DNA from: Earliella scabrosa
Lineage: Eukaryota > Basidiomycota > Agaricomycetes > Polyporales > Polyporaceae
Assembly: GCA_022605405.1 (NCBI GenBank)
Contig: JABYQQ010000001.1
Location: 5,022,001 to 5,086,000, forward strand
Reading direction: 5' to 3'
DNA: 64,000 bases
Shown one piece after another: positions 1 through 64,000 of this stretch. Within the stretch, counting starts at the first letter, position 1. Each line of letters opens with the position of its first letter. The position numbers and the translations under genes were made by a program. Below the pieces are notes generated by a model. That model made no database searches. It was not told the DNA's origin and saw nothing but the letters and a program-made list of their open reading frames with translations.

Positions 1-1443
1 CTCGTGCTCACTGAATATTCTCTTTTCGAGAGCGTGGCTCCATATCCTGCGTCTCCTCAGTCTGTAGGTTTCTTGCTTCCCAGCTGACGTGGTTCTGCCC
101 GCCAGCTGGCGACACCTCTTCGACGACTGTTCGATTTTGTCTGCGATCGCCAGCGCACGCTGTAGGGTACTACCCGGAGGCACCTGGTCGTGGTTGCCCT
201 GCTCTACGGACCGGTGCGCGGTGTTGATCGGCAATTGGCAGCGGTACAGTGCTGCGGGAGCATGGGGCTGACAGCCCGTGGTGATTTCGTGGTGGCCCGT
301 TGGGTTACTGACTACGTCTGACTCTGGTTCAAAAAGCGGCGGAGCGACCCATCCGGATAGACGCGTGGTTGCAGCGGGAGAGGGGGTGGGCGTCACGGCA
401 TCACCAGCATGGGCCATGCCTCTGTTGATGTCTTCGAGGGGGTCGCGAGTCTGGTGTGCTGTCGTACATTGTGATACACGGGGTTCCCGGTCGTAGACAG
501 AAGAGTAGCGGCCGGTAGATGAAGCGGACGGAGGTGCTGATTCCCCTTGTGTATCGTCGATATGAACCTCATGTACGGTGGGTGGGTCGGAGGAGAGCAG
601 GGTGTGACACGGCGAGGCTTGCATTGTGGACTGTAGTAAGAACGTGTTCCCGCTGACTGGGGATGCAGTTGTACTTAAAGACTGCGTTTCGCATTAGTCA
701 GCACGCGAAGTCGTGGTGCCGGCGCTGTCTTGGTCGGACGGACCGGCGACTGCGCAGTCCGACGGCGACATTCTTGACAGGGTCGTGCGTGGCACTTTCC
801 GTGCCGAACCGAGATACCGACCTCGGTAACGGCAAGTACGTTCGTGGTTTCCTCCACAGTGACTGACGGTTGCTGATATCGCTAGGATTATGCACAGTGG
901 TAGGTGTTTGTCAGTATTGGCGTCCTGGTTCCCGCTGTGACTGTTGCGTGGTCGTTATGCAAGTACCGCGGACTATTGCAGGGGGGGGGGGTCCCAGCGG
1001 AGGACTGGCATATTGCACCGATCAGAGAAGTTGTGGGCATACTGGCGGTTGGTGATGCGAGGTCAACGCTGCTTCGCAGGGTCGGTCTACCCCTTACGCA
1101 ATCGCGCTTACACAATTCCGGTCTTCCAACGACCTGTCTTGCATGCAGGTGTGTTGGATATCAAGGTGAGATGAACAGTGTTCTTGCCGCTGCGCGGCAT
1201 TGATCATAGCAGCACACAGCTTGTCGCTAGATAGGCAGGCAGGGAGATGGAGGCGTTGGACTGAAAGGTATTGGGTTTGCGGGCACGCCGTCTATGTCAC
1301 GCAGGGTTCGCGGAACTGCTTGCGGCCCGGCTGCGGTGGCAGGGGGGCTGCACAGTCTGCAGCTTCAATAGGATTCGCTGCAGTTCTGGTCTTCAAACCC
1401 GCTTGCTCGCTCTAGACTCCTCCTCTCACTCTGTTCCTTCGCT
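1..1443. other. no gene recognised
   Basis: Only short overlapping frames on both strands, none with a recognisable domain. A run of about ten G lies near 981-990. It may hold the promoter and 5' UTR of the gene starting at 1444. Confidence 0.4.
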
Positions 1444-3084
1444 ATGGATGAAGACCTCCCTCCATTCGTTCCTCACGATTCCTACATGCGTCAACAGGTT
1501 TGCAGTTATTCGTTGGATCTTCAGTGTGCGTGCCCCCCGAACTAACACTCTATTCGTTGCTTCAGATTGCGCGTTTTGACGAGAGGGCAACATCGACCGC
1601 GTCCGAGTCTTTCATCAGTCCTGCCAGTGCCTCGTTCGATGGAGAGTACGAAGTGTCGCAGACTCGGCTCAATGTTAGTTCAGTCGTCATCGGCCCCGCT
1701 CCTCTCTACGCTGACTACCTGTTTCCCGCCCCGCCGCGCCGTTGTGGTACTTCGCTACTGGAGCAGAGTTATCTTGCGTACGACGGCGATCTGCTCATAG
1801 ACCACGCTTCTATACCTCCCAGCGCACTGCCGCCGTCCACTGAGGCCGTACTTCCGATAGCATCGACAGGGGCGTTGTCCTTTGTGAGCTCGGGAGCTGA
1901 CGCAGTTGCAACATCCTCGCATCAGCTTCCTGCCTACCTATATGGCGGCGTCGAGGGGTACTCACCGTGGACGGCGGCAGCAGAGTGCGTACCGTGCCTT
2001 GCAGACGCCCTACCGATGTCTTTCGCTACCGCGCCGTTCTATCCATCGGGATCCCCCGCGTCCAACTGGGACAACGAAGAACAGAGCGGTATGGAATCAT
2101 CCGGTTCTCCTCCCCTACCCGCGTTGTTCGCAGGGCCCTCGCTGCCGTCGGAGTGGCGGGCTGCTCTTCCGTGGTGTGACGTTGATTCGTCATTGACGGC
2201 GTCTGGTCCGCCACCTCCGCTGGCATGTTCCGAACAGATCACTGCGGACGCACCGGGGTGCGACATAACCCTATGGGACACCTTCGATCTGCAGACTGTT
2301 TTCAACGGCGACAGCCTGGTCAGTACTGCGTCTGTGTCCTCCCAGACCAGTATTCCTTCTATTACCGCGCCGGAGCGACCGGTTTTACCTAGCACCTACG
2401 TCGAGCCGCAGGCTTCACCTACAGAGGAGGGATGCGAGGTTAGCCCGATCGACGTGGATGCCTTCAACGTTGGTCTTCCTGGAACACCAACGCTGACTCC
2501 GGGAAGAGGGACGAAGCGAAAGCGCGGCACTCCAGACAGCGACGGCATGACTCGGACCGGACGAAAGCGACGCCTCCAAAGCAGTTCCGCCTTCGTTGGG
2601 TTCCCCGTGACCGACCCGTGAGTGCATGATTTGATCACACAGCGTGTTCATGTTGACACAGCTCGGCAGCGACCACATCCCTCCACACGACAGGAAGCGG
2701 ATGTATCTTGAGAGCCTGGAAGAGTATACGGTTTGGCTTGAAGACCAGATCCGCATCGTTGGTTTGGTGCCCGCGTCCATGGAACGGGTCTCAACTTTCC
2801 AAGAGTTAAAGGCCAGGACTGTGCGGGTACGTTCGACTGTACGAATGACAGGAGCTATCATTTCGCTGATACGCGGATGTGCCATCTACTGCGCTGTGAC
2901 AGACGGTGATTTTCCACCAAGAGGAAGTATTGCGCAATCTACATTTGCGTAGACAAGACCTTCAGAATAAGGTCTGTGTTGCATCTATTCACTGCAATAT
3001 CTCATGATTTATTGTTGATGGTTTCAGTGTCGTGATCTTCTCCGTACTGCCGAGGCCGCGCTGGTTCGGGGTTTGGAAACATAA
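1444..3084 (+). CDS. basic-region/coiled-coil nuclear protein, possible transcription regulator
   Basis: Not a family I can name. The proposed start is ATG at 1444, giving MDEDLPPFVPHDSYMRQQ, followed by an intron ending in ttgcttcag just before 1566. The long second exon (to about 2610) encodes a Ser/Pro/Ala-rich, low-complexity, acidic region ending in two basic clusters (TKRKRG and GRKRR), which look like a bipartite nuclear signal or DNA-contacting basic region. After a short intron the exon from about 2663 encodes a helix-forming stretch (RKRMYLESLEEYTVWLEDQI). Two further exons add a charged coil (EEVLRNLHLRRQDLQNKCRD), with TAA at 3082-3084. An acidic or disordered N-terminus, then a basic patch, then a coiled coil is the order expected of a bZIP-like regulator. 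The spacing between basic patch and coil is not the strict bZIP spacing, so the call stays tentative. It is the outermost gene of the left cluster and converges with the F-box/NTase gene at 3281. Confidence 0.5.
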
Positions 3085-3280
3085 GACGGAGTCAGGCGCG
3101 AGTCGCGGGACGCTGGTGCACCTCGTATTGTCATCGCTGACGTGAAAATATACAGTCTGTTACAACGATGGCCCGTCGCTTCCCGCTGTCCCCTTCCCGC
3201 CCGATTCAAAGAATGCGAGGACAGTGTCTGTCCTGTCTATCCCAAGAACTCCTTCGATTTCTTCCTGTACGTCCGGTTCT

Positions 3281-4513
3281 TCATTGCGACACAGCGCGCC
3301 GCCCCCGCACGGAGGGATGGTGTCCGTCCCGCGCCGCAACCCGTCCTTGGCGGGGAGCGACCGTGGGAGGTTGAGGGAATGGATCTGGAATGGCCAGTAT
3401 CGGCGTCGAGACGAGCCAGTCGTTCAGAACGGGATCCGACGTGTCGCATCGGTGTTGACAGAGGAATAGGGTAAGAAGGCGCCACGTTACTGTCAGTCCG
3501 AACGGCGGTAGCTCCCGCCCCCGCGCGCTGCCACTGTGCTCGCTGTACAACGGATCCATGTAGTCCAAGAGGCAGCCGGGGTCACCGAAGTGCCTCGACT
3601 GCTGGGGGCAGATGTATTGCTTTCTGAAGCAGGGGTTGGTTGTGTTGGGCGCGGGGTGGGGCAAAAGATCGCGATATTCCGCCCAGACACCGGCGTGAGG
3701 CGCGAACGTGAATCCGCCGCGAACGGTCGCTCCCAATACGACACAGTCCACGTCGCTAAGAGTGCTGAGACGTACATCGGACAGCAGCGCGCGGCGGTGC
3801 AAGGTCAGCGCGGGGTAGGCGCATGCGAAGCTGTGTTCTGTGATGTAGTTCATCACGGCGGTGGAGGGGGAGCGAACGAGCGTCGAGCAACCCGTCGATG
3901 CCGCAGCTTTGTACACTGCGATCGACCGGCCGCTTCGCAGACGAAAAGTAATGATGCCCGAGATATCGCGCTCCGCACCGAATTGGCGAGGAGGGGCTCG
4001 CGCACGGGTGGTCGCGATGTTGCTGCTATTGGCGGGACAGGAGGAGAGCCTCATGACGAGAGGGCCGAAGGTGTTCCGACCGGCGTAGATCTGGAGCACA
4101 TCGCACGTCAACGATGCGTCTTGCAAGATGAAGGAGAGCGCGGCGATTCCGCCAACCACCGCGCCGAATTCGGTGAGGTGTCGTAGAAATGCGGGTGGGT
4201 CGTCGAAAAATGGATGTAGCATTGCGACGAGATGGCGCCGAAGCACCTCTGTGACCTCAACGTAGAGCGTTCGGCAGGTGTTCCTCCATTGTATTCTCTC
4301 CGGCAGAGCCATCATTTCGAGAATGCATGCATGGACGTCGCTGTTCACGCTACCGGAATATATTCAGTGGTTAGCAACGGAGTGGGCTGTTAAGTGACAA
4401 TCCGGCATTACTCACTCTGTGATAGCAAACGGTGCTTTCGATACCGAGTCTGCGAGAACACCGACGGTTGCTGAGTCTGGGATTCCCGTATGGACAGTCG
4501 AAGAGGCCGACAT
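3281..4513 (-). CDS. F-box-like/NTase-fold protein, long type (copy A)
   Basis: Two exons (4513..4416 and 4349..3281) joined across a 66-nt GT-AG intron give 388 aa. The N-terminus has an F-box-like helix pair (DVHACILEMMALPERIQWRN, then TCRTLY). Next comes a nucleotidyltransferase-fold-like core starting GAVVGGIAALSF, where active NTases have a GS motif followed by D-x-D. Here the acidic pair is replaced by CDVLQIYAG and the third acid (after RSGRSIAVY) is also gone, so a catalytic role is unlikely. The family signature FACAYPALTLHRRALLSDVR follows. Five paralogues lie in this window, two of them short forms with the acids intact. The function is unknown; F-box proteins usually recruit substrates to SCF ubiquitin ligases, but that is inference here. 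It is the most distal NTase gene of the left arm and has no partner in the right arm. Confidence 0.7.
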
Positions 4514-4591
4514 CGCTCGCGACCGGAAGACGGACGTACGTGTTGCGCGATGAGCAGAGGTGCGACAGAAAGAGCGGTGTGATAGGTGGGT

Positions 4592-4600
4592 ACTTATAGG
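4592..4600 (-). promoter_or_regulatory. TATA-like box for the copy A gene
   Basis: On the minus strand the bases read CCTATAAGT, about 80 nt upstream of the proposed ATG at 4513. Similar TATA-like sites lie at comparable distances before other genes of the cluster. Confidence 0.4.
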
Positions 4601-5321
4601 TGAACAGCGACGAGGTCCGCCGAAGAATGTCTCGGAATGTTACGGGCGCAGTAAACAACGCGATGCCGGAATGTATCTGGCTCTGACCAGGAGGATGGGT
4701 GCTGCTTAACTCGTTAAAGGTACGGTGCAGATTGTTGCTCTTCTCCGATTGTACCGACCTATCAGCTGTCAGCGGGGGAAGCTGTCGGTCCGTCCGCAGT
4801 TATGGCGGCACCTGTTTTCTTTGTCATCTCTTCGCTGTATTAGACCGTCACCGTGACTGCGCGGATGCTCGACTCGGAAGTCGTGTACGGCTGTGCGGAG
4901 ACCGCGAGTAGCCATGATGGGTTGTAGGGCGCGGACCGTGGTCGAGGGATCCGATCAACCGGAATTGCGAGTGTGCTAGAGTCGGCTGCGCCACTCCGGC
5001 GTTCCGTCTCTGCTTGACTGTATGCCACCGGACTTGTCGGACATAGACGCTGCTTCGTCGCGGCCCGCGACATCTCCGTACTGGTCGGAATGCGCTTCAT
5101 GCGGCCTCGGGCGTGTGCGGATTCTTCCATGCCGTGACGCTGCACTATCGACACTCGAAGACGGCAGACAGAAATGCGTCGAGCTTTGTTGCGAATGCGC
5201 TACATGCCACTGACATGATATTCATACTAATGTGATCCAAGCCTTTGTACGTTGCAACCTGCATACAACCTCGCGAGCCGGTTCGTGGACACTTCCGTCA
5301 GACTCCTCCGCTAAGCATCAC
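4601..5321. other. intergenic, no gene recognised
   Basis: Spacer between the pseudo-R1 gene and copy A. Short frames on both strands (for example 4840-5154 minus) show no domain. Confidence 0.4.
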
Positions 5322-8099
5322 CTACAACGGAGATCCAAAGATCAGCCACGGGTATAGTGAACGAGATGGATTATGCGCCAGCGAGGCATGGGTGGGGGGA
5401 GGCTCGATGAAGTGTAATGCAGTTTTGAGACGTGATTCCCATGCTCGGTGCTGCAATACGCGCTGCAGAATCACGGTAGTTAGCGATCGCAGGTAATCAA
5501 AGGTCCAATTTTTGACGCACCCGGGTTGTCGGTTGATATCGCGGAACGCTGACCTGAGTCAGATAGCTCTGTTCAACAAACGGGGCGCGCTCCGCTGCCA
5601 TATCCACCAGAGTGGCCGGACTCCACTCCCACGACGTGCGGAATATACGCTTGATCCATAGCGGGATGTTCGGTATATGCTTAATGGATCCTGAAGAGTG
5701 CAGCAAATGTGAGCAGAACGTCTCTTCGACGGCTATGACAGAAAACATCACCTCGATCCGACTGGATTTCCCGCGCCATCGCTTCTGTCCAGAGCCCCTC
5801 TCGCTCCAACACGGCCACTAGCGACGGGTGCACCTCTTGGAAAACGACTTCCCCTGCGTTTGCTGTGCGTATGTTGCTGCGATCCCGGTTAGCTGCTATT
5901 CCGCGCTGCTTTCGCACTACGCACCTATAATGCGGATCCATCGCTTCTCCATCTGCATGCATAGCGGGAAACCACTGCAAGGGCGGCATGCACGCCAGCA
6001 TGCAGTTTCGGAGACCGTGTCTGGAGATGAGTTGACGGAGCACGTCAAAACCCTGATCGGGATTCATGTCGACCGGCCACATGTTGACATAGTGACGTCC
6101 TTGCTCTCCGAGGGATCCCGTCCAGGTGGAGCACGGACCGTCTCCTTCTGCCAGTTCGCAGCTGGCGTTCAGCGTCGCATTGTAGAACGTCTCGAAGATC
6201 TCCAGTGTCGCGATACGCGCTTCTCCGGACGTGAAGGGTATTTCCAGCAGAATGAACACATCCGCGAGCCCGTGAACCCCCAGACAAACAGGACGCGCGT
6301 CGCGAGCGTGTTGTGTTGCACTCTGGTTCACTTGACAGACCAGGTCGTTGAGACGGTCTCCAATGAGGACGGCCTGTTTCACAGCTCCGCGGAAGCCGGC
6401 GAAGTCGAAGTCCCCGTCGGCCGTTACAAATGCAGGAAGCGCCAGGGACAGCGGTACGGTGCCTACTCTTGCGCCGGGCGGCCCGACTGCTGAACATGTT
6501 GCACTTGCGTCTAGACACGGTTGGGCACCGAGATGCCGAAGATTGTTCTTCCCTAATCCGCACTCCAATCCAGCACGAGCGCATTCAGAACGAAGCGACG
6601 TACTCACTGTTCAATGCGCACCAGAAAACACATTTGACTCGTCCTCGGTCTTGCTGTGCGTCGGTGATGCTCTGCCATAGTTCCCTAGCGGATACCTGAA
6701 CCGAGCCTTGCAGCGCGGCTTCATAGTAGACGTAGCGAGCGGTGAACCGCCCGCTATACAGGTGGCCGAGATCTGATGCTGCCGCAGGGTCGAGCAATGT
6801 CCAACTCGCGTTCTCCTGGAGCCTTTCCATGCTACGAACAGGTCACGAATCAGCAACTCCGCAACAACTGAACTTGTCGATACCCACAAGATGTCCGGGA
6901 TCAAAATTCCTGCCGAAATGTGTTGCACTTCGTGCACCCCTGATGCTCTGCTCGATACGTCACGAATGAATTGCGTGACGCCTTCGTGCCAAATGGGCAT
7001 GTAAACTACGGTTGTGGTCTGCGGCTTCCCAGAAGTCTGCGCGTCGACAATAGCCAGGTCGTCCAGTTCGCGCAAACATCTGGAGAACGTGGTGCCGCTG
7101 TGAAGCGGCAGCGATTGATTAACAATGCAAAGTGCTGATGCAGCGGCAGTACACGCACCCAGTCTGCGAAAGGGGACTGATTACTGCAGCGACGTGCGTG
7201 CCCCGTCGCCAGTGCTCCCGGATCGTATTCAGACTTGGCATTGATAAACAGCCGTTACTGGAGTTTAGCTCGAGGTCCACCGTGCCTGTCAGCGGCATGA
7301 TATCTTTGGTGGTACATGCGGCTGAGCAGAATTGCGGAGGCAGCGCCAACACTTGCCTGGACAGTAAGTCGTACGTCTCCTCCACCGCGGTCAAATCCAA
7401 TCCACGCAGAGCGAGCGCTACCCGGAGGAACATGAACTGTGGCCGTTCTGCTATCACTCCGTTCACGCGCAGGAGGTAGTGATCAGCGATGGTACGCAAG
7501 GTTGGACTGACCGTGGTTTGTCAGTTTGGCCAGCTCAACAGCATCGGTACTGTCAATAAACTCACTACCATAACAGAAGGTCGCGGTCGTGACGCACGAT
7601 GCGGTGAAGCGCCGCAGTGTTGTGCGCGATGAACGCCCGGACGTCGTCTTGAAGACAGTCTGGTCCTTCTGTAACATAATCGTTGGGAAGGTGGTTGTTG
7701 CGCGGATCAGAACGGTCTCGACCCCACACAGACTACAGACACTAGACTCACCCAGCGGGATAGTAGTGAGCCAGACAGCGGGTGACTCTGGTATTGTGAC
7801 GTGTAGCGCGAGAGCATACAGGCGGGAGGCCAGCTTCGCATGGTCTGGGTGCATTAGACCATACCCAGCAACCGTCTCGGCCGCTCGTATCTGTGCAGTA
7901 GGTATTCATTGCCATGCTAGCAGTGTCAGTCAGGGAGTTTTCGATCAGCGTACCAATATGTTATGCTCGTCCAGCCCGCCTGAATCTAGATTGCGCAGCG
8001 CCACTGCGATTCTGACCTGCGGTCAATGCGCACCCTCGTGCGGTCTGAAATGTCGTACCGTTGTAGAGTGCCTTGAATTCCGGGTAGGTCCGCCGCAAT
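5322..8099 (-). CDS. ribonucleotide reductase large-subunit homologue, catalytically dead (pseudo-R1)
   Basis: Multi-exon homologue of the class I ribonucleotide reductase large subunit, recognised by collinearity with the R1 gene at 37516: MHPDHAKLASRLYALAL; YLLRVNGVIAERPQFMFLRV; YMPIWHEGVTQFIRDV; CLGVHGLADVFILLEIPF; IFETFYNATLNASCELAEGD; MAAERAPFVEQS; and a last exon with AWESRLKTALHF, ending at TAG 5322-5324. Splice frames stay open throughout, yet every catalytic position appears replaced. The ASCF segment with the thiyl-radical Cys is absent. The NLCTE core (Asn, Cys, Glu) aligns with D, S and T, and the redox-partner Cys aligns with Thr. The Tyr-Tyr radical-transfer pair is His-Phe and the C-terminal CxxC is missing. 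Such a protein could not reduce ribonucleotides. It may be a pseudoenzyme (for example a regulatory partner) or a decaying copy with preserved exons. The N-terminal ATP-cone exons upstream of about 8099 are not resolved. It is the left-arm counterpart of the R1 at 37516. Confidence 0.75.
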
Positions 8100-9057
8100 C
8101 TGTGCAGTTGCAAGCCACGGTGAGCATCTGTCATCAGCCGAAAAGGTGTGTAAAAAGGCCGGTACACACGCGGGACAGCAGGTCAGCCAGTCTTCCCTGA
8201 TCCGGAGAAGTTGGAGCGTGGTTCTCCTGTCCAGCCTGCATGACAGGTGAAGACGCAGTCAGGCGTCAGGGCGAACAATGTGGGATGCTTGTTGTGACGA
8301 GGTGTGCATCTTTTATCCCTTCGCGTTCTGGAGACGGCTGCTCCGAAGATACGCACGTCCAGCACATGACCCTCTCCCTCCTTGCGTCCCGATCCGACTT
8401 GCACGGACAGAGCGTGCCGTCCCGTGATCTACCCTCCGGCAAGAGGCGCGAGCGGATGGCACGGGAGAGCTACGTGCGTGTGGTAATGTGTTGACGCAGG
8501 TTCCGTCGCGCATACGGGAAGTCCGGCGCAGTCGCTCGTCTTTGCTAGCCTGGCTTGTCGTGGGTTGCTTGGTACGTCTGTGAGGTGAACGCCAATACCG
8601 CGACCGCACTCGTCAGCTTCTAGCAGAGAATCAGTGGGCGTGCAGATACAGACTCGCCTGATAGACAAGTCCACTCCCCGCGCTCCCCCCCTCGCCTTTC
8701 TGCGGTGATGTAGACGTGCACAGGCCGCGTTTAGGTGTGGCAGACTGCACGAGCATGCTACAAGGTCGACTTCCCAGCTGTCGTCGCTGAGTGCACATGC
8801 CGCGCGCCCCTCCTGACTTACAGCAAATTGATCTCACGGCCATGCGAACTGAACAGTACGTTATGAACGTCCCATGTCGCATCGCAGCTACCTCTCTGTA
8901 CATGGTCTCCACACTCTACACTGATTGCTCGCCCCTGCTCACGCGCTGCCTAGGACGTCTGCGCTAGGTGTGTACACTGCAGTATTCTCTGTCTGAAAGC
9001 GATAGCGCCTACGCGTGACAGATTCCGAATCCCACAACGCATGTCCGGTCAGCTATT
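8100..9057. other. unresolved 5' region of the pseudo-R1 gene and spacer
   Basis: Probably contains the 5' exons and promoter of the pseudo-R1 gene, but I could not align an ATP-cone here. No other gene is recognised. Confidence 0.35.
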
Positions 9058-10501
9058 GATAGTGGCTGCAAGCAGTGTGCCACTTACCGCTGCACGACAA
9101 GATCGATCAGGCGACGCTCCGCGGGGTGCACGCTGACGACAAGCATAGGGTGTGTTGACGAATGGCGCAGCACCAACAGGTTTCCTCGGACATGTATTCC
9201 GAGTACCTCCTCCGTGGCTTGATTGTTCGGTGCGTTTCGCTGAAAGGTGCTCGAGATGATTGTATAGTCGTTCGTCAACTGGAATCCAGTCGCGGGGATG
9301 CTGGATAGTCGGACGTGGCGAACTCCATGCGGGAACCAGTGCGATACGTCCACGTCGGTGGCCCACGGGGCTGAATGTCGGTCGTCGTCCCCAGGCTCCG
9401 GACACGACAGCACGACGGCGCGCGACTTCGTGTCACCGGCTGGGTATAGCAATGCCTTAATCGTGCGGTGTTCTGTAGACTGAAACCCTGTGTCAATGCA
9501 GTCGGGTCTGTAGACGAAGGTGTCTGTGCTACCTTTCTGTATCTGCGAGTCAATTCCCGATTCCACGCGCGAACAGCACCTGCAGTGGTATCGCGGAGCT
9601 GGCTGTCCAGTGTCTGACGCCGTACTCCCGGTCAGACCCTTCCGGTGTATACATCGCCCGAGTGGGAGGTGCTCACGATGCGGCGTGAACGACGTCGTGA
9701 TGTGTCCTGTTCCATACTGGCGTCAAGACCGGCAATTGCAAGGGTGGAGACGGGTGGGGAACGAGCTGTCTACAGCAGACGTACTATTACAACAGTCCTC
9801 GGCGCTGGTTCGGAAATGTCGTCGTGGAGGCCCGGACGCCAGGGTACGTTGACTGAAACGGAGCGCCCGTCAGTGCTCGCGCCGACCTGAATACGGCTGT
9901 CGGTGACTGCTGACCTACAGTGAGATAGCGCAGCGCCGAACCTTGTAATGCCCGGGCCGCTTCCATCGACTGAGGCTCGCCGTTGAGGCGGAATAGCAGA
10001 ACAGCAGCTCCCACAGTAGGGGTTCTGTCTGGCCACCGGAATGCTGCACCGTGTCTTCTTCGAATTCTGCTCTGCATGGACCGCGATGCAGCGAACACAG
10101 AATCGGAGATGAACAGTCTCCGTGGGCACCGGAGACGGGTTGTTCAGTCGGTCCGCCTACTGGCCGAAACGTAGCCGACAGACGCAGTAAGTATGCGCCG
10201 CTGTTGTTCTGTGCCCACCGGTATGCACGGTCCGTCGACGGCCGAACTTCCTCGCGCCGCTGTCTTCGTAGGCGTTCCGTGCTCCTCGGAGTTGTGTACT
10301 ATCTGACAAGATCGGAATGAGCGACGGGATAGCATCGGCTAGGGACAGCGGCACGTACACGCAAAGGAAGTCAGCTGTCCAGAAAACGACAGCCTCCTTT
10401 TCATCCGACTCTGCGGGCTTCTCAGTCCACCAGCGGTCCGCCACTTCTTTCCGGAGGAATCGGTAGAACGCGGCCGCTCCGAGTTTCAGCACAATGATCA
10501 T
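9058..10501 (-). CDS. hypothetical multi-exon gene, structure uncertain
   Basis: Two open minus-strand stretches could be exons of one gene. One is 10501 to about 10290, starting MIIVLKLGAAAFYRFLRKEV and rich in hydrophobic residues. The other is about 9566 to 9084 (160 codons), with WFPHGVRHVRLSS and ending in HPAERRLIDLVVQR. Between them, 10098..9787 is also open. I recognise no domain and could not fix the joins. It lies in the left arm between the pseudo-R1 and the short F-box/NTase gene. The corresponding place in the right arm (32-36 kb) also holds unrecognised genes, with no similarity visible by eye. Confidence 0.25.
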
Positions 10502-10746
10502 GACGGTTTGATTCGTCGCGGCTACCGTATCATGCGGACTCGACAGTCAACAGAACGGAGCATCCGGGCGGTGAAGCTGCGGTGGACAGTACGAGAGTAC
10601 GAATTCGCCGTGGAGAACCTCACCCGACCGTGCTGCTTCTTCCGCCCACCTCCCGGACGACGCGTTTGAATGTCGACACATGCCGTCCACATCCGCCTCC
10701 CGTGCGTAGCAGCCCGATGCCGTGTTCACTGATCCTGCTTTGCAAC

Positions 10747-11754
10747 TTAGCGCGGGTAATGTATACCGAACCAACAACTCACCTTTCCTGCCGGAAACTG
10801 ACGCTTGATCCGCCAGCCTCGATGAGTGCGCGCGACGGGCAGGGAGAGAGTGGATCGTAGACATGGAGGCGAGAAAACTACACAAGCAGCACTCCTATCG
10901 CCGAAATAGTCAGCGTCAAAGCGTGCAGTGTCGTCAGCTGGGTCGCCATGTTCTGCTTGAAGAAATGTAAACCCGCGGCTCTTGTATTTTGCAAGGGCGC
11001 TTCGCTCTTTCGGGGTGAGGATGTCGTCGTCAACGGTGGCGCGCCTGTTCAACGTCTCCACAGGGTAGCCGCAAAAGCATCCCCCTGGTGTGATGAAGTT
11101 CATCACAAGAGTCGTCCAGTAAAAGAGCAGTGGGTAGATGGGAGTGCAGACGGGGCTACGGATGACATCCACTCGCCGTCCAGTACGCGTGGCAAATATT
11201 TGAACTTCTTTAATGCCGTTGGCGACCTGCTCGGGGAGTGGTGGGCCACTGGGCGGGATGTCGGACAGAAGACTGAATGCGAGGAGCGGTCTTACTTGCA
11301 AACCCTCCACAAACGCCTCGAACGTGTTGTCTGGGACGTAGATGTCGAGATCCTTGGGCGTCCAGCTGCAGTCCTGGGTGAAGAAGTGCAATGCAACCGA
11401 ACCTGAGATCACGGCCCCGCATGCAGTCATGAGCGCGTTCAGGTCCGGTAGGCCATCCCGGACGAACGGCAGGATGCACTGCGCATACCGTTGTCGGAGG
11501 ATCGATGCTCCCGCCTTGCAGAACCGCTCCGCAGTGCGCTGCCAGCGCAGCAGCATCCGCAGGTCGCTGTGATACATGATGCGCAGAGCTACGTCATCGG
11601 GGATGCTGTTGCGAGCCCTATGGTCAGTGTCATGCGGACTCGCGGCGGACTCCTGCTCCCCACACTCACCTCACGGACGGCCAGTTATCTTGTGCTGCCG
11701 ACCGGTTCTCGGAAGAAAACGCAGATGCGGAGCCGGAATTTCTGTCCCGTTCAT
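10747..11754 (-). CDS. F-box-like/NTase-fold protein, short type with intact acidic triad (copy D)
   Basis: Two exons (11754..11675 and 11617..10747) give 316 aa. An F-box-like segment (NSIPDDVALRIMYHSDLRML) precedes a nucleotidyltransferase-fold core. GAVISGSVALHFF carries the GS motif. DLDIYVP supplies the D-x-D pair and RRVDVIRSP the third acidic residue, matching the hG[GS]...Dh[DE]h...h[DE]h pattern of the NTase superfamily (spacing 15 residues, slightly longer than usual). The C-terminus has TTLVMNFITPGGCFCGYP, and LPVARTHRGWRI aligns with LPVERTDRGWHI of the right-arm copy at 30661, its closest relative here. Substrate and role are unknown. The intact triad suggests possible nucleotidyl transfer, unlike the four long paralogues. 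The F-box-like part suggests a link to ubiquitin ligases, which is inference. Confidence 0.7.
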
Positions 11755-12922
11755 ATGAGTGAATGCACACTGCATTGAATCCGCACGTACTGTTCTTGAG
11801 GTAATAGCGGTCCTTGCGCAGTGCTCATTAGACGGGATGAGTGCACGTATGGTGGAGGGAAGAAAATAAACCGTGGGAAATCGGTCAGAGGCGAACGGCG
11901 TAAAGTTCGATGTGTCGCTCGGCCCGAATCATCCGGTAGCAACCTCATGGAGGACGGTCCGGGTGAGGACCCCAGCTCTGCCTGTCGCACTCAGCTCGCC
12001 GCTACACCCGATGCGAGTTGGTAGTTCCGTCGGTCACACCGACGTCTTTCCTGCGCAACTCCAGGCAGCGCCCGGGTTATCCTGGTACTCAAGACACTTA
12101 CTAGATCAGCGCCCAATCACCTATCTCGGTCCTCAATGCAGACCAGGCTTTGCGTAGTGAGCTAGTCAGAGCAACTCCCGATTGCAGTGACTGATCAAGG
12201 TAACTGAGGCTCGAATGGATGAACGCCTTGCGTTGACGCAGTCGTTTCGAGTTGCTGCGGGGCGGTCGACCAGTGGACAGCAGCACGCGTCGCCCACAAC
12301 AACAATCTCCCAGCAGAGAGGGGACGTGGAGATGAGATGAAAACGCACGGATAACGACCAGCTGAAAGGACAAGTGTCTTTGTGACGCACGAAGAACGCA
12401 TGTCAGTGAGAATGCTGTATGTAGGCGACCGAGGACATATCAATCAACTCTACTTCAACAATTGAATCCGGATTGCTGTTGTTGGTGTCTTTCAAGCTGA
12501 CCACACGATGCAACTCCGATGTTAGTTAGGCTAGTTGCCCCACCATGCCTCGGAAGCCTTCTGTCTACAACAATACGCGGGGTGTGTCGACGGAAACATA
12601 CACCAGTTCAAGTTGACGAAGCTGACTGTGTTGCTTGGACACGCAGGTGAGCGCGTTTCACCCTGAACCGAGCGTGGCTCGCTGAGATCCGCTAACGGCC
12701 CTTGCCGTCTGCTGATGAGCTGAGCAGCCGAAGAGGTTTGTGTCCTACAGGGGAGGGCTCCGCTTGAGTCCGCATCAAATCTGCTTCATCGACGGCGCTC
12801 AACTTATCCATAGGCCGCGAACATACACGTCTGGGCTAGTACTGATGTTATACAACACAGTCCGCGGCGTCAGCGTCTCCCTTCCATCCTGTCCCGTCGG
12901 ACCGGCGCCCCTTTCACAGCAA
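11755..12922. other. intergenic, no gene recognised
   Basis: Frames at 12101-12443 minus and 11821-12157 plus show no domain. The stretch likely contains the promoter of copy D and the 3' end of copy B. Confidence 0.4.
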
Positions 12923-14115
12923 CTACAAACTCAACCGTCGCTGCCCCCGCCTCCACTTCTTTCGCCGCTCTTCGTTACTCTGCTCGAAGCGGTCCAACAG
13001 ACGACGATGGAGTGTGGGGAAGAAGATCGTCCCTCCCACGAACACTGACGGCATCGATATCATACCCCGAGGAACCACCCCGCCTTGCTGCGCGCAGTTG
13101 CCGTCGCACGACTGTGAGCTCCACATTCTCCACGCAGCCATGACGCCAAAAGGCGCCACGGCTAGGACTCGGGCATTCCTCGAATCTCCCCGAAGAGGAT
13201 CGAAGAACACCACCATCGCCCCCCTGTCCCCGAAGTGGCGACCCTGGTCTGGACAGATAAACAGCTCCGCGAGACAGCGGAAGGTCCCCAGAGGAGGGTC
13301 GGGGATCGCGCGATGCATGTATGCGTGGAGTTGCGTGGGTTCATGAACCAAGTCGTACCCGGCTTCGATCAGCCTCGCCATGGTGACGTATTCTTCGTCG
13401 GCAAGCGTCGAGACGCGCAGGTCGGACACCAGCGCGTGCTTGCTAAAGGTGAGGCGGGGGTACGCGCACCCGAAGGAGAACTCCCCGACAAAGTTCATCA
13501 AAGCAGTGCACCACGAACGCGCCAGCACCGAACATGGGCTGACGCCGAAAGCTTCGTAGACATGGATGATCCTTCCCCGCGACGTCTTGAAGGTCTCCCG
13601 CCGGCTGATGTCACGGGTGTGGGCGTACGCTGGTGTCATCGAGCAGGATCCCGTCCAGTCCACATGTGCAGCGATGGCGCTGGAGTGCCTCATGCGGTCC
13701 ATCAGTAGGTTGAACGTGGAGTTGTTGACGAAGATGTCCATCCGGCCGGGAGAGAAGCCGTCACCCTGCAGCAGAAGGCTGAGCGCGAACTCGCCGCCTA
13801 TGATCGCGCCGCACTCCGTCAGGACGCGGAGCAGGCCGTGCGTGCACGGAACGAAGACCCCGACTGCGCCATGGAGCTCCGCCTTGAGAATCCGCACACT
13901 CTGCAGGTACGTCGTGCGACATGCCGCGCGCCATGCGACCAGAGTGGGGAGGTCCATCTCTTGGATGATGGCAAGACAGATGTCATCGTTCACACTGTAT
14001 GAAGAATACCAGGTGAGGATTGCTCGCGTCAAAACTACGGGCTGCATCGTGCTCACCCGATGTCACGTCTATCCACTCTGACACAGTCTTCGGGTAATTC
14101 AACGCTGAAATTCAT
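12923..14115 (-). CDS. F-box-like/NTase-fold protein, long type (copy B)
   Basis: Exon 1 (14115..14057, MNFSVELPEDCVRVDRRDIG) and exon 2 (13994..12923), joined over a 62-nt intron, give 376 aa. The F-box-like segment is NDDICLAIIQEMDLPTLVAW followed by RAACRTTY. The NTase-like core begins GAIIGGEFALSLLLQG. Only one acid of the D-x-D pair remains (RMDIFVNN), and the third site reads RIIHVYEAF, so catalysis looks lost. The family signature SFGCAYPRLTFSKHALVSDL is strong, as are CPDQGRHFGDRGAMVVFFDP and APFGVMAAWRMW. The C-terminal tail is basic (ERRKKWRRGQRR). It pairs by position, orientation and motifs with the gene at 29017 in the right arm. Confidence 0.7.
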
Positions 14116-14706
14116 GTCTACGATCTGTAACGTCACCCGTCAGCACATACTTTCACAACTCGGACGCCAGCTACGTACTGTGTGTTGGGGTTTGGGTGCT
14201 GTGTGGCGTTCTGCGGCTACAAACGAGCTCATCCTTCTACTTATGAACTGTTGAAGGTGCCGACTATTCTGCGGCGTCGGCGGCATGTCCGCTACTGCTT
14301 CGCGAATCCTCCACTGATCAGGTGGAACGCGATTGCCTGCTGACCAGCAGGTCAGCAGCACAGGACATCTTTGACAGACCACGACTGACTGTCACAGGAC
14401 ACGATCGTGGACAACTCCCGGTCCGATGCCGGACGGGGCTCGCGATGATCTGCCTGTTCACGCGTCCCGCAACGCGCGCTCCGATTCGTCGTCGGAATCG
14501 CACGGTCGCCCATCCGGCCTTCGACGCTGTCGGGTGTTCGCGGGAGAACTGAGGTGTATGTCAGTGACCACAATGTAACACCGCCGACCTATTGGTGTCT
14601 GACTGGATATATTTTCGTCACAGCACAGCACCGACATCGGCGGGTCCGCCGAATGAAGAAACAATCGCAGCGCGGTTCCAGAGCTTGTCCTAGTACATAT
14701 TGCAGC
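14116..14706. other. intergenic with a short palindrome
   Basis: No gene recognised. An inverted repeat CTGCTGACC...GGTCAGCAG lies at about 14337-14358. Confidence 0.35.
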
Positions 14707-15574
14707 CTAACTCTGCGTACTGGATTCAGATAGATGTGCAAGGTATACCCGGACATGCTCCACGTCATCCGTCTCCATATTGAGGTACCGACGACGATGC
14801 GGCCCTGCCGCTTTCAGCACAAGCACAGCGTCCGTGTATTGCCATTCCGACTCTGACGGGTTTGTGACCGTCCGCTCTCCGGTACGAAGTTTGCCGTGGA
14901 ATACATGCAAGGGGTTAAGGAGCAACTGCATGTGCGCGCCGAACAGCAAGACTCTGCGTCGAGTGACCGCATGGAAAAACCGAGTGAGGTCCGGAATTTC
15001 CTTCGTGCCGCCGCTGGTTATGACCTCCTGCAGAATCCGCACCTGCGTGAACCCGCTCGGCTCTTTCATCTAGAGTTCAACACAGCTACGTCATGTAAGA
15101 ATGCGCGTGCACTCACCGGTGGGTTGAGGAGTAAACACTCCTGTTATGTAGAAGGAAGTCATGTCCGCCGCGTCCCTCATATGCATCGAGCTTGTGAGGT
15201 CTTCCCATGCGCTCAGAGGGCTTCGTGTCGTACGTGCCGGAATATCAGCCGCTTCCATCCGCTGGCTGTCACAGTCCCAGCGGTGGCGAGGCCAATGCTG
15301 TTTACACGACAAGTCAGCGGCGGAGGAGGATAGGGATACGGGAGCATCCACCCACTTCCAGAAAATGCTGTGGAGAGCAATACGCCGGTCCAGTGCGGCA
15401 GCGATTGCAGGTGAAAATAGTAGCTGCGCCGCATACTGCGCAGGCAGGGAGATCCACGTTGCGCAAGTACGCGGTGTATTGAGGAAGAAGAGCTGCGACT
15501 GCGACGGATGTGCTGTCTTCTGTAGCACGGGGGGCGTTGTGGCGACTGTTGCTCGTAGTGCAGTCAGACTCCAT
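14707..15574 (-). CDS. MYND-type zinc-finger protein (left copy)
   Basis: The gene starts at 15574. The finger begins ACAVCGAATIFTCNRC, continues AYCSPQHFLE, and after an intron ends HWPRHRWDC. This is C-x2-C-x7-C-x2-C, then YC-x3-H and H-x3-C: a MYND finger with His where the usual YCxxxC has Cys. MYND fingers mediate protein-protein contacts. After a second intron (donor uncertain, either GGA/gtgttt or a nearby gtgagt) the C-terminal part carries DLTRFFHAVTRRRVLLFGAH and YLNMETDDVEHVRVYLAHLS. These align with FFQRRCGRAFIQFGRG and YVDVETADISDIREYFVHFS in the right-arm MYND gene at 26575, so both halves are paralogous. The partner is unknown. Confidence 0.7.
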
Positions 15575-15604
15575 GGCTCACGAACGCTGCGCCGCCCGGA
15601 CTGC

Positions 15605-15612
15605 CTATATAT
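15605..15612 (-). promoter_or_regulatory. TATA-like box upstream of the left MYND gene
   Basis: On the minus strand ATATATAG lies about 31-38 nt before the ATG at 15574, so the transcription start would be very close to the start codon. Confidence 0.35.
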
Positions 15613-15838
15613 CGTCCATACTGCTTCCGACGTGCACTGTTCTATCGGCCGGCCTCATGCCGGAGCCGTCTTGGTCAGCACTCATTCCGCGTACAGTAAC
15701 ACTATAGTACATTCCGTACACAGGCTGGGTTAGAGCATCCAGCCTACCTTCCATCTCTCCGTCTCCGCGTACTCCTTGCCACCTGTTTCCTGTATCTGAA
15801 GTGAGCATAGAACCATCAAATATGCGGCAACCACGCAC

Positions 15839-16994
15839 CTAACGAGATCTGGCCCTCCGAATGCTGCTTGGCTTAACTAGTAACCGGCCGCGGCTGCTGC
15901 TCTCCGTTGGAAGGCGAGACCAGGCGCGATCGGAGAATCGGTCTGGCACAAACACGAAGGCACTAGACACCAACCATTCGTGCAATACGGTGTCACGAAC
16001 GTCGCACAACGCCGCGCATTCAAATGACGTCGAGAGGCGCCACGCGACCATTGGCCCATATGGTGGAATGCAGGAGGTACGGACAAGTCGGCCACTACAG
16101 CCGACTGGATCCACCAGGCCCACAAGAGACCCTGCATCACCAAAGAACCGGCCCTGCATGGGGCAGAGGTACCAACGGGCCGTGCAGAAGTGCGAGTTCG
16201 GTCGCGTGGGTAGAGCAGTGGGAGGGAACGGTCGGAACTCTTCCCAGGCAGTCGGACTAATCGCGAAGGAGAACCCCGCACGACACAGTGCTCCGAACAC
16301 CTCGTGATCGTCGAAGTCCATGCGAAGAAGTCGGAGATCGGAGAATATGGCCCGGCGGCGTAAGGTTAGGAGGGGATAGGCGCACCCGAAGGTATGCTCG
16401 GTAACGAACGTTGCGAGGGCTGAGAGTGGAGACCGGACAAGTGGGGCACACGCCGTTCCCTTCGCACCGCCGTATATCACGGCCCGGCGGCCATTGTCGA
16501 GATAGAGGACCGTTTTGGCAACGACGTCGCGTTCGAACTTGACGTACCGCGCCACTGGCATCTCTTCCTGGTTCCGGATGGACCGTGCATTGCGCGTGCA
16601 GGTGAGAAGTCGATCGACGAGTTGGCGGTAGCAAGGGAACGGAACATAGATCTGAAGGATGTTGGAGGAGAGCGATAGGTCCCGCAACACAAATGCCAGC
16701 GCCAGTGTCCCTCCAACCACTGCACGGAACTCCGTCAGGTTCCTCAGCAGTGCGTCGGGATACCGAAAGAATCGTCGCAAGGCAGCTGTCAAGGTACGCC
16801 GCATACTGTCCGTTGCCTCGTGGTACAGCGCGCGACAACATGCCCGCCATGCCAGCAGCGACACAACGTCCATATCGTCCGCTACCATCGCACCAATCTC
16901 GACAGGCATCCTGCATAAACAGCGAAAATGAGATTCATACTGCACACTAGATCTTGTCAACTACGGACCTGGAAGCATAACAGTACACGGGCAT
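15839..16994 (-). CDS. F-box-like/NTase-fold protein, long type (copy C)
   Basis: Exon 1 (16994..16969, MPVYCYAS) and exon 2 (16910..15839) keep the frame and give 365 aa. The F-box-like segment is the clearest of the family: MPVEIGAMVADDMDVVSLLA, then WRACCRALY. The NTase-like core begins AVVGGTLALAFVL, but the acid pair is replaced (NILQIYVPF) and the third site reads RRAVIYGG, so it is a predicted pseudo-enzyme. The family signature is TFGCAYPLLTLRRRAIFSDL, with CPMQGRFFGDAGSLVGLVDP. It resembles copy A more than copy B (both have LQIY at the acid site and PDPF/PDRF near the C-terminus). It is next to the Helitron helicase on the same strand. Confidence 0.7.
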
Positions 16995-17473
16995 ACACGC
17001 TGCCTCACAATCCCGACGATAGTGCTTGAAGGAGGAAGAGGAAGCAACCTGAAACCATCGTCATATACAAGGCCGAACTCGCATGGCATTACTCAACTCA
17101 CCGTGTGCGTAACGTCGCTCTGCAGACGCGCTGCGCGCTGCAGTCGCAGTACTGCGGAGTGCTCACGGAGTCCGCGCGTCTTCTGTCGAGGTTTCATCGT
17201 CCCGACGGGAGGGGAGAAGGGAGAAGGAGGCTGCTAGCTCATCTTGCCGTAAGAGGAATCTGTTTATAAGTGCCAAACGAGCCGTTCGTGACCGTTCCGT
17301 CCCGCGTTGAGTGCATACAGTGCGTACCGGGTGAACTCCGAGCTGTCTCGTGTTCAGTTCCGGTCCGTAACGCTGCGGACGACCGTGATCCGTCGGTCTG
17401 TCTTCATTCGCTGACGTCTGCGGCTCCATCGGCTTCTGCTCTCGTGGCCGCAGTCTGTGGTGCACCTCCCTTG
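16995..17473. other. spacer that may contain the Helitron 3' terminus
   Basis: A TATA-like TTGTATATGA (minus strand, 17061-17070) lies about 70 nt upstream of copy C. If the helicase is part of a full Helitron, its 3' end (hairpin followed by CTRR) should lie here. A CTAG sits at 17233-17236, but I could not confirm a hairpin or an A/T insertion site. Confidence 0.35.
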
Positions 17474-20400
17474 TCAATCCTGCACAGTGTGGAAGTGTGC
17501 CGGATCTGAGTAGTATCGTGTTTTTGTCTCTCGATCGAGATGTTCCAACCGTTGAAGCTCGTCCCGTAGTTCCTGCTGTGGACGCTGATAGATCTTCTGC
17601 CTACGAAACGGTCTCAATACAGTCAGTCCGTCCAGGTTCCGAACGCGTGAAAGCATCACATACAGACCCTGTAAACTCTGAGCTGTCCACGGATCTACGA
17701 TGGCATTATCCAGCGATCGTCCCTGCGATTTATAATCTGTATAGCAATATGCAGGTAGCAACGGCAGCTGCGTTCGAGATACGCGAACCTTTTGTGCCGG
17801 TCTTGTACCCATCTTGGGCGTGCGCGTCCAACGGAAATAGTACTGCACTGGGAATATAGGCACTACGTCAGTATCGCCAGTACCACACACACGTCCTGCG
17901 CCTGGAATGTCCACATACACCACGATAGGATACCGTTTGCCTTCTACTTCTTCGTACCGGATGTCACAAACTGTGCCTACGGCACCGTTCACAACCTTGT
18001 TGATGAATGCAACATTTTCCTGCACCATGACTTTCATGCCCGGGAAGAGAGGAAGGAAGCCAGGTGCGCGCTCACTCTGGGAGGACGACAGAGTCCACAA
18101 GCGTTCACGATCTCGCCCGCCTGCAGGGGCACCGTTGGTCCGATCCCGTGCGTAGTAGCGATGGACATCCGCTCCTAGGAAATGCGCGTGGTGAGCAAGA
18201 ATGCGTCTATTCAGTAAGTCTCGTACCCGAGTACGCCCAACTATGACCGGGACGTCTTCGAACGCTGACGAGGGAGGGCTGCTGTGATTGCCGATGATAC
18301 GAGTCTGGAGTGTTGCAAAGTCATCTGCGTGTCCCTGGTGAAACGCCTGCTCACTTTCCCCCGCGCGCACCCTTGCAAGAAGCTCTGCATATGCTTGATC
18401 GCCGGATTGTCGCTGGTTCTTTCTCAGAAGCACCACCGTGCGTACCAGTCGCCAGAGATACGCGCCCTTAAGAGCATTGACCCCGTCTACCCGCATTGCG
18501 TCTCTGAGAGAAGGGTGAGTGACAAGATCGTGAGCGTACAGCGCACTGTCATGCACAGGTCTGAGTTGGCCGAAGTCACCGGTAAAGATCACGTGCATCC
18601 CACCGAACGGTAGATCTTCGGCCGACTCCGACGAGCCTCTCGCATGTTGCAGCCTGGCTGAAATATCATGCAGCAACACCGCCCCAATCATGGACACCTC
18701 GTCAATGATCAGGTATCTCACTCCCTTCCATTGTGCACTGAGCTCCTGCAGATTGACCCCTTCTCGATGTGGTAGCAGCAGCAAGGAGTGTATCGTAAAT
18801 CCTCCGATCAGAAGCGCGGCTGCTCCAGTCGGTGCAGCAATTTGCACCTCTGCGCGACGACCTAGTCGTTCAAACAACGTCAGAATTGCATTAACTACAT
18901 GGGATTTTCCGGTCCCTCCGACTCCCCCCACATACATGAGCAGTTGCTGTCCACCGTAGCATGCATGTCGCGCCACGATTTCAAACGCACGCCTTTGTTC
19001 TTCATTGGAAGCCAGTCCAAGCTCGGCGATGACTTCTTCCACGACGTTTGGAAGATTGCTTGAAGGCAGCGACTCCGTCTGCGAGGACGACGAGGCCACG
19101 TTGGGCTCTTCCGACAGCCTGCTGATCTGCACCACCGCATCACGATCGGTCCGTGGACGCACCCGACGCTCTGTATCCCGGGATGGAGCTACGGTGCGCT
19201 TGCGCTTCAAGACCTTCATTGCCGCCCGCTCTGCATCCAACCGGGCCCGCTCTTCGCTCCTCACTTCACGCGCGCTCCCGAATGATTCTGTTGTGTTCGT
19301 ACACCCGTCCTGCGCGTACCGCTGATCTAACGCTACTCGAGACGGCAGGGATATCAACTTGTCCAGCGTCCGTAGCAGGGCTCCCTCCTCATCCTCTGGA
19401 AGCTGTGGTAACATGGACGTGGCGTCGTCTGCGTCATCACCCGGATGTGGAGACATGTATCGCCGATCATCCTCCTCGGCCTCTTCACCGCCCTCCGGAC
19501 TTGCTCCGTCCTGCTCCTGCAGACGTCTCCTCGCCCTGCTCACCTTATCCCTTGCATCTTTACACTCAGAAAGAACATTCATGTTCTCGACGATGGTTGT
19601 GTGTATAGCGCTAAGCAGATGAGCTTGTCGATTGTAAGCTTCTATCCACGTTTCCTCCCTGACCTTGAGCTCCGCCGGCCGTCTCCAAGCTTTAAACAAC
19701 AACAGCACACTTTGCGCCCACTCTTCCCGCTCCTCGTCACTCCTGTCGCTCCTTGGAATGCGATCCCCAAGAATCACGGGGACCACCCACAGTACACGAC
19801 GACGCACGACGTGGGTGTTCCGTTGAGGGTGACCACGCATAAACTGACCTCGAACTTGCGCAGGCCGCCCTCTAGAAGGAGCCCCTTCTGCGTCGCCTAG
19901 TCGCGCGTTGACTCGACTGCTCTCCATCGACACTGTAATTTTCTCGGTCAGTCCAACATATTCATACAGACACATGGAGTTGAACGGTTCGGATTCTGGA
20001 CGGCATAGGTAATCATGCAGCTGATTGGATGCGGAGATGGAGCCTGCACCCAGTGTCAGCATCACTGTCTGTTCTTCCCCCTCTGCTTGGCCGGCCACAT
20101 CAATACCGTCCTCCATATTGTCCTCAGCGTCCATCATCTCTTCCTCCAACTCTGGACTGCTGCTGTGCGATCCCGTGCCGACACCCTCCACCGCGTCTTC
20201 GACATGCTGTCCACTGCTGACATCTGCGGACTGTCGAGGGCCTTCCCATTCAGAACGCGCTGACGTGAGCAGTCCATCCTGTACGTCATTCCGACGCATT
20301 TCCTCTGACTGTTCCTCCCGAGTTACCTCTGAAAGTGACGGAATGGGACACCAGAACTGTCTCACTACGCGGTGAAATGCGGCAAAATAGAGCAAACGAA

Positions 20401-23400
20401 ACCGATGACTGGCATAGTGGTCGCCGCCCCCCACCAGGTAGCTCATCACTTGCTGGTGAGAGACCTCCTGTCTCGACAGCATACTATTGATAACCATAAT
20501 GAGCGCTCCGGAATCCTCCCGCACACCCCATTCCTCCACATTTTTGTACTTCGTATCTGCCTTGGTTATTGCATATAGCAATGCTGCAAGCCCCAGATAA
20601 GCCGGGAGAGCACTCTTTGTAATGTAGTCTGTGATGTAATAAATAAGGGCCTTTGCGCCCTCCCCGGAACCGATATGTTTGATATCCATGTTGGATTGAA
20701 ACAGAAATGTTATCAGATCATTGTAGTTCGCTATACGTGGATGAAGGCGGCGAAGCAATATCGAACCTGTCTCATCATCCATAATTGTCTCTGGTCGTAC
20801 CGAGCCATCGATGCGCATCCGGCAATGCTGGTCTGTCCTGGCTTGACCTCGTCTGAGATACTTCCAGCATGTCTCCGTATGCTCGTGCCAGTTATACTGT
20901 TCCACGAGTTCATTCACGAACTCTGTATACATCAACTGGAACGCTGAAGGAGGCATATCACACACCCTCGGCGCAGACCTCGTCCCCGGATGCACGTATC
21001 CGTCAGCTTCGGAGAACCTGGGTCGAGGCAATGGAAACCCATCCGGCTCAGAAACAACGTGGTCGGTGCCAAGGAGCTCGCTTTTTATAAGACTTTCTAG
21101 CCAGACAAACATGTCCTGTTGAAACTGCTCGCTGTTGATCATCATGTCTCTCATCTTTTGGGGCGAAGGATGGCCCTTGATCCAGATCAGCATATGACAA
21201 TGGAGTGTGCCCCTAGCCTGCGCCTCCACAGTTCCATAGTATGCATCGCACGGACCCAGCACTCCTCGCTCAGAGCGTCCATGCCGAAGGACGATCTTAA
21301 TAAAGCTGGATATCATGAGGTGGAAGAACCGAGCGCATCCTCCCGGATTACGCGCTACCAACAACTTGCGCTCCCATTCTCCCAAAGGTTCTCCACCCGC
21401 AGCATCCGCCAGGTCGATGTTGTGACCACACAGAAGCCTGACTAGAGGGTTGTGAATATCAGAAGGATTAAGCGTCACGAAGAATGCTGGTGTACCCTTA
21501 TGATTGACTAGTGCGCGTATTTCATTCCGCATCTTGATTTTATACCCCGATGTTCCTGGTATGTCATGCAGCACCGCTCCCAGCCGGTTGATCAAGCTGA
21601 GTAGCCTACCTTCCTCCACCGTCTGAGCCTGATACGTTGGATTGCATTTAAACGTCTCGATCATGCGACCAAGTAGCGGTCGGTCAACAGCAAGCAATTC
21701 CTGCACTATCACGCGCTGTTGAGAAGCCTTCACTCTGAAATGCACTGAATCACATACTTGTTTCTTCTGCAGAATGTTATAATACACGAACGCGAAATCC
21801 GCGTCGCGCTCGAACGGGCTGTCGTAGACAGACAGCAGATATTTTAGCTGTTCCTCCATGGAAATCGTTCTCTGCCTGTGTGGATGATGAAAGCCCCCAA
21901 TACCCCACGGGTCGAGGTGGGGAAACATCCATGTCAGTAGACTGGGATTCTCGAAGTCGGGAATAAACCTGTCACCCGATTGTGACTGAATGAATCTTCC
22001 GCGGTTCAGACAGTGATCAACCGCCCTCATTTTCATATCCTGATATGCTACTGGCGTGTTATCCCCGCATGTGTAGCCGACATTCTCCATCAAGATGTCG
22101 GCTCCAGGGGGAGGTTCATCCACTTCGTCATTCCGAGCGGTGTAGCCTGCACTAATTCCCTGCAGCGCTTCGCTGTCAGGCAGGAAGCCCACACTCATCG
22201 CACACGGAAGTCCCTCGTCATCCGCCCCCGTCTCGCTGTCGAACAAGAGATCTAAGTTTCTTTGACTGAAACCGTGGAACTCAGTATCTCGAGCATAGTG
22301 TGGGTTCTCTCGCACTAGAAAGTCTATGATGGTCTTGACAGTTGACTTCCGAGCAAGTACCGGACTGAGTTTCCGGATTGTCTCCTTCGTGGGTCTACAG
22401 CTGCCCACGAACACCGCGCAGACGGTGTCGCGGATGACAGACGGAGAAGGCGGTAACACGCTATTCAGATGCGTAGAGTTCTGAGGCATCACGATCACAT
22501 TGCCCTTGACAAAACGCTGCGCAGCTGCACGGTCATACGCCGCGACGTCCTCATCGTCCAGCTCCGCGCGTTTCGTCTTCAGCTCAGTGAATCGATACGA
22601 GATCCGACTTCCGCGGGCTCGTGCCACCAGCAACCGGTCAAACTGAGTGCTGCGATCTAGCGCAGCCTTCACTTCACTCGGCAATGCCTCCTGACCGTAA
22701 TACAGCCAATTCGCCAGACTGAATTTTGGCATGCGTTTCTTCTCCACCAAATCTCGATGGCATTCATCGCAGACTCGGATGGCACCACGCTCCTCTCTGC
22801 TGCTCATCCCCTGGGGACACAACAGCGCGCGATCATACAGGTCGAACCGATACGTGGAAGGACGCGTGCGGGGATGGAGCGCGTCGTTGCGAAGAAGTCC
22901 TAGGTCTATCTCGGACAACTCCACAACGCGACTTCCGGATTCTTTTGTGTATCGAGCGCAAACCGCACACACAACCTGCCGGACGTTGGCAGTAGACATG
23001 CAGTCCTGCCACTCCGCAATGATCCCGTCCCGTAGCGTGCGGTCAACTTCGCGCAAAAACGGCATCGACGCTTGTGTAGCCTCCGCCTCGTCTTCACGCG
23101 CCTCCGCAGCCCGGTCGAGCACCACCTGCCTCCTGGGTACACGCAAGGTTGTGAATGTCAGCAACATGAGTGGACAGCTGTCAACGCATGCATGACTTAG
23201 CAGTTTTTCTTTCAGAGAGACCTTGTTATCCCGCGCCACGAGGTGAATTCCGTGCAGCCGCGCGACTTGACGCAAGTCCGCTGTTTTCCAGAAACTGTAC
23301 AGCGAAAACATTGAGTATAAAGAGACATTCACAATCACATCATCGCATTCGACATTCAACATGCTAACAGATGGTGTTTGGGCAGGGGTTGTGACGCACT

Positions 23401-23437
23401 TCAGGACATGCGTGCGGTCGAGTTCAAGCTCGGACAT
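17474..23437 (-). CDS. Helitron Rep/helicase polyprotein
   Basis: A single uninterrupted reading frame of 1987 codons from the first ATG (23437); the frame opens slightly further upstream, without an ATG. In order: a SAP-like segment near residue 55 (LRQVARLHGIHLVARDNKVS), paired CxxC motifs (VCAVCA and VCDECH) in a DUF6570-like region, and a Helitron-like Rep domain with HUH motif RGTLHCHMLIW near residue 745 and the paired tyrosines YYITDYITK near 932. An acidic linker follows, then a Pif1-type superfamily 1 helicase with Walker A GGVGGTGKSH (about 1507), Walker B LIIDEVSMIG (about 1577), FTGDFGQLRPV and a C-terminal TDYKSQGRSLDNA box (about 1909). Helitrons transpose by rolling-circle replication using these activities. 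All signature residues are present and there are no introns, unlike the intron-rich neighbours, suggesting a recently active copy. It sits exactly between the two inverted arms. Confidence 0.93.
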   Translation of the reverse strand: MSELELDRTHVLKCVTTPAQTPSVSMLNVECDDVIVNVSLYSMFSLYSFWKTADLRQVARLHGIHLVARDNKVSLKEKLLSHACVDSCPLMLLTFTTLRVPRRQVVLDRAAEAREDEAEATQASMPFLREVDRTLRDGIIAEWQDCMSTANVRQVVCAVCARYTKESGSRVVELSEIDLGLLRNDALHPRTRPSTYRFDLYDRALLCPQGMSSREERGAIRVCDECHRDLVEKKRMPKFSLANWLYYGQEALPSEVKAALDRSTQFDRLLVARARGSRISYRFTELKTKRAELDDEDVAAYDRAAAQRFVKGNVIVMPQNSTHLNSVLPPSPSVIRDTVCAVFVGSCRPTKETIRKLSPVLARKSTVKTIIDFLVRENPHYARDTEFHGFSQRNLDLLFDSETGADDEGLPCAMSVGFLPDSEALQGISAGYTARNDEVDEPPPGADILMENVGYTCGDNTPVAYQDMKMRAVDHCLNRGRFIQSQSGDRFIPDFENPSLLTWMFPHLDPWGIGGFHHPHRQRTISMEEQLKYLLSVYDSPFERDADFAFVYYNILQKKQVCDSVHFRVKASQQRVIVQELLAVDRPLLGRMIETFKCNPTYQAQTVEEGRLLSLINRLGAVLHDIPGTSGYKIKMRNEIRALVNHKGTPAFFVTLNPSDIHNPLVRLLCGHNIDLADAAGGEPLGEWERKLLVARNPGGCARFFHLMISSFIKIVLRHGRSERGVLGPCDAYYGTVEAQARGTLHCHMLIWIKGHPSPQKMRDMMINSEQFQQDMFVWLESLIKSELLGTDHVVSEPDGFPLPRPRFSEADGYVHPGTRSAPRVCDMPPSAFQLMYTEFVNELVEQYNWHEHTETCWKYLRRGQARTDQHCRMRIDGSVRPETIMDDETGSILLRRLHPRIANYNDLITFLFQSNMDIKHIGSGEGAKALIYYITDYITKSALPAYLGLAALLYAITKADTKYKNVEEWGVREDSGALIMVINSMLSRQEVSHQQVMSYLVGGGDHYASHRFRLLYFAAFHRVVRQFWCPIPSLSEVTREEQSEEMRRNDVQDGLLTSARSEWEGPRQSADVSSGQHVEDAVEGVGTGSHSSSPELEEEMMDAEDNMEDGIDVAGQAEGEEQTVMLTLGAGSISASNQLHDYLCRPESEPFNSMCLYEYVGLTEKITVSMESSRVNARLGDAEGAPSRGRPAQVRGQFMRGHPQRNTHVVRRRVLWVVPVILGDRIPRSDRSDEEREEWAQSVLLLFKAWRRPAELKVREETWIEAYNRQAHLLSAIHTTIVENMNVLSECKDARDKVSRARRRLQEQDGASPEGGEEAEEDDRRYMSPHPGDDADDATSMLPQLPEDEEGALLRTLDKLISLPSRVALDQRYAQDGCTNTTESFGSAREVRSEERARLDAERAAMKVLKRKRTVAPSRDTERRVRPRTDRDAVVQISRLSEEPNVASSSSQTESLPSSNLPNVVEEVIAELGLASNEEQRRAFEIVARHACYGGQQLLMYVGGVGGTGKSHVVNAILTLFERLGRRAEVQIAAPTGAAALLIGGFTIHSLLLLPHREGVNLQELSAQWKGVRYLIIDEVSMIGAVLLHDISARLQHARGSSESAEDLPFGGMHVIFTGDFGQLRPVHDSALYAHDLVTHPSLRDAMRVDGVNALKGAYLWRLVRTVVLLRKNQRQSGDQAYAELLARVRAGESEQAFHQGHADDFATLQTRIIGNHSSPPSSAFEDVPVIVGRTRVRDLLNRRILAHHAHFLGADVHRYYARDRTNGAPAGGRDRERLWTLSSSQSERAPGFLPLFPGMKVMVQENVAFINKVVNGAVGTVCDIRYEEVEGKRYPIVVYVDIPGAGRVCGTGDTDVVPIFPVQYYFRWTRTPKMGTRPAQKVRVSRTQLPLLPAYCYTDYKSQGRSLDNAIVDPWTAQSLQGLYVMLSRVRNLDGLTVLRPFRRQKIYQRPQQELRDELQRLEHLDRETKTRYYSDPAHFHTVQD

Positions 23438-24235
23438 GACGCACGGTCCTAGAAGCGTTCGGTATTCGCTATCCACGAACACGCGACCTATCCCAGACTT
23501 AGTCAGCTCCCTCCCCTTCCTCCGTAGGCTGCGCAATCATTCACACACCGATTCGGCACCGGTCCGGATCGGGTTCTCGTTCTACAAGCATCAGCCAGAT
23601 TTCTGACAAGCACACGTCAGTTTGCATGTTCATTGCGCAGCAGTGTCTTCAGGCAGCACACCTTCGGACAGTATCCGGGGACTGTTGTACGCTGACGCCG
23701 AGGAGGCAGAACTTCCCTGCAAGTTCTCCTCTGGTCAAGTCGTTATAGAGATTGAGTCAGTATGTGGCATCCATCCTACATGCGCCGCCATGCACTGACC
23801 TCCGTGAACATGTGATAACAGTGCCCGCGCATGCAGCGCGTCCACCTCCGATGCGAATGCCTCGAGAGCGGCTGCGGACGATTGTGCCATGATAGAGCGG
23901 GTGAGAGGACAGTACGAGTTGCGATACAACTGCAACTGACAGCTCAAGTTGATTCTCGTCCGCACTGCCACTCGCGTGATTCCCACGGCCCCTCCCGATG
24001 CGTCGTCGCCGCGCAGCACTTTCTCCGACTCACGCGGATATGACCTAGCCAACTTGAACACCGACAGATTTAGGCCGACCAGAGCGGGTCCACGAGACAC
24101 TCTCGCAACGGCGTCGTCCACATGGGCCAGTTACCGCTACCTCCGAACTCCCGGACCGACGTCGATGTACACCAATGCGCTCTGCCTGCGCCGGACCGCG
24201 GTCACTACACCTCCGCTCGTGCTTGCATCGGAGCC
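23438..24235. other. divergent spacer between helicase and R2
   Basis: The helicase and R2 genes are transcribed away from this segment. It should hold both promoters, and the Helitron 5' terminus if there is one. No gene is recognised, and no clear TATA or element end was found. Confidence 0.4.
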
Positions 24236-25479
24236 ATGTCGGTCTTAAGCACCGACGTGGAGCCATCGACGACAAGTACCCACAACCCAGCAACACCGAC
24301 CTACTCGACGACCCCCTCATCGATGGCGACTTCCAACCCATTCCTCCACGGCGATTCCTCTCGATTCGTCCTTTTCCCTATTCGCTACCCCCAGGTTCGT
24401 CCAACTGCGTCCTCCGACACCGCGAACATCCCCATTCACGTTCCGCAGCTGTGGGCTGCGTACAGAGACGCACATCGCAGTATCTGGTCTGCAGGCGAAG
24501 TTGACCTGTCCAGAGACAGCATGCAGTGGACGAACGCTCTGACAGAAGACGAGCGCAAGTTCTTTTCTACCATCCTCGCCTTCTTCGCCGCCTCCGACGG
24601 GATCGTAGCGGAGAACCTCGCCCAGCGCTTCTGCGCTGAAGTACAGGTGCCAGAGGCGCGGTGCTTTTACGGCGTGCAGATCATGATGTATGTACCTTAC
24701 AAACAGCGTATTCGTCGCTGACTTTCTGTAGGGAGAATGTCCACGCAGAAGTCTATAGCCGAGCAATCCAGGAGCTCGTTCCCAACAGAGACGAACAAGA
24801 CCAGCTATTCCGCGGCTTCCAAACCATGCCCTCTGTACGCGCAAAGGCAGATTGGTGCCTGAGGTGGATCGACAACTCGGAGAACTCCTTCTCCGTCCGC
24901 CTGTTGGCATTTGCCATCGTCGAGGGCGTTTTCTTTTCATCATCCTTCGCTGCCGTCTTCTGGCTCCGACAACGCAGCCTGATGCCTGGTCTGGTACAAG
25001 CAAACGCGATGATCGCTCGTGACGAGGCTCTGCACGTCTCTTTTGCTTGTCTCCTGTATAAGCACGTCAACCTGCCAGTGAACACCGAGACTGTGCACTC
25101 CATGGTCACAGAGGCGGTGCGCCTCGAGCACGAGTTCTTCATCTGTGAGCACCGATCTGCTTCCCACTGATATCTAACAACTCATCCGAGCATAGCTGCC
25201 CTCCCCAAGCCTCTGCTTGGAATGAACTCAGTCATGATGCGCCAGTACGTTGAATACGTGGCCGATTTCTTGCTCAAGGAGCTCGGATTTCGACCCCTCT
25301 ACAACGCAGCCAACCCCGTATGTGTCTGCGCGCGTCTGCGCTGGTGTCGTCTTGCTTATCGCCTACTTCAGTTTCCCTTTATGCAGATCAGCGTGGTGGA
25401 AAGAAAGACCAATTTCTTCGAACGTCCTGTTAGCGACTACCTCGGAATCCCGGTTCCGCGCACCGCAGACGACATCTAA
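24236..25479 (+). CDS. ribonucleotide reductase small subunit (R2)
   Basis: Class I ribonucleotide reductase beta subunit, which houses the diiron-tyrosyl radical needed by R1 to make deoxyribonucleotides. Five exons (24236..24394, 24449..24687, 24732..25144, 25196..25317, 25372..25479) give 346 aa; all introns are GT-AG, 44-54 nt. Landmarks: [22 protein letters not shown] with the first metal-binding Asp; [39 protein letters not shown] with Glu, His and the radical Tyr; [58 protein letters not shown] and [12 protein letters not shown]. The fourth intron is set by alignment to the family NPF.FM block. The protein ends PVPRTADDI rather than in the Phe-rich acidic tail typical of eukaryotic R2, which docks on R1. 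It has diverged from ordinary fungal R2 but all key residues are present. It is divergent from the helicase and 13 kb from an R1 gene. Confidence 0.93.
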
Positions 25480-26574
25480 AGCCATATGTAGATGACGAGG
25501 AAATATGGCCGCCGGCTACACTAGGCGGCGGAACCCGGGAAGTAAACGTGCTGTATGATATAGGACCCCCGTACGATAGTTTCAGACATGCTGGTCGATC
25601 CATCCTCCATCCTGTTCTCAACATCAATCCAGACAAATGTTGTGGGCGATCCTCTCCGTGCACGAAGACTTAACCTCTCATTCAGATTCCTGCCCGACTT
25701 AAACACACATATTGTCGAGGGCCCCGTGAACTATGGGCTCCGCACTGCATATACACCATCGCGTGATCGGTACTAGCATTCATGCTATACTACAGACTGC
25801 AATCTCGGCATAACGACACTCCGCCAGAAAATCGAGACAGGAACTCTGTCGAGATTACTTCTGGGCCTTGACCTCGACCGCTACCATGAACCCCGCATTG
25901 AAAACCTACCATCCAACACATCCCCCCATGTACGCTCCAGACAGCAAGGCTGTCGGAGTCCGTCGCGTTCGCCGGAATGACTGTACCGATGCCAACCGGG
26001 CGTGTGGAAACAGACTCTGATCTCGTGCTCCCGGTCAATAGACTCCGCTGCGTCTTCAATACTTCACTTCGCACCGCGAAGGCGCATTCGCGCATCTCAG
26101 AACCAGAAGTTTCAGAGTTTGGGATACATGCCGGCTACGGCCCCGCCTGCACGCGCCCCGGTACCTATGTAGGGTTCTCGATCTATGCGGCAATGTCGCA
26201 CCGTCATGTCCGTGCCCCAACCAAGAACAACACGCCACCCCCGGCCGCCCGCTCCCCACCGTACACTCCGCGTTACGACCTGAGTCGCCATTCCATTCTC
26301 AATCTGCGCCCATACTGACTACTACCATATTCACCACGCGCTCCTAGCTGGGTCGTAAGCAAAGATGAATGGCAGCAAACCGCCAACACCAACAGCGGGA
26401 GTTACGGATGTTTTGCGACCATCCTTCCGCACCGCCAACATCAGCGCCGCGACAGAAAATGTATGGCCCAAACCGGCCTGTCCGATATCTGCTGAAGTCT
26501 GCTCATAAGCAAATGTAAATGCTGCACTCTCTAGAAATAGTTAAACCCTGCCCGCTGCTAACTGCATCCACCCA
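25480..26574. other. intergenic, no gene recognised
   Basis: A plus frame at 25977-26318 and minus frames at 25430-25706 and 25790-26095 show no domain. Confidence 0.4.
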
Positions 26575-27410
26575 ATGAATCTGTCTTCTGCCACCACAAC
26601 TGCACATTCACCACACCCCCTCACTGCGTTGCGGATGATCGCTTTGCCTCAATGCGCGATCTGCGCTGCGCCGACCATCTTCAGCTGTGCACGCTGCGAC
26701 AACGCGTACTACTGCAACGCGGAACACTTCGTCGAAGTACGTGTCGGAAGCAGAGAACTCGTCGTCGCACTCACCGACTGCAGCACTGGCCTCAGCATCG
26801 CCTCCACTGCTCAAACGTAGTCAGAACCCTTCTCCCGACGAACAGCGAGGACCAGACCTTACGGTCCGCTCCCGGACCTTCCTCTCGACAGAACTCTTCC
26901 CCCTCCGAGCCTCGTCCCGAACTTCACGACCTCAGCACCAGTGAAGTCGTCGCCCTGCTTGCTCATCCGCATATGCGTGCGTGTGCAATCTCCCGTTTGC
27001 ATCGCACCAGCACCCTTCGGAACGTTGCGCTGACCGTCCACGCAGGACTCCCGCAGCTCATACGTGTCCCCATCGCACATCAAACGTCAACTGCAGGCAA
27101 GCTGGTGCACATGCCTGCCGTGCAACACTTCTTTCAGAGGCGATGTGGACGCGCGTTCATACAGTTCGGCCGTGGTATGCGCTTCCTGCAGTCACCCTTT
27201 CACATATTCTACTGTGTAGACTCCTACACGAACAACACTCACCACAACCGAGCGGTAGAATCCATGACCGAAGCCGCTACCCCAAAACCGCGACCATGGC
27301 CAGGACTGGTATTGATTTTGAAGCTTGCCAGCGCATCCAGCAAGACATACGTGGACGTGGAGACCGCTGACATTTCAGATATCCGCGAATATTTTGTACA
27401 CTTTTCTTGA
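26575..27410 (+). CDS. MYND-type zinc-finger protein (right copy)
   Basis: Starts MNLSSATTTAHSPHPLTALR. The finger begins QCAICAAPTIFSCARC, continues NAYYCNAEHFVE and, after an intron (about 26737-26781, gtacgtgt...ctgcag), ends HWPQHRLHC. As in the left copy, the YCxxxC cysteine is His. The remaining exon runs to TGA at 27410, with a central Leu-rich stretch and the C-terminal block FFQRRCGRAFIQFGRGMRF, then LVLILKLASASSKTYVDVE and DIREYFVHFS, which match the left copy at 14707. MYND fingers bind proline-rich peptides in partner proteins; the partner is unknown. It is about 1.1 kb downstream of R2 and about 1.6 kb upstream of the next F-box/NTase gene, mirroring the left arm. Confidence 0.7.
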
Positions 27411-29016
27411 GAGAAGATGGCAAGGAGATCAACAGGGGCGGGATGGGGAGAGAGAATGCCACGACGTAAATTCATAAGCTCGTCCAAAGCTCGTCGCCCC
27501 GCCACCCAAATCAGGCGGAGTCTAGACTCTCACGCGCATATCCACGTGGCACATGCTCTGCGCTTGATACAACCACCACTGCTCACTCCAGAACACCGTG
27601 CTGCCAATACAACGTCCACATTGTCACCACACCTCTACACTCCATCCCGACCCAGCCGTCTAAAACGGAGGTACATCACCTCATCGCATCGAGCCTGTAA
27701 CTGACCAGCATACGTATACAGTCCTTGCAACCACAGTACGACGACAAGCTCCCTCCTTCCTATGTCCGTTCATACCCGACACCGCGTACATCACCACACA
27801 GCGTCGCCGTGGCCTCTAACCCACGTCCCAACTCCGCCGCCAGCAAGCCAGCACCATACACAGTCATCCGCATGCTACGATCACCCGCACACATCAACAC
27901 AGCTTGGACCGCACACTTGCCAACCAGCAATGTCTCCGGAGCAGCACCCGCCCGTAAAAAGCACCGATCCCCTCTATCGTTCTCCCACTTACTGGAAATG
28001 AGCCCCCTCCTGCCTCAGCCCATGCTGTCAGTGTTGCGTGAGTGCCCTCCCTCCGCCAAAATGCAGACGCTCACCAGCATAACTACGATACATAGTGCCG
28101 CGTGGATCCCTTCCATTCTGTCGCGGATGATGTCAACTTCCTGCCCATCTTTCCAGATGACAACAAGCGCGACCAGCCAGACAACGCGCCATCTGCGCGC
28201 CGACGTACGCGTTTATGTTCGGCAGGACTTTCCGCGCAGCCCACCCGCCTCCTCTCCCTTCCATTGTCACCGCAACCATTCCCGCACTGCTCGGCCGCAT
28301 GTCTCGCTCACCTTAACGAACCGACTTCCGCCGCTGTAAGATGTTCTAGTCAGTTACCTCCCTTCAACAAAAACCGCCCTACTCGGATCTCGGACGTCCA
28401 CTATGTCATTCGCGCGACTCACAATACCGAAACCTCCTGCCCTTCCGCCACCACGTGGACGATTCCAATAGGGAGGCGGCGCATCGCCCATCGACTAGGA
28501 GGGAGATGTACTCCCGATTTCCGCAGGGTCAACGATCTGCACCACACACCTGACCACATTTCAGCAGGCCGCGGCACCCTCAGATGCTGCCTCCCACTCT
28601 GAATGGTCATCGAGCACCCTCCTTCTCTCGCTCCATTCAGACACAGACTGACCTACGAATCCTCCCGAACAGTCGACGCCTCCTACGATACAAACACCTC
28701 CGATGGCCGCGGCACAGACCGGTCCTACGACTCCACCTCTGATCGTCGACCCCGTCTTCTGACTGTCCTCGCGCTACGTCCCGATACCACGGACCGAACT
28801 CAACCATCGGCCCGGCGCTCTCGTGCACCCCAGGCCACTTGCACATATTTATCTGACCACGCGCTACGGTACTCCGGTACACTTCCAGACAGTCCCCGCT
28901 CACACCGATCCGTTTCTCTCGTCGCACGTCACTGCAGGCTATTCGAAACTGCCATCACAGCTCCTCCTCCAGTCCTTCTGCGGCAGCCGCTCTATCGTGG
29001 TCTGTCGAGAACACGC
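27411..29016. other. C-rich stretch without a recognised gene
   Basis: Long Pro/Ser/Thr-rich frames (27725-28339 and 28603-29130, plus) look like compositional artefacts of a C- and A-rich strand. A TATA-like CATATTTAT near 28842 may serve the gene at 29017. Confidence 0.4.
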
Positions 29017-30221
29017 ATGACTCGTTCCGGTACAATGAGTACGTCGAACACGGCCGCTACTGCGACTGCACCCACACCCCGCGGAGCTGGAATGTATGTT
29101 TCTGAAATGTCTGCCTGCCACTACCGCTGACAATCGGCCACAGATTGCACATCGACATAGGTCGTGTCATGACCGACCGTATGGACCTGGCCCAGCTCAT
29201 GCTGTGGGCCCAAGTGTGTCGCACAAGCCGGACACACGTCGCCGCCGCCCTGCAACGCACACTCTACATCATGCTACGCCGCTTCCTGCCGTCGGACCGC
29301 GAACTTCTTCGAATCATCACCGACTGCAAAGCGATCATCGGCGGGCTCTTCGCGCTCTGCTTCCTCCTCCGGGATCGGGGATTCGATCCTTCCACCCTCG
29401 ACATCTACGCTAGCGACGCCTCATTCCCCACCCTCGTCGAGTACTTCATGTACTCACCCCTCCTTGCTCCGCATCTTCGGTTCAACGGTACCACCATGTC
29501 CAACCATCAGCACCGCGTCAGATTCCTTGTCAGACGCGAAGCCACGTTCAACACAAACTCGGGGAAACGCATTCGGTTGCGCGAATCCGCCACGGTCAGC
29601 GCGTGTTCCCCCATCGGCCGCGCGTGGACGACCGCTCTCATGAACTTTGTTACGGAGACGTCCTTTGGATGTGCCTACCCGCGCCTCACCCTCAACCAAC
29701 GCGCGCTCATATCAGACGTCTACGAGTCGGTGCTCCCGCCGGAAGCACGACGCATGAGGCATGTTCTTCAGCACAACGGATTTAGCTTACAGACGCACCC
29801 CGCCCAGTGGGAAGACTATGCCGTACAAGTACCACCACCTTCCGTCCGTCCTCCAGGTATCTTCCCCTGCTTTCGCAGCCAGCATCTTTGTCCCGACCAG
29901 GGCCGCTACTTCGGAGATAGAGGGTCTCTGGTGGGGTACTTCGACCCAACGCCCGTGGCTCATTCCGTTGCCCGCGCCCGCGGAACCCCCCCCTACGGAC
30001 CAATGGCAGCGTGGAGACTGTGGGTTCGTCAGTGCTGCGACCGCGCATGCATCGTCAACGACCCTATCCTCCACAGCTCCATCATCTCTTCCCCGCTCAT
30101 CATCACTGATGAGCGCACGTTTCATCAGCCGTCCGACGACGCAGATACCATGTCCAATCCTCGCGCTCTGTCCTCCATCCCTATCCCCGTCCGCGGACGC
30201 GGGCGGGCCTTGACTATCTAG
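29017..30221 (+). CDS. F-box-like/NTase-fold protein, long type (copy E)
   Basis: Two exons (29017..29093 and 29144..30221, intron 50 nt) give 384 aa. The F-box-like part is ILHIDIGRVMTDRMDLAQLM, then WAQVCRTSR. The NTase-like core begins AIIGGLFALCFLLRDRGF. One acid of the pair is kept (TLDIYASD), and the third site reads KRIRLRES, so it is probably inactive. Family blocks: TTALMNFVTETSFGCAYPRL, CPDQGRYFGDRGSLVGYFDP, PPYGPMAAWRLW. Motif order and retained residues make it the counterpart of copy B (12923) in the left arm. It lies directly before the short-type copy at 30661, the same order as B then D. Confidence 0.7.
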
Positions 30222-30660
30222 CAAGCGCACGCACCATTCCTCGGAAAATATCGTCCGCGAATAGGCGACGACCAATCAGCAGAGCGCATCGCTGACTGCG
30301 AAGACTCTGTTCGCAAGATACATATTTATATGAGAGCGAATGGTCAAGACCGGGACTGGAGATCGCAGCATTGCATGTAACCACTGTTCTGCTTGTACAT
30401 ATGTTGCTCTGTCCGTGACGCGACTTGCTCTACTGCCCACATGAACATACGCCGCGCCGCTCCGGCCATTGCTGTTATGCGGTCCGTCGGGCCGCACACG
30501 TTTAGAGTTGGCAGGGAATGATTCCGATTCAACCGGAATATCCCAGGACTTGGCTATAACTGGCCGAGGCCGAACGACCCCACCTTTGACTCAGGCTTCC
30601 GTCAGGGTCGCTGTACACAGAGTACCACTCTGCGGCGCCCAGCACGCTAGCAGAGGTCCC
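30222..30660. other. spacer with a TATA-like element
   Basis: A TATTTATA-like sequence lies near 30323-30332, over 300 nt upstream of the next ATG. No gene recognised. Confidence 0.35.
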
Positions 30661-31759
30661 ATGTCAACTTCGCCTTCGGGTTCCCCTTCCTTCTCCTCCG
30701 ACATAGTCTCCTTCCCGCACGCCACACGTGCGTCGACCATCTCCTGGGCGTCCACTCCTCCTCCTCCCCGGAGCTTACCAGAACTGATCGGACCGATCCA
30801 GTGAGCCACTCCGTATATTCTGTGTCCCCCCGCACCCACATTCCTTCCCAAGAATCCCAACAGACATCATCGTCAGCATTATCCAACAATCTGACACCCT
30901 CACCATCCTCTCCTGGCGACGCACCTCCCGAGCCCTCTTCACCGTCGCGGCCACTGTTCTGCGCCATCGATACCGCGCCAGCGTCGCCCCGTTCTTCCCG
31001 GACGTAGCACGGCTCGATCAGCTTCTTCGGCAGCACGGCGCGCTAATATCCGGCTCCGTTGCTCTTCAATTCTTTCTCAACGAAGAGCCATGGACACCTG
31101 GTGACCTCGACATCTACGTGCCGGCCAAATGCTACCGCGCGTTCGTACAAACCATCTTCCACGACGACGCATTTGCCCTCCGATTCCACCCGCGTCAGCG
31201 AATCTCGCCGGCTGCCATGGCTAGCGAACTCAGTCTCGACCTCGATTACATCTTACTCGCCCTCGCTAACACCGAAGGAGACGGGATTCCCTCCCCGGCC
31301 GCAGACTCGCAAGGCATTAAGCAGGTTCTGCGCTTCCGTACCTCCACCGGTCGCAACGTCGACATCGTCTGCAGTCCCGTGGACGATGCCATAACTGCAT
31401 TGCATGCATTCTGGTCAACACTCGTCGCAAACTTCATCTCTCCCGACGGATGCGGCTGCGGCTTCCCCGCCGGCACGATGAACCGGAAAGGCTTCGTCAA
31501 GGCGGGAAGCTTGACACAACGCGACATTGCAGCCGTGATAAAGTATACACGGCGAGGGTTCACCATCGTCCACGACCGATGGCAGTCCATGGATGACGAT
31601 CCATCCACGTGGGACATCGACTATTTCGGAGACGTCGATGCAATGGCACTCAGTTTTCGCCTACACGCAGACGAAGAACCTCTACCGCTACCAGTGGAGC
31701 GAACTGACCGAGGCTGGCACATCATACATCCTTTCCCGCACATCGAGGTAAAGCCCTGA
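30661..31759 (+). CDS. F-box-like/NTase-fold protein, short type with intact acidic triad (copy F)
   Basis: Exon 1 (30661..30800, MSTSPSGSPSFSSDIVSF...) joins exon 2 (30853..31759) over a 52-nt intron to give 348 aa. The acceptor at 30852 was chosen because it restores the F-box-like segment IPTDIIVSIIQQSDTLTILS, then WRRTSRALF. The NTase core has GALISGSVALQFF (GS motif), GDLDIYVPAK (D-x-D pair) and TGRNVDIVCSP (third Asp), so all three metal-binding acids are present. STLVANFISPDGCGCGFPAG and LPVERTDRGWHI match copy D. A nucleotidyl or phosphoryl transfer activity is possible but the substrate is unknown. It is the right-arm counterpart of copy D. Confidence 0.72.
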
Positions 31760-32700
31760 CCCTTACTTCCCGTGCAATGCATGTCTAAAATCTGTTCCAG
31801 ACCCTTTCCACCTAAGCCTCGTTTCACACTGACGCTTCGGCCCGATGCTACGCAGGAGCATCGTGCGCGAACATCAGTGAGCGACTGTCATTCCAAATGT
31901 ACTAGTTCTCTACAATATAGCGTGCTGCTCGCCACCCTTCGCCCACCGCAGCGATGAAACTCAATCAGTAGTGACTCCAAATCCCGCCGGAAGGTTCAGA
32001 AGAGAACCGCACACGGCGTCCAAGGTGCGGAACGCCGCCTGCAGAAGCCAGCACTCCGCTGTTCTCAGAACCCAGCTATTCACGTAGTGACAGAACCCAG
32101 GTACCGCACGCAACCCTTTCACCCAGAACAGTCGCACGGGCACGTCAAGACCTGTCATTCACAAGCCACGAGGACCGAATTCACGGCCATCTCGTCACTG
32201 GAACACGCACTAGATGCTCTCGTACAGCCCGACCGCCGCGTTCCGCTCCACAGCGCAACCGAGCGCTACCCGGCCCGCGCTTATCTCCGCCCCAGGGTCC
32301 GGGCGCCGTTTTTGGACAAAGGGCGCCGCGCTAGAGATCTGGGCGGCGAATCTCCGTCGACGGCGAAGGCGCTCAGCTCATGCCATCCAGCTGCACCCAT
32401 TCGCAGCCCCGCCGCGCCCTTCATACACGCTCACATCCGACCGCGCCGCACGCATCGACTCCCCGCACGCTGTCCCACTCCCGCCTTCTCCCACATCCGC
32501 CCCCTCGCCTCCACACCCGTCCGGCAGTTTCGCCCTCCGCTGCCTTCTCTTCCGCTTGCCCGTCCGCCTCCTGCTCGCTGGTGCACGGTCACCACACGAC
32601 TGTACGCGAACGTCGCGCGCCGTCTCGCCCCCCCCCATCAACAGGAATGTCAGGGAATCCGGAGCACGCACGATCATCCAGCGCGGTCAGACCGGTACGT
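31760..32700. other. intergenic, pyrimidine-rich
   Basis: The long frame that starts upstream of 32700 is Pro/Ser/Arg-rich and looks compositional. No gene recognised. Confidence 0.35.
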
Positions 32701-34234
32701 ACTTCCTTGCTCCACTGTACCCCGTCCCAGCCACAATCGCTGCCCCCGCCCCAACACCATGCTGTCGCTTCAAATTCTCCCCCCCCCGCACGCTCGCCCG
32801 TAGCTCATCTTCACGATTCCGCTCCATTCCCATTGCTGCTCCCTCCCCCTTCCTCCTCTCCATCCCCGCGCCCTCTAACTACCGCCTCTCCAGCTTGAGC
32901 ACATCGCGCCACCCCCGCCTCCTTTCCTCCCGCAATCCGACAACCGCGCAACCCCCGCTGCGTTTCTTGCAGCCCCTCTGGACAGGTACGTTCCGCTTGT
33001 CCTCACTCACCCTCGCATCCCTTCCCAACCCCATTCCGCACTCCGCCGCAACACGGTCGCGCTCCCCCACTCCCTGCCACAGCTCACCGGCCACCCGGCA
33101 CACCCCCTTCAACGAAAACCACGGCTGGCTGTCTCCGACGATGCCCTCGTCGCATTTCAGCATCCATACCACTCCGCGTAAGCCTCCACCACTTCTAAGT
33201 CACTTCCACGTGACAAAACGGCCTCGTGCCCTTTCAGCGGTTTCTCCCGACATGCACACCGAACAGATGCTATATCAAGCAACATTGCAGCACATGCAAT
33301 CGTTCATAGAGAACCTCGAACCCCGCTCCCTCCAAGCTGTCTACCAACTCGCAGCCCACCGACTGCGCGTCTGGCTTGCGACCACGCTGCCCGACGCCAA
33401 CAGCTTGGATGCAGACAACACAGCTGCAGCACACAACGCTGCACATCAGCTTGCTCTCCTCGCTCTTGTACGTCCTCTCGCCATTCGCATCCCTCGTTCT
33501 AACGCTTACACATGTCCCACCGTTCCCCAGTCACAAACATACCGCGCGCCTTCTCCCGACGCCCGCGCATTCAGCCACATCGAGGCGCAGTCGCCCACAG
33601 ACAGCATCGGCTACGGCAACGGACAGCTCGCGACCATCCCTTGTCCTTCCTCCACGGAGCCGCTCTCTTCAAACCCGCTCCCGCCAGCCACGTACTCCGG
33701 CCCGACAGCTTCCCGCGCACACGTTAACTCACAGCACAGCCTTCTCAAACGCCACAAGCTCGCGATCAGGGACACCGGCGGCACGCCTGACATCGCGCTA
33801 TTGTGGAACTCCATTCCAAATCAAAACGTCGATCGCTCCCACGCTGGTGAGCAACATCGTGCACGCCACGCTGCGAGTTGTTTTTGAATGTGTACTTGAC
33901 AGTTTTGTTCTCAGACCACCTGGGCGAAGTTTACGACAATCCCCTCCCTGCGCGGAACAGCATTCCTCTTCCGGTGCGTAACACCGTTTACCCGAATCAC
34001 ATGTTTCTAACCCAGCCTCTCAGCCGCGCGCCCCCGAAGATGACACCGCGATCTGCGTGCTGTGCGGGTCCGCACACAACACATCACAGAATTCGGTACG
34101 TCGAACTTTCTCACTGCGGCGCGTTCCCGCAGGAACCAACGCACACCATATCCGTCTACGCTCCCCAGGCCTCCAGCATACTGTGCGCTTCCTGCTCTAG
34201 TCAGGGTCCCGCCGCACCGAGCGCGTACCGCTAA
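32701..34234 (+). CDS. hypothetical protein, exons uncertain
   Basis: A plus-strand frame stays open from before 32701 to 33887. The part from 33251 looks most protein-like: MHTEQMLYQATLQHMQSFIE, then LQAVYQLAAHRLRVWLATTL, an Ala/Leu-rich helix-forming stretch. A likely intron (gtacgtcctc...ttccccag, about 33468-33532) is followed by a Ser/Pro-rich region. Downstream exons may extend past 33900. I recognise no family. The strongly C-rich strand can generate long spurious frames, so parts may not be coding. Confidence 0.25.
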
Positions 34235-34744
34235 ATGCGCGTATGGTCCGTCGCTTGCGTTTCCCTCGCTTCCTCCGTCGCCCCGCCCTTCCACGCACTT
34301 CTTTCTTGGCTCTATTGCTTCTCCTCGTCACACGCACGCGCGTTAGCCACTTCCCTTGATCCGACTGCTGTTCCCGACGCATCCGCGTCATGCAACTGAC
34401 CAGGACCCCGTCCACTGTTCCACCGACCTATGCACCGTCTCCGGTTCGGCCTCGCCTCGCTCCGCTTACAACCTTCGCTGTAGATTAATCGTACATACTG
34501 ACAATTGATCGTCTCCATATTCACACGCATCCTTGCCCCGCTAACAATGAGAGACAGTGGACGACGACCCACATACTCGTACAACTCATACTGACATTCA
34601 GATCATCTCCCCCCCGCTGTTGTTGGCATCGGTCCATCTTCGACACCGCCGCCCCCCCCCCCCCCAACGCGTCACTCGCGACCCGTCCCTACAACCCATG
34701 TCAGTGCGATCACCACACGACTTCCTAACTGCGCGCTTACCTGG

Positions 34745-36353
34745 CTACGCTCTCCCGCGCCCGCCGCGAGCCTTCCGCGCTCCCCTCGGTCCGGATCGCG
34801 AAAGCGCCGCGCGAATTTTCTGAGTCAGAATTTTTTTGCCGCGTACGGCACCCTCGCCCACCACGGATGACTGGCCTGTCTCTTCCTCGGCCTCAAGATC
34901 TGTCAAAACTTCCATCACGGACGAGCTGGCGGACCCAGCATGTTCGGCTCTCCCCACCTCCTCCTCCGCCTCCGGTGCAACAACGTCGCCGCCTAGCACG
35001 ACAGCCACCCTGTCATCCCTGACATCGACGTCCATGCTTGACTCTCTGTCCCGCGCCCCCTCGTCGTCCCCGCGCCGCTCATCTTCGTCCACATCTGAAC
35101 CTCTGTTGATAGGACCCCATTCGGGAGAAGACTCGCGTACGTCAGCGCGCTGACTAGCAACCAGCGGCATAGACGGTTCTTCCGCAACCGGCGCACTGTC
35201 GGCAGCCTTCGCCGCATCCGCTGAAGCATTCAGTCATCCCCGTCAGCAGTTCCTCTCTCTTATCAGCGATTGACCGCTTACCATCCACAACCTCGCCATC
35301 TTCCAGCGCCGCACGAGCGAGGCTACCAGTGACCGCCCCATACGTCGCGCCCGCCAACCTAGGGGCTTGGCCCACGCCGGTCGCGACGCGCACCAGGTCG
35401 ATCAACAGGTACTGCGGGTACCAGTCAACATCCCCAATAAGATACTTCAGCGTAAATGTCATCGCCACGCCGTCCCCTTCCCGCAGCTCCGATGGGACAC
35501 ATGCAGAAATAGGCTTCAGCCTCCCGTCTTCAATCGCGCGCACCACCGGACGGTCGGGGTTGGCACGGTAGCGGCGCGAGCCTTCCTCCGCACGGCGAAC
35601 GCACTCGTGTAAATGGGAAGGAAAGGGCGGCTTCGTCGCTCCTTGCGGATGACGCAAGAACATCGGGGTTTTCATCCAGTATATCGTGTTCGCGTAACCA
35701 GACCCACCCCGCTGCCAATTGCGACGCCGGAGACTTTCTCTTGGCTTGAATCCAGGAATGCACTCGACGTATTTCTCCAGCTCCTGAACAATGAAATCAG
35801 TCACGACAACCCAGATCCGATCCGCTCCACATTGCTCCGTACCGTTTGCAGAAAATAGAGGTCCGGGTCCGCTTGGGTATCGAACGCGTACGAGTAACTG
35901 GACCTGTAACTGGCATACCCAATTCTGCCGAGTCGACGCCGTGTAAGTCCCTCATTCACACGAAGATCATGGTCACTTACGCGCTGCTAGGCTCCAGACT
36001 AGGCGGAGCGGCCCCCTTTCCTACCACTAAATTGCCTGTGTAGTAGTCGTCCGCATCCGCAAAAATCGACGCATGACTCAGCACCGCCGGTGTCGTCGAG
36101 CCCACTTCGCATACCTAACTCGCCGACCATGATTAACATCAGCTGCAGAACTAACACGCAACACACGTACCGTCCACTCCATCGCGCCCGTCTGTCTAAC
36201 CTCGACCAGTGGAGACTGAGTTCCCAAGGAGTACACGGCTGACGCATACGGTGTGTCGCCCTTTCGAAAGGACTGGAACTTCCAACGATTCACAGCCTTC
36301 TGCACAGCGGCCACCGTAGCAGAGACTGGATCATCCGGGAGAGCAGACGCCAT
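34745..36353 (-). CDS. hypothetical protein with acidic C-terminal tail
   Basis: Three probable exons. The first (36353..about 36120) begins MASALPDDPVSATVAAVQKA and contains NRWKFQSFRKGDTPYASAVY. The second (about 35804..35285) contains MTFTLKYLIGDVDWYPQYLL and IDLVRVATG. An intron (gtaagcgg...gcttcag) leads to a third exon ending at 34745, with long Asp/Glu- and Ser-rich stretches and a basic end (GARKARGGRGRA). Exons 1 and 2 each contain a W...G...YA...Y pattern, hinting at a repeated unit. Proteins with a FTL...D.W.P...VDLVRV core are, as I recall, a widespread uncharacterised mushroom family; that is memory, not a search. It converges with the genes upstream and diverges from R1. Confidence 0.45.
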
Positions 36354-37423
36354 AGCAAACTGTGAGCGTAAGCCAACGCCGACCGGCGCATTTTATAATC
36401 AGCCGCAGACATCGACGCAGCCATCAACACCGCATCCCGTTCCCCTCCCATCCACCACTCGGACCGGCCGCGTCCACCACTCCGGTTCTCGATCTCGCAT
36501 CGTGACCGCAGACCGCACATTCCCCATCCGACCGGTTGTCCTCATACCGAATTTACAGCACCCACGTCCTCGCTGTACCGGCCCTATCCATGCCTCCGGC
36601 ACGACGCAAAACTGTCAGCAGCCCGCTCCTCCTTCCCGTCGTCCCTCCGACAGCATAGAATTTTGCCGGAACTGTCTGCTTGACGCCATACCACAGATCG
36701 CCTACCCGCCACATCCCACGCGCCTGTAGCAATGCAACATCAGGGCCGCCTGCGCGAGTAGCACAATGCCGCGCAACGGACCGTTCTTGTCTCGCTATTA
36801 CAATTCACTCACAAGCCACGCACGACGCACCAGCGCCATCCGTTCCTCCCACACCCACGCACACCGCCGCTCAACCCTCGCTTCCCTATGTCCGCAATCT
36901 TCGGCCTGGAGACTAACCTCATCTGCCCGACTCGTCGGATTCATCGCATATTCGTCCGGCGACCCGCGACCCGTGCATGACTGAACTTACGACACACGAC
37001 AAACCAACGCCGACTGATCGGACCCCACCCACGGCCCCCCCCCCCCCCGGAATCATCCGCCGCGCCCACCTGCCCACTCTGCGCTGCGCTTCCTCCGTAC
37101 TTCCGTTCTGCAATTGCACCAGCTCCACCCCGCGCGCTCCTCCAACGACCCGAGCGGCCCGTACTCGCACAGAAGTTGACCGTCGCAGAACACGGACTGC
37201 CCCTCACACAAACCCCGCACACACGACGCGGCCGCCCCAAGACATCCGCGCGCCAACGCCTCACATCCACACTACTGTCACTCTCCCATTCCAGTCGCTC
37301 CCGTCAGCTCTCTGCCGAGGTCATCGGAGCAGCGCTCCTCCACGAGACGGCACCGGTCCGTCCTGAATACATTCCTGCGCAACACCGTCCACACTGTCCA
37401 CCCCACGCACTCACCCAGAATAC
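36354..37423. other. pyrimidine-rich region upstream of R1
   Basis: Contains C homopolymers (for example 37031-37041) and no convincing gene. Confidence 0.4.
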
Positions 37424-37430
37424 TATATAG
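37424..37430 (+). promoter_or_regulatory. TATA box of the R1 gene
   Basis: TATATAG about 90 nt before the proposed R1 ATG at 37516, whose context is caccATGa. An ATG at 37456 would be too close to the predicted transcription start. Confidence 0.5.
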
Positions 37431-37515
37431 GCGACCCCTGCGGTCCACCATCCACATGCAAATCACCATCTCCCTGCGCCGCCTGCACCCTCGCACATCA
37501 CCGCATCCACTCACC

Positions 37516-39943
37516 ATGACCGACAGTCCGACTCCGTTCGCCACGATCGTGAAACGAGGTACGCTCGATCATGGCATGCACCTGCGTCGTCCACTGACCG
37601 CAAGCTCACAGCGGGGTACGTTGACCCTTACGATGCTACTGACCCAGCCCTAACTTCGGACGTCCAGCTACCTGCAGCCCTTCCTGCCTGTCAAAGTAGG
37701 TGACGCAATATCCATCACGGTGTCTCGATCACTCACGCTGCACAAAGATGCGCCGTTGTCTCGAAATCGTGAGCCTTTCTACGCATGCACCCTCTTCCGC
37801 GCATGCACAGACTGACCAGCCGCCACTCAATAGCTTAGCTGGAACCTGGATACCGCGAAACTCGATCTTGACGGGTGAGCACTGAGCCTCCCAGCGACGC
37901 GAACACATGTAACCCCGTAACGACAGCCTAGTAACGCGCATCCACACCGGCCTTCCGATTCAAGTCACCGCACAGGAGCTCCAGGTGAGCGTCGACCCCT
38001 CCGCCCCTCGCCGCGTCCCGGTTTGCACCCACCACGCTCACGTTCACACACATGCAGCTCCACGCTGCCGATGCAGCAGCAGCGATGAGCAGTCAACATC
38101 CCGACTACTCCGCCTTGGCGGCTAGGCTCTGCGTCGCGAACCTGCACCGAGTCACTGAAAAGTCTCTCATCCGCTGGGTGACCACCTATGGTAACCCACA
38201 GCATTCTCTTCCGACTCCTGCCCTCTACTCACCACGCTGCAAATCAGGTACAACGGCCCGCCTCGACCCAGACGTCGTTGCCGTCATCGAGGAGAACGGA
38301 TATGCGCTCGAGAGCGCCATCACACATAGCAGAGACTTCGACCTTGACTAGTACGTACGCTCGACACGACAAATGCCACTCTCTGACATCAATCCACAGT
38401 TGCTCCATCCAGTCCTTGATACGCTCGTACCTCCTCCGCGTCAACGGCGAGACCATAGAGCGGCCGCAGTTCCTGTTCATGCGGATCGCAGTTGCGATTC
38501 ACAAGACAAACATCGCCGCGGTCATTGAAACTTACGAGGCGCTGTCTAACCGCCTGTACACGCACGCGTCTCCAACGCTTTTCAACGCCGGCACGCAGAA
38601 CAAAAAATTCGCGTCTTGCTTTCTGTACCAACCCAACGTCGACAAACCCGCCGCGCTGCAGTTCCTCGCCACAGCGCACGAACTCGACAAGATGTGGCTG
38701 GACGACGGCGGGATCGGGATGTCCTTATGCACTGTGCCGTGCAGACGGTGAGCTGTTTACTCCCGCCTTTCTAAATACCCCTAACCGTGCCCACAGAGAA
38801 ACACCGCGGAAGCAGCCGGGCGTCATGCCGCTCATGAAAGTGTACGACAGCCACGCAGCGTACTGCGTGCAGAGCCGAGAAAGACGGCCTTCCGCATTGA
38901 CCGCCTATCTACCGATCTGGCACGGGGACGTTGTCGCCTTCATCCAGACTCGCACAGCCCGCGCCAACGAAGACCAGCGACTTCGCCATGTGTTCCCAGC
39001 GTTGTGGATTCCGGATGTTTTGTAAGCCACCCCTCGCCAGCGCCAGCTTGCGCACCGTCCCCGTTAACCTCGTCGCTTTCTTATAGCATGCAGAAACTCG
39101 CCGGGGGACGGGACTGGTATCTATTCGATCCATCCGACGTTCCCACCCTTATCGGTGCCTACGGAACACAGTTCACGGACGCATATGAGGCCTACGTTCG
39201 CTCTGGCGTGTACACTGCGAAGATCAATAGCGTCCGCATCTGGGAATTCATCTGCAACGCGCAAACCGAATCCGGCAGCCCGTTCCTCCTGTATCAAGAC
39301 AATATCAACAGTATGTTCTCTGACTCCCCACCCATCGCCGTAGCTAACTGCATGTCGATCCTCCCTTACCCCAGCACGCAACAACCAACAACATCTTGGA
39401 ACCATCGTATCATCGAACCTGTGTACCGAAATCGTGCAGTACTCCGCCCCGGGCGAAACAGCAGTATGCACGCTCGCCTCCATTGCACTGCCGCGCTTCG
39501 TACAAAACCGCGAAACATTCGACTTCGACTCCCTGCACGACATCGCCAGGCTCGCCGTCCGGAACACGGATCGCCTGCTCGACCTCGCCACCTACCCTAC
39601 CGACGCCTGCGCCGCGACCAGCAATAGTACACGCGCGATTGCCATCGGAGTGCAAGGTCTCGCAGACACATTCATGGCACTCAGGCTACCGTACGATTCA
39701 CAGCTCGCCCGCAAGCTCAACATCGCGATCTTCGAAACTATCTACCACGCTGCACTCGAAGAAAGCTGCGACCTGTCCAAGGAACACGGTCCATACCGCG
39801 CATGGGTCGGATCGCCCGCTTCACAAGGAAAACTTCAGATGGACATGTGGCCTGCTACTACGGACGGACGGCACGACTTTGGCCCTCTGCGAGCTGCAAT
39901 CTCCGACAACGGTCTTCGCAACTCAACGTTGACTGCACAGATG
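37516..39943 (+). pseudogene. ribonucleotide reductase large subunit (R1), 5' part, disrupted by a transposon
   Basis: The alpha subunit of class I ribonucleotide reductase, which reduces ribonucleotides using a thiyl radical. Multi-exon with short introns. Landmarks: MTDSPTPFATIVKR (possible start of the ATP-cone, whose middle exons are not resolved); SSQHPDYSALAARLCVANLH; RDFDLDY joined to YLLRVNGETIERPQFLFMRI; THASPTLFNAGTQNKKFASC with the thiyl-radical Cys; DDGGIGMSL; LPIWHGDVVAFIQT; FPALWIPDV; NNQQHLGTIVSSNLCTEIVQ with catalytic Asn, Cys and Glu; AVCTLASIAL with the redox Cys; and AIGVQGLADTFMALRLPY. Coding continues to RNSTLTAQM at 39943, where the KDZ element starts; translation would then add EQSQ and stop. 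The 3' part resumes at 60284. Every catalytic residue is intact, so the gene was probably functional before insertion. It is divergent from typical fungal R1. Confidence 0.88.
39936..39943 (+). repeat. 8-bp target-site duplication, left copy
   Basis: CACAGATG, identical to 60284..60291. It lies in R1 coding sequence (codons for T-A-Q-M). Confidence 0.9.
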
Positions 39944-40030
39944 GAGCAGTCTCAGTGAAGCCGATGTATCCGCGAGACCGGCGATCGTCTCGCGGATACA
40001 TCCGTATGCGACGGATACATCCGTCGTTCG
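39944..40030 (+). repeat. left terminal inverted repeat with subterminal palindromes
   Basis: Begins GAGCAGTCTCAGTGAAGCCG. TCTCAGTGAA and the later GATCGTCTCGCGGATACATC recur inverted at the right end. Inside is a palindrome, GTATCCGCGAGAC...GTCTCGCGGATAC (about 39966-40002), and a second, ACGGATACATCCGT, near 40012-40026. These are likely transposase binding sites. Confidence 0.8.
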
Positions 40031-40393
40031 AGGCGTCGAGACGGCACCAAAACTGTCAGCGGGGATCGAACACCGGCATAATGAACATCGCTCTCACGCG
40101 CCAACCGATGGACTATCACAACTTGCTGGGCTGGCTTTCATAGTGTTGTACGTTAGCGAATAATAAGTACTGTGCTCTTGGCAATCTACATAGATTCCAT
40201 TGATAAGATTCCCTTCGTGCACGCGCAGAATGCTTACCGCGCAGTGCCAGACTAAATTGTACCCGCCGGCGCGCCATGGCCATGTGAATATACGTACACT
40301 GTGAGCACATACGTACCGCCGCATGATCGTAGCCAACTGCGCAAGACTATACGTACCTCCGCGAGATCCGCGAGATCGTACCTACTGTGTAGA

Positions 40394-40497
40394 TATCGTA
40401 CCTACCGCCGGGACAGTGAACTTACCTACAGTCTGTCATGTGTATGTACCTAACGTGTCGAGATCGTACCTACCGCCAGGACAATGTACTTACCTAC
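40394..40497. repeat. subterminal direct repeat
   Basis: Two roughly 35-bp near-identical copies (about 40395-40429 and 40463-40497) that begin ATCGTACCTACCGCC and end ACTTACCTAC, in a stretch full of CGTACCT-like words from 40315 to 40510. They lie outside genes, between the left end and the first cargo gene. Confidence 0.55.
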
Positions 40498-40514
40498 CGC
40501 GAGATTGTACTGTG

Positions 40515-41699
40515 CTAAAGTGCCGCGGCGACGCTCTCGGCAGTCAACGCGTTGCCACTCCCAGCTGCCCGGATGGCTGACAGAAGTGCGGCCGTGCTCC
40601 GATCGCGCTCGCGTTCGGCAGCCGCGATCGCGGACAGAATTGTGGCCGTGCTCTGTCCGCGCTCGCGTTCGGCAGTCGCGATGGCGGACAGAATTGCGGC
40701 CGTGCTCTGTTTGCGCTCGCGTTCGGCAGCCGCGATGGCGTTCATCGCGTTACTCTCAGCTTCGTGAATGGCAGCCAACAGGGCCGCGGTGTTCTGTTCT
40801 CGCTCGCGTTTGGCAGACTCTGTCGCGGCCGCGAGATGTTCGATGTTGCGTTCGGCCGCGACTACTTTCGCCGCGAGGAGTTCATTCTCGCGTTTGGCAG
40901 CGACGCTCTGCTTGAGCGTAGCCATTGCGATGGCATCCTGGCAATCGCAAGAGTTAGCACTGTGAATTCAAGGCACGACTTCTGAATACTGACCGCAAGC
41001 CTGTCATGCACGTCGGCGAGTTCCTCGTTGCAGCCCCGGAGCGTCTTCGCGACCTCGTTGCGGGCGAGGTAACGTTTGATGAACGATTTGTTAGACACCC
41101 TGTTGATGGCGTCATACACGCGACGGAGGCTCCTACGCCCTCGTCAGCACCGGTGCCTCAGTACACAGATACTCAGAAGCAGACATACCGCGCGAAATCG
41201 TCGATGTCGGGCTCTAATTCAGCGGCCACGTCGTTCCCAGCCCTCGCGATTGACGAGCGCACCCACTTCAGTAGGGCGTCACTGCGCTCTGCAAGGCGTC
41301 GACAGTCGGCCTGGTTGTGCTGCCCGCGCACGAGTCAGTAGCTAGAAGCGGAACGAGCTCGCCGTGTGCGTACCTTGACGGCCTCGATCGCCTCCCATAT
41401 CTTGAGGACTAGTCGCGCCGCCTCCTGTAAGCCCGCGATGGGCACCAGTTGAAGCACATCGACAGAGACCTCCAAGATGCCATGGCCAACGTCTGCCACA
41501 GCGCCTGCAACGGTCTCCGCACCTCCCGCAGAGCCCTGGAGATCCCGTATCAGTACCGCGATGCCTACCGTAACCCTACCCTCCCATGTACTTCGCGAGC
41601 GGCGGGCTGCGCCTCGTTTCCCTGTCCCTCGGTGGCCCCTCCGTCGACTGCGTTGGCCGGGTTCACCGAGTGGGCTTGCGTCGTAGTAGCGTCCGGCAT
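40515..41699 (-). CDS. HeLo/MLKL-like four-helix-bundle protein with C-terminal coiled-coil repeats
   Basis: Start at 41699 (MPDATTTQAHSVNPANAVDG); four introns restore one frame. After a short disordered leader comes VLQLVPIAGLQEAARLVLKI, then WEAIEAVK, NQADCRRLAERSDALLKWV, DDFARSLRRVYDAINRV and KSFIKRYLARNEVAKTLRGC. This series of amphipathic helices has the layout of the N-terminal four-helix bundle I recall from many mushroom proteins related to HeLo/MLKL-type cell-death domains; no search was run. The C-terminus (from DAIAMATLKQSV) is a charged coiled coil built partly of 18-residue repeats (AERERGQSTATILSAIAA and variants), ending SVAAAL. No kinase or NACHT domain is attached. It is the first cargo gene from the left end of the element. 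A membrane-active or signalling role is inference. Confidence 0.55.
40560..40760 (-). repeat. 54-bp tandem repeats inside the coiled-coil gene
   Basis: About three diverged 54-bp units, each coding an 18-aa ERER-x-STA-x-LSAI-type heptad-rich segment. Confidence 0.6.
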
Positions 41700-42636
41700 G
41701 TCGCTTGGAGCAGGTGTGCGTGTAGAGTGGTGGTATGAGTAGAAGAGTAAGTGGGCGCGGGGCTGGAAGTGCGACAGTGAGCGGTGCTTGGGTCACGCGT
41801 GACAGCTACGAGGCAAAATAATGAGTAGCTTGCGCAATTAACTACATACACAAGCCAAAAAAGGTATTCGCGCGCACAGACTGCGGCGGGACCCCGCCAC
41901 GAAGGCGCGCCTTCATGCTGTGATCGTCATCTGTGCCGGCGGGCATTGGCACGAGCACAGCGATGATGTTCAGACTGCACTTAGTATCGACTATACATGA
42001 CGCGCGTCTTCTTGCCGCGTCACACAGCTGCGAAGTTCAGATAAAGCTATGTCAGTCTGCGTGAAGTTGCGACACCATGACGGCTCACCATCCCACGTAT
42101 TTCCAGATTCCGAGCTACCTTACGCTGGTCCATCTGACTCCACACGCCGCTGGTGGCTGTCATCATATTGCGCACACGTATTTTCCCGCATGTCATTCAG
42201 ACCGCTCGAGCGCGCCTCCGTTCCTCTTCAGCCCCGGCACCTGGAGAATGCAAAAAGACGCCTGGCGGGCATCGTGTACGATCGACGTGGCTGTGTAATG
42301 CCCTGATCACTGTGTAGATCTGTGACGCCATGCGCAGTTAGACTCGAATGACGTCACGATTGTTACGTAATAAATAAACGCACACTTTCAAATACGACGG
42401 AGAGGGAAGGCGCAGTATCAAGTGCCCGGTATACGGTACGATCTACCAAACGTTGAGCTGCACCAGTAGAGTAGATGTAAGGAGAGACTGCGATATATAT
42501 AGTAGAGTTTTCTGTTGTGTGTTTAGACGAGGAAAGGGCTATGCAGAACAGAGTCAACGCATACTGGGGCGCGGAATGTACGACTGGTGAATTGTGGAGG
42601 TACTGAATGAGATATAACATATGTGGAAATCGAAGT
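41700..42636. other. intergenic within the element
   Basis: No gene recognised. It contains the 5' flank of the coiled-coil gene and the 3' flank of the next gene. Confidence 0.4.
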
Positions 42637-43779
42637 CTAGACACCCGGAGAGAAGAGTGGGGCCTTACCCTTGAGGGACTTGCCCTCGTAGCGCGTGTAG
42701 TCCACGGTGGTGCACTGACAGTCCGCCTGCGAAAGCACGGACGACCAACCAGTGAGGGACTTGACCGTCGGCAGCCGAATAAGGATGATGTGCGCGTGCG
42801 TGATAGAGAACTGAATGGAGTCCGTGATGCGGTGCATGCGCCAGTCGGTGAGGGCGCGATCCCAGATGCGCACCTCGTTCACGCCCGAGAAGTCGAACAC
42901 GCGACGGACGATGAAGTAGTTGGTGAGCACGATGTCCCCGCTGGCCTCGTCGAGCGTGATCATCTTGAAGACCGGCGGGAAGTCCGTCTGTGCATGTGTG
43001 AGCCACGCGCGCAACAGTTAAAGCATATTACGCACTCTGTACCAGATCGCGACGCGAAGCTGCCACTGCGAGCGCACGTTGAATCCGAGCCGCGAGCCGT
43101 CGGGAGCAAAGCGCGCGAGAGGGTACACTTCGTAGCTGAACGTGTTGGGGAATGGGAAGTCTTGCTCGGTAATCAGGACCGGCTCGAGGGAGGAATCGTC
43201 GGAAGCCGCGAGCTCGGAGGCCTCCTCGGACTTGACATCCATCGCATCGTCGTCGCTGCCCGTGTCGACTTCAGACTTCACCTCCTCGCGCTCGGGAGGG
43301 CCTTCGATCGGGACCACGAAGGGGCCGCGCACGATCATGCGCTGCACGGACATGGTCCCGTCCTCAGCCACGCAGACACCGTTCTTGACGGAGTATCCAG
43401 GGCCTGCAGCGGAGACATCGCCGCCATCCGGTGCGACGTTTTCCTTGTTGCTGCTGTTGCTCTGTACCTCGCTGTCGGACACTAGAACCACGCTCATGCT
43501 ACGGCGCTCCTGTTTGAGGGCGCGCTTCGCCGGAGGTCGCGAGGGCTCGTCAGATTCAGACTCGCTAGTCAGCGAGATCACGCTATCCTCCTCCGCGCGC
43601 GCCGGGCGACGTGGGGGAGGCGCGTCCTGTTCGGAGTCGGAGCTAATCTCGATGACCTCGACCTCGGGGGCGGCGTTCAGTTGGGTCCCGTCGACTTGTT
43701 CGCCCTCGACGTGATCGTCTTGAGCCCCACCGCGCTCGGCTGGCAGGTCTGCTGCGACTGGCACGGGACTGAGTACAAT
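42637..43779 (-). CDS. disordered protein with three SUMO-interaction-like motifs
   Basis: Two exons are clear: one from an acceptor before 43779 (IVLSPVPVAADLPAERG...) and one ending at 42637, joined over an intron gtgcgtaata...tgcacag to give AIWYRTDFPPVFKM. A further 5' exon with the start is not identified. The N-terminal half is acidic and disordered and holds three hydrophobic-then-acidic-serine motifs, EVIEISSDSEQD, SVISLTSESESD and SVVLVSDSE. These fit the SUMO-interacting-motif pattern. The C-terminal half is folded-looking: FPNTFSYEVYPLARF, VLTNYFIVRRVFDFSGV, EVRIWDRALTDWRMHRI, THAHIILIRLPTVKSL. I recognise no domain in it. As cargo of a transposon with chromatin-related genes, a link to SUMO-marked chromatin is plausible but untested. 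Confidence 0.5.
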
Positions 43780-43979
43780 CTGTGGGGGAATGTCCGTTAG
43801 CGGTCCTACGGACTATGCTTCTCAGTCACGTACGGGGGGCGCGAGGAATACGCGACGAGCCGCAGGCGTAGGCGACGCCGCTGAGAGTCTCTATGTCGTG
43901 TCAGCGTCAGCAAGTGTGTCCTAGAGGCCGATGCTGCACACGTACGTTGGTCATTCGCCTCATCCTCCTTACCCTGGGA

Positions 43980-45613
43980 GGCAAATTGGATGCCTCTGCG
44001 AGCACCGCAGGTTGGGCGTGGTTAACTACAGCGCTTCCGCGCCCTTCGGCGTGCGTTGCGAGCAGGAGCAGATTGCCGCTCGGTACTTGAGGCGCGGTCG
44101 CTTTGACAGTCTCCTCCGCGCGGTTGGAAACGGACAGAGCTACGGTGGATTGAAGGGGACTGAGGACCTGTGGAGATGGTCTCAGCTGCGCGCGTACGGA
44201 CGGGATCGTTGGATATTGCATACCGGGAACGGCTGGGGCTTGCGAGGCCCGTCCTTCATTGCCATGAACTTCTGTGTCAGCGTGGACACCATGCGCGCCT
44301 TCTTGCCCGTCTCGATGATCTCATGGGCCTGGCGCGCAATGTTCAGTACACGTTCGCATTGCAGACATCGCACAACGCACGGGTTCAAGCACTGTCGAGG
44401 CAGCCTTGCGTTTACCATTTCCGACCTAGGACTAGTTAGTCGTCGTTCCAGCGTTCGTGGCTCCACGTACGGTCGTATCGTCCTGGCGTGGATGCTCGCC
44501 ACGCGAAGTTTCGCTGGGGCTCGAGGTCGGTGTATTACCCCGCTTGCGTGCCTTGATCCTCGCGCCCTGCAGGTATAGGTTAGCGTTATATGGGCCAATT
44601 GATCTCGGCGAGTCTCACCTCCGAGTCCAGAAACGCTTGCTGCGAGGCTTGGAGCGCAGCGTCACGCGCAATATCCAGTTCCGTCTGGAGCGAGGTCAAT
44701 GAGCTCTGGGAGCCTTGGCAGGAAGTCATCGCCTATCAAGCCTCAGTACGCCTTGTGTATTGTGCGGCGATCAAGAGACATCTCACCTGCTTGGGGACAT
44801 TCTTGGCGCCTGACGGGTGAAGACTCGAACGCGAAGCGTCGTTCCGCTCGGCCTACAAAGTTGGAGTGAGGTGAGTGTGAGCGGTCGAGAGAGATATCCT
44901 CTCACCTCTTCGTACATCTCCGCCTGCAACGCGCGCGCGAACGCTTCGTCGCCGGCCGTGTCCAAGGTGGCCTTGACAGCGGTCATTCTAGACGACTGGA
45001 AGCGGGACGTTAGTTTGAACGTGAGTGTCGTGAGTTTGCGAACTGACCTCGCCGTTGCGCTTAGCACCAGTCGGAGTGTCCTGTTCCACAGCGACGAAGG
45101 CCTGCACCCCTTCGAGCCAATCGGGGATGCGTTTGATGCCTTCGGGTGTGAGGGAGAAGCTCTCGCGGGCGGCGGGGACAGCCTACACGGCGGTCAGCTA
45201 CACACTCTGCGCAAGAGGGTACAATCTCACCGAGGTCGTCGCAGGGCTAGCATCAGAGGCTCCTGCACGCAGCGCCTCGACCTTGCGCGTGAAGTCCAAG
45301 TCGGGCTCAGGCTGAGGCGGGTACCACTTGAACTTACACTCCTTCTTCAGACACTGCATACATCGTCAGCCTGTGAAGACACGCAAGAAAACGGGTGGCT
45401 CACGATGCGGATGGTTCGTCCAGCGTTGCCGGCGACGTAGCAAACTTGGTCGACCGTCTTGGGGTGGTCGCACAAGCGGCACGCCTGGTTCCCGGGGAAC
45501 GGGGGATTGGTGTCCGCCCATGCATTGCAAAGGGCGCGCACACGAGCCGGGTAGCGCGAGCGACTCGAGGTGGGGGTGGACACCGTTGTGCGACAGCGGC
45601 GAACGCGAGGCAT
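43980..45613 (-). CDS. GRF-type zinc-finger protein
   Basis: Start at 45613 (MPRVRRCRTTVSTPTS). The next segment QACRLCDHPKTVDQVCYVA, then NAGRTIRI, and across a 49-nt intron CLKKECKFKWYPPQP, together read C-x2-C...N-x-GR...C-x4-C-x-F-x-W. That is the GRF zinc-finger signature of several nucleic-acid-binding proteins (TTF2, NEIL3, TOP3A relatives). Many small exons follow: SFSLTPEGIKRIPDWLEGVQ, TAVKATLDTAGDEAFARALQ, QSSLTSLQTELDIARDAALQ, then a basic stretch and HEIIETGKKARMVSTLTQKF near 44300. The middle is coiled-coil-like. The 3' end is not fixed and could lie anywhere between about 43980 and 44200. The number of introns, at least six of 45-60 nt, is notable. Confidence 0.5.
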
Positions 45614-46057
45614 CTTGCAGGTTGGGGGATGGGAGAGGCGAAGGTTGAATGCGGCGAGGAGCTCGGTAGAGTCTGGAGAACCCAGCAGTCGTTGGCGGCA
45701 GCTTATATACACCTCGACCTGGCGGTTGACCGTCTGCTTCGTCAACCGGCTGAGGTGAGGAGCCGACCGTCGTCCGCTCGGAGTTGGAAATCGACACGCA
45801 CCATGCGGTTAACCCACCCCTCTGGTTGCTCTTGCGCAGTCTGGTCGGGGTTGGGATCTCGGGTATTGTGAGGCTCGCGTAGTCAGGGCTTCAGGACGAT
45901 CAATCTGAGAGTAGAGATGTTCGTTCGGGCCCGCTCTCGTTTGACGATCAGAGTTGTTAAACCAAAAGTCCGTTCAGTTCGCCATCGTTCCCCTAATGGG
46001 CGTTCGAGCCGACATCTCTCGCAGCAGGTTACAGGGCAGCTAATTCGAGGGCAGTAT

Positions 46058-48049
46058 CTAATTGCGGCGAGCGCGTTTCTTGGCAGGTGGCGCATTCTCT
46101 GTGTTCGTCGCGACGCTCGGGAGCTCACTATCCTCTTCTTCGACCGCCGGCCTCGCCCGCTTGGCGGCATAAATCTCACTGGGCACGACGCGCTCAATGT
46201 TAGCGAATAACTCGCGCAATGCGAGTTCACTTACGGGCTGATTCCCTGCATACGGGCCGTCTGCCTCCGCACGCGCTTCCCAAGTACCTGCCCTTCGTCG
46301 GCGCGCACACCGACGCTGCGCGGAACTAGAGGAGCACGCAGCGGCGCGGACGGCACCGCTGCCTCGCCCCCGTCAGGATCCCCTTGCGCCGTAGACTTGG
46401 TCTTGGCTCTGCACAGTCGAAGTTAGCCATCGGTCTAAGGCAGGCGGGTGATGAACTCACTTCACGCGCTTGCCTTTGCGTTTACCTCCCTTGGGGGCGG
46501 GGTGCGCACGAACATTCCCCGCGGTGAGTTCGCGAGGCGGTGGCTCGCCGAAAACCACGAGCGGTACTGCGACGCGCGGAGGTTCCGCAGCGGTGGGCGT
46601 TCCCTGCCCTGAGCGAGGAGCTGTCGTTGGCTCACTCGAGGCAGACGGCGAGATCGTCTTGCTCGAATCGGCAGGTGTGACGGACGCGCTTGTGGCAGCG
46701 ACGTCGGAAGCGGTTCTAGGCGGGGTGGCGAACAGGGGCATTGTGGACTGGAAGGAGCCTGCGGCAAGTTCAGCAAGAGGCCCGGGTAATACGCCAGTCA
46801 GCGCGGGCGCATCATTCGGATCTGCAGGTGGTCGAACAGCTGCCAGACCATTAGCACGCGCTCTGGACGAGAACACACCACGTACGATCGAATATCTCGC
46901 GCAAGAAGTCATCAAACACCAGGACAAGGCGCTCGACTGACCAACCCAGACGGCGAGCGAGATACTGTTCGAACGAGACGCCCTCGGCGGTGTACGCTGT
47001 CTGCGGGCTGAAAATCGTGAGCCGTCGCGCCTTCATATGAGTGAAAGAATCGCGTACCGAACTTGCTTGATCCTTCCGCTCTCGTCTAAACCACCAATCG
47101 CGGACCACGCGACCCATCCTACCTCTTGGGCCACACCTTCCAAAAACTGCTCGGTTGTCGGATGCACGTTCCTGATTTTGCTAACCTCCAGCGTCAGTTG
47201 CGCACAGAAGTCCAACATCTCCGGCTACTCACACTGCCCTGGTTTCCGCCGCATGCTCCGCGGCAGCGGCTGAACGACGCTCGGCGTTGATCTCCCGAGC
47301 TTGCTCTTCGTAGCGCGGGCGTTCTGGCAGGGCGGCGTAAACTTGCGCGCAAGCGGAGGAGTGAGCTGCGAGGTCTCCGCGACCGTCACGCACGCCTGCA
47401 GAGTGGGGACGGGCCGGGTGGTTGCTCGCCTTGAAGAGTAGGTACCCATTCGTGGTCTTCACCTTGGGAGTGCTGGGCGCACCCATCGCGAGGGCGGACC
47501 CGACTTCAGGTGTTGCTGGACTCATCAACGCCGAAGGGCTCGCCACGCCGGGGACAGACGTGACACGGGGCGGCGAGTCGTGGGCAGGGGCCACTGTCGA
47601 GGACGTACCCATCTGCGGTTGTTCTGTACGTGGTGTCGACTTGCCGCCTCGTGCGCTGCGCGGGGCGCGGTTTGAACTCAGCGCCTTCAGCCATGCGCCG
47701 ATGCGCTGGGGGGTTCACGGCGTCGTGAACGTGGGCATCCTGAAGAACCAAGGACCGGACTCACATCGGGAGCCTTGCTGACGCGAGCCTTCCTATCATC
47801 ATCCGTCTCCGCAAACCAACGTTGTAGGTCTGCGCGCGGTTGGAGCTTCTTGCGTTGGTCAAACTCCTCGTCAGTCTCAGCGTCGAACTGAACATGTGAA
47901 AACTCCTTCTGATACTCGGCGACGAACCAGTTGCGCGCGTTCGTCCACCACTTCGTGCCGCTGGACGACAACAAGTCGCGTCCACAGTCCGAGTTGCGAA
48001 GGCGCTCCAGGAGGAGGAGCTCCTGGAGGCGCCAGGTGCTTCGCCCCAT
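46058..48049 (-). CDS. HMG-box-like DNA-binding protein
   Basis: Start at 48049 (MGRSTWRLQELLLLERLRNS). Exon 1 contains TKWWTNARNWFVAEYQKEFS and ADLQRWFAETDDDRKARVSK. After short introns, PKVKTTNGYLLFKASNHPAR and then QVYAALPERPRYEEQAREIN and AERRSAAAAE resemble an HMG box (NxYxxF..., xVYxxLP...YxxxAxxxNxER), although the usual Trp before the second helix is Val. Next exons: MLDFCAQLTLEVSKIRNVHP, EQFLEGVAQEVGWVAWSAIG, EGVSFEQYLARRLGWSVERL. The tail is Ala/Pro/Ser-rich with nuclear-signal-like clusters (GGKRKGKRVK) and ends KKRARRN with TAG at 46060-46058. A DNA-bending accessory to the transposase is a reasonable guess. Some intron boundaries, especially around 47600-47700, are uncertain. Confidence 0.5.
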
Positions 48050-48398
48050 GCTAAGGTAGCTCACAAGTTAGCGCGAACAAGTCAGAGATCTATTGCATCA
48101 CATACCTCACGCCAGAGACACACGCACAAGCTGGGGAGAGGAGTTACAGGGGGCAAGGAAGAGTGCAAGAAATCGACGAAGTCCCTTACCGTCTGCTGGG
48201 GCGTGGTCGTCAGCACATACCCGTCAGCAATCATACCGATTTGGAGAAGGACACCCAGCCGGGCGATGAAACATGTGCGAAATTGCTATTGTAGGGATAC
48301 AGAAACCAGGGACATTCGAGGAGATGATGATCGAGGAGCGAACCGACCGCGGACTGCGCCGGGCCAAAGTCTATGCGAATACAACAGCGCGGAGGATA

Positions 48399-50820
48399 TC
48401 ACAAATTGGAACAACGGCGGGGGCGGACCGGCGGAACGGGAAGACGATGGAACTTGGAGACAAATGTAGAGACGTAGAACTTGACGGCGACATTGAGGAA
48501 GTCCGTGAATGTCTCATGGTCCAACAGGGGGACGACCGCATTGCGAAAGTAGTTAGGGCTCTCGGGCCAGGATGCAATGACGTGCAGGAAGGCTTGGAGG
48601 TACTGTGAGGTTTCCGACCATCCTTCCTCGGGTGGAGCGCGCCAGCAGAACAACGGCTGCTCGTGTTCGTGCGGCACGACATCTAGTCCCGAGGTACCTC
48701 CCCAGACTTTGGCTACGAGCGACTCGCGCACCCACCGCTGAAGCTCTGGCCATTGGTCCGTGCCCATCATGAGAGCATCGAGTGCGAGCAGTTCGCACCG
48801 CCAATTTGTCTCGTACGCATCCCAAACCAGGCGGGCCGTAGCGCCACCGTCAGACGCCAAGAGCTCCGGCGTGATGGCGGTGTCGCCATAGATAGGGTGG
48901 CGCGTGTCGTCGTAAGATGGTAGCGCGTGAGTTTGTCCAAACAGCTTACGAACGTTGAGCTGCGTCTGGTGGCGGATCTTCTCGCGCCCAACGAGCGGGC
49001 CAGGGTCGCAATCGAGCCTATAGTCACCCCAGAGCGCGTCGCGCCATTCGGAAATCGTGAGGGGCCGCCCGGCGATCGTAGGATCGAACAGACGCATCCG
49101 ACAGAACGTGCGGATCGAGACCCATTGGTGCAGGTACCTCACCCTGCGATCCAAGGGCGGTTCGTAACCCACGAGCGTGTCCAGGAGAAAAGGAGGTGGA
49201 AAGTAGTACCTGACCGAGATGCTCGGCTGCGGCACGGGGCTGGCGTGGTGCAGAGCCATGCTCCATGCGGTGGGTTCGACGAGCTCATGCGAGGGATGAA
49301 AGAATCGAGAGGGGTGGGGCGGCGCACGGGGCTGCGATCGGGGCGTCTCAGCTTCGAGACCTGCGGTCACTCGTTCCGCCCCCTTCTGCATTCTCGCCCG
49401 AGCTCGCCGAGTCGGCTGCGTGGACTTCGACTTGGGGACCCCTGGAGGCCCTGGTTGAGATGGCAGAGGCTGACCAAGTGTCTTGATAGTGCGCGGGTCT
49501 TGCAAGATGATGATGGGCGGCGCAGGCCCGGCTGACGAGCTATCGTCGCCGAGGAGAACGGCGCCCTCGCGCAGACGTTTTGCCGGGGGCTCATCGGATT
49601 CACCGCTGTCGTCTTCGGGGCTGAGCAGCTTGGGAAGTTGGGACGCGAGCAGTTGACGGCGCACGACCACATGCATTGCACGTATCCATTCGCCCGGTAG
49701 ATTGAGGGCCCCAGAGAGATCGCGTTTGGCAAGGAGCATGCGAGGGAAGGAAGGCGTGGACGAGAAGTACGCCGGTAGATCTGTAAGCTCGACGACTTCA
49801 TACACGACCATCTCCTCTGTGATTGTTTGCTGCAGCCAGACGGGTACGCCTGCGTGATGGAGCATCTGCGCGACGCTGGGATCGGGGGTATGTGCACCGA
49901 GGACGTCGAGCACGAGGGAGCTGCACACAGCCTTCTTCTGCACTCGTGGGAGGACTACCCGCAGCCACTTGACCATGCCCCACAGCTCCAAAGCGAGTCG
50001 CTGCACGTGAGCAGCCAGGGAGATGATGATGGTCGACACAGCCGGCATGTTGCGCAGGCGATCGAGGGTGTTGCGCAGACACGCGACGATGAAGTCTCCG
50101 ATGACGTTCCACCCCTCGTGCCGCTCGCAGGCCTCGTAGATTGCGACGACCCTGTCAACTTCGGTGGACAGCTCTGAGAGCATGTCTGCGTCCAACCGCC
50201 CTACGCCCACAACTCCGCAGTTCGACTCACACCAGTGCGCGGGCTCCAACGTGAGCCAAAGCACGTTGCTCGGCGTGTCCGGGTGGGTACAGCTCCGGGT
50301 GGCGGTAGCGGCGCCAAGGAGAGACGGAGGACTTGGGATGCAATGGATGTGGAAGGCCTCGCGCATGAATTCCTGGGGCCACCGCGAGTACTCGTGTGCT
50401 CCCCAACGGCCATCGCTGTACGTGGTGATATCGGAGTGTGCAACAGCGAACCGGGGAACCCACGTTGCGTTGGGCGATGTAAAGGCGGATGTCGCGCTGA
50501 AGCCTGGAGCCGCGACTAGCCCTTCAAACGTGCCGGGCTCCCCCGGGTAAGCTAGAATATTGTCAGCTGGGATGGTACAGTGTTCACATGGGGCGCTCAC
50601 GTTTTCCAGCCTTCGTAGCGCGGAGTTGCTGTGGACGCAGCCGCGGTGGTTCGGGCTCCGGGCTGGGAGCAGAGACAGGCGCCGGCAAACCAGCAGGCGT
50701 GTGAGGAGAGGGGGAGGATGTGAGCGGAGTGAGCGGAGTGAGAGAAGAGAGAGCGGGCGAGGAGCGAGCGGGCGAGGAGCGAGCGTGCGAGGGGAAGGTT
50801 GTCGAGTATCGGCCAGACAT
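48399..50820 (-). CDS. large KDZ-element companion protein of unknown function
   Basis: Start at 50820 (MSGRYSTTFPSHARSSPARS). Exon 1 is low-complexity Pro/Ser-rich and joins, across an intron of about 49 nt (gtgagcgc...attctag), to PYPGEPGTFEGLVAAPGFSA, the first conserved-looking segment. The rest is one long exon of about 715 codons with a globular middle (LDADMLSELSTEVDRVVAIY, RLALELWGMVKWLRVVLPRV), a disordered basic/acidic linker with PPAKRLREG, and a C-terminal domain holding ARLVWDAYETNWRCELLALD and FTDFLNVAVKFYVSTFVSKF. I recognise no named domain. It is transcribed divergently from the transposase with about 1.4 kb between them, the classic position for a second transposition gene. 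I recall similar proteins next to KDZ transposases in mushrooms, but that is memory. Confidence 0.6.
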
Positions 50821-52237
50821 TGCTGGCAGAGGGAGTAGCGGGGTGTGGAAAAGATGAGATGGGCGTGAGTGAGGTCTTGGGCCGTAGGGCCGTTCTTCGA
50901 GCCGTCGTCCACAGGAGGTCTTGAGGTTGGCTTGATAGGTTGATGCCTTGAGGACCTCGAAGGGACGTGGACGTCGGTCCTGTCCCCGTAGAGGGTGTCG
51001 TGGCCTGCGCGTCGAGGAACGGAGTTGCTCCGTTCAACTGCCAGCACAGGGGTTGTGGACGAGGGTAGCCGGGAGATGATGAGAGGTATGGGCGAGGAGA
51101 GAGAGCGGAGGTTCGTAGGCGTCTTTGCCGTCGTCGTGGTGCAAGGCGAAGCACGCTGAGAATAGAAGTCCAGATGGCCATGCGAAGACTCCCGATATAG
51201 CAGCCGTGCGAAAACGCGCTCGCGCGTTGACGCAACAGGTCATGTGACCGCGCAAGAAGCGCGAGATTTTGCAAAGTCCGTTCAGCGTGCGATCCTTCCT
51301 ACTTGCTACCAGTGCCGAGTGCACACCTGCCTCGTTCTCCCACTCGCTATTCACCTGCACACACCACCACACTGGCGAACCACCAGGCGCACGCGAACAG
51401 CACACAAGATTGCAAGCTCCGTGGGTGTGCGAGGGATGGCAGGGAAGGATTGTGTTGTTGGAGGGACGTCGCTTCGAAGGAATGGGTGCCCGTAGTCTTC
51501 TCCTCCTCTTTCCCAATTCCACCGGCCAAGTGCCGTAGTGTGATGTGCATCTTGAGTGCCGGCCGAGTCCGGATGTCTCGATGCATTCCCTCTGACCGCA
51601 AGCGTCGCCATCTCATCTCTGTCCGCCGTCGCTTCGACGCTCACATACGCCTCAAGCTCGCCCTTTTGGCAGCTCTCCCCCTCACGCCACTCTACCGGAA
51701 GGACCGTCACAACGCACATGGGCTCCGGGACTGCGCGTGTGTCCCGGGGTGAGCGCGCTCCCGCCGCACAGTATGCGCGCCCGCCCAAGCTTTGGGAGGG
51801 AGCCATCAAGGCCATGCGTCGCCTGGAATCCGCCCTAGGGCTCGCCCTCCAGAGACTGTCGCCTGCGTGGCCTGTACGCCTGGCTCGTTGTCTCCATCAC
51901 CACGTATCAGGGTCCACGCGCGTACGCTTCGAGCTACCCGACTCGCTGAGCCCCCCACCCACGGTGATCGCATCCTCACCCCGTCCTCGACGTGAGTCCC
52001 CACAACCCCCCTTGTTCGCGATAGTCCTCCTCGACACGTATGTACCTATCATCCTTCCTCACGGGTTCCAGTCCCGGTATCGACCTCGTATCAGCACTCT
52101 GATCGTGGCGCGGCACCCGCCGTTAATGTCCCATTCTCGCTACAACCATTTATTTGTTGCGCCTGTCCGAATTTACCTTACGTGTGTGTACTACTCAAGT
52201 AGGACCGGTCGAAGTAATATCCACTTCACCCCGCCTG
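50821..52237. other. bidirectional promoter region of the companion and transposase genes
   Basis: About 1.4 kb between divergent genes. A purine-rich tandem repeat (gagcgagcgggcgaggagcg-like) flanks 50745-50800, overlapping exon 1 of the companion gene. Frames at 51034-51815 show no domain. A short upstream exon of the transposase may lie here. Confidence 0.4.
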
Positions 52238-55200
52238 ATGTGCCCGCACGCACGAGCTGCCGATGGTGCGACCTACGCGCGTGAAGCCCCCACGGTGCAC
52301 CGCGGTGCTGTACTTGACCCGTTAGCGGGTCTGCGCGCGTTGCAGGCGGCTCGCGCCGCTGCTGCCGTCGCCGCATCCTCAACCGACTCTGCTCACCTCG
52401 GCTCTACCGCTGTCGCTGCGTGCGCATCCGCCAGGGAACCTGAACCCCGGAAGGAGGAGTCATGCTCAGGCGAGCGTCGTCCCCTGGACGCCGTTGAGGG
52501 TGCGTCCGAGGACACTCCGGTGGCCAAGAAACCAAGGGCGAACAACACCATCGTAAGTAGTCCCTTGCCCTCCGCCCGGCCATTGCACTTATTGCTCATG
52601 GTCGCTCAGAAAGTGGGAGAACGCATGAATACCTTCCTGGAATGGGCGAAGCGTGCGCAGCGCGCGTTGTTCGCGCGGGAGGCCAGTCCTAGCCTGCCTC
52701 TGCAGTGTCCCCGGGCGCATGACAAAGATCCCGCGCCGCCCAGCGAGGTCCCAGCGAAGGCCTACCGTTGTTTCGATTGCTACAACGCCCGCCCGATGTG
52801 TGCAACCTGCATCATCGACGGACACATCGACAACCCGTTCCATCGCGTTGAAGTTTGGGATTCTACGCTCGCCTTTTGGTCCCGCATCTCCCTCGGCGAC
52901 CTCGAAGATTTTGTGATCAATCTCGGCCACGACGGACAGCCATGTTCCACCCAGCCGCATGTTCGCAGAATGACGATCGTCCACGAGCATGGAATCGTCG
53001 CGATGAGGCTCCGTTTTTGCGCTTGCCCATCAGCTGGCGAGCCATACGCAGTGCCCGAGCCGCTCCAACTGCTGCGGTTCGGTCTATTTCCCGGCACCTG
53101 GAAGAGGCCCGAGACCGCGTACACGGTCAATGGCCTTCGCGACTACCACCTCTTGTCGCTTCAGTGCCAGATCACCGGGATTGACTACGCGACGTACCTG
53201 CGTCGGTCGACCGACAATGTTATCCCCAGCGACATCACAGTCAGTCATTACTTTGTCCTCGATGCGCGTGCGTACTGATAACCTATGTAGGACCGGCACC
53301 GTGAACTCAACAACACCATGCGCGAGTTCATGTTCCTACGCGCGACCCGACGCGCAGGTGTCGAACCGACGGCGGAGCTACCGGCGCGAAGTCTGGCCGT
53401 GCTATGTCCTGCGTGCCCCCAACCCGGCATCAACATGGACCCTCATTGGGAAGAGCGCAAGCCCGAGGATGAGTACGTACGCATGTTGTGAACGCCCGGC
53501 TGGGACGAGACTGACTTCATGCAGATTTCTCGACACATTTCACCACACTGTAGATGGCAATTTCCAGTCATCCCAGAAGATGAAGCCCATGGACACCTCG
53601 GACTTCTCGATGACCAATGGCGCGATGTACTTCGCTGAACAAAAGGATTTCGAGCGATACCGCGAGGCTGTCAAGCAGCCCAAGAAGGAGGTGAGCTGTA
53701 GCTGTCTAACCACGAAGTCGTCCCTGCTTACATCACATGCAGGATACCACATGCAACAAGTTCGGCGCGATGGGCTACAGTAGGTTCAAAGGACGAGTGT
53801 CGGGCACTGTGGGCCTGTCATGCGCCAGACACATGGTAATGCTTCCTTGCGGCTGCGTGGATCTTGTTGCTGGTGAAGGGTACGAACACGAACCCACATC
53901 CTACGCTCGCGCTCACCCTCAATGCAGGTTCTGTTGGGTCGACTACTGCATGTGCTCCGGCCTGCGCCCTTGGCTGGGACTCAAGCGGCACTGCAGCGGG
54001 TATGACATCAATTGCCAGTACCGCAAGAAGTTTCGAGAACGGATCCTGAAGCTGCAGCGCGATTTTCCCCATCTCTCCTCCATACAGCTCACACAGTTCC
54101 CATGGACGATACCTGCCATTGGGAAGTTTCACGCCCCCGCCCATACGCTCACTTGTCGCTGCAAATACTCCTACAACTACCTGCCGGGGGTCGGAATGAC
54201 GGACGGTGAGGCTGCGGAGCGCATCTGGGCAGTGTTAAACAACCTCGCCGCGCGGACGAAGGAGATGTCGTCCGGTCACCGACAGGATGTAATCAACGAC
54301 TTCCATAGCGACCAGAACGTACGGCGCATCCACGGCCTTCGTAAGTCCAGCCCCGTCTGGAGTTCGCAGCTCATCTGACTGTCGCGTAGCTGAGCTGCTT
54401 GTGAAGCGTTACAAGCGCGCTGTGAATCAAAGCGCACGCGCCTCCGAACATCTCGCTGAGATAGAGGAGAACCTTGCGAAGGAGGACATGCAGTCATGGG
54501 CCGAGGAGATCAAGGTGTGGGAGGAGAACGTGTTGCATCTGGCCGACTCTGCCGACTTTGACACTCCATACGAACTCAACCCGGAGAAGCGTAAGCTCTC
54601 TCCTAATCCCGGAATGGTCCACCGCTGACCCACATTCAGAGTTGTCTGAGAAGGAGCTCTTGCTGAAGATCACGCGAGAGCGGGGCTTGTCTGGAGAAAG
54701 CGTGGCGGGCATCGTTGGGGTGATCCAACACGGGGTCGAGCTCCAGCACGAGAAGTAAGTTGTCAGCGTGGCCAGCAATCTTTTTCACCTACTCACAATA
54801 GCCCACAGGGAATCCTTGCTGGATAACCTTGCGGGCGGCGTCGAGCCGGACTCGAAGAGTGAGCTGGCCGCCCGTTGTCAGACCTTCCACAACGAAGTCG
54901 AGAAGTGGAACTCACTTCGAGATACGTATTTTGATCACCTCGCTGAGGACGCGACAACGATGGCGGAGGAGCGCATGAAGCAAGAGGCTGCCAACCAGGG
55001 TCTGGCCAAGGTAATTTTTCCGCACGCGTTTCCGTGGCGCGACACGACCAGCGACTTTGGGGCAAGTGCGAAGGGTCTCCCTCCCCGACGCAAGCCAGCT
55101 GGTCAAAGTGACGCCTGGAACGAGATCTTCCAGACCGCTGTGCCCTTGCCGTCCTCATATCACGCCCGCATCCGCGAACAAGAAGCTATGCGCAAGTTTG

Positions 55201-56036
55201 TGGAGCTCGAACTCGACTTCCGCCGCGCTGAGGCAGTGCGTACCCTGGACGACCTTCGCACGAACATAGTCGGCACGGAGGCGATCAAGATGGCGAAGAA
55301 AAAGGTCGTCGGGAAATCTCTCACGACTCGCGCGCAGGCCAGGATCCAGACGGCGGACGGGGAGGTCACTAAGGCTGCGAACCAGTATCGGCGGCATCGC
55401 ACGGCCCTACTCGTCCTCGGTATGGCGGACAACGACCCGCGCTTGCGCCCGCTACTCGACGCGGACTTGGAGACGTTCGATTTCACCTCGCATGCCAAGC
55501 CGGGCAAGAGCACGCGACCGACATCTTGGCTTTGGGACAACCTGTCGTTCGTCGACACCTCCGACGATCAACGCGAGCGGGACTTCTACGAGGATGGTGT
55601 GTGCCAATTATGAACTCGCCGGGAGGTACTGACATTTCCCAAGCTCGACGAGTACACTGGTTCCGCTCAAAGGCCCTGGCCGCGCGCTGGCAGGAGGAAC
55701 TCGCGCTGCTGCTGGAGGAAATGCGCCGCACCTTGCGATTCTTCCTGCATTGGCGCAACATTTGGCTTGCGCGTGCGAGAGAGAGAGAGCGACAGGACGA
55801 AATTGGTGCGGCGGCGTATGCTCGCAGGTGCGTCCTGGCCCCTCCGCGATGCGAGCGTGCTGGCTGAGTGTGCCCCTGGCAGGCAAGCGCATCGCTACTC
55901 GCGCCTGATTGATCATTGCGTGGGGCGATTTGGAGCGCTCATTGACAAGGTTCGTGGGTTGCGATCGCATGACTTGCACTCTGACGACATTGATCTCCAG
56001 GACGCTATCGTTGCAGAGTTCGCGGACCTCGATTAG
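52238..56036 (+). CDS. KDZ-family transposase with CxC2 cysteine cluster
   Basis: About ten exons in one frame from ATG 52238 to TAG 56034-56036; intron 1 is 52553..52609. After a disordered leader comes a zinc cluster, YRCFDCYNARPMCATCIIDG, then HIDNPFHRVEVW (C-x2-C-x6-C-x2-C-x4-H-x5-H), and RLRFCACPSAGEPYAVPEPL with LFPGTWKRPETAYTVNGLRD. This is the CxC2 module found before KDZ transposases. The transposase core follows: LAVLCPACPQPGINMDPHWE; FLDTFHHTVDGNF with the first predicted catalytic Asp; CNKFGAMGYSRFKGRVSGTV; HCSGYDINCQYRKKF with the second; and GVGMTDGEAAERIWAVLNNL, the DGE..ER.W box with the acidic third. Later exons are helical and charged (ALAARWQEELALLLEEMRRT) and end VAEFADLD. 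It cuts and pastes the element; all catalytic boxes are present and no stop breaks the frame, so it looks intact. Confidence 0.93.
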
Positions 56037-56067
56037 TACATGTTCAGTTCATGTTAGTACATGTTCA
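56034..56067. repeat. short direct repeat after the transposase stop
   Basis: TTAGTACATGTTCA occurs twice, 20 bp apart, the first overlapping the transposase stop codon. It could be part of the 3' UTR or a protein-binding site. Confidence 0.4.
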
Positions 56068-56162
56068 TGTGTAGCAAGCCATGGCGCAGTGCGCGCACTA
56101 GAAACGGTTGACCGCCCCGTCCAAGGGAACCCACAAACGGTATCCCGCAGACTACTAACGGC

Positions 56163-58513
56163 ATGACTTCCCAGCGGCGATATGGCGCGCGCCCTAGAAC
56201 CGTCGCTGCGCCACCAAGGCGCGACCGAGCGAAGACTTCTAGGCCGTCACCCAGAGTACAAATATCGAAGGCGGAGGGCACCACTCCCCCGGCCTCCCCA
56301 TCTTTGAGCTTGCAGGTGAGTCTTCTGGCCCCTCATCACACTGCGCATGGCGCGCATGGGCGGACATCAACCTCCAGCCTCCGCAGGCGGCGAGACGGGC
56401 GACTAGCGTGGCGCGCACCTTGCGCCCGGACGCGAACGTCTCATCGCATGTGGTGGATATGCTATGGCGTTCAGAGGAGCGATGGTGCTGGGTGTGCCGC
56501 GTGATCCGCTGGCCTACTCCTCAGCAGCGCTCTTGCTCCCCTGCTGGCCACGAGGAGCAGATACGCTCCCCAGCGTTGCTCATAACGCCGTGTTCATTGG
56601 ACGAATCCGCAGAGACTGTAGCTAACGTGCATCGTTATGCAGCATACACGCGCGCAAATGGACCTAGGTGCGTAACCAATAGTCCGGGCATAGCTGTGAG
56701 CTAATGCCTCTCCCAGAAAATATGCCCACCCCCCCGGGGCGCCAGGTATGCTCAAGCAATATCGTCGCGCGTGCGTACTGAATGGTTTTGAAGACGCGCT
56801 CGGGTCGGGACTTCAGCCCGTATTTGCTGGACGGCGTGAAGATCGGAGAGCCCGTTCGGGTGACCTTTGACTTGAGTGCAGCGCTGCTGGCAGCTGAGAC
56901 TCGGGTGGAGCCCGAGCCTGTGCCCAGCGACGACGTGGATGATTCGGATGACGAGTCCGAGCTGGCTCGACCGCCGCCTTCACGCTCGTTGAGCATGTCT
57001 GAGAAGGCTGCACTCGCCCCGACACTCTTCGCGGACTACCTGCCGTCGTGCGCGCGCGACGCCCCCGCGCCAAGCGGCCATTTCGCGCACTCGACGGAGG
57101 CTCAGTGGGATGGGTTGAGTAAGGATGAGTTTCAGAAGAAGCGACGTCGCGCGCAACGCAGCGCGCGTCGCGGGGCGTTGGTCGAGGATCCCACTGGACT
57201 CCGAGGCAGACTCAAGCCCCGAGCCTTAGAGCACCTGGCTGAGGCGCTACATCAGGCCGATGAGTCGCGTGGGCGTTCGTCAGGCGATGCGCGGGGCGTG
57301 AGCGGGGCAGTCGTCAATTCCGAGCTGACACCAAGTTTCCAAGAGCTCCCAGTAGCTAGCTCGGCATATGTCGCGAGGCGTATGCCAGTCAACACAAACG
57401 ATCGCGCGCCCGTCGCACTCAGCGATTTGGACTCGCTGAACATCGCAGTTGTGCCTTGGAATGGGCGGTGAGTGATGGGAAGATGGTTGGTGGTGCGCGC
57501 ATGCTCTGACGTGAGCGTAGGGATACCCGAGCTGTGGTCACTCGAGAAGACCAGGTGCTGGCCGTCGCGGCAGGCAGGCCGACTTCAGTAGATTTCGACA
57601 GAACCAACGAAGAGATGATTGCCATCTGCGAGGACATCCGAAAGGTATACAAATTCAATCCGAGCGCGAGATCAAATCGACGGGGGGACTACAGTTGTGT
57701 GTCCATCGGCGTGTCCTACGGGGGAGGGCAGCAGGTATGTTGTGTATTCACGACATGGAAGCTGCCCTGCGAGTGCTCATACTTCCTCGACAGATCGTGA
57801 AGACCCTGTCGCACGCTAAGTATAACGAGGACGTGGTGGAGGCAATTCTTGGAGCGCGCGCGGTCAAGCGTGTCGCCAATTTCGGAAGCGGCAAGTGTCT
57901 CTCATGCTGCCGACGCTCATTGACTAACCTCTCCTGCACAGCGTGCATGAGGCTGTACGCTCCGCGCATGCACGCGCGCTATGGACTCACGCTCGACGCG
58001 CTGATCCAACGGGACGCGCGCGTGCGTCGCAACTTCCTGAGCAATCACTTCGCGGCTATGACAATCAACGTCGGGCCGCGCACAGTGACCTATCGGCACA
58101 CCGACCATTTGAACGTGCCCTGGGGCTGGTGCGCGATCAGCGCGTTCGGGAGTTACGACTACAAGCTCGGAGGGCATCTCATCCTCTGGGACCTCGGAAT
58201 CGCCATCGAATTCCCTCCGGGCGCGACCATCCTGATTCCGTCGGCGGTGTTGACACACTCGAATGTGGCCATCGCGGAGCACGAACAACGCTACTCGCTG
58301 ACCCAATACACGGCGGGCGGCCTCTTACGCTGGATCGATTGCGAACACCGGTCGCAGAGGGCTTTTGAGGCGAGCGGGGGGCAGCTCCCGCAGTCGGCGG
58401 AAGAGCGTTGGAAAGAGGGCTTGGCGCACTGGTGTACTTGGGAAGAGCTGCTTGATGGACTGCCTCGCAGGCCCGCGGACGTTGAGAACATTCAGATGAA
58501 CGCGGTGTCTTGA
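56163..58513 (+). CDS. TET/JBP-family 2-oxoglutarate/Fe(II) dioxygenase
   Basis: Predicted to oxidise 5-methylcytosine in DNA. The core gene from ATG 56782 has four exons (56782..57467, 57521..57734, 57794..57890, 57942..58513; 522 aa). Possible 5' exons from 56163 (MTSQRRYGARPRTVAAPPRR; then VDMLWRSEERWCWVCRVIRW) would extend it, but the join is unsure. The N-terminal region is disordered and basic (EFQKKRRRAQRSARRG). Next, GVSYGGGQQ and YAPRMHARYGLTLDAL lead into the double-stranded beta-helix: TYRHTDHLNVPWGWCAISAF with the HxD iron ligands (about residues 384 and 386), GGHLILWDLGIAIEFPPGAT, SAVLTHSNVAIAEHEQRYSL with the distal His and the 2OG-binding Arg, then TQYTAGGLLRW. All iron and cosubstrate residues are visible. 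The third intron has a GC donor (gcaagt at 57891). Same strand as, and directly downstream of, the transposase, as in other TET-carrying KDZ elements. Confidence 0.88.
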
Positions 58514-58969
58514 GTACTTACAGCCTGGAGGATGGGATGACCGTAGCGTAGCGCGATGATCGTTGCCTGTATTCTTGTATAGCGATAATATCGCAGCCGT
58601 GGTGTTGGACAGACAGACAGGATGCGTGGGCCGTGCAAGTTGGTATGAGCACACATTAATTGACAAACAACTAGACACTTGTTGCAAGGTAACGCAATGA
58701 TACATGACACGCGCGACAACAGGAGAATCGAGCTACACGAACGCGAGATACATGCAAGGGACAGACACAGTATAGATGCAGGGACACGGACACAGCGACG
58801 ATTGACACAGAGAGGACGTGGGACACGGACTATGGGGACGGCTGCCACTTGGGATGAGATGACGAGCGCGTAGAACGCTGTCTACCAGGCGCTCACCGCG
58901 AAGAAGAGCGGCGCGTTGCACCGGACAGTGTCGCCATTAAGCTTCAATACGACGACCTAGGGTGCGCGG
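58514..58969. other. spacer with GACAC-rich simple sequence
   Basis: Between the 3' ends of two convergent genes. 58700-58830 is rich in gacac/gggac words. No gene recognised. Confidence 0.4.
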
Positions 58970-59972
58970 TCAGTTGAAGCGGGAAGAAGGAGGGGGCAAG
59001 AACTTACGCTTCTGGGGGCGAGCAGTAGTGCGGGTCGACGGGCCCTCCATGAGCTCATCCACCTCCTCCTCGTCCTCCGAATCCTCCTCCTGGGCGCCTG
59101 GAAGGACAGCGATGGTGACCTCGCTAGGCGGGTCATTGCTCTGGCCGTTCGCGCCCTCGCCCTCGCCCTCGCCCTCGACCTCGACCTCGCCCTCGCCCTC
59201 GCCCTCGCCACTGGCGCCGTCCTCGCCGTCCGAGCCATCGACCTCGTACCGATAGAGGACCGCCTTCTGCTTGAGGGTACGGACGGTGTCCTCGAGGGCG
59301 GCGATCCGGGCGTCTCCTTCGGCGACGCGTTCGAGCAGGAGGCGGGCGTAGGGCTGCAACTTCTTAGGGAACGCAGCGATCAGCTGCTCGTCGTCATCGC
59401 GCTCATCATCACCATCGCGCTCACCGTCCTCGACCTCGTCGTCACTCTCCTGGGGCGGGGGTACAGGGACAACCGCGCGGGGTTGTTTGCCGCGGCCAGC
59501 CCACACAGCGCCCGGCGGGTACGCTTGCAAGTGGTTGTCTTTGGCGACTTTGTACGCGCGAGTGTTGGGCTGTTTGCGCCATGATTCGCGCTTGTTAATC
59601 AGTCCTATGGGAGATGAGGGAGTATTATGAAAAGTTAGTGAACAGGGAGGGTAGTGATGGGGACGTACTCGTGAGCCAGTCGCACTTGCGCTCGTTCCTC
59701 GTGAAGCATTCGAAACACTTCCACGTGCACAGGTTGGTGGCCGTGCACGGGAAGTCGTTCTTCACGCACGCAGCGCAGCGCTTTTTGCGAGCGTGGTCGA
59801 GGTCTTCGAAGAGTTGCGGGGTGACAAGTTCGGGTGCGAGGAGCGCGGGGAAGATCTTGATCTTCTTGTGCTTGTCGCGGGCGACTTGAACAGCTTCGCG
59901 GAGGTCGGGCATGTACGAGTCCTCGGGGGCGTCAGGGACGTTGGGGGGGCGATGTTGAGACGACGCGGACAT
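58970..59972 (-). CDS. Zn2Cys6-like cysteine-cluster protein with acidic tail
   Basis: Two exons, start at 59972 (MSASSQHRPPNVPDAPEDSY), joined over an intron gtacgtcccc...tcccatag to GLINKRESWRKQPNTRAYKV. The first exon holds RCAACVKNDFPCTATNLCTW followed by KCFECFTRNERKCDW. The spacing C-x2-C-x6-C-x9-C-x2-C-x7-C is within the range of the fungal Zn2Cys6 binuclear cluster, though the cluster is internal rather than N-terminal and flanked by KK rather than a longer basic patch. The second exon has a coiled coil (LERVAEGDARIAALEDTVRT) and a Gly-Glu repeat (GEGEGEGEVEVEGEGEGEG), then EEDSEDEEEVDEL and a basic end PQKRKFLPPP. A DNA-binding regulator or tether is possible. It is the last gene before the right end of the element. 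Confidence 0.55.
59152..59212. repeat. hexanucleotide repeat (CCCTCG/ACCTCG)
   Basis: About ten 6-bp units that encode the Gly-Glu/Val-Glu run of the cysteine-cluster gene on the minus strand. Likely length-variable. Confidence 0.7.
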
Positions 59973-60119
59973 GGTGGAGGCTCGGAAGCAGGAGGATGCC
60001 TCGCGAGGGGTCATATAGAGGGATGCTGCGGTAGGCGACGCGATCACGTGTGCGCGTCGGGGAGCTCGCGGAGAGACACAGGGAAGGGCACTTAGTGCGT
60101 GAACAGCCCTTGCTTTCAA

Positions 60120-60205
60120 AGGCCTTTGGCGGAGTTGGTTCGGCGCGCGCGTTTGTTTTGCTGGCAAGCGCGCGGTCGGGAGTTCGAATCCCGGTCAACG
60201 CACGG
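60120..60205 (+). other. tRNA-like remnant (A- and B-box motifs)
   Basis: TGGCGGAGTTGG at 60127-60138 fits the polymerase III A box and GTTCGAATC at 60182-60190 fits the B box, at tRNA-like spacing, with a T-arm-like hairpin CGGGAGTTCGAATCCCG and a GCGCGC stem in the anticodon-arm position. The acceptor ends do not pair, so it is not a functional tRNA as read. It could be a tRNA-derived short element or chance. Confidence 0.3.
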
Positions 60206-60283
60206 ATACATCTGTTCTCGCGCGGATGTATCCGCGAGACGATCCAACCCCCTAGCGGATGTATCGGGTTCACTGAGAACCTA
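60203..60283 (-). repeat. right terminal inverted repeat
   Basis: Read inward on the minus strand it begins TAGGTTCTCAGTGAACCCGA and continues to GATCGTCTCGCGGATACATC, matching the left end with a one-base offset. It contains the palindrome-forming word GTATCCGCGAGAC. Confidence 0.8.
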
Positions 60284-60291
60284 CACAGATG
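60284..60291 (+). repeat. 8-bp target-site duplication, right copy
   Basis: CACAGATG, identical to 39936..39943. Confidence 0.9.
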
Positions 60292-61041
60292 CCCACCGCC
60301 TCCACCGCCTACATCCTCGGTAATTCCGCGGGGACGGAACCGTATCCCAGGTACAGCTTCTTCGACCCTACATGTGACGGCAAATGCCTGACGCAGCACA
60401 CAGCAACGTCGTCACCCACCAGCTTCTCAGCGGAGACTATACTCAACTCTGTCCTTGGCTGGTCACTGACTTGGAGGAACGCGGCTTGTGGGACGAGAAT
60501 ATGCGCGTGTCAATCCTTAGCAACCGCGGTACGCGATCCACTGTAGCCACCACAAGCCCCCGCTGACCACACGACAGGATCTGTACAGAGCATCAACACA
60601 GTCCCTGAAGACTTGAAGGCGGTCTACCGCACGGCGTGGGAGATAGACCCCGAGGCCATCATCGACATGGCTGCCGACCGCGCACCGTACATTGATCAAA
60701 GCCAGTCCCTCTCGCTGTACATGACTAAGCCCGATGGATTGGTGCTCGTGCGTGCTCAGCTGCCTACACACGGCGTATCGTGCTGACCGTCCGCCTGCCC
60801 CCCTCCGCGACAGGCTAATCTGCAGCTCCGCGCATGGAAACTGGGCCTAAAGACTGGCCTCTACTACCTCCGAACCCGCCCTCCCGCCTCCGCACTACCG
60901 TACGGGCTAGACCAGCACAACGACACCGCTGTCAGCTCCACCACCGGCAGCCCGCCTCCCCTCGAGCCCGTCGAGGAAGAAGCCGCTCAGATCGAGACGG
61001 AAACAAGCGTGCTCGAAGAATGCGAAGCCTGCTCGGGATAA
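60284..61041 (+). pseudogene. ribonucleotide reductase large subunit (R1), 3' part, separated by the transposon
   Basis: Continues the R1 frame broken at 39943: MPTASTAYILGNSAGTEPYP; intron (gtacagct...cacacag); HQLLSGDYTQLCPWLVTDLE then ERGLWDENM; intron; SVQSINTVPEDLKAVYRTAW and DMAADRAPYIDQSQSLSLYM; intron; AWKLGLKTGLYYLRTRPPAS with the Tyr-Tyr radical-transfer pair; and a Glu-rich tail ending LEECEACSG, with the C-terminal CxxC that re-reduces the active site. TAA is at 61039-61041. Nothing is lost at the junction beyond the target duplication. It has no promoter of its own and begins inside a codon block, so it is not expected to be expressed as an R1. Confidence 0.88.
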
Positions 61042-62281
61042 AAACGTACTCACCCACTCACGTTCCGTCCGCAACAGGTTCCATCCACGCCCAAAGTCCC
61101 TGCCCTGGCCGCCGGTCCGCAAGATCGCCATCTCATCCGCACCCGCACCGCCGTCAATGCCGCAAAGAAGTTCTCGCCACGAAGAAGTGTACAATATGCC
61201 CCGCTCCGTCTCTCCCTGTCACGATCCCCTTTCCCCACAAAACCATCACCCCGCTCTCCTGTTTGTCTCATGCCGTCGTCGTCGCGTAACAGAAGTCCTC
61301 GCGTAAAGCAATGTACAGTATCTCGTTGATCCGGCTTCCGCCTGCACCCACTCCGCACATCGCACCACTCGCCAGTATGCGCTCACGTCCCCGCGCCGTC
61401 GCCCCTCCCCCCCTACCGCCTGCATGGCGATCCTGTATAGTACATAAAACCGACCGAAACCCAATACATGTATGCTTTGGTCCCTCGTACATGCTCGTCG
61501 GTCCGAACGACCGATCATCCCGTCCCACCGTGTCCAGGTCCGCCCGGAGGGCCCGTATTATGAATGAGCGCTATGCGCTTGAAGTTGAACCATCCGCAGC
61601 CCCAACCTGAACGTGAACAGTTGGTGAACAGTATCGTGTCGGGAGCAACAGCAGGCCGATCAGGACTGCAGTAGCGACCGATAACTGACTTGGGATCCCA
61701 GTATGGATAGTAGTTGCCACCTCCGAGTCGGTGCGACTCGGATGAACTTGAATAGGCTCAGGAAAAGTTGCATTCTTGAAGTTGCATCCGAGTCAGTTCA
61801 ATGATTCAAGGGTCAGTAAATTCGACACTGCTTTTGTCTAAGTTGCTCATAATCTATCTATAGCTATTGCTTGGCGAGCAGAAATCCACGTTACATGACT
61901 TGCTGTTCGCCACTCGTCTATCACTTGCTTTGGACCCTGATTGCTGGCTTTCATCCCATGATCATGGGATAGTGGCCTTTGACCTCTTTGGACACGCATA
62001 TAACAGCGGAAGACGAGTCTGTCAGTCCTCCGCATCACTCTCTACCCGTTATACTCTGTCTCACTTCTCTCACATGTCAGCGTACGCCGGCGGCTCTAAT
62101 GAACACCCCTCCCACACGGCCGCGACTCAAGCTGGGCAAGGAAGTGTTCCAGGCAGCCAACCTACTGACTCGGAGCCTCCCTCGTATTGGTCCTCACTTC
62201 CGTACCAGGGACCACCTCTCGCGCATCATCCGGTGTTGACCGAGGGGAATCTCTCACATTGCTCCTCTCTCTCCGGCTGGA
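61042..62281. other. intergenic with an inverted repeat
   Basis: No gene recognised. An imperfect inverted repeat at 61734-61794 (GACTCGGATG...CATCCGAGTC) and a nearby CCGAGTC/GACTCGG hairpin at about 61722-61740 stand out. Confidence 0.45.
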
Positions 62282-62912
62282 GTGGCGGAAATCCGCGCGC
62301 GACGAACCTTTCGCCCCCGAGCGCGTCACGGCCTGGGCGGCAACCCGTTAACCACCTCCGGGTCAGGATCCTCTGCCGCTTCTTCTCCGGCGACTGCAGG
62401 AGACTCCGTCGTTGACGTATCTACGGAGACGTCTATCAGAGCCACGGACGCACAGTTTCGGTTCACAAGCCAGGAACGTGCCGTACTCATCGAGTCTTAC
62501 TCAGAGGTAACGTACCCCATCCGCGCCCATCTCAGTCGTGAGCTACGCGTTCCAGAGCTAACCATGATGGAGTGGTGGATAATCAGCGTTGGCATCTGGC
62601 GCAATTTTCAACTGAGCGGTGCATGGCAGATTCAAGAAACGGAGGAGGGCAGACGGCATCACTGGACAGAAGCCCATGAGTGAACCGATCGAACCCACTC
62701 CTGAGCAGCTTCAAATCCTCAATGAAGCCTTTCGGGAGTCTGCACGCTTCTGCTTGGCCCTTTCGTATGGGAACCTGGTACCGGACCGTGGTCTATTAGC
62801 AAGGCCCCTGGCGAGTCGGCACAATATAACGACGTACCAGTCGGACATAGCAGCGTCTCCCAGGTCCAGTCTCATCGGGGGCATAAGTCGCCGCTCCTGT
62901 GTCCCATATTGA
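62282..62912 (+). pseudogene. homeodomain-like gene, apparently degenerate
   Basis: The first frame (62282-62683) contains FRFTSQERAVLIESYSEVTY, then RAHLSRELRVPELTMMEWW, resembling homeodomain helices 1-2 and the start of helix 3. A different frame begins RFKKRRRADG near 62630, as a homeodomain end should. It continues into PTPEQLQILNEAFRE, which looks like the start of a second homeodomain. The obvious GT-AG splice joining the two halves (donor 62577-62578, acceptor ag at 62630-62631) would create a TGA at the junction. The gene is therefore either broken or uses a splice I cannot see. Confidence 0.4.
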
Positions 62913-63311
62913 TCTTGACAACCAGCTCATGAACAAAATGTTCCGATGTACCGCATCTTTCCAGGTTATGCTTACATTGTTAATCATGTAGGCGAGTCCA
63001 ACGGCCTGACTCAATAGGGGGTGTTCTGAGTACAGAATGGAATGTGACTTATGATTCGGCGTCGATGGCGTCCACTGTTATGATCAAGCATCGCGCCGTG
63101 TACATACCTGAGACTGATAGGGCAACAGGTCAATAGACGCTCATCATGTCCGCCTCCGAGTTCTTCTCATACTACCATCATCAAACCCACCCTCAGTTGC
63201 AATGCTACCTTGAATCAACTCTCAAACCATAGCTTGTGACGGATTGCTCCTCCGAGGACGCTGTGCAGTAACACAACTACGCGCAAAACCCTTCCATCGT
63301 CGGTCTCTACA

Positions 63312-64000
63312 ATGGTCGCACCTTCAGACAAACGCCTCATATGGCACCCTCGGGGACAGAACAAGTTCATCGTCGGTGGAAGCACCCAGATTACGCTGTA
63401 TGAATGGCTACCCCAGAGCTCGGAGATCAAGCAAGTCGCGTCGCAGCTGGAGTTGAACCAGATGAAGGTGAGCCCGCATACGTGACACCCTCGCGTACTT
63501 CTTCTCGAGCTCCCTTTCCAACCACCCCTCCAAACCTGGCTGCGAGCAGTGTTTTGCATGGTCCCCCGACCCAGTGCTCGATGACCTCGTCGCGGTCGGC
63601 TTCAGCAACGGTCGAGTAGACTTGTCGCGCTTCGACGCTTCTAAGCATGCACGAAGCAGTGCCTTGGTGTCTCTTCCTGCACGGAACACCCGTGCGTGCA
63701 ATACCCTCGCATTCTCCCCCGCGAACCCGAATTATCTCGCTGTGGGTCTTGACAAAGTACGCAGCGACCCAAGTCTGGTCATTTGGGACATCCATTCGAC
63801 CCTTCCTTCCTTGTCTCTCGATGCAGCTCTCCACTCAGATGCCCTGGTACAACCTCTTCCTCCTCTCCCCCCTCTTCCCCGCAGTGATGGCGCTCGCACG
63901 GGTGCCGACACCCGCGTACTTCAACAACACGCTTCAGCTGAAGTGGTTTCAACCCTTGCCTGGCTTCCTAAAAGCGCGCAACTTCTCCTCGCTGGCATAT
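63312..64000 (+). CDS. MIOS/Sea4-like WD40 protein, 5' part (runs off the window)
   Basis: Starts MVAPSDKRLIWHPRGQNKFI, continues VGGSTQITLYEW, and after one intron (63468 to the acceptor just before the TGT codon at about 63552) gives CFAWSPDPVLDDLVAVGFSN, GRVDLSRFDASKHARSS, ACNTLAFSPANPNYLAVGLD, then KVRSDPSLVIWDIHSTLPSL and LAWLPKSAQLLLAGI. The run of blade motifs, including the H/NTLAF...LAVGLDK.R.D.S..IWD block and the WLP...LLAG block, matches the N-terminal beta-propeller of MIOS (Sea4 in yeast). MIOS/Sea4 is a subunit of the SEA/GATOR2 complex that signals amino-acid supply to TORC1 at the vacuole. The 3' part is outside the window. Being a conserved single-copy gene, it marks the host chromosome next to the island. 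Confidence 0.75.

Follow-up and report, generated by a model that had tools for sequence, protein, structure and literature searches.

Previous work has described several lineages of KDZ transposons. According to the available text of PMC12730594, Kyakuja elements duplicate 7 bp of target sequence, and Dileera and Zisupton elements duplicate 8 bp. Insertions of KDZ1-KDZ3 in Cryptococcus carry duplications of 4-8 bp, as given in the available part of PMC12810828. Judging from these portions of the two papers, base-exact ends of KDZ elements are less rare than supposed in a first-pass annotation of the DNA studied here, which had called them rarely possible for KDZ elements.

Here, we describe a KDZ element in a 64-kb stretch of the Earliella scabrosa genome (the window). 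We put at roughly 90% the probability that positions 39944-60284 are a complete, apparently autonomous KDZ DNA transposon, inserted in an R1 exon with duplication of the 7-bp target ACAGATG. Both ends, the duplication, a family of copies, a stop-free transposase gene and a gene of TET/JBP type are directly observed, as is the pairing between gene D and KDZ transposases. R1 is the ribonucleotide reductase large subunit. Features of the window are collected in Table 1.

Table 1. Coordinates of features in the 64-kb window.
Feature	Position	Strand	Evidence or remark
Second R1 gene (R1b) of surrounding element	5684..7180	-	R1 match; Helitron neighbourhood
Helitron Rep-helicase frame, 2,020 aa	17477..23536	-	Helitron_like_N and PIF1 domains
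Interrupted R1 exon, left part	39344..39943	+	open frame; 3hnc match; C9 paralogue
Left target-site duplication ACAGATG, 7 bp	39937..39943	.	perfect 7 bp in 9 of 12 two-ended copies
Complete KDZ transposon, 20,341 bp	39944..60284	+	ends common to other copies; KDZ and CxC2 domains
Left terminus GAGCAGTCTCAGTGAAGC with subterminal palindromes 39994-40003 and 40013-40022	39944..40022	+	first palindrome site (39962) degenerate in window copy
Gene B, function unassigned, strand tentative	42640..43812	-	codon-position signature, also in overlapping opposite-strand frame; in C4 and C16 copies
Gene C, function unassigned, probably two exons	47232..48067	-	codon-position signature
Gene D, conserved partner protein; conserved core 48402-50546 (715 aa)	48402..51239	-	codon-position signature; homologs; transposase pairing
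KDZ transposase gene	52238..55613	+	Pfam domains; spliced model
Transposase exons	52238-53239, 53291-53487, 53525-53690, 53743-54340, 54390-54590, 54640-54754, 54809-55613
TET/JBP-type 2OG-Fe(II) dioxygenase gene; exons 56782-57467, 57521-57734, 57794-58513	56782..58513	+	homolog alignment; predicted fold of homolog P0064
Gene F, small protein, cysteine cluster, tentative	58973..59972	-	weak codon-position signature; in C4 and C16 copies
Right terminus, inverted GTAGGTTCTCAGTGAACC, with palindromes 60204-60213 and 60224-60233	60204..60284	-	end-nearest site degenerate in window copy
Right target-site duplication ACAGATG, 7 bp	60285..60291	.	same copy comparison as left duplication
Interrupted R1 exon, right part	60292..60342	+	frame continuation; 3hnc match; C9 paralogue
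Conserved hairpin-bearing terminus of surrounding giant element	61529..61561	+	exact terminus common to three copies

Ends and target site of the element

The transposase carries a KDZ domain (PF18758, E 1e-34, score 120.6 against a cut-off of 26.6 bits) and a CxC2 cysteine cluster (PF18803, E 7.2e-25, score 87.7 against 27), both identified with Pfam. The element begins with GAG and ends with TAC, and its termini bear inverted repeats and phased palindromes. The inverted repeats of the first-pass annotation are both present: TCTCAGTGAA at 39950 has its reverse complement at 60269, and GATCGTCTCGCGGATACATC at 39983 has its own at 60225; the longer arm measures 22 nt and is 100% complementary. 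The palindromes, of the form GGATRYATCC, are placed symmetrically at about 19, 51 and 71 bases from either end.

A search of the 51.7-Mb genome yielded 12 two-ended copies, three of them about 20-21 kb long and the smallest 318 bp. Among 14 left ends, two (C11 and C18) are unpaired; 13 right ends were found by pattern, four of them unpaired, and three of the 12 pairs use a right end from a separate search, outside those 13. The domains and the matching ends of these copies bear out the annotated 20.3-kb KDZ transposon within an R1 exon. Copies sharing its ends, which the annotation had proposed to look for, exist, and its left boundary of 39944 stands. Its right boundary of 60283 does not; the copies place the right end at 60284, one base further on, with a duplication of 7 bp. 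Ends at variance with 60283 were what the annotation itself had named as refuting it, and the copies depart from it in this way by a single base.

The length of the duplication decides this last base. The annotation read the site as a perfect 8-bp duplication of CACAGATG around an element spanning 39944-60283, a length reported for Zisupton and Dileera. All eight letters do agree across the window copy, as they do in the C9 and C7 copies; CACAGATG occurs at only two sites in the window, 39936 and 60284, and eight bases would agree by chance at two given points with a probability of about 2e-5. The biological length seen among the copies is nonetheless 7 bp: nine of the 12 have a perfect 7-bp duplication, one matches at 6/7, and two (C23, whose right end is degenerate, and C20) have none. 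In seven of the ten duplicated copies the left and right sides disagree at the eighth base. On the right it is C in all ten, with a chance by composition of about 8e-6 (on the assumption of uniform placement, from which repeats depart), whereas C precedes the left duplication in only three. C also terminates all 13 pattern-found right ends, although the pattern itself included this C, with three mismatches allowed. Because C is constant on the right and occasional on the left, we assign the C at 60284 to the element as its final base, and regard the 8-bp version as extremely improbable.

Gene content and a possible route of transposition

Genes other than the transposase lie inside the element, in agreement with its earlier description as cargo-carrying. 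Exon models throughout the element were drawn solely from splice signals. The spliced transposase model, with splice sites placed by eye, encodes 1,027 aa with no internal stops, and candidates for the acidic catalytic residues D, D and E were likewise picked by eye. In the dioxygenase, the HxD motif, distal H and 2OG-binding R are invariant across 26 aligned sequences, the window exon among them, and the predicted fold of homolog P0064 is of TET/JBP type.

Gene D has at least 61 homologs among the matches listed; a comparison of its predicted model with solved folds gave no match. For the pairing analysis, 39 of the 61 homologs of D were used, together with 39 of 49 transposases. Genome counts are of loci, single-locus fragments having been merged (68 KDZ loci from 76 matches and 33 D loci from 45), and the chance figures for D/KDZ pairing in the genome treat placement as uniform, although that of repeats is not.

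It could be argued that genes B to D lie on a mobile element in its own right, a stretch of about 9 kb lodged within the KDZ element, and that the KDZ transposon is only the remainder. This stretch is indeed more alike between copies (85-100% identity to C4 and 70-97% to C16, per 500-base bin) than the transposase region, at 72-81%. We consider a separate B-D element very unlikely, however. The stretch occupies the identical internal position in all three full copies; outside these, a genome search yields pieces of the D-gene region only; and at 15 of 21 strong loci D and a KDZ transposase are divergently arranged neighbours, a pairing that recurs in other polypores. Given that C4 and C16 agree at 95-97% over part of the transposase region, exchange between copies accounts better for the mosaic.

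How might a single KDZ element containing genes B to D move? The transposase, aided by protein D, would bind the GGATRYATCC palindromes near both ends, excise the element and insert it via 7-base staggered joints. The TET/JBP-type enzyme would strip silencing DNA methylation off the element. Short copies consisting of ends alone would move by the same machinery, and the likely transposase-binding sites survive in the natural 318-bp mini-element. The locus provides a base-exact reference for this polypore KDZ lineage: its true ends, the 7 bp that it duplicates, and a partner gene that is conserved. With ends, duplication, predicted sites, mini-element and partner gene in hand, KDZ transposition becomes testable with a small donor.

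The interrupted R1 gene and its surroundings

The R1 frame does run on across the excised element, as first annotated: it stays open over 39344-39943 and resumes at 60292. Aligned to the human R1 chain 3hnc, its left part stops at position 602 and its right part starts at position 603, the latter being a match of 20 residues only (E 0.31). A paralogue on contig C9 spans the junction with a single CACAAATG and is gap-free there; this empty site is that of a paralogue, not an allele.

Rather than being a housekeeping gene, this R1 is probably carried as cargo by a giant Helitron-type element of at least about 40 kb, since 35 of the 44 R1 loci in the genome (from 47 matches, fragments merged) have a Helitron Rep gene within 40 kb. 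With its target gene probably giant-element cargo, the KDZ element would be a transposon inside a transposon. The left end of the giant element, which lies left of about 543, was not found in the sequence examined.

It is also possible that the interrupted R1 belongs to an ordinary host gene family, and that it lies near Helitrons by coincidence, through clustering where repeats abound. Such neighbours are absent within 40 kb at 14 of 36 Helitron loci and 9 of 44 R1 loci, and mismatches in the R1 exon (16, 10 and 57 by codon position, in 651 bases) show a bias typical of selection. Against this, R1 lies within 40 kb at 22 of the 36 Helitron loci (the best 36 of 66 matches), where 6.6% would be expected for each if placement were uniform, an assumption that repeats violate. 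Spacing and orientation also recur: at 15 of the 36 loci R1 lies 17-29 kb upstream and is oppositely oriented, and at eight it lies 14-23 kb downstream and points the same way. A single exact terminus is common to three copies. We therefore think a host-family R1 unlikely, if less so than the alternatives weighed above.

The broadest reading is that two large and undescribed mobile elements are nested here: a two-component KDZ element that needs both D and transposase, inside a two-R1 Helitron-type element of at least about 40 kb, present intact or broken at dozens of loci and perhaps providing the nucleotides on which its own rolling-circle replication draws. We offer it tentatively, as a little short of an even bet. 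If R1 does ride on giant Helitron-type elements, they would add a new case of nucleotide-supply genes borne by a transposon.

Comparison with known systems

Like Helitrons, the surrounding element has a single long frame that combines Rep and PIF1-like helicase domains (Helitron_like_N, 4e-33, and PIF1, 1e-23) and a hairpin near one end. It differs in its size, which is at least about 40 kb even excluding the KDZ element, and in its two R1 genes; nothing of this kind appeared among the search results listed.

The 7-bp duplication of the KDZ element falls within the 7-8 bp of the KDZ superfamily. Zisupton and Dileera belong to the same superfamily, and Zisupton likewise has inverted repeats, but their duplications, in the available text of PMC12730594, are 8 bp long. 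KDZ1-KDZ3 of Cryptococcus neoformans, as presented in the available part of PMC12810828, are also KDZ transposons with base-exact ends, and insertion into a gene was observed there. They differ in size (about 9-11 kb), in inverted repeats of 139-241 bp, in carrying CxC1 instead of CxC2, and in duplications of 8 bp for KDZ1 and 4-8 bp for KDZ2 and KDZ3. Neither Earliella nor a D-like partner is named in the main text of PMC12730594. The Kyakuja families described in the part of that paper available (the Laccaria families) have CA..TG ends and no inverted repeats, unlike the GAG..TAC ends, inverted repeats and phased palindromes of the Earliella element. With the TET-carrying Kyakuja of Agaricomycetes, as they appear in the same text, the Earliella element nevertheless shares a KDZ transposase, an internal TET/JBP dioxygenase gene, a 7-bp duplication and a home in the Polyporales.

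Ends of the KDZ element and its interruption of an R1 exon

The KDZ element of the window is real, both ends are located to the exact base, and its target-site duplication is 7 bp long. The first-pass annotation had proposed an 8-bp duplication and a right end at 60283. The letters that it cited are present where it placed them, and its base-exact ends hold once the duplication is shortened to ACAGATG; the eighth base belongs to the element, which, by the final C of other copies, ends at 60284. We searched the genome (51.67 Mb, 48 contigs; the window is C1:5022001-5086000) with both junctions. Matches of other copies to the left junction start at 39944 or at most one base away, and the right-junction search found copies that end where the window element ends. 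When end patterns were searched genome-wide, allowing up to 3 mismatches, the left end turned up 14 times (13 times exactly, once with 2 mismatches) and the right end 13 times; reversed control patterns gave no matches in the same genome. The annotation had suggested seeking further copies with the same ends; 12 two-ended copies were paired.

With the final C counted as element, a perfect 7-bp duplication flanks 9 of the 12 copies and one more matches at 6 of 7 bases; it is absent from the copies on contigs C23, where the right end is degenerate, and C20. The last base of the element is C in all 10 duplication-bearing copies (chance from composition only, ~8e-6), whereas the base before the left duplication varies (C, G, A, C, C, A, T, T, T, T). 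The eighth matching base in the window is therefore a coincidence. Two short copies, C20:52201-54639 and C40:10360-11550, have nearly identical ends, but no matching duplication flanks the former, which may have been rearranged.

As annotated, the element lies within an exon of R1 (ribonucleotide reductase large subunit), and the frame resumes beyond it: the human R1 chain is matched up to position 602 on the left and from 603 on the right. The left exon part matches residues 413-604 of yeast R1 (E 2.6e-60). The right part, being 20 residues long, reaches only E 0.31 against the human chain; when a longer stretch on that side is used, the R1 barrel domain is matched at 5e-22. A paralogue on contig C9 spans the insertion site without a gap, and differs from the window exon by 16, 10 and 57 mismatches at the three codon positions in turn (651 bases).

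Features of the window and of the KDZ element (window coordinates unless stated)
Feature	Position or size	Strand or remark
R1b	5684..7180	-
Helitron frame	17477..23536	-
R1a (interrupted copy)	39 kb	
KDZ element	39944-60284	
Gene D	48402..51239	-; conserved core 48402-50546
KDZ transposase gene	52238..55613	+
Terminus of surrounding element	61,561	33 bp
Palindromes, left end	19, 51 and 69-71	bases from end
Palindromes, right end	19, 51/52 and 71/72	bases from end
Paired copies (bp)	20,341; 20,989; 20,216; 17,590; 9,100; 3,372; 3,357; 2,836; 2,439; 2,134; 1,191; 318	window copy first

Terminal motifs, copy mosaic and protein D

The left terminus reads GAGCAGTCTCAGTGAAGC and the right, inverted, GTAGGTTCTCAGTGAACC; both contain TCTCAGTGAA, six bases in. 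Further inward lie GGATRYATCC palindromes, in which one outer base may vary. Some copies lack one or more of these sites; the window copy has two that are clear at each end, and in the 318-bp copy three remain at the left end and two at the right. Away from the ends (>150 bases in from the left, >260 in from the right) no such palindrome occurs in any of the 12 copies; the window outside the element, 43,652 bases, contains one. In most copies the palindromes are followed at both ends, ~95-130 bases inside the element, by a TTCGAA-centred motif, which we take to resemble a tRNA B box. The 318-bp copy has these terminal features and is flanked by a 7-bp duplication, so the ends are probably sufficient in cis.

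Identity among the three full copies (C1, C4 and C16), scored in 500-base bins, shifts blockwise. Over ~42.5-51.5 kb the identity of the window element is 85-100% with C4 and 70-97% with C16. In the transposase region (52.4-56.4 kb) both values are 72-81%, whereas C4 and C16 share 95-97% identity with each other in part of that region. Segment exchange between copies is the simplest reading of this mosaic. The 9.1-kb copy on C9 (365901-375000) contains none of five probes; its 1,613-aa open stretch may be another nested element.

Protein D has a 715-aa core and 61 listed homologs; those named to species fall in genera that we take to belong all to Polyporales. At 15 of 21 strong D loci in this genome, a KDZ transposase match lies 2.7-6.8 kb away, head-to-head in 15/15; at the other 6, none is listed within 15 kb. 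Weak D loci have a transposase match close by in 5 of 12 cases, in tandem in 5/5. The pairing recurs in other polypores as adjacent locus tags (for example, GSI_09634/09635, GSI_08469/08470, GSI_04608/04609 and ONZ51_g7481/7480), and 13 of 39 transposases compared lie on a contig equal in size to one bearing a D homolog (39 D homologs compared). The D structure model matched no known fold, and titles and abstract openings of the KDZ papers listed mention no D-like partner. From its pairing and conservation, we take D as a putative partner protein of this KDZ lineage.

R1 genes and the surrounding giant element

R1 is unusually abundant in this genome, with 47 matches at 44 loci. Counting the best 36 of 66 Helitron Rep matches, 35 of the 44 R1 loci lie within 40 kb of one. 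Among these best 36 of 66, 22 Helitron loci have R1 within 40 kb and 14 do not, against 6.6% expected for each under uniform placement, which repeats do not follow; at 15 of the 36 an oppositely oriented R1 stands 17-29 kb upstream, and at 8 of the 36 there is a further R1, oriented like the Helitron, 14-23 kb downstream. The window has this arrangement (R1b at 5.7-7.2 kb, Helitron frame at 17.5-23.5 kb, R1a at 39 kb). Elsewhere, R1 loci stand ~15.2 kb apart, three at C1:2419024-2449989 and two at C25:313407-329188, as if in tandem arrays.

In three copies of the surrounding element, homology ends at one conserved, hairpin-bearing terminus, which has 10 genome matches at up to 2 mismatches (control pattern, same search, 0). 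The left end was not found, and homology to the syntenic C9 copy persists at position 543. From these two points the surrounding element spans at least ~61.0 kb, or at least ~40.7 kb when the KDZ element is subtracted. Besides its two R1 genes it contains a Rep-helicase frame of 2,020 aa, and we call it a putative Helitron-type element. Searches pairing ribonucleotide reductase with Helitron, or with transposon plus Polyporales, and searches on giant Helitrons, returned no R1-bearing Helitron in titles or abstract openings.

Comparison with known KDZ elements

The window element is a member of the KDZ superfamily. Other members include Cryptococcus KDZ1-3, described in passages of PMC12810828, and in Pleurotus ostreatus a CxC2 region precedes intact KDZ elements, according to passages of PMC7641404. 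The main text of PMC12730594, in which Earliella is not mentioned, gives Kyakuja families 7-bp duplications and CA..TG ends without inverted repeats, and reports TET-carrying Kyakuja in Polyporales. The window element probably works like these TET-carrying elements, but because its ends are unlike those described for Kyakuja, we do not assign it to that group. The features most worth pursuing are protein D, with its pairing to transposases, and the giant R1-carrying element that surrounds the KDZ element.
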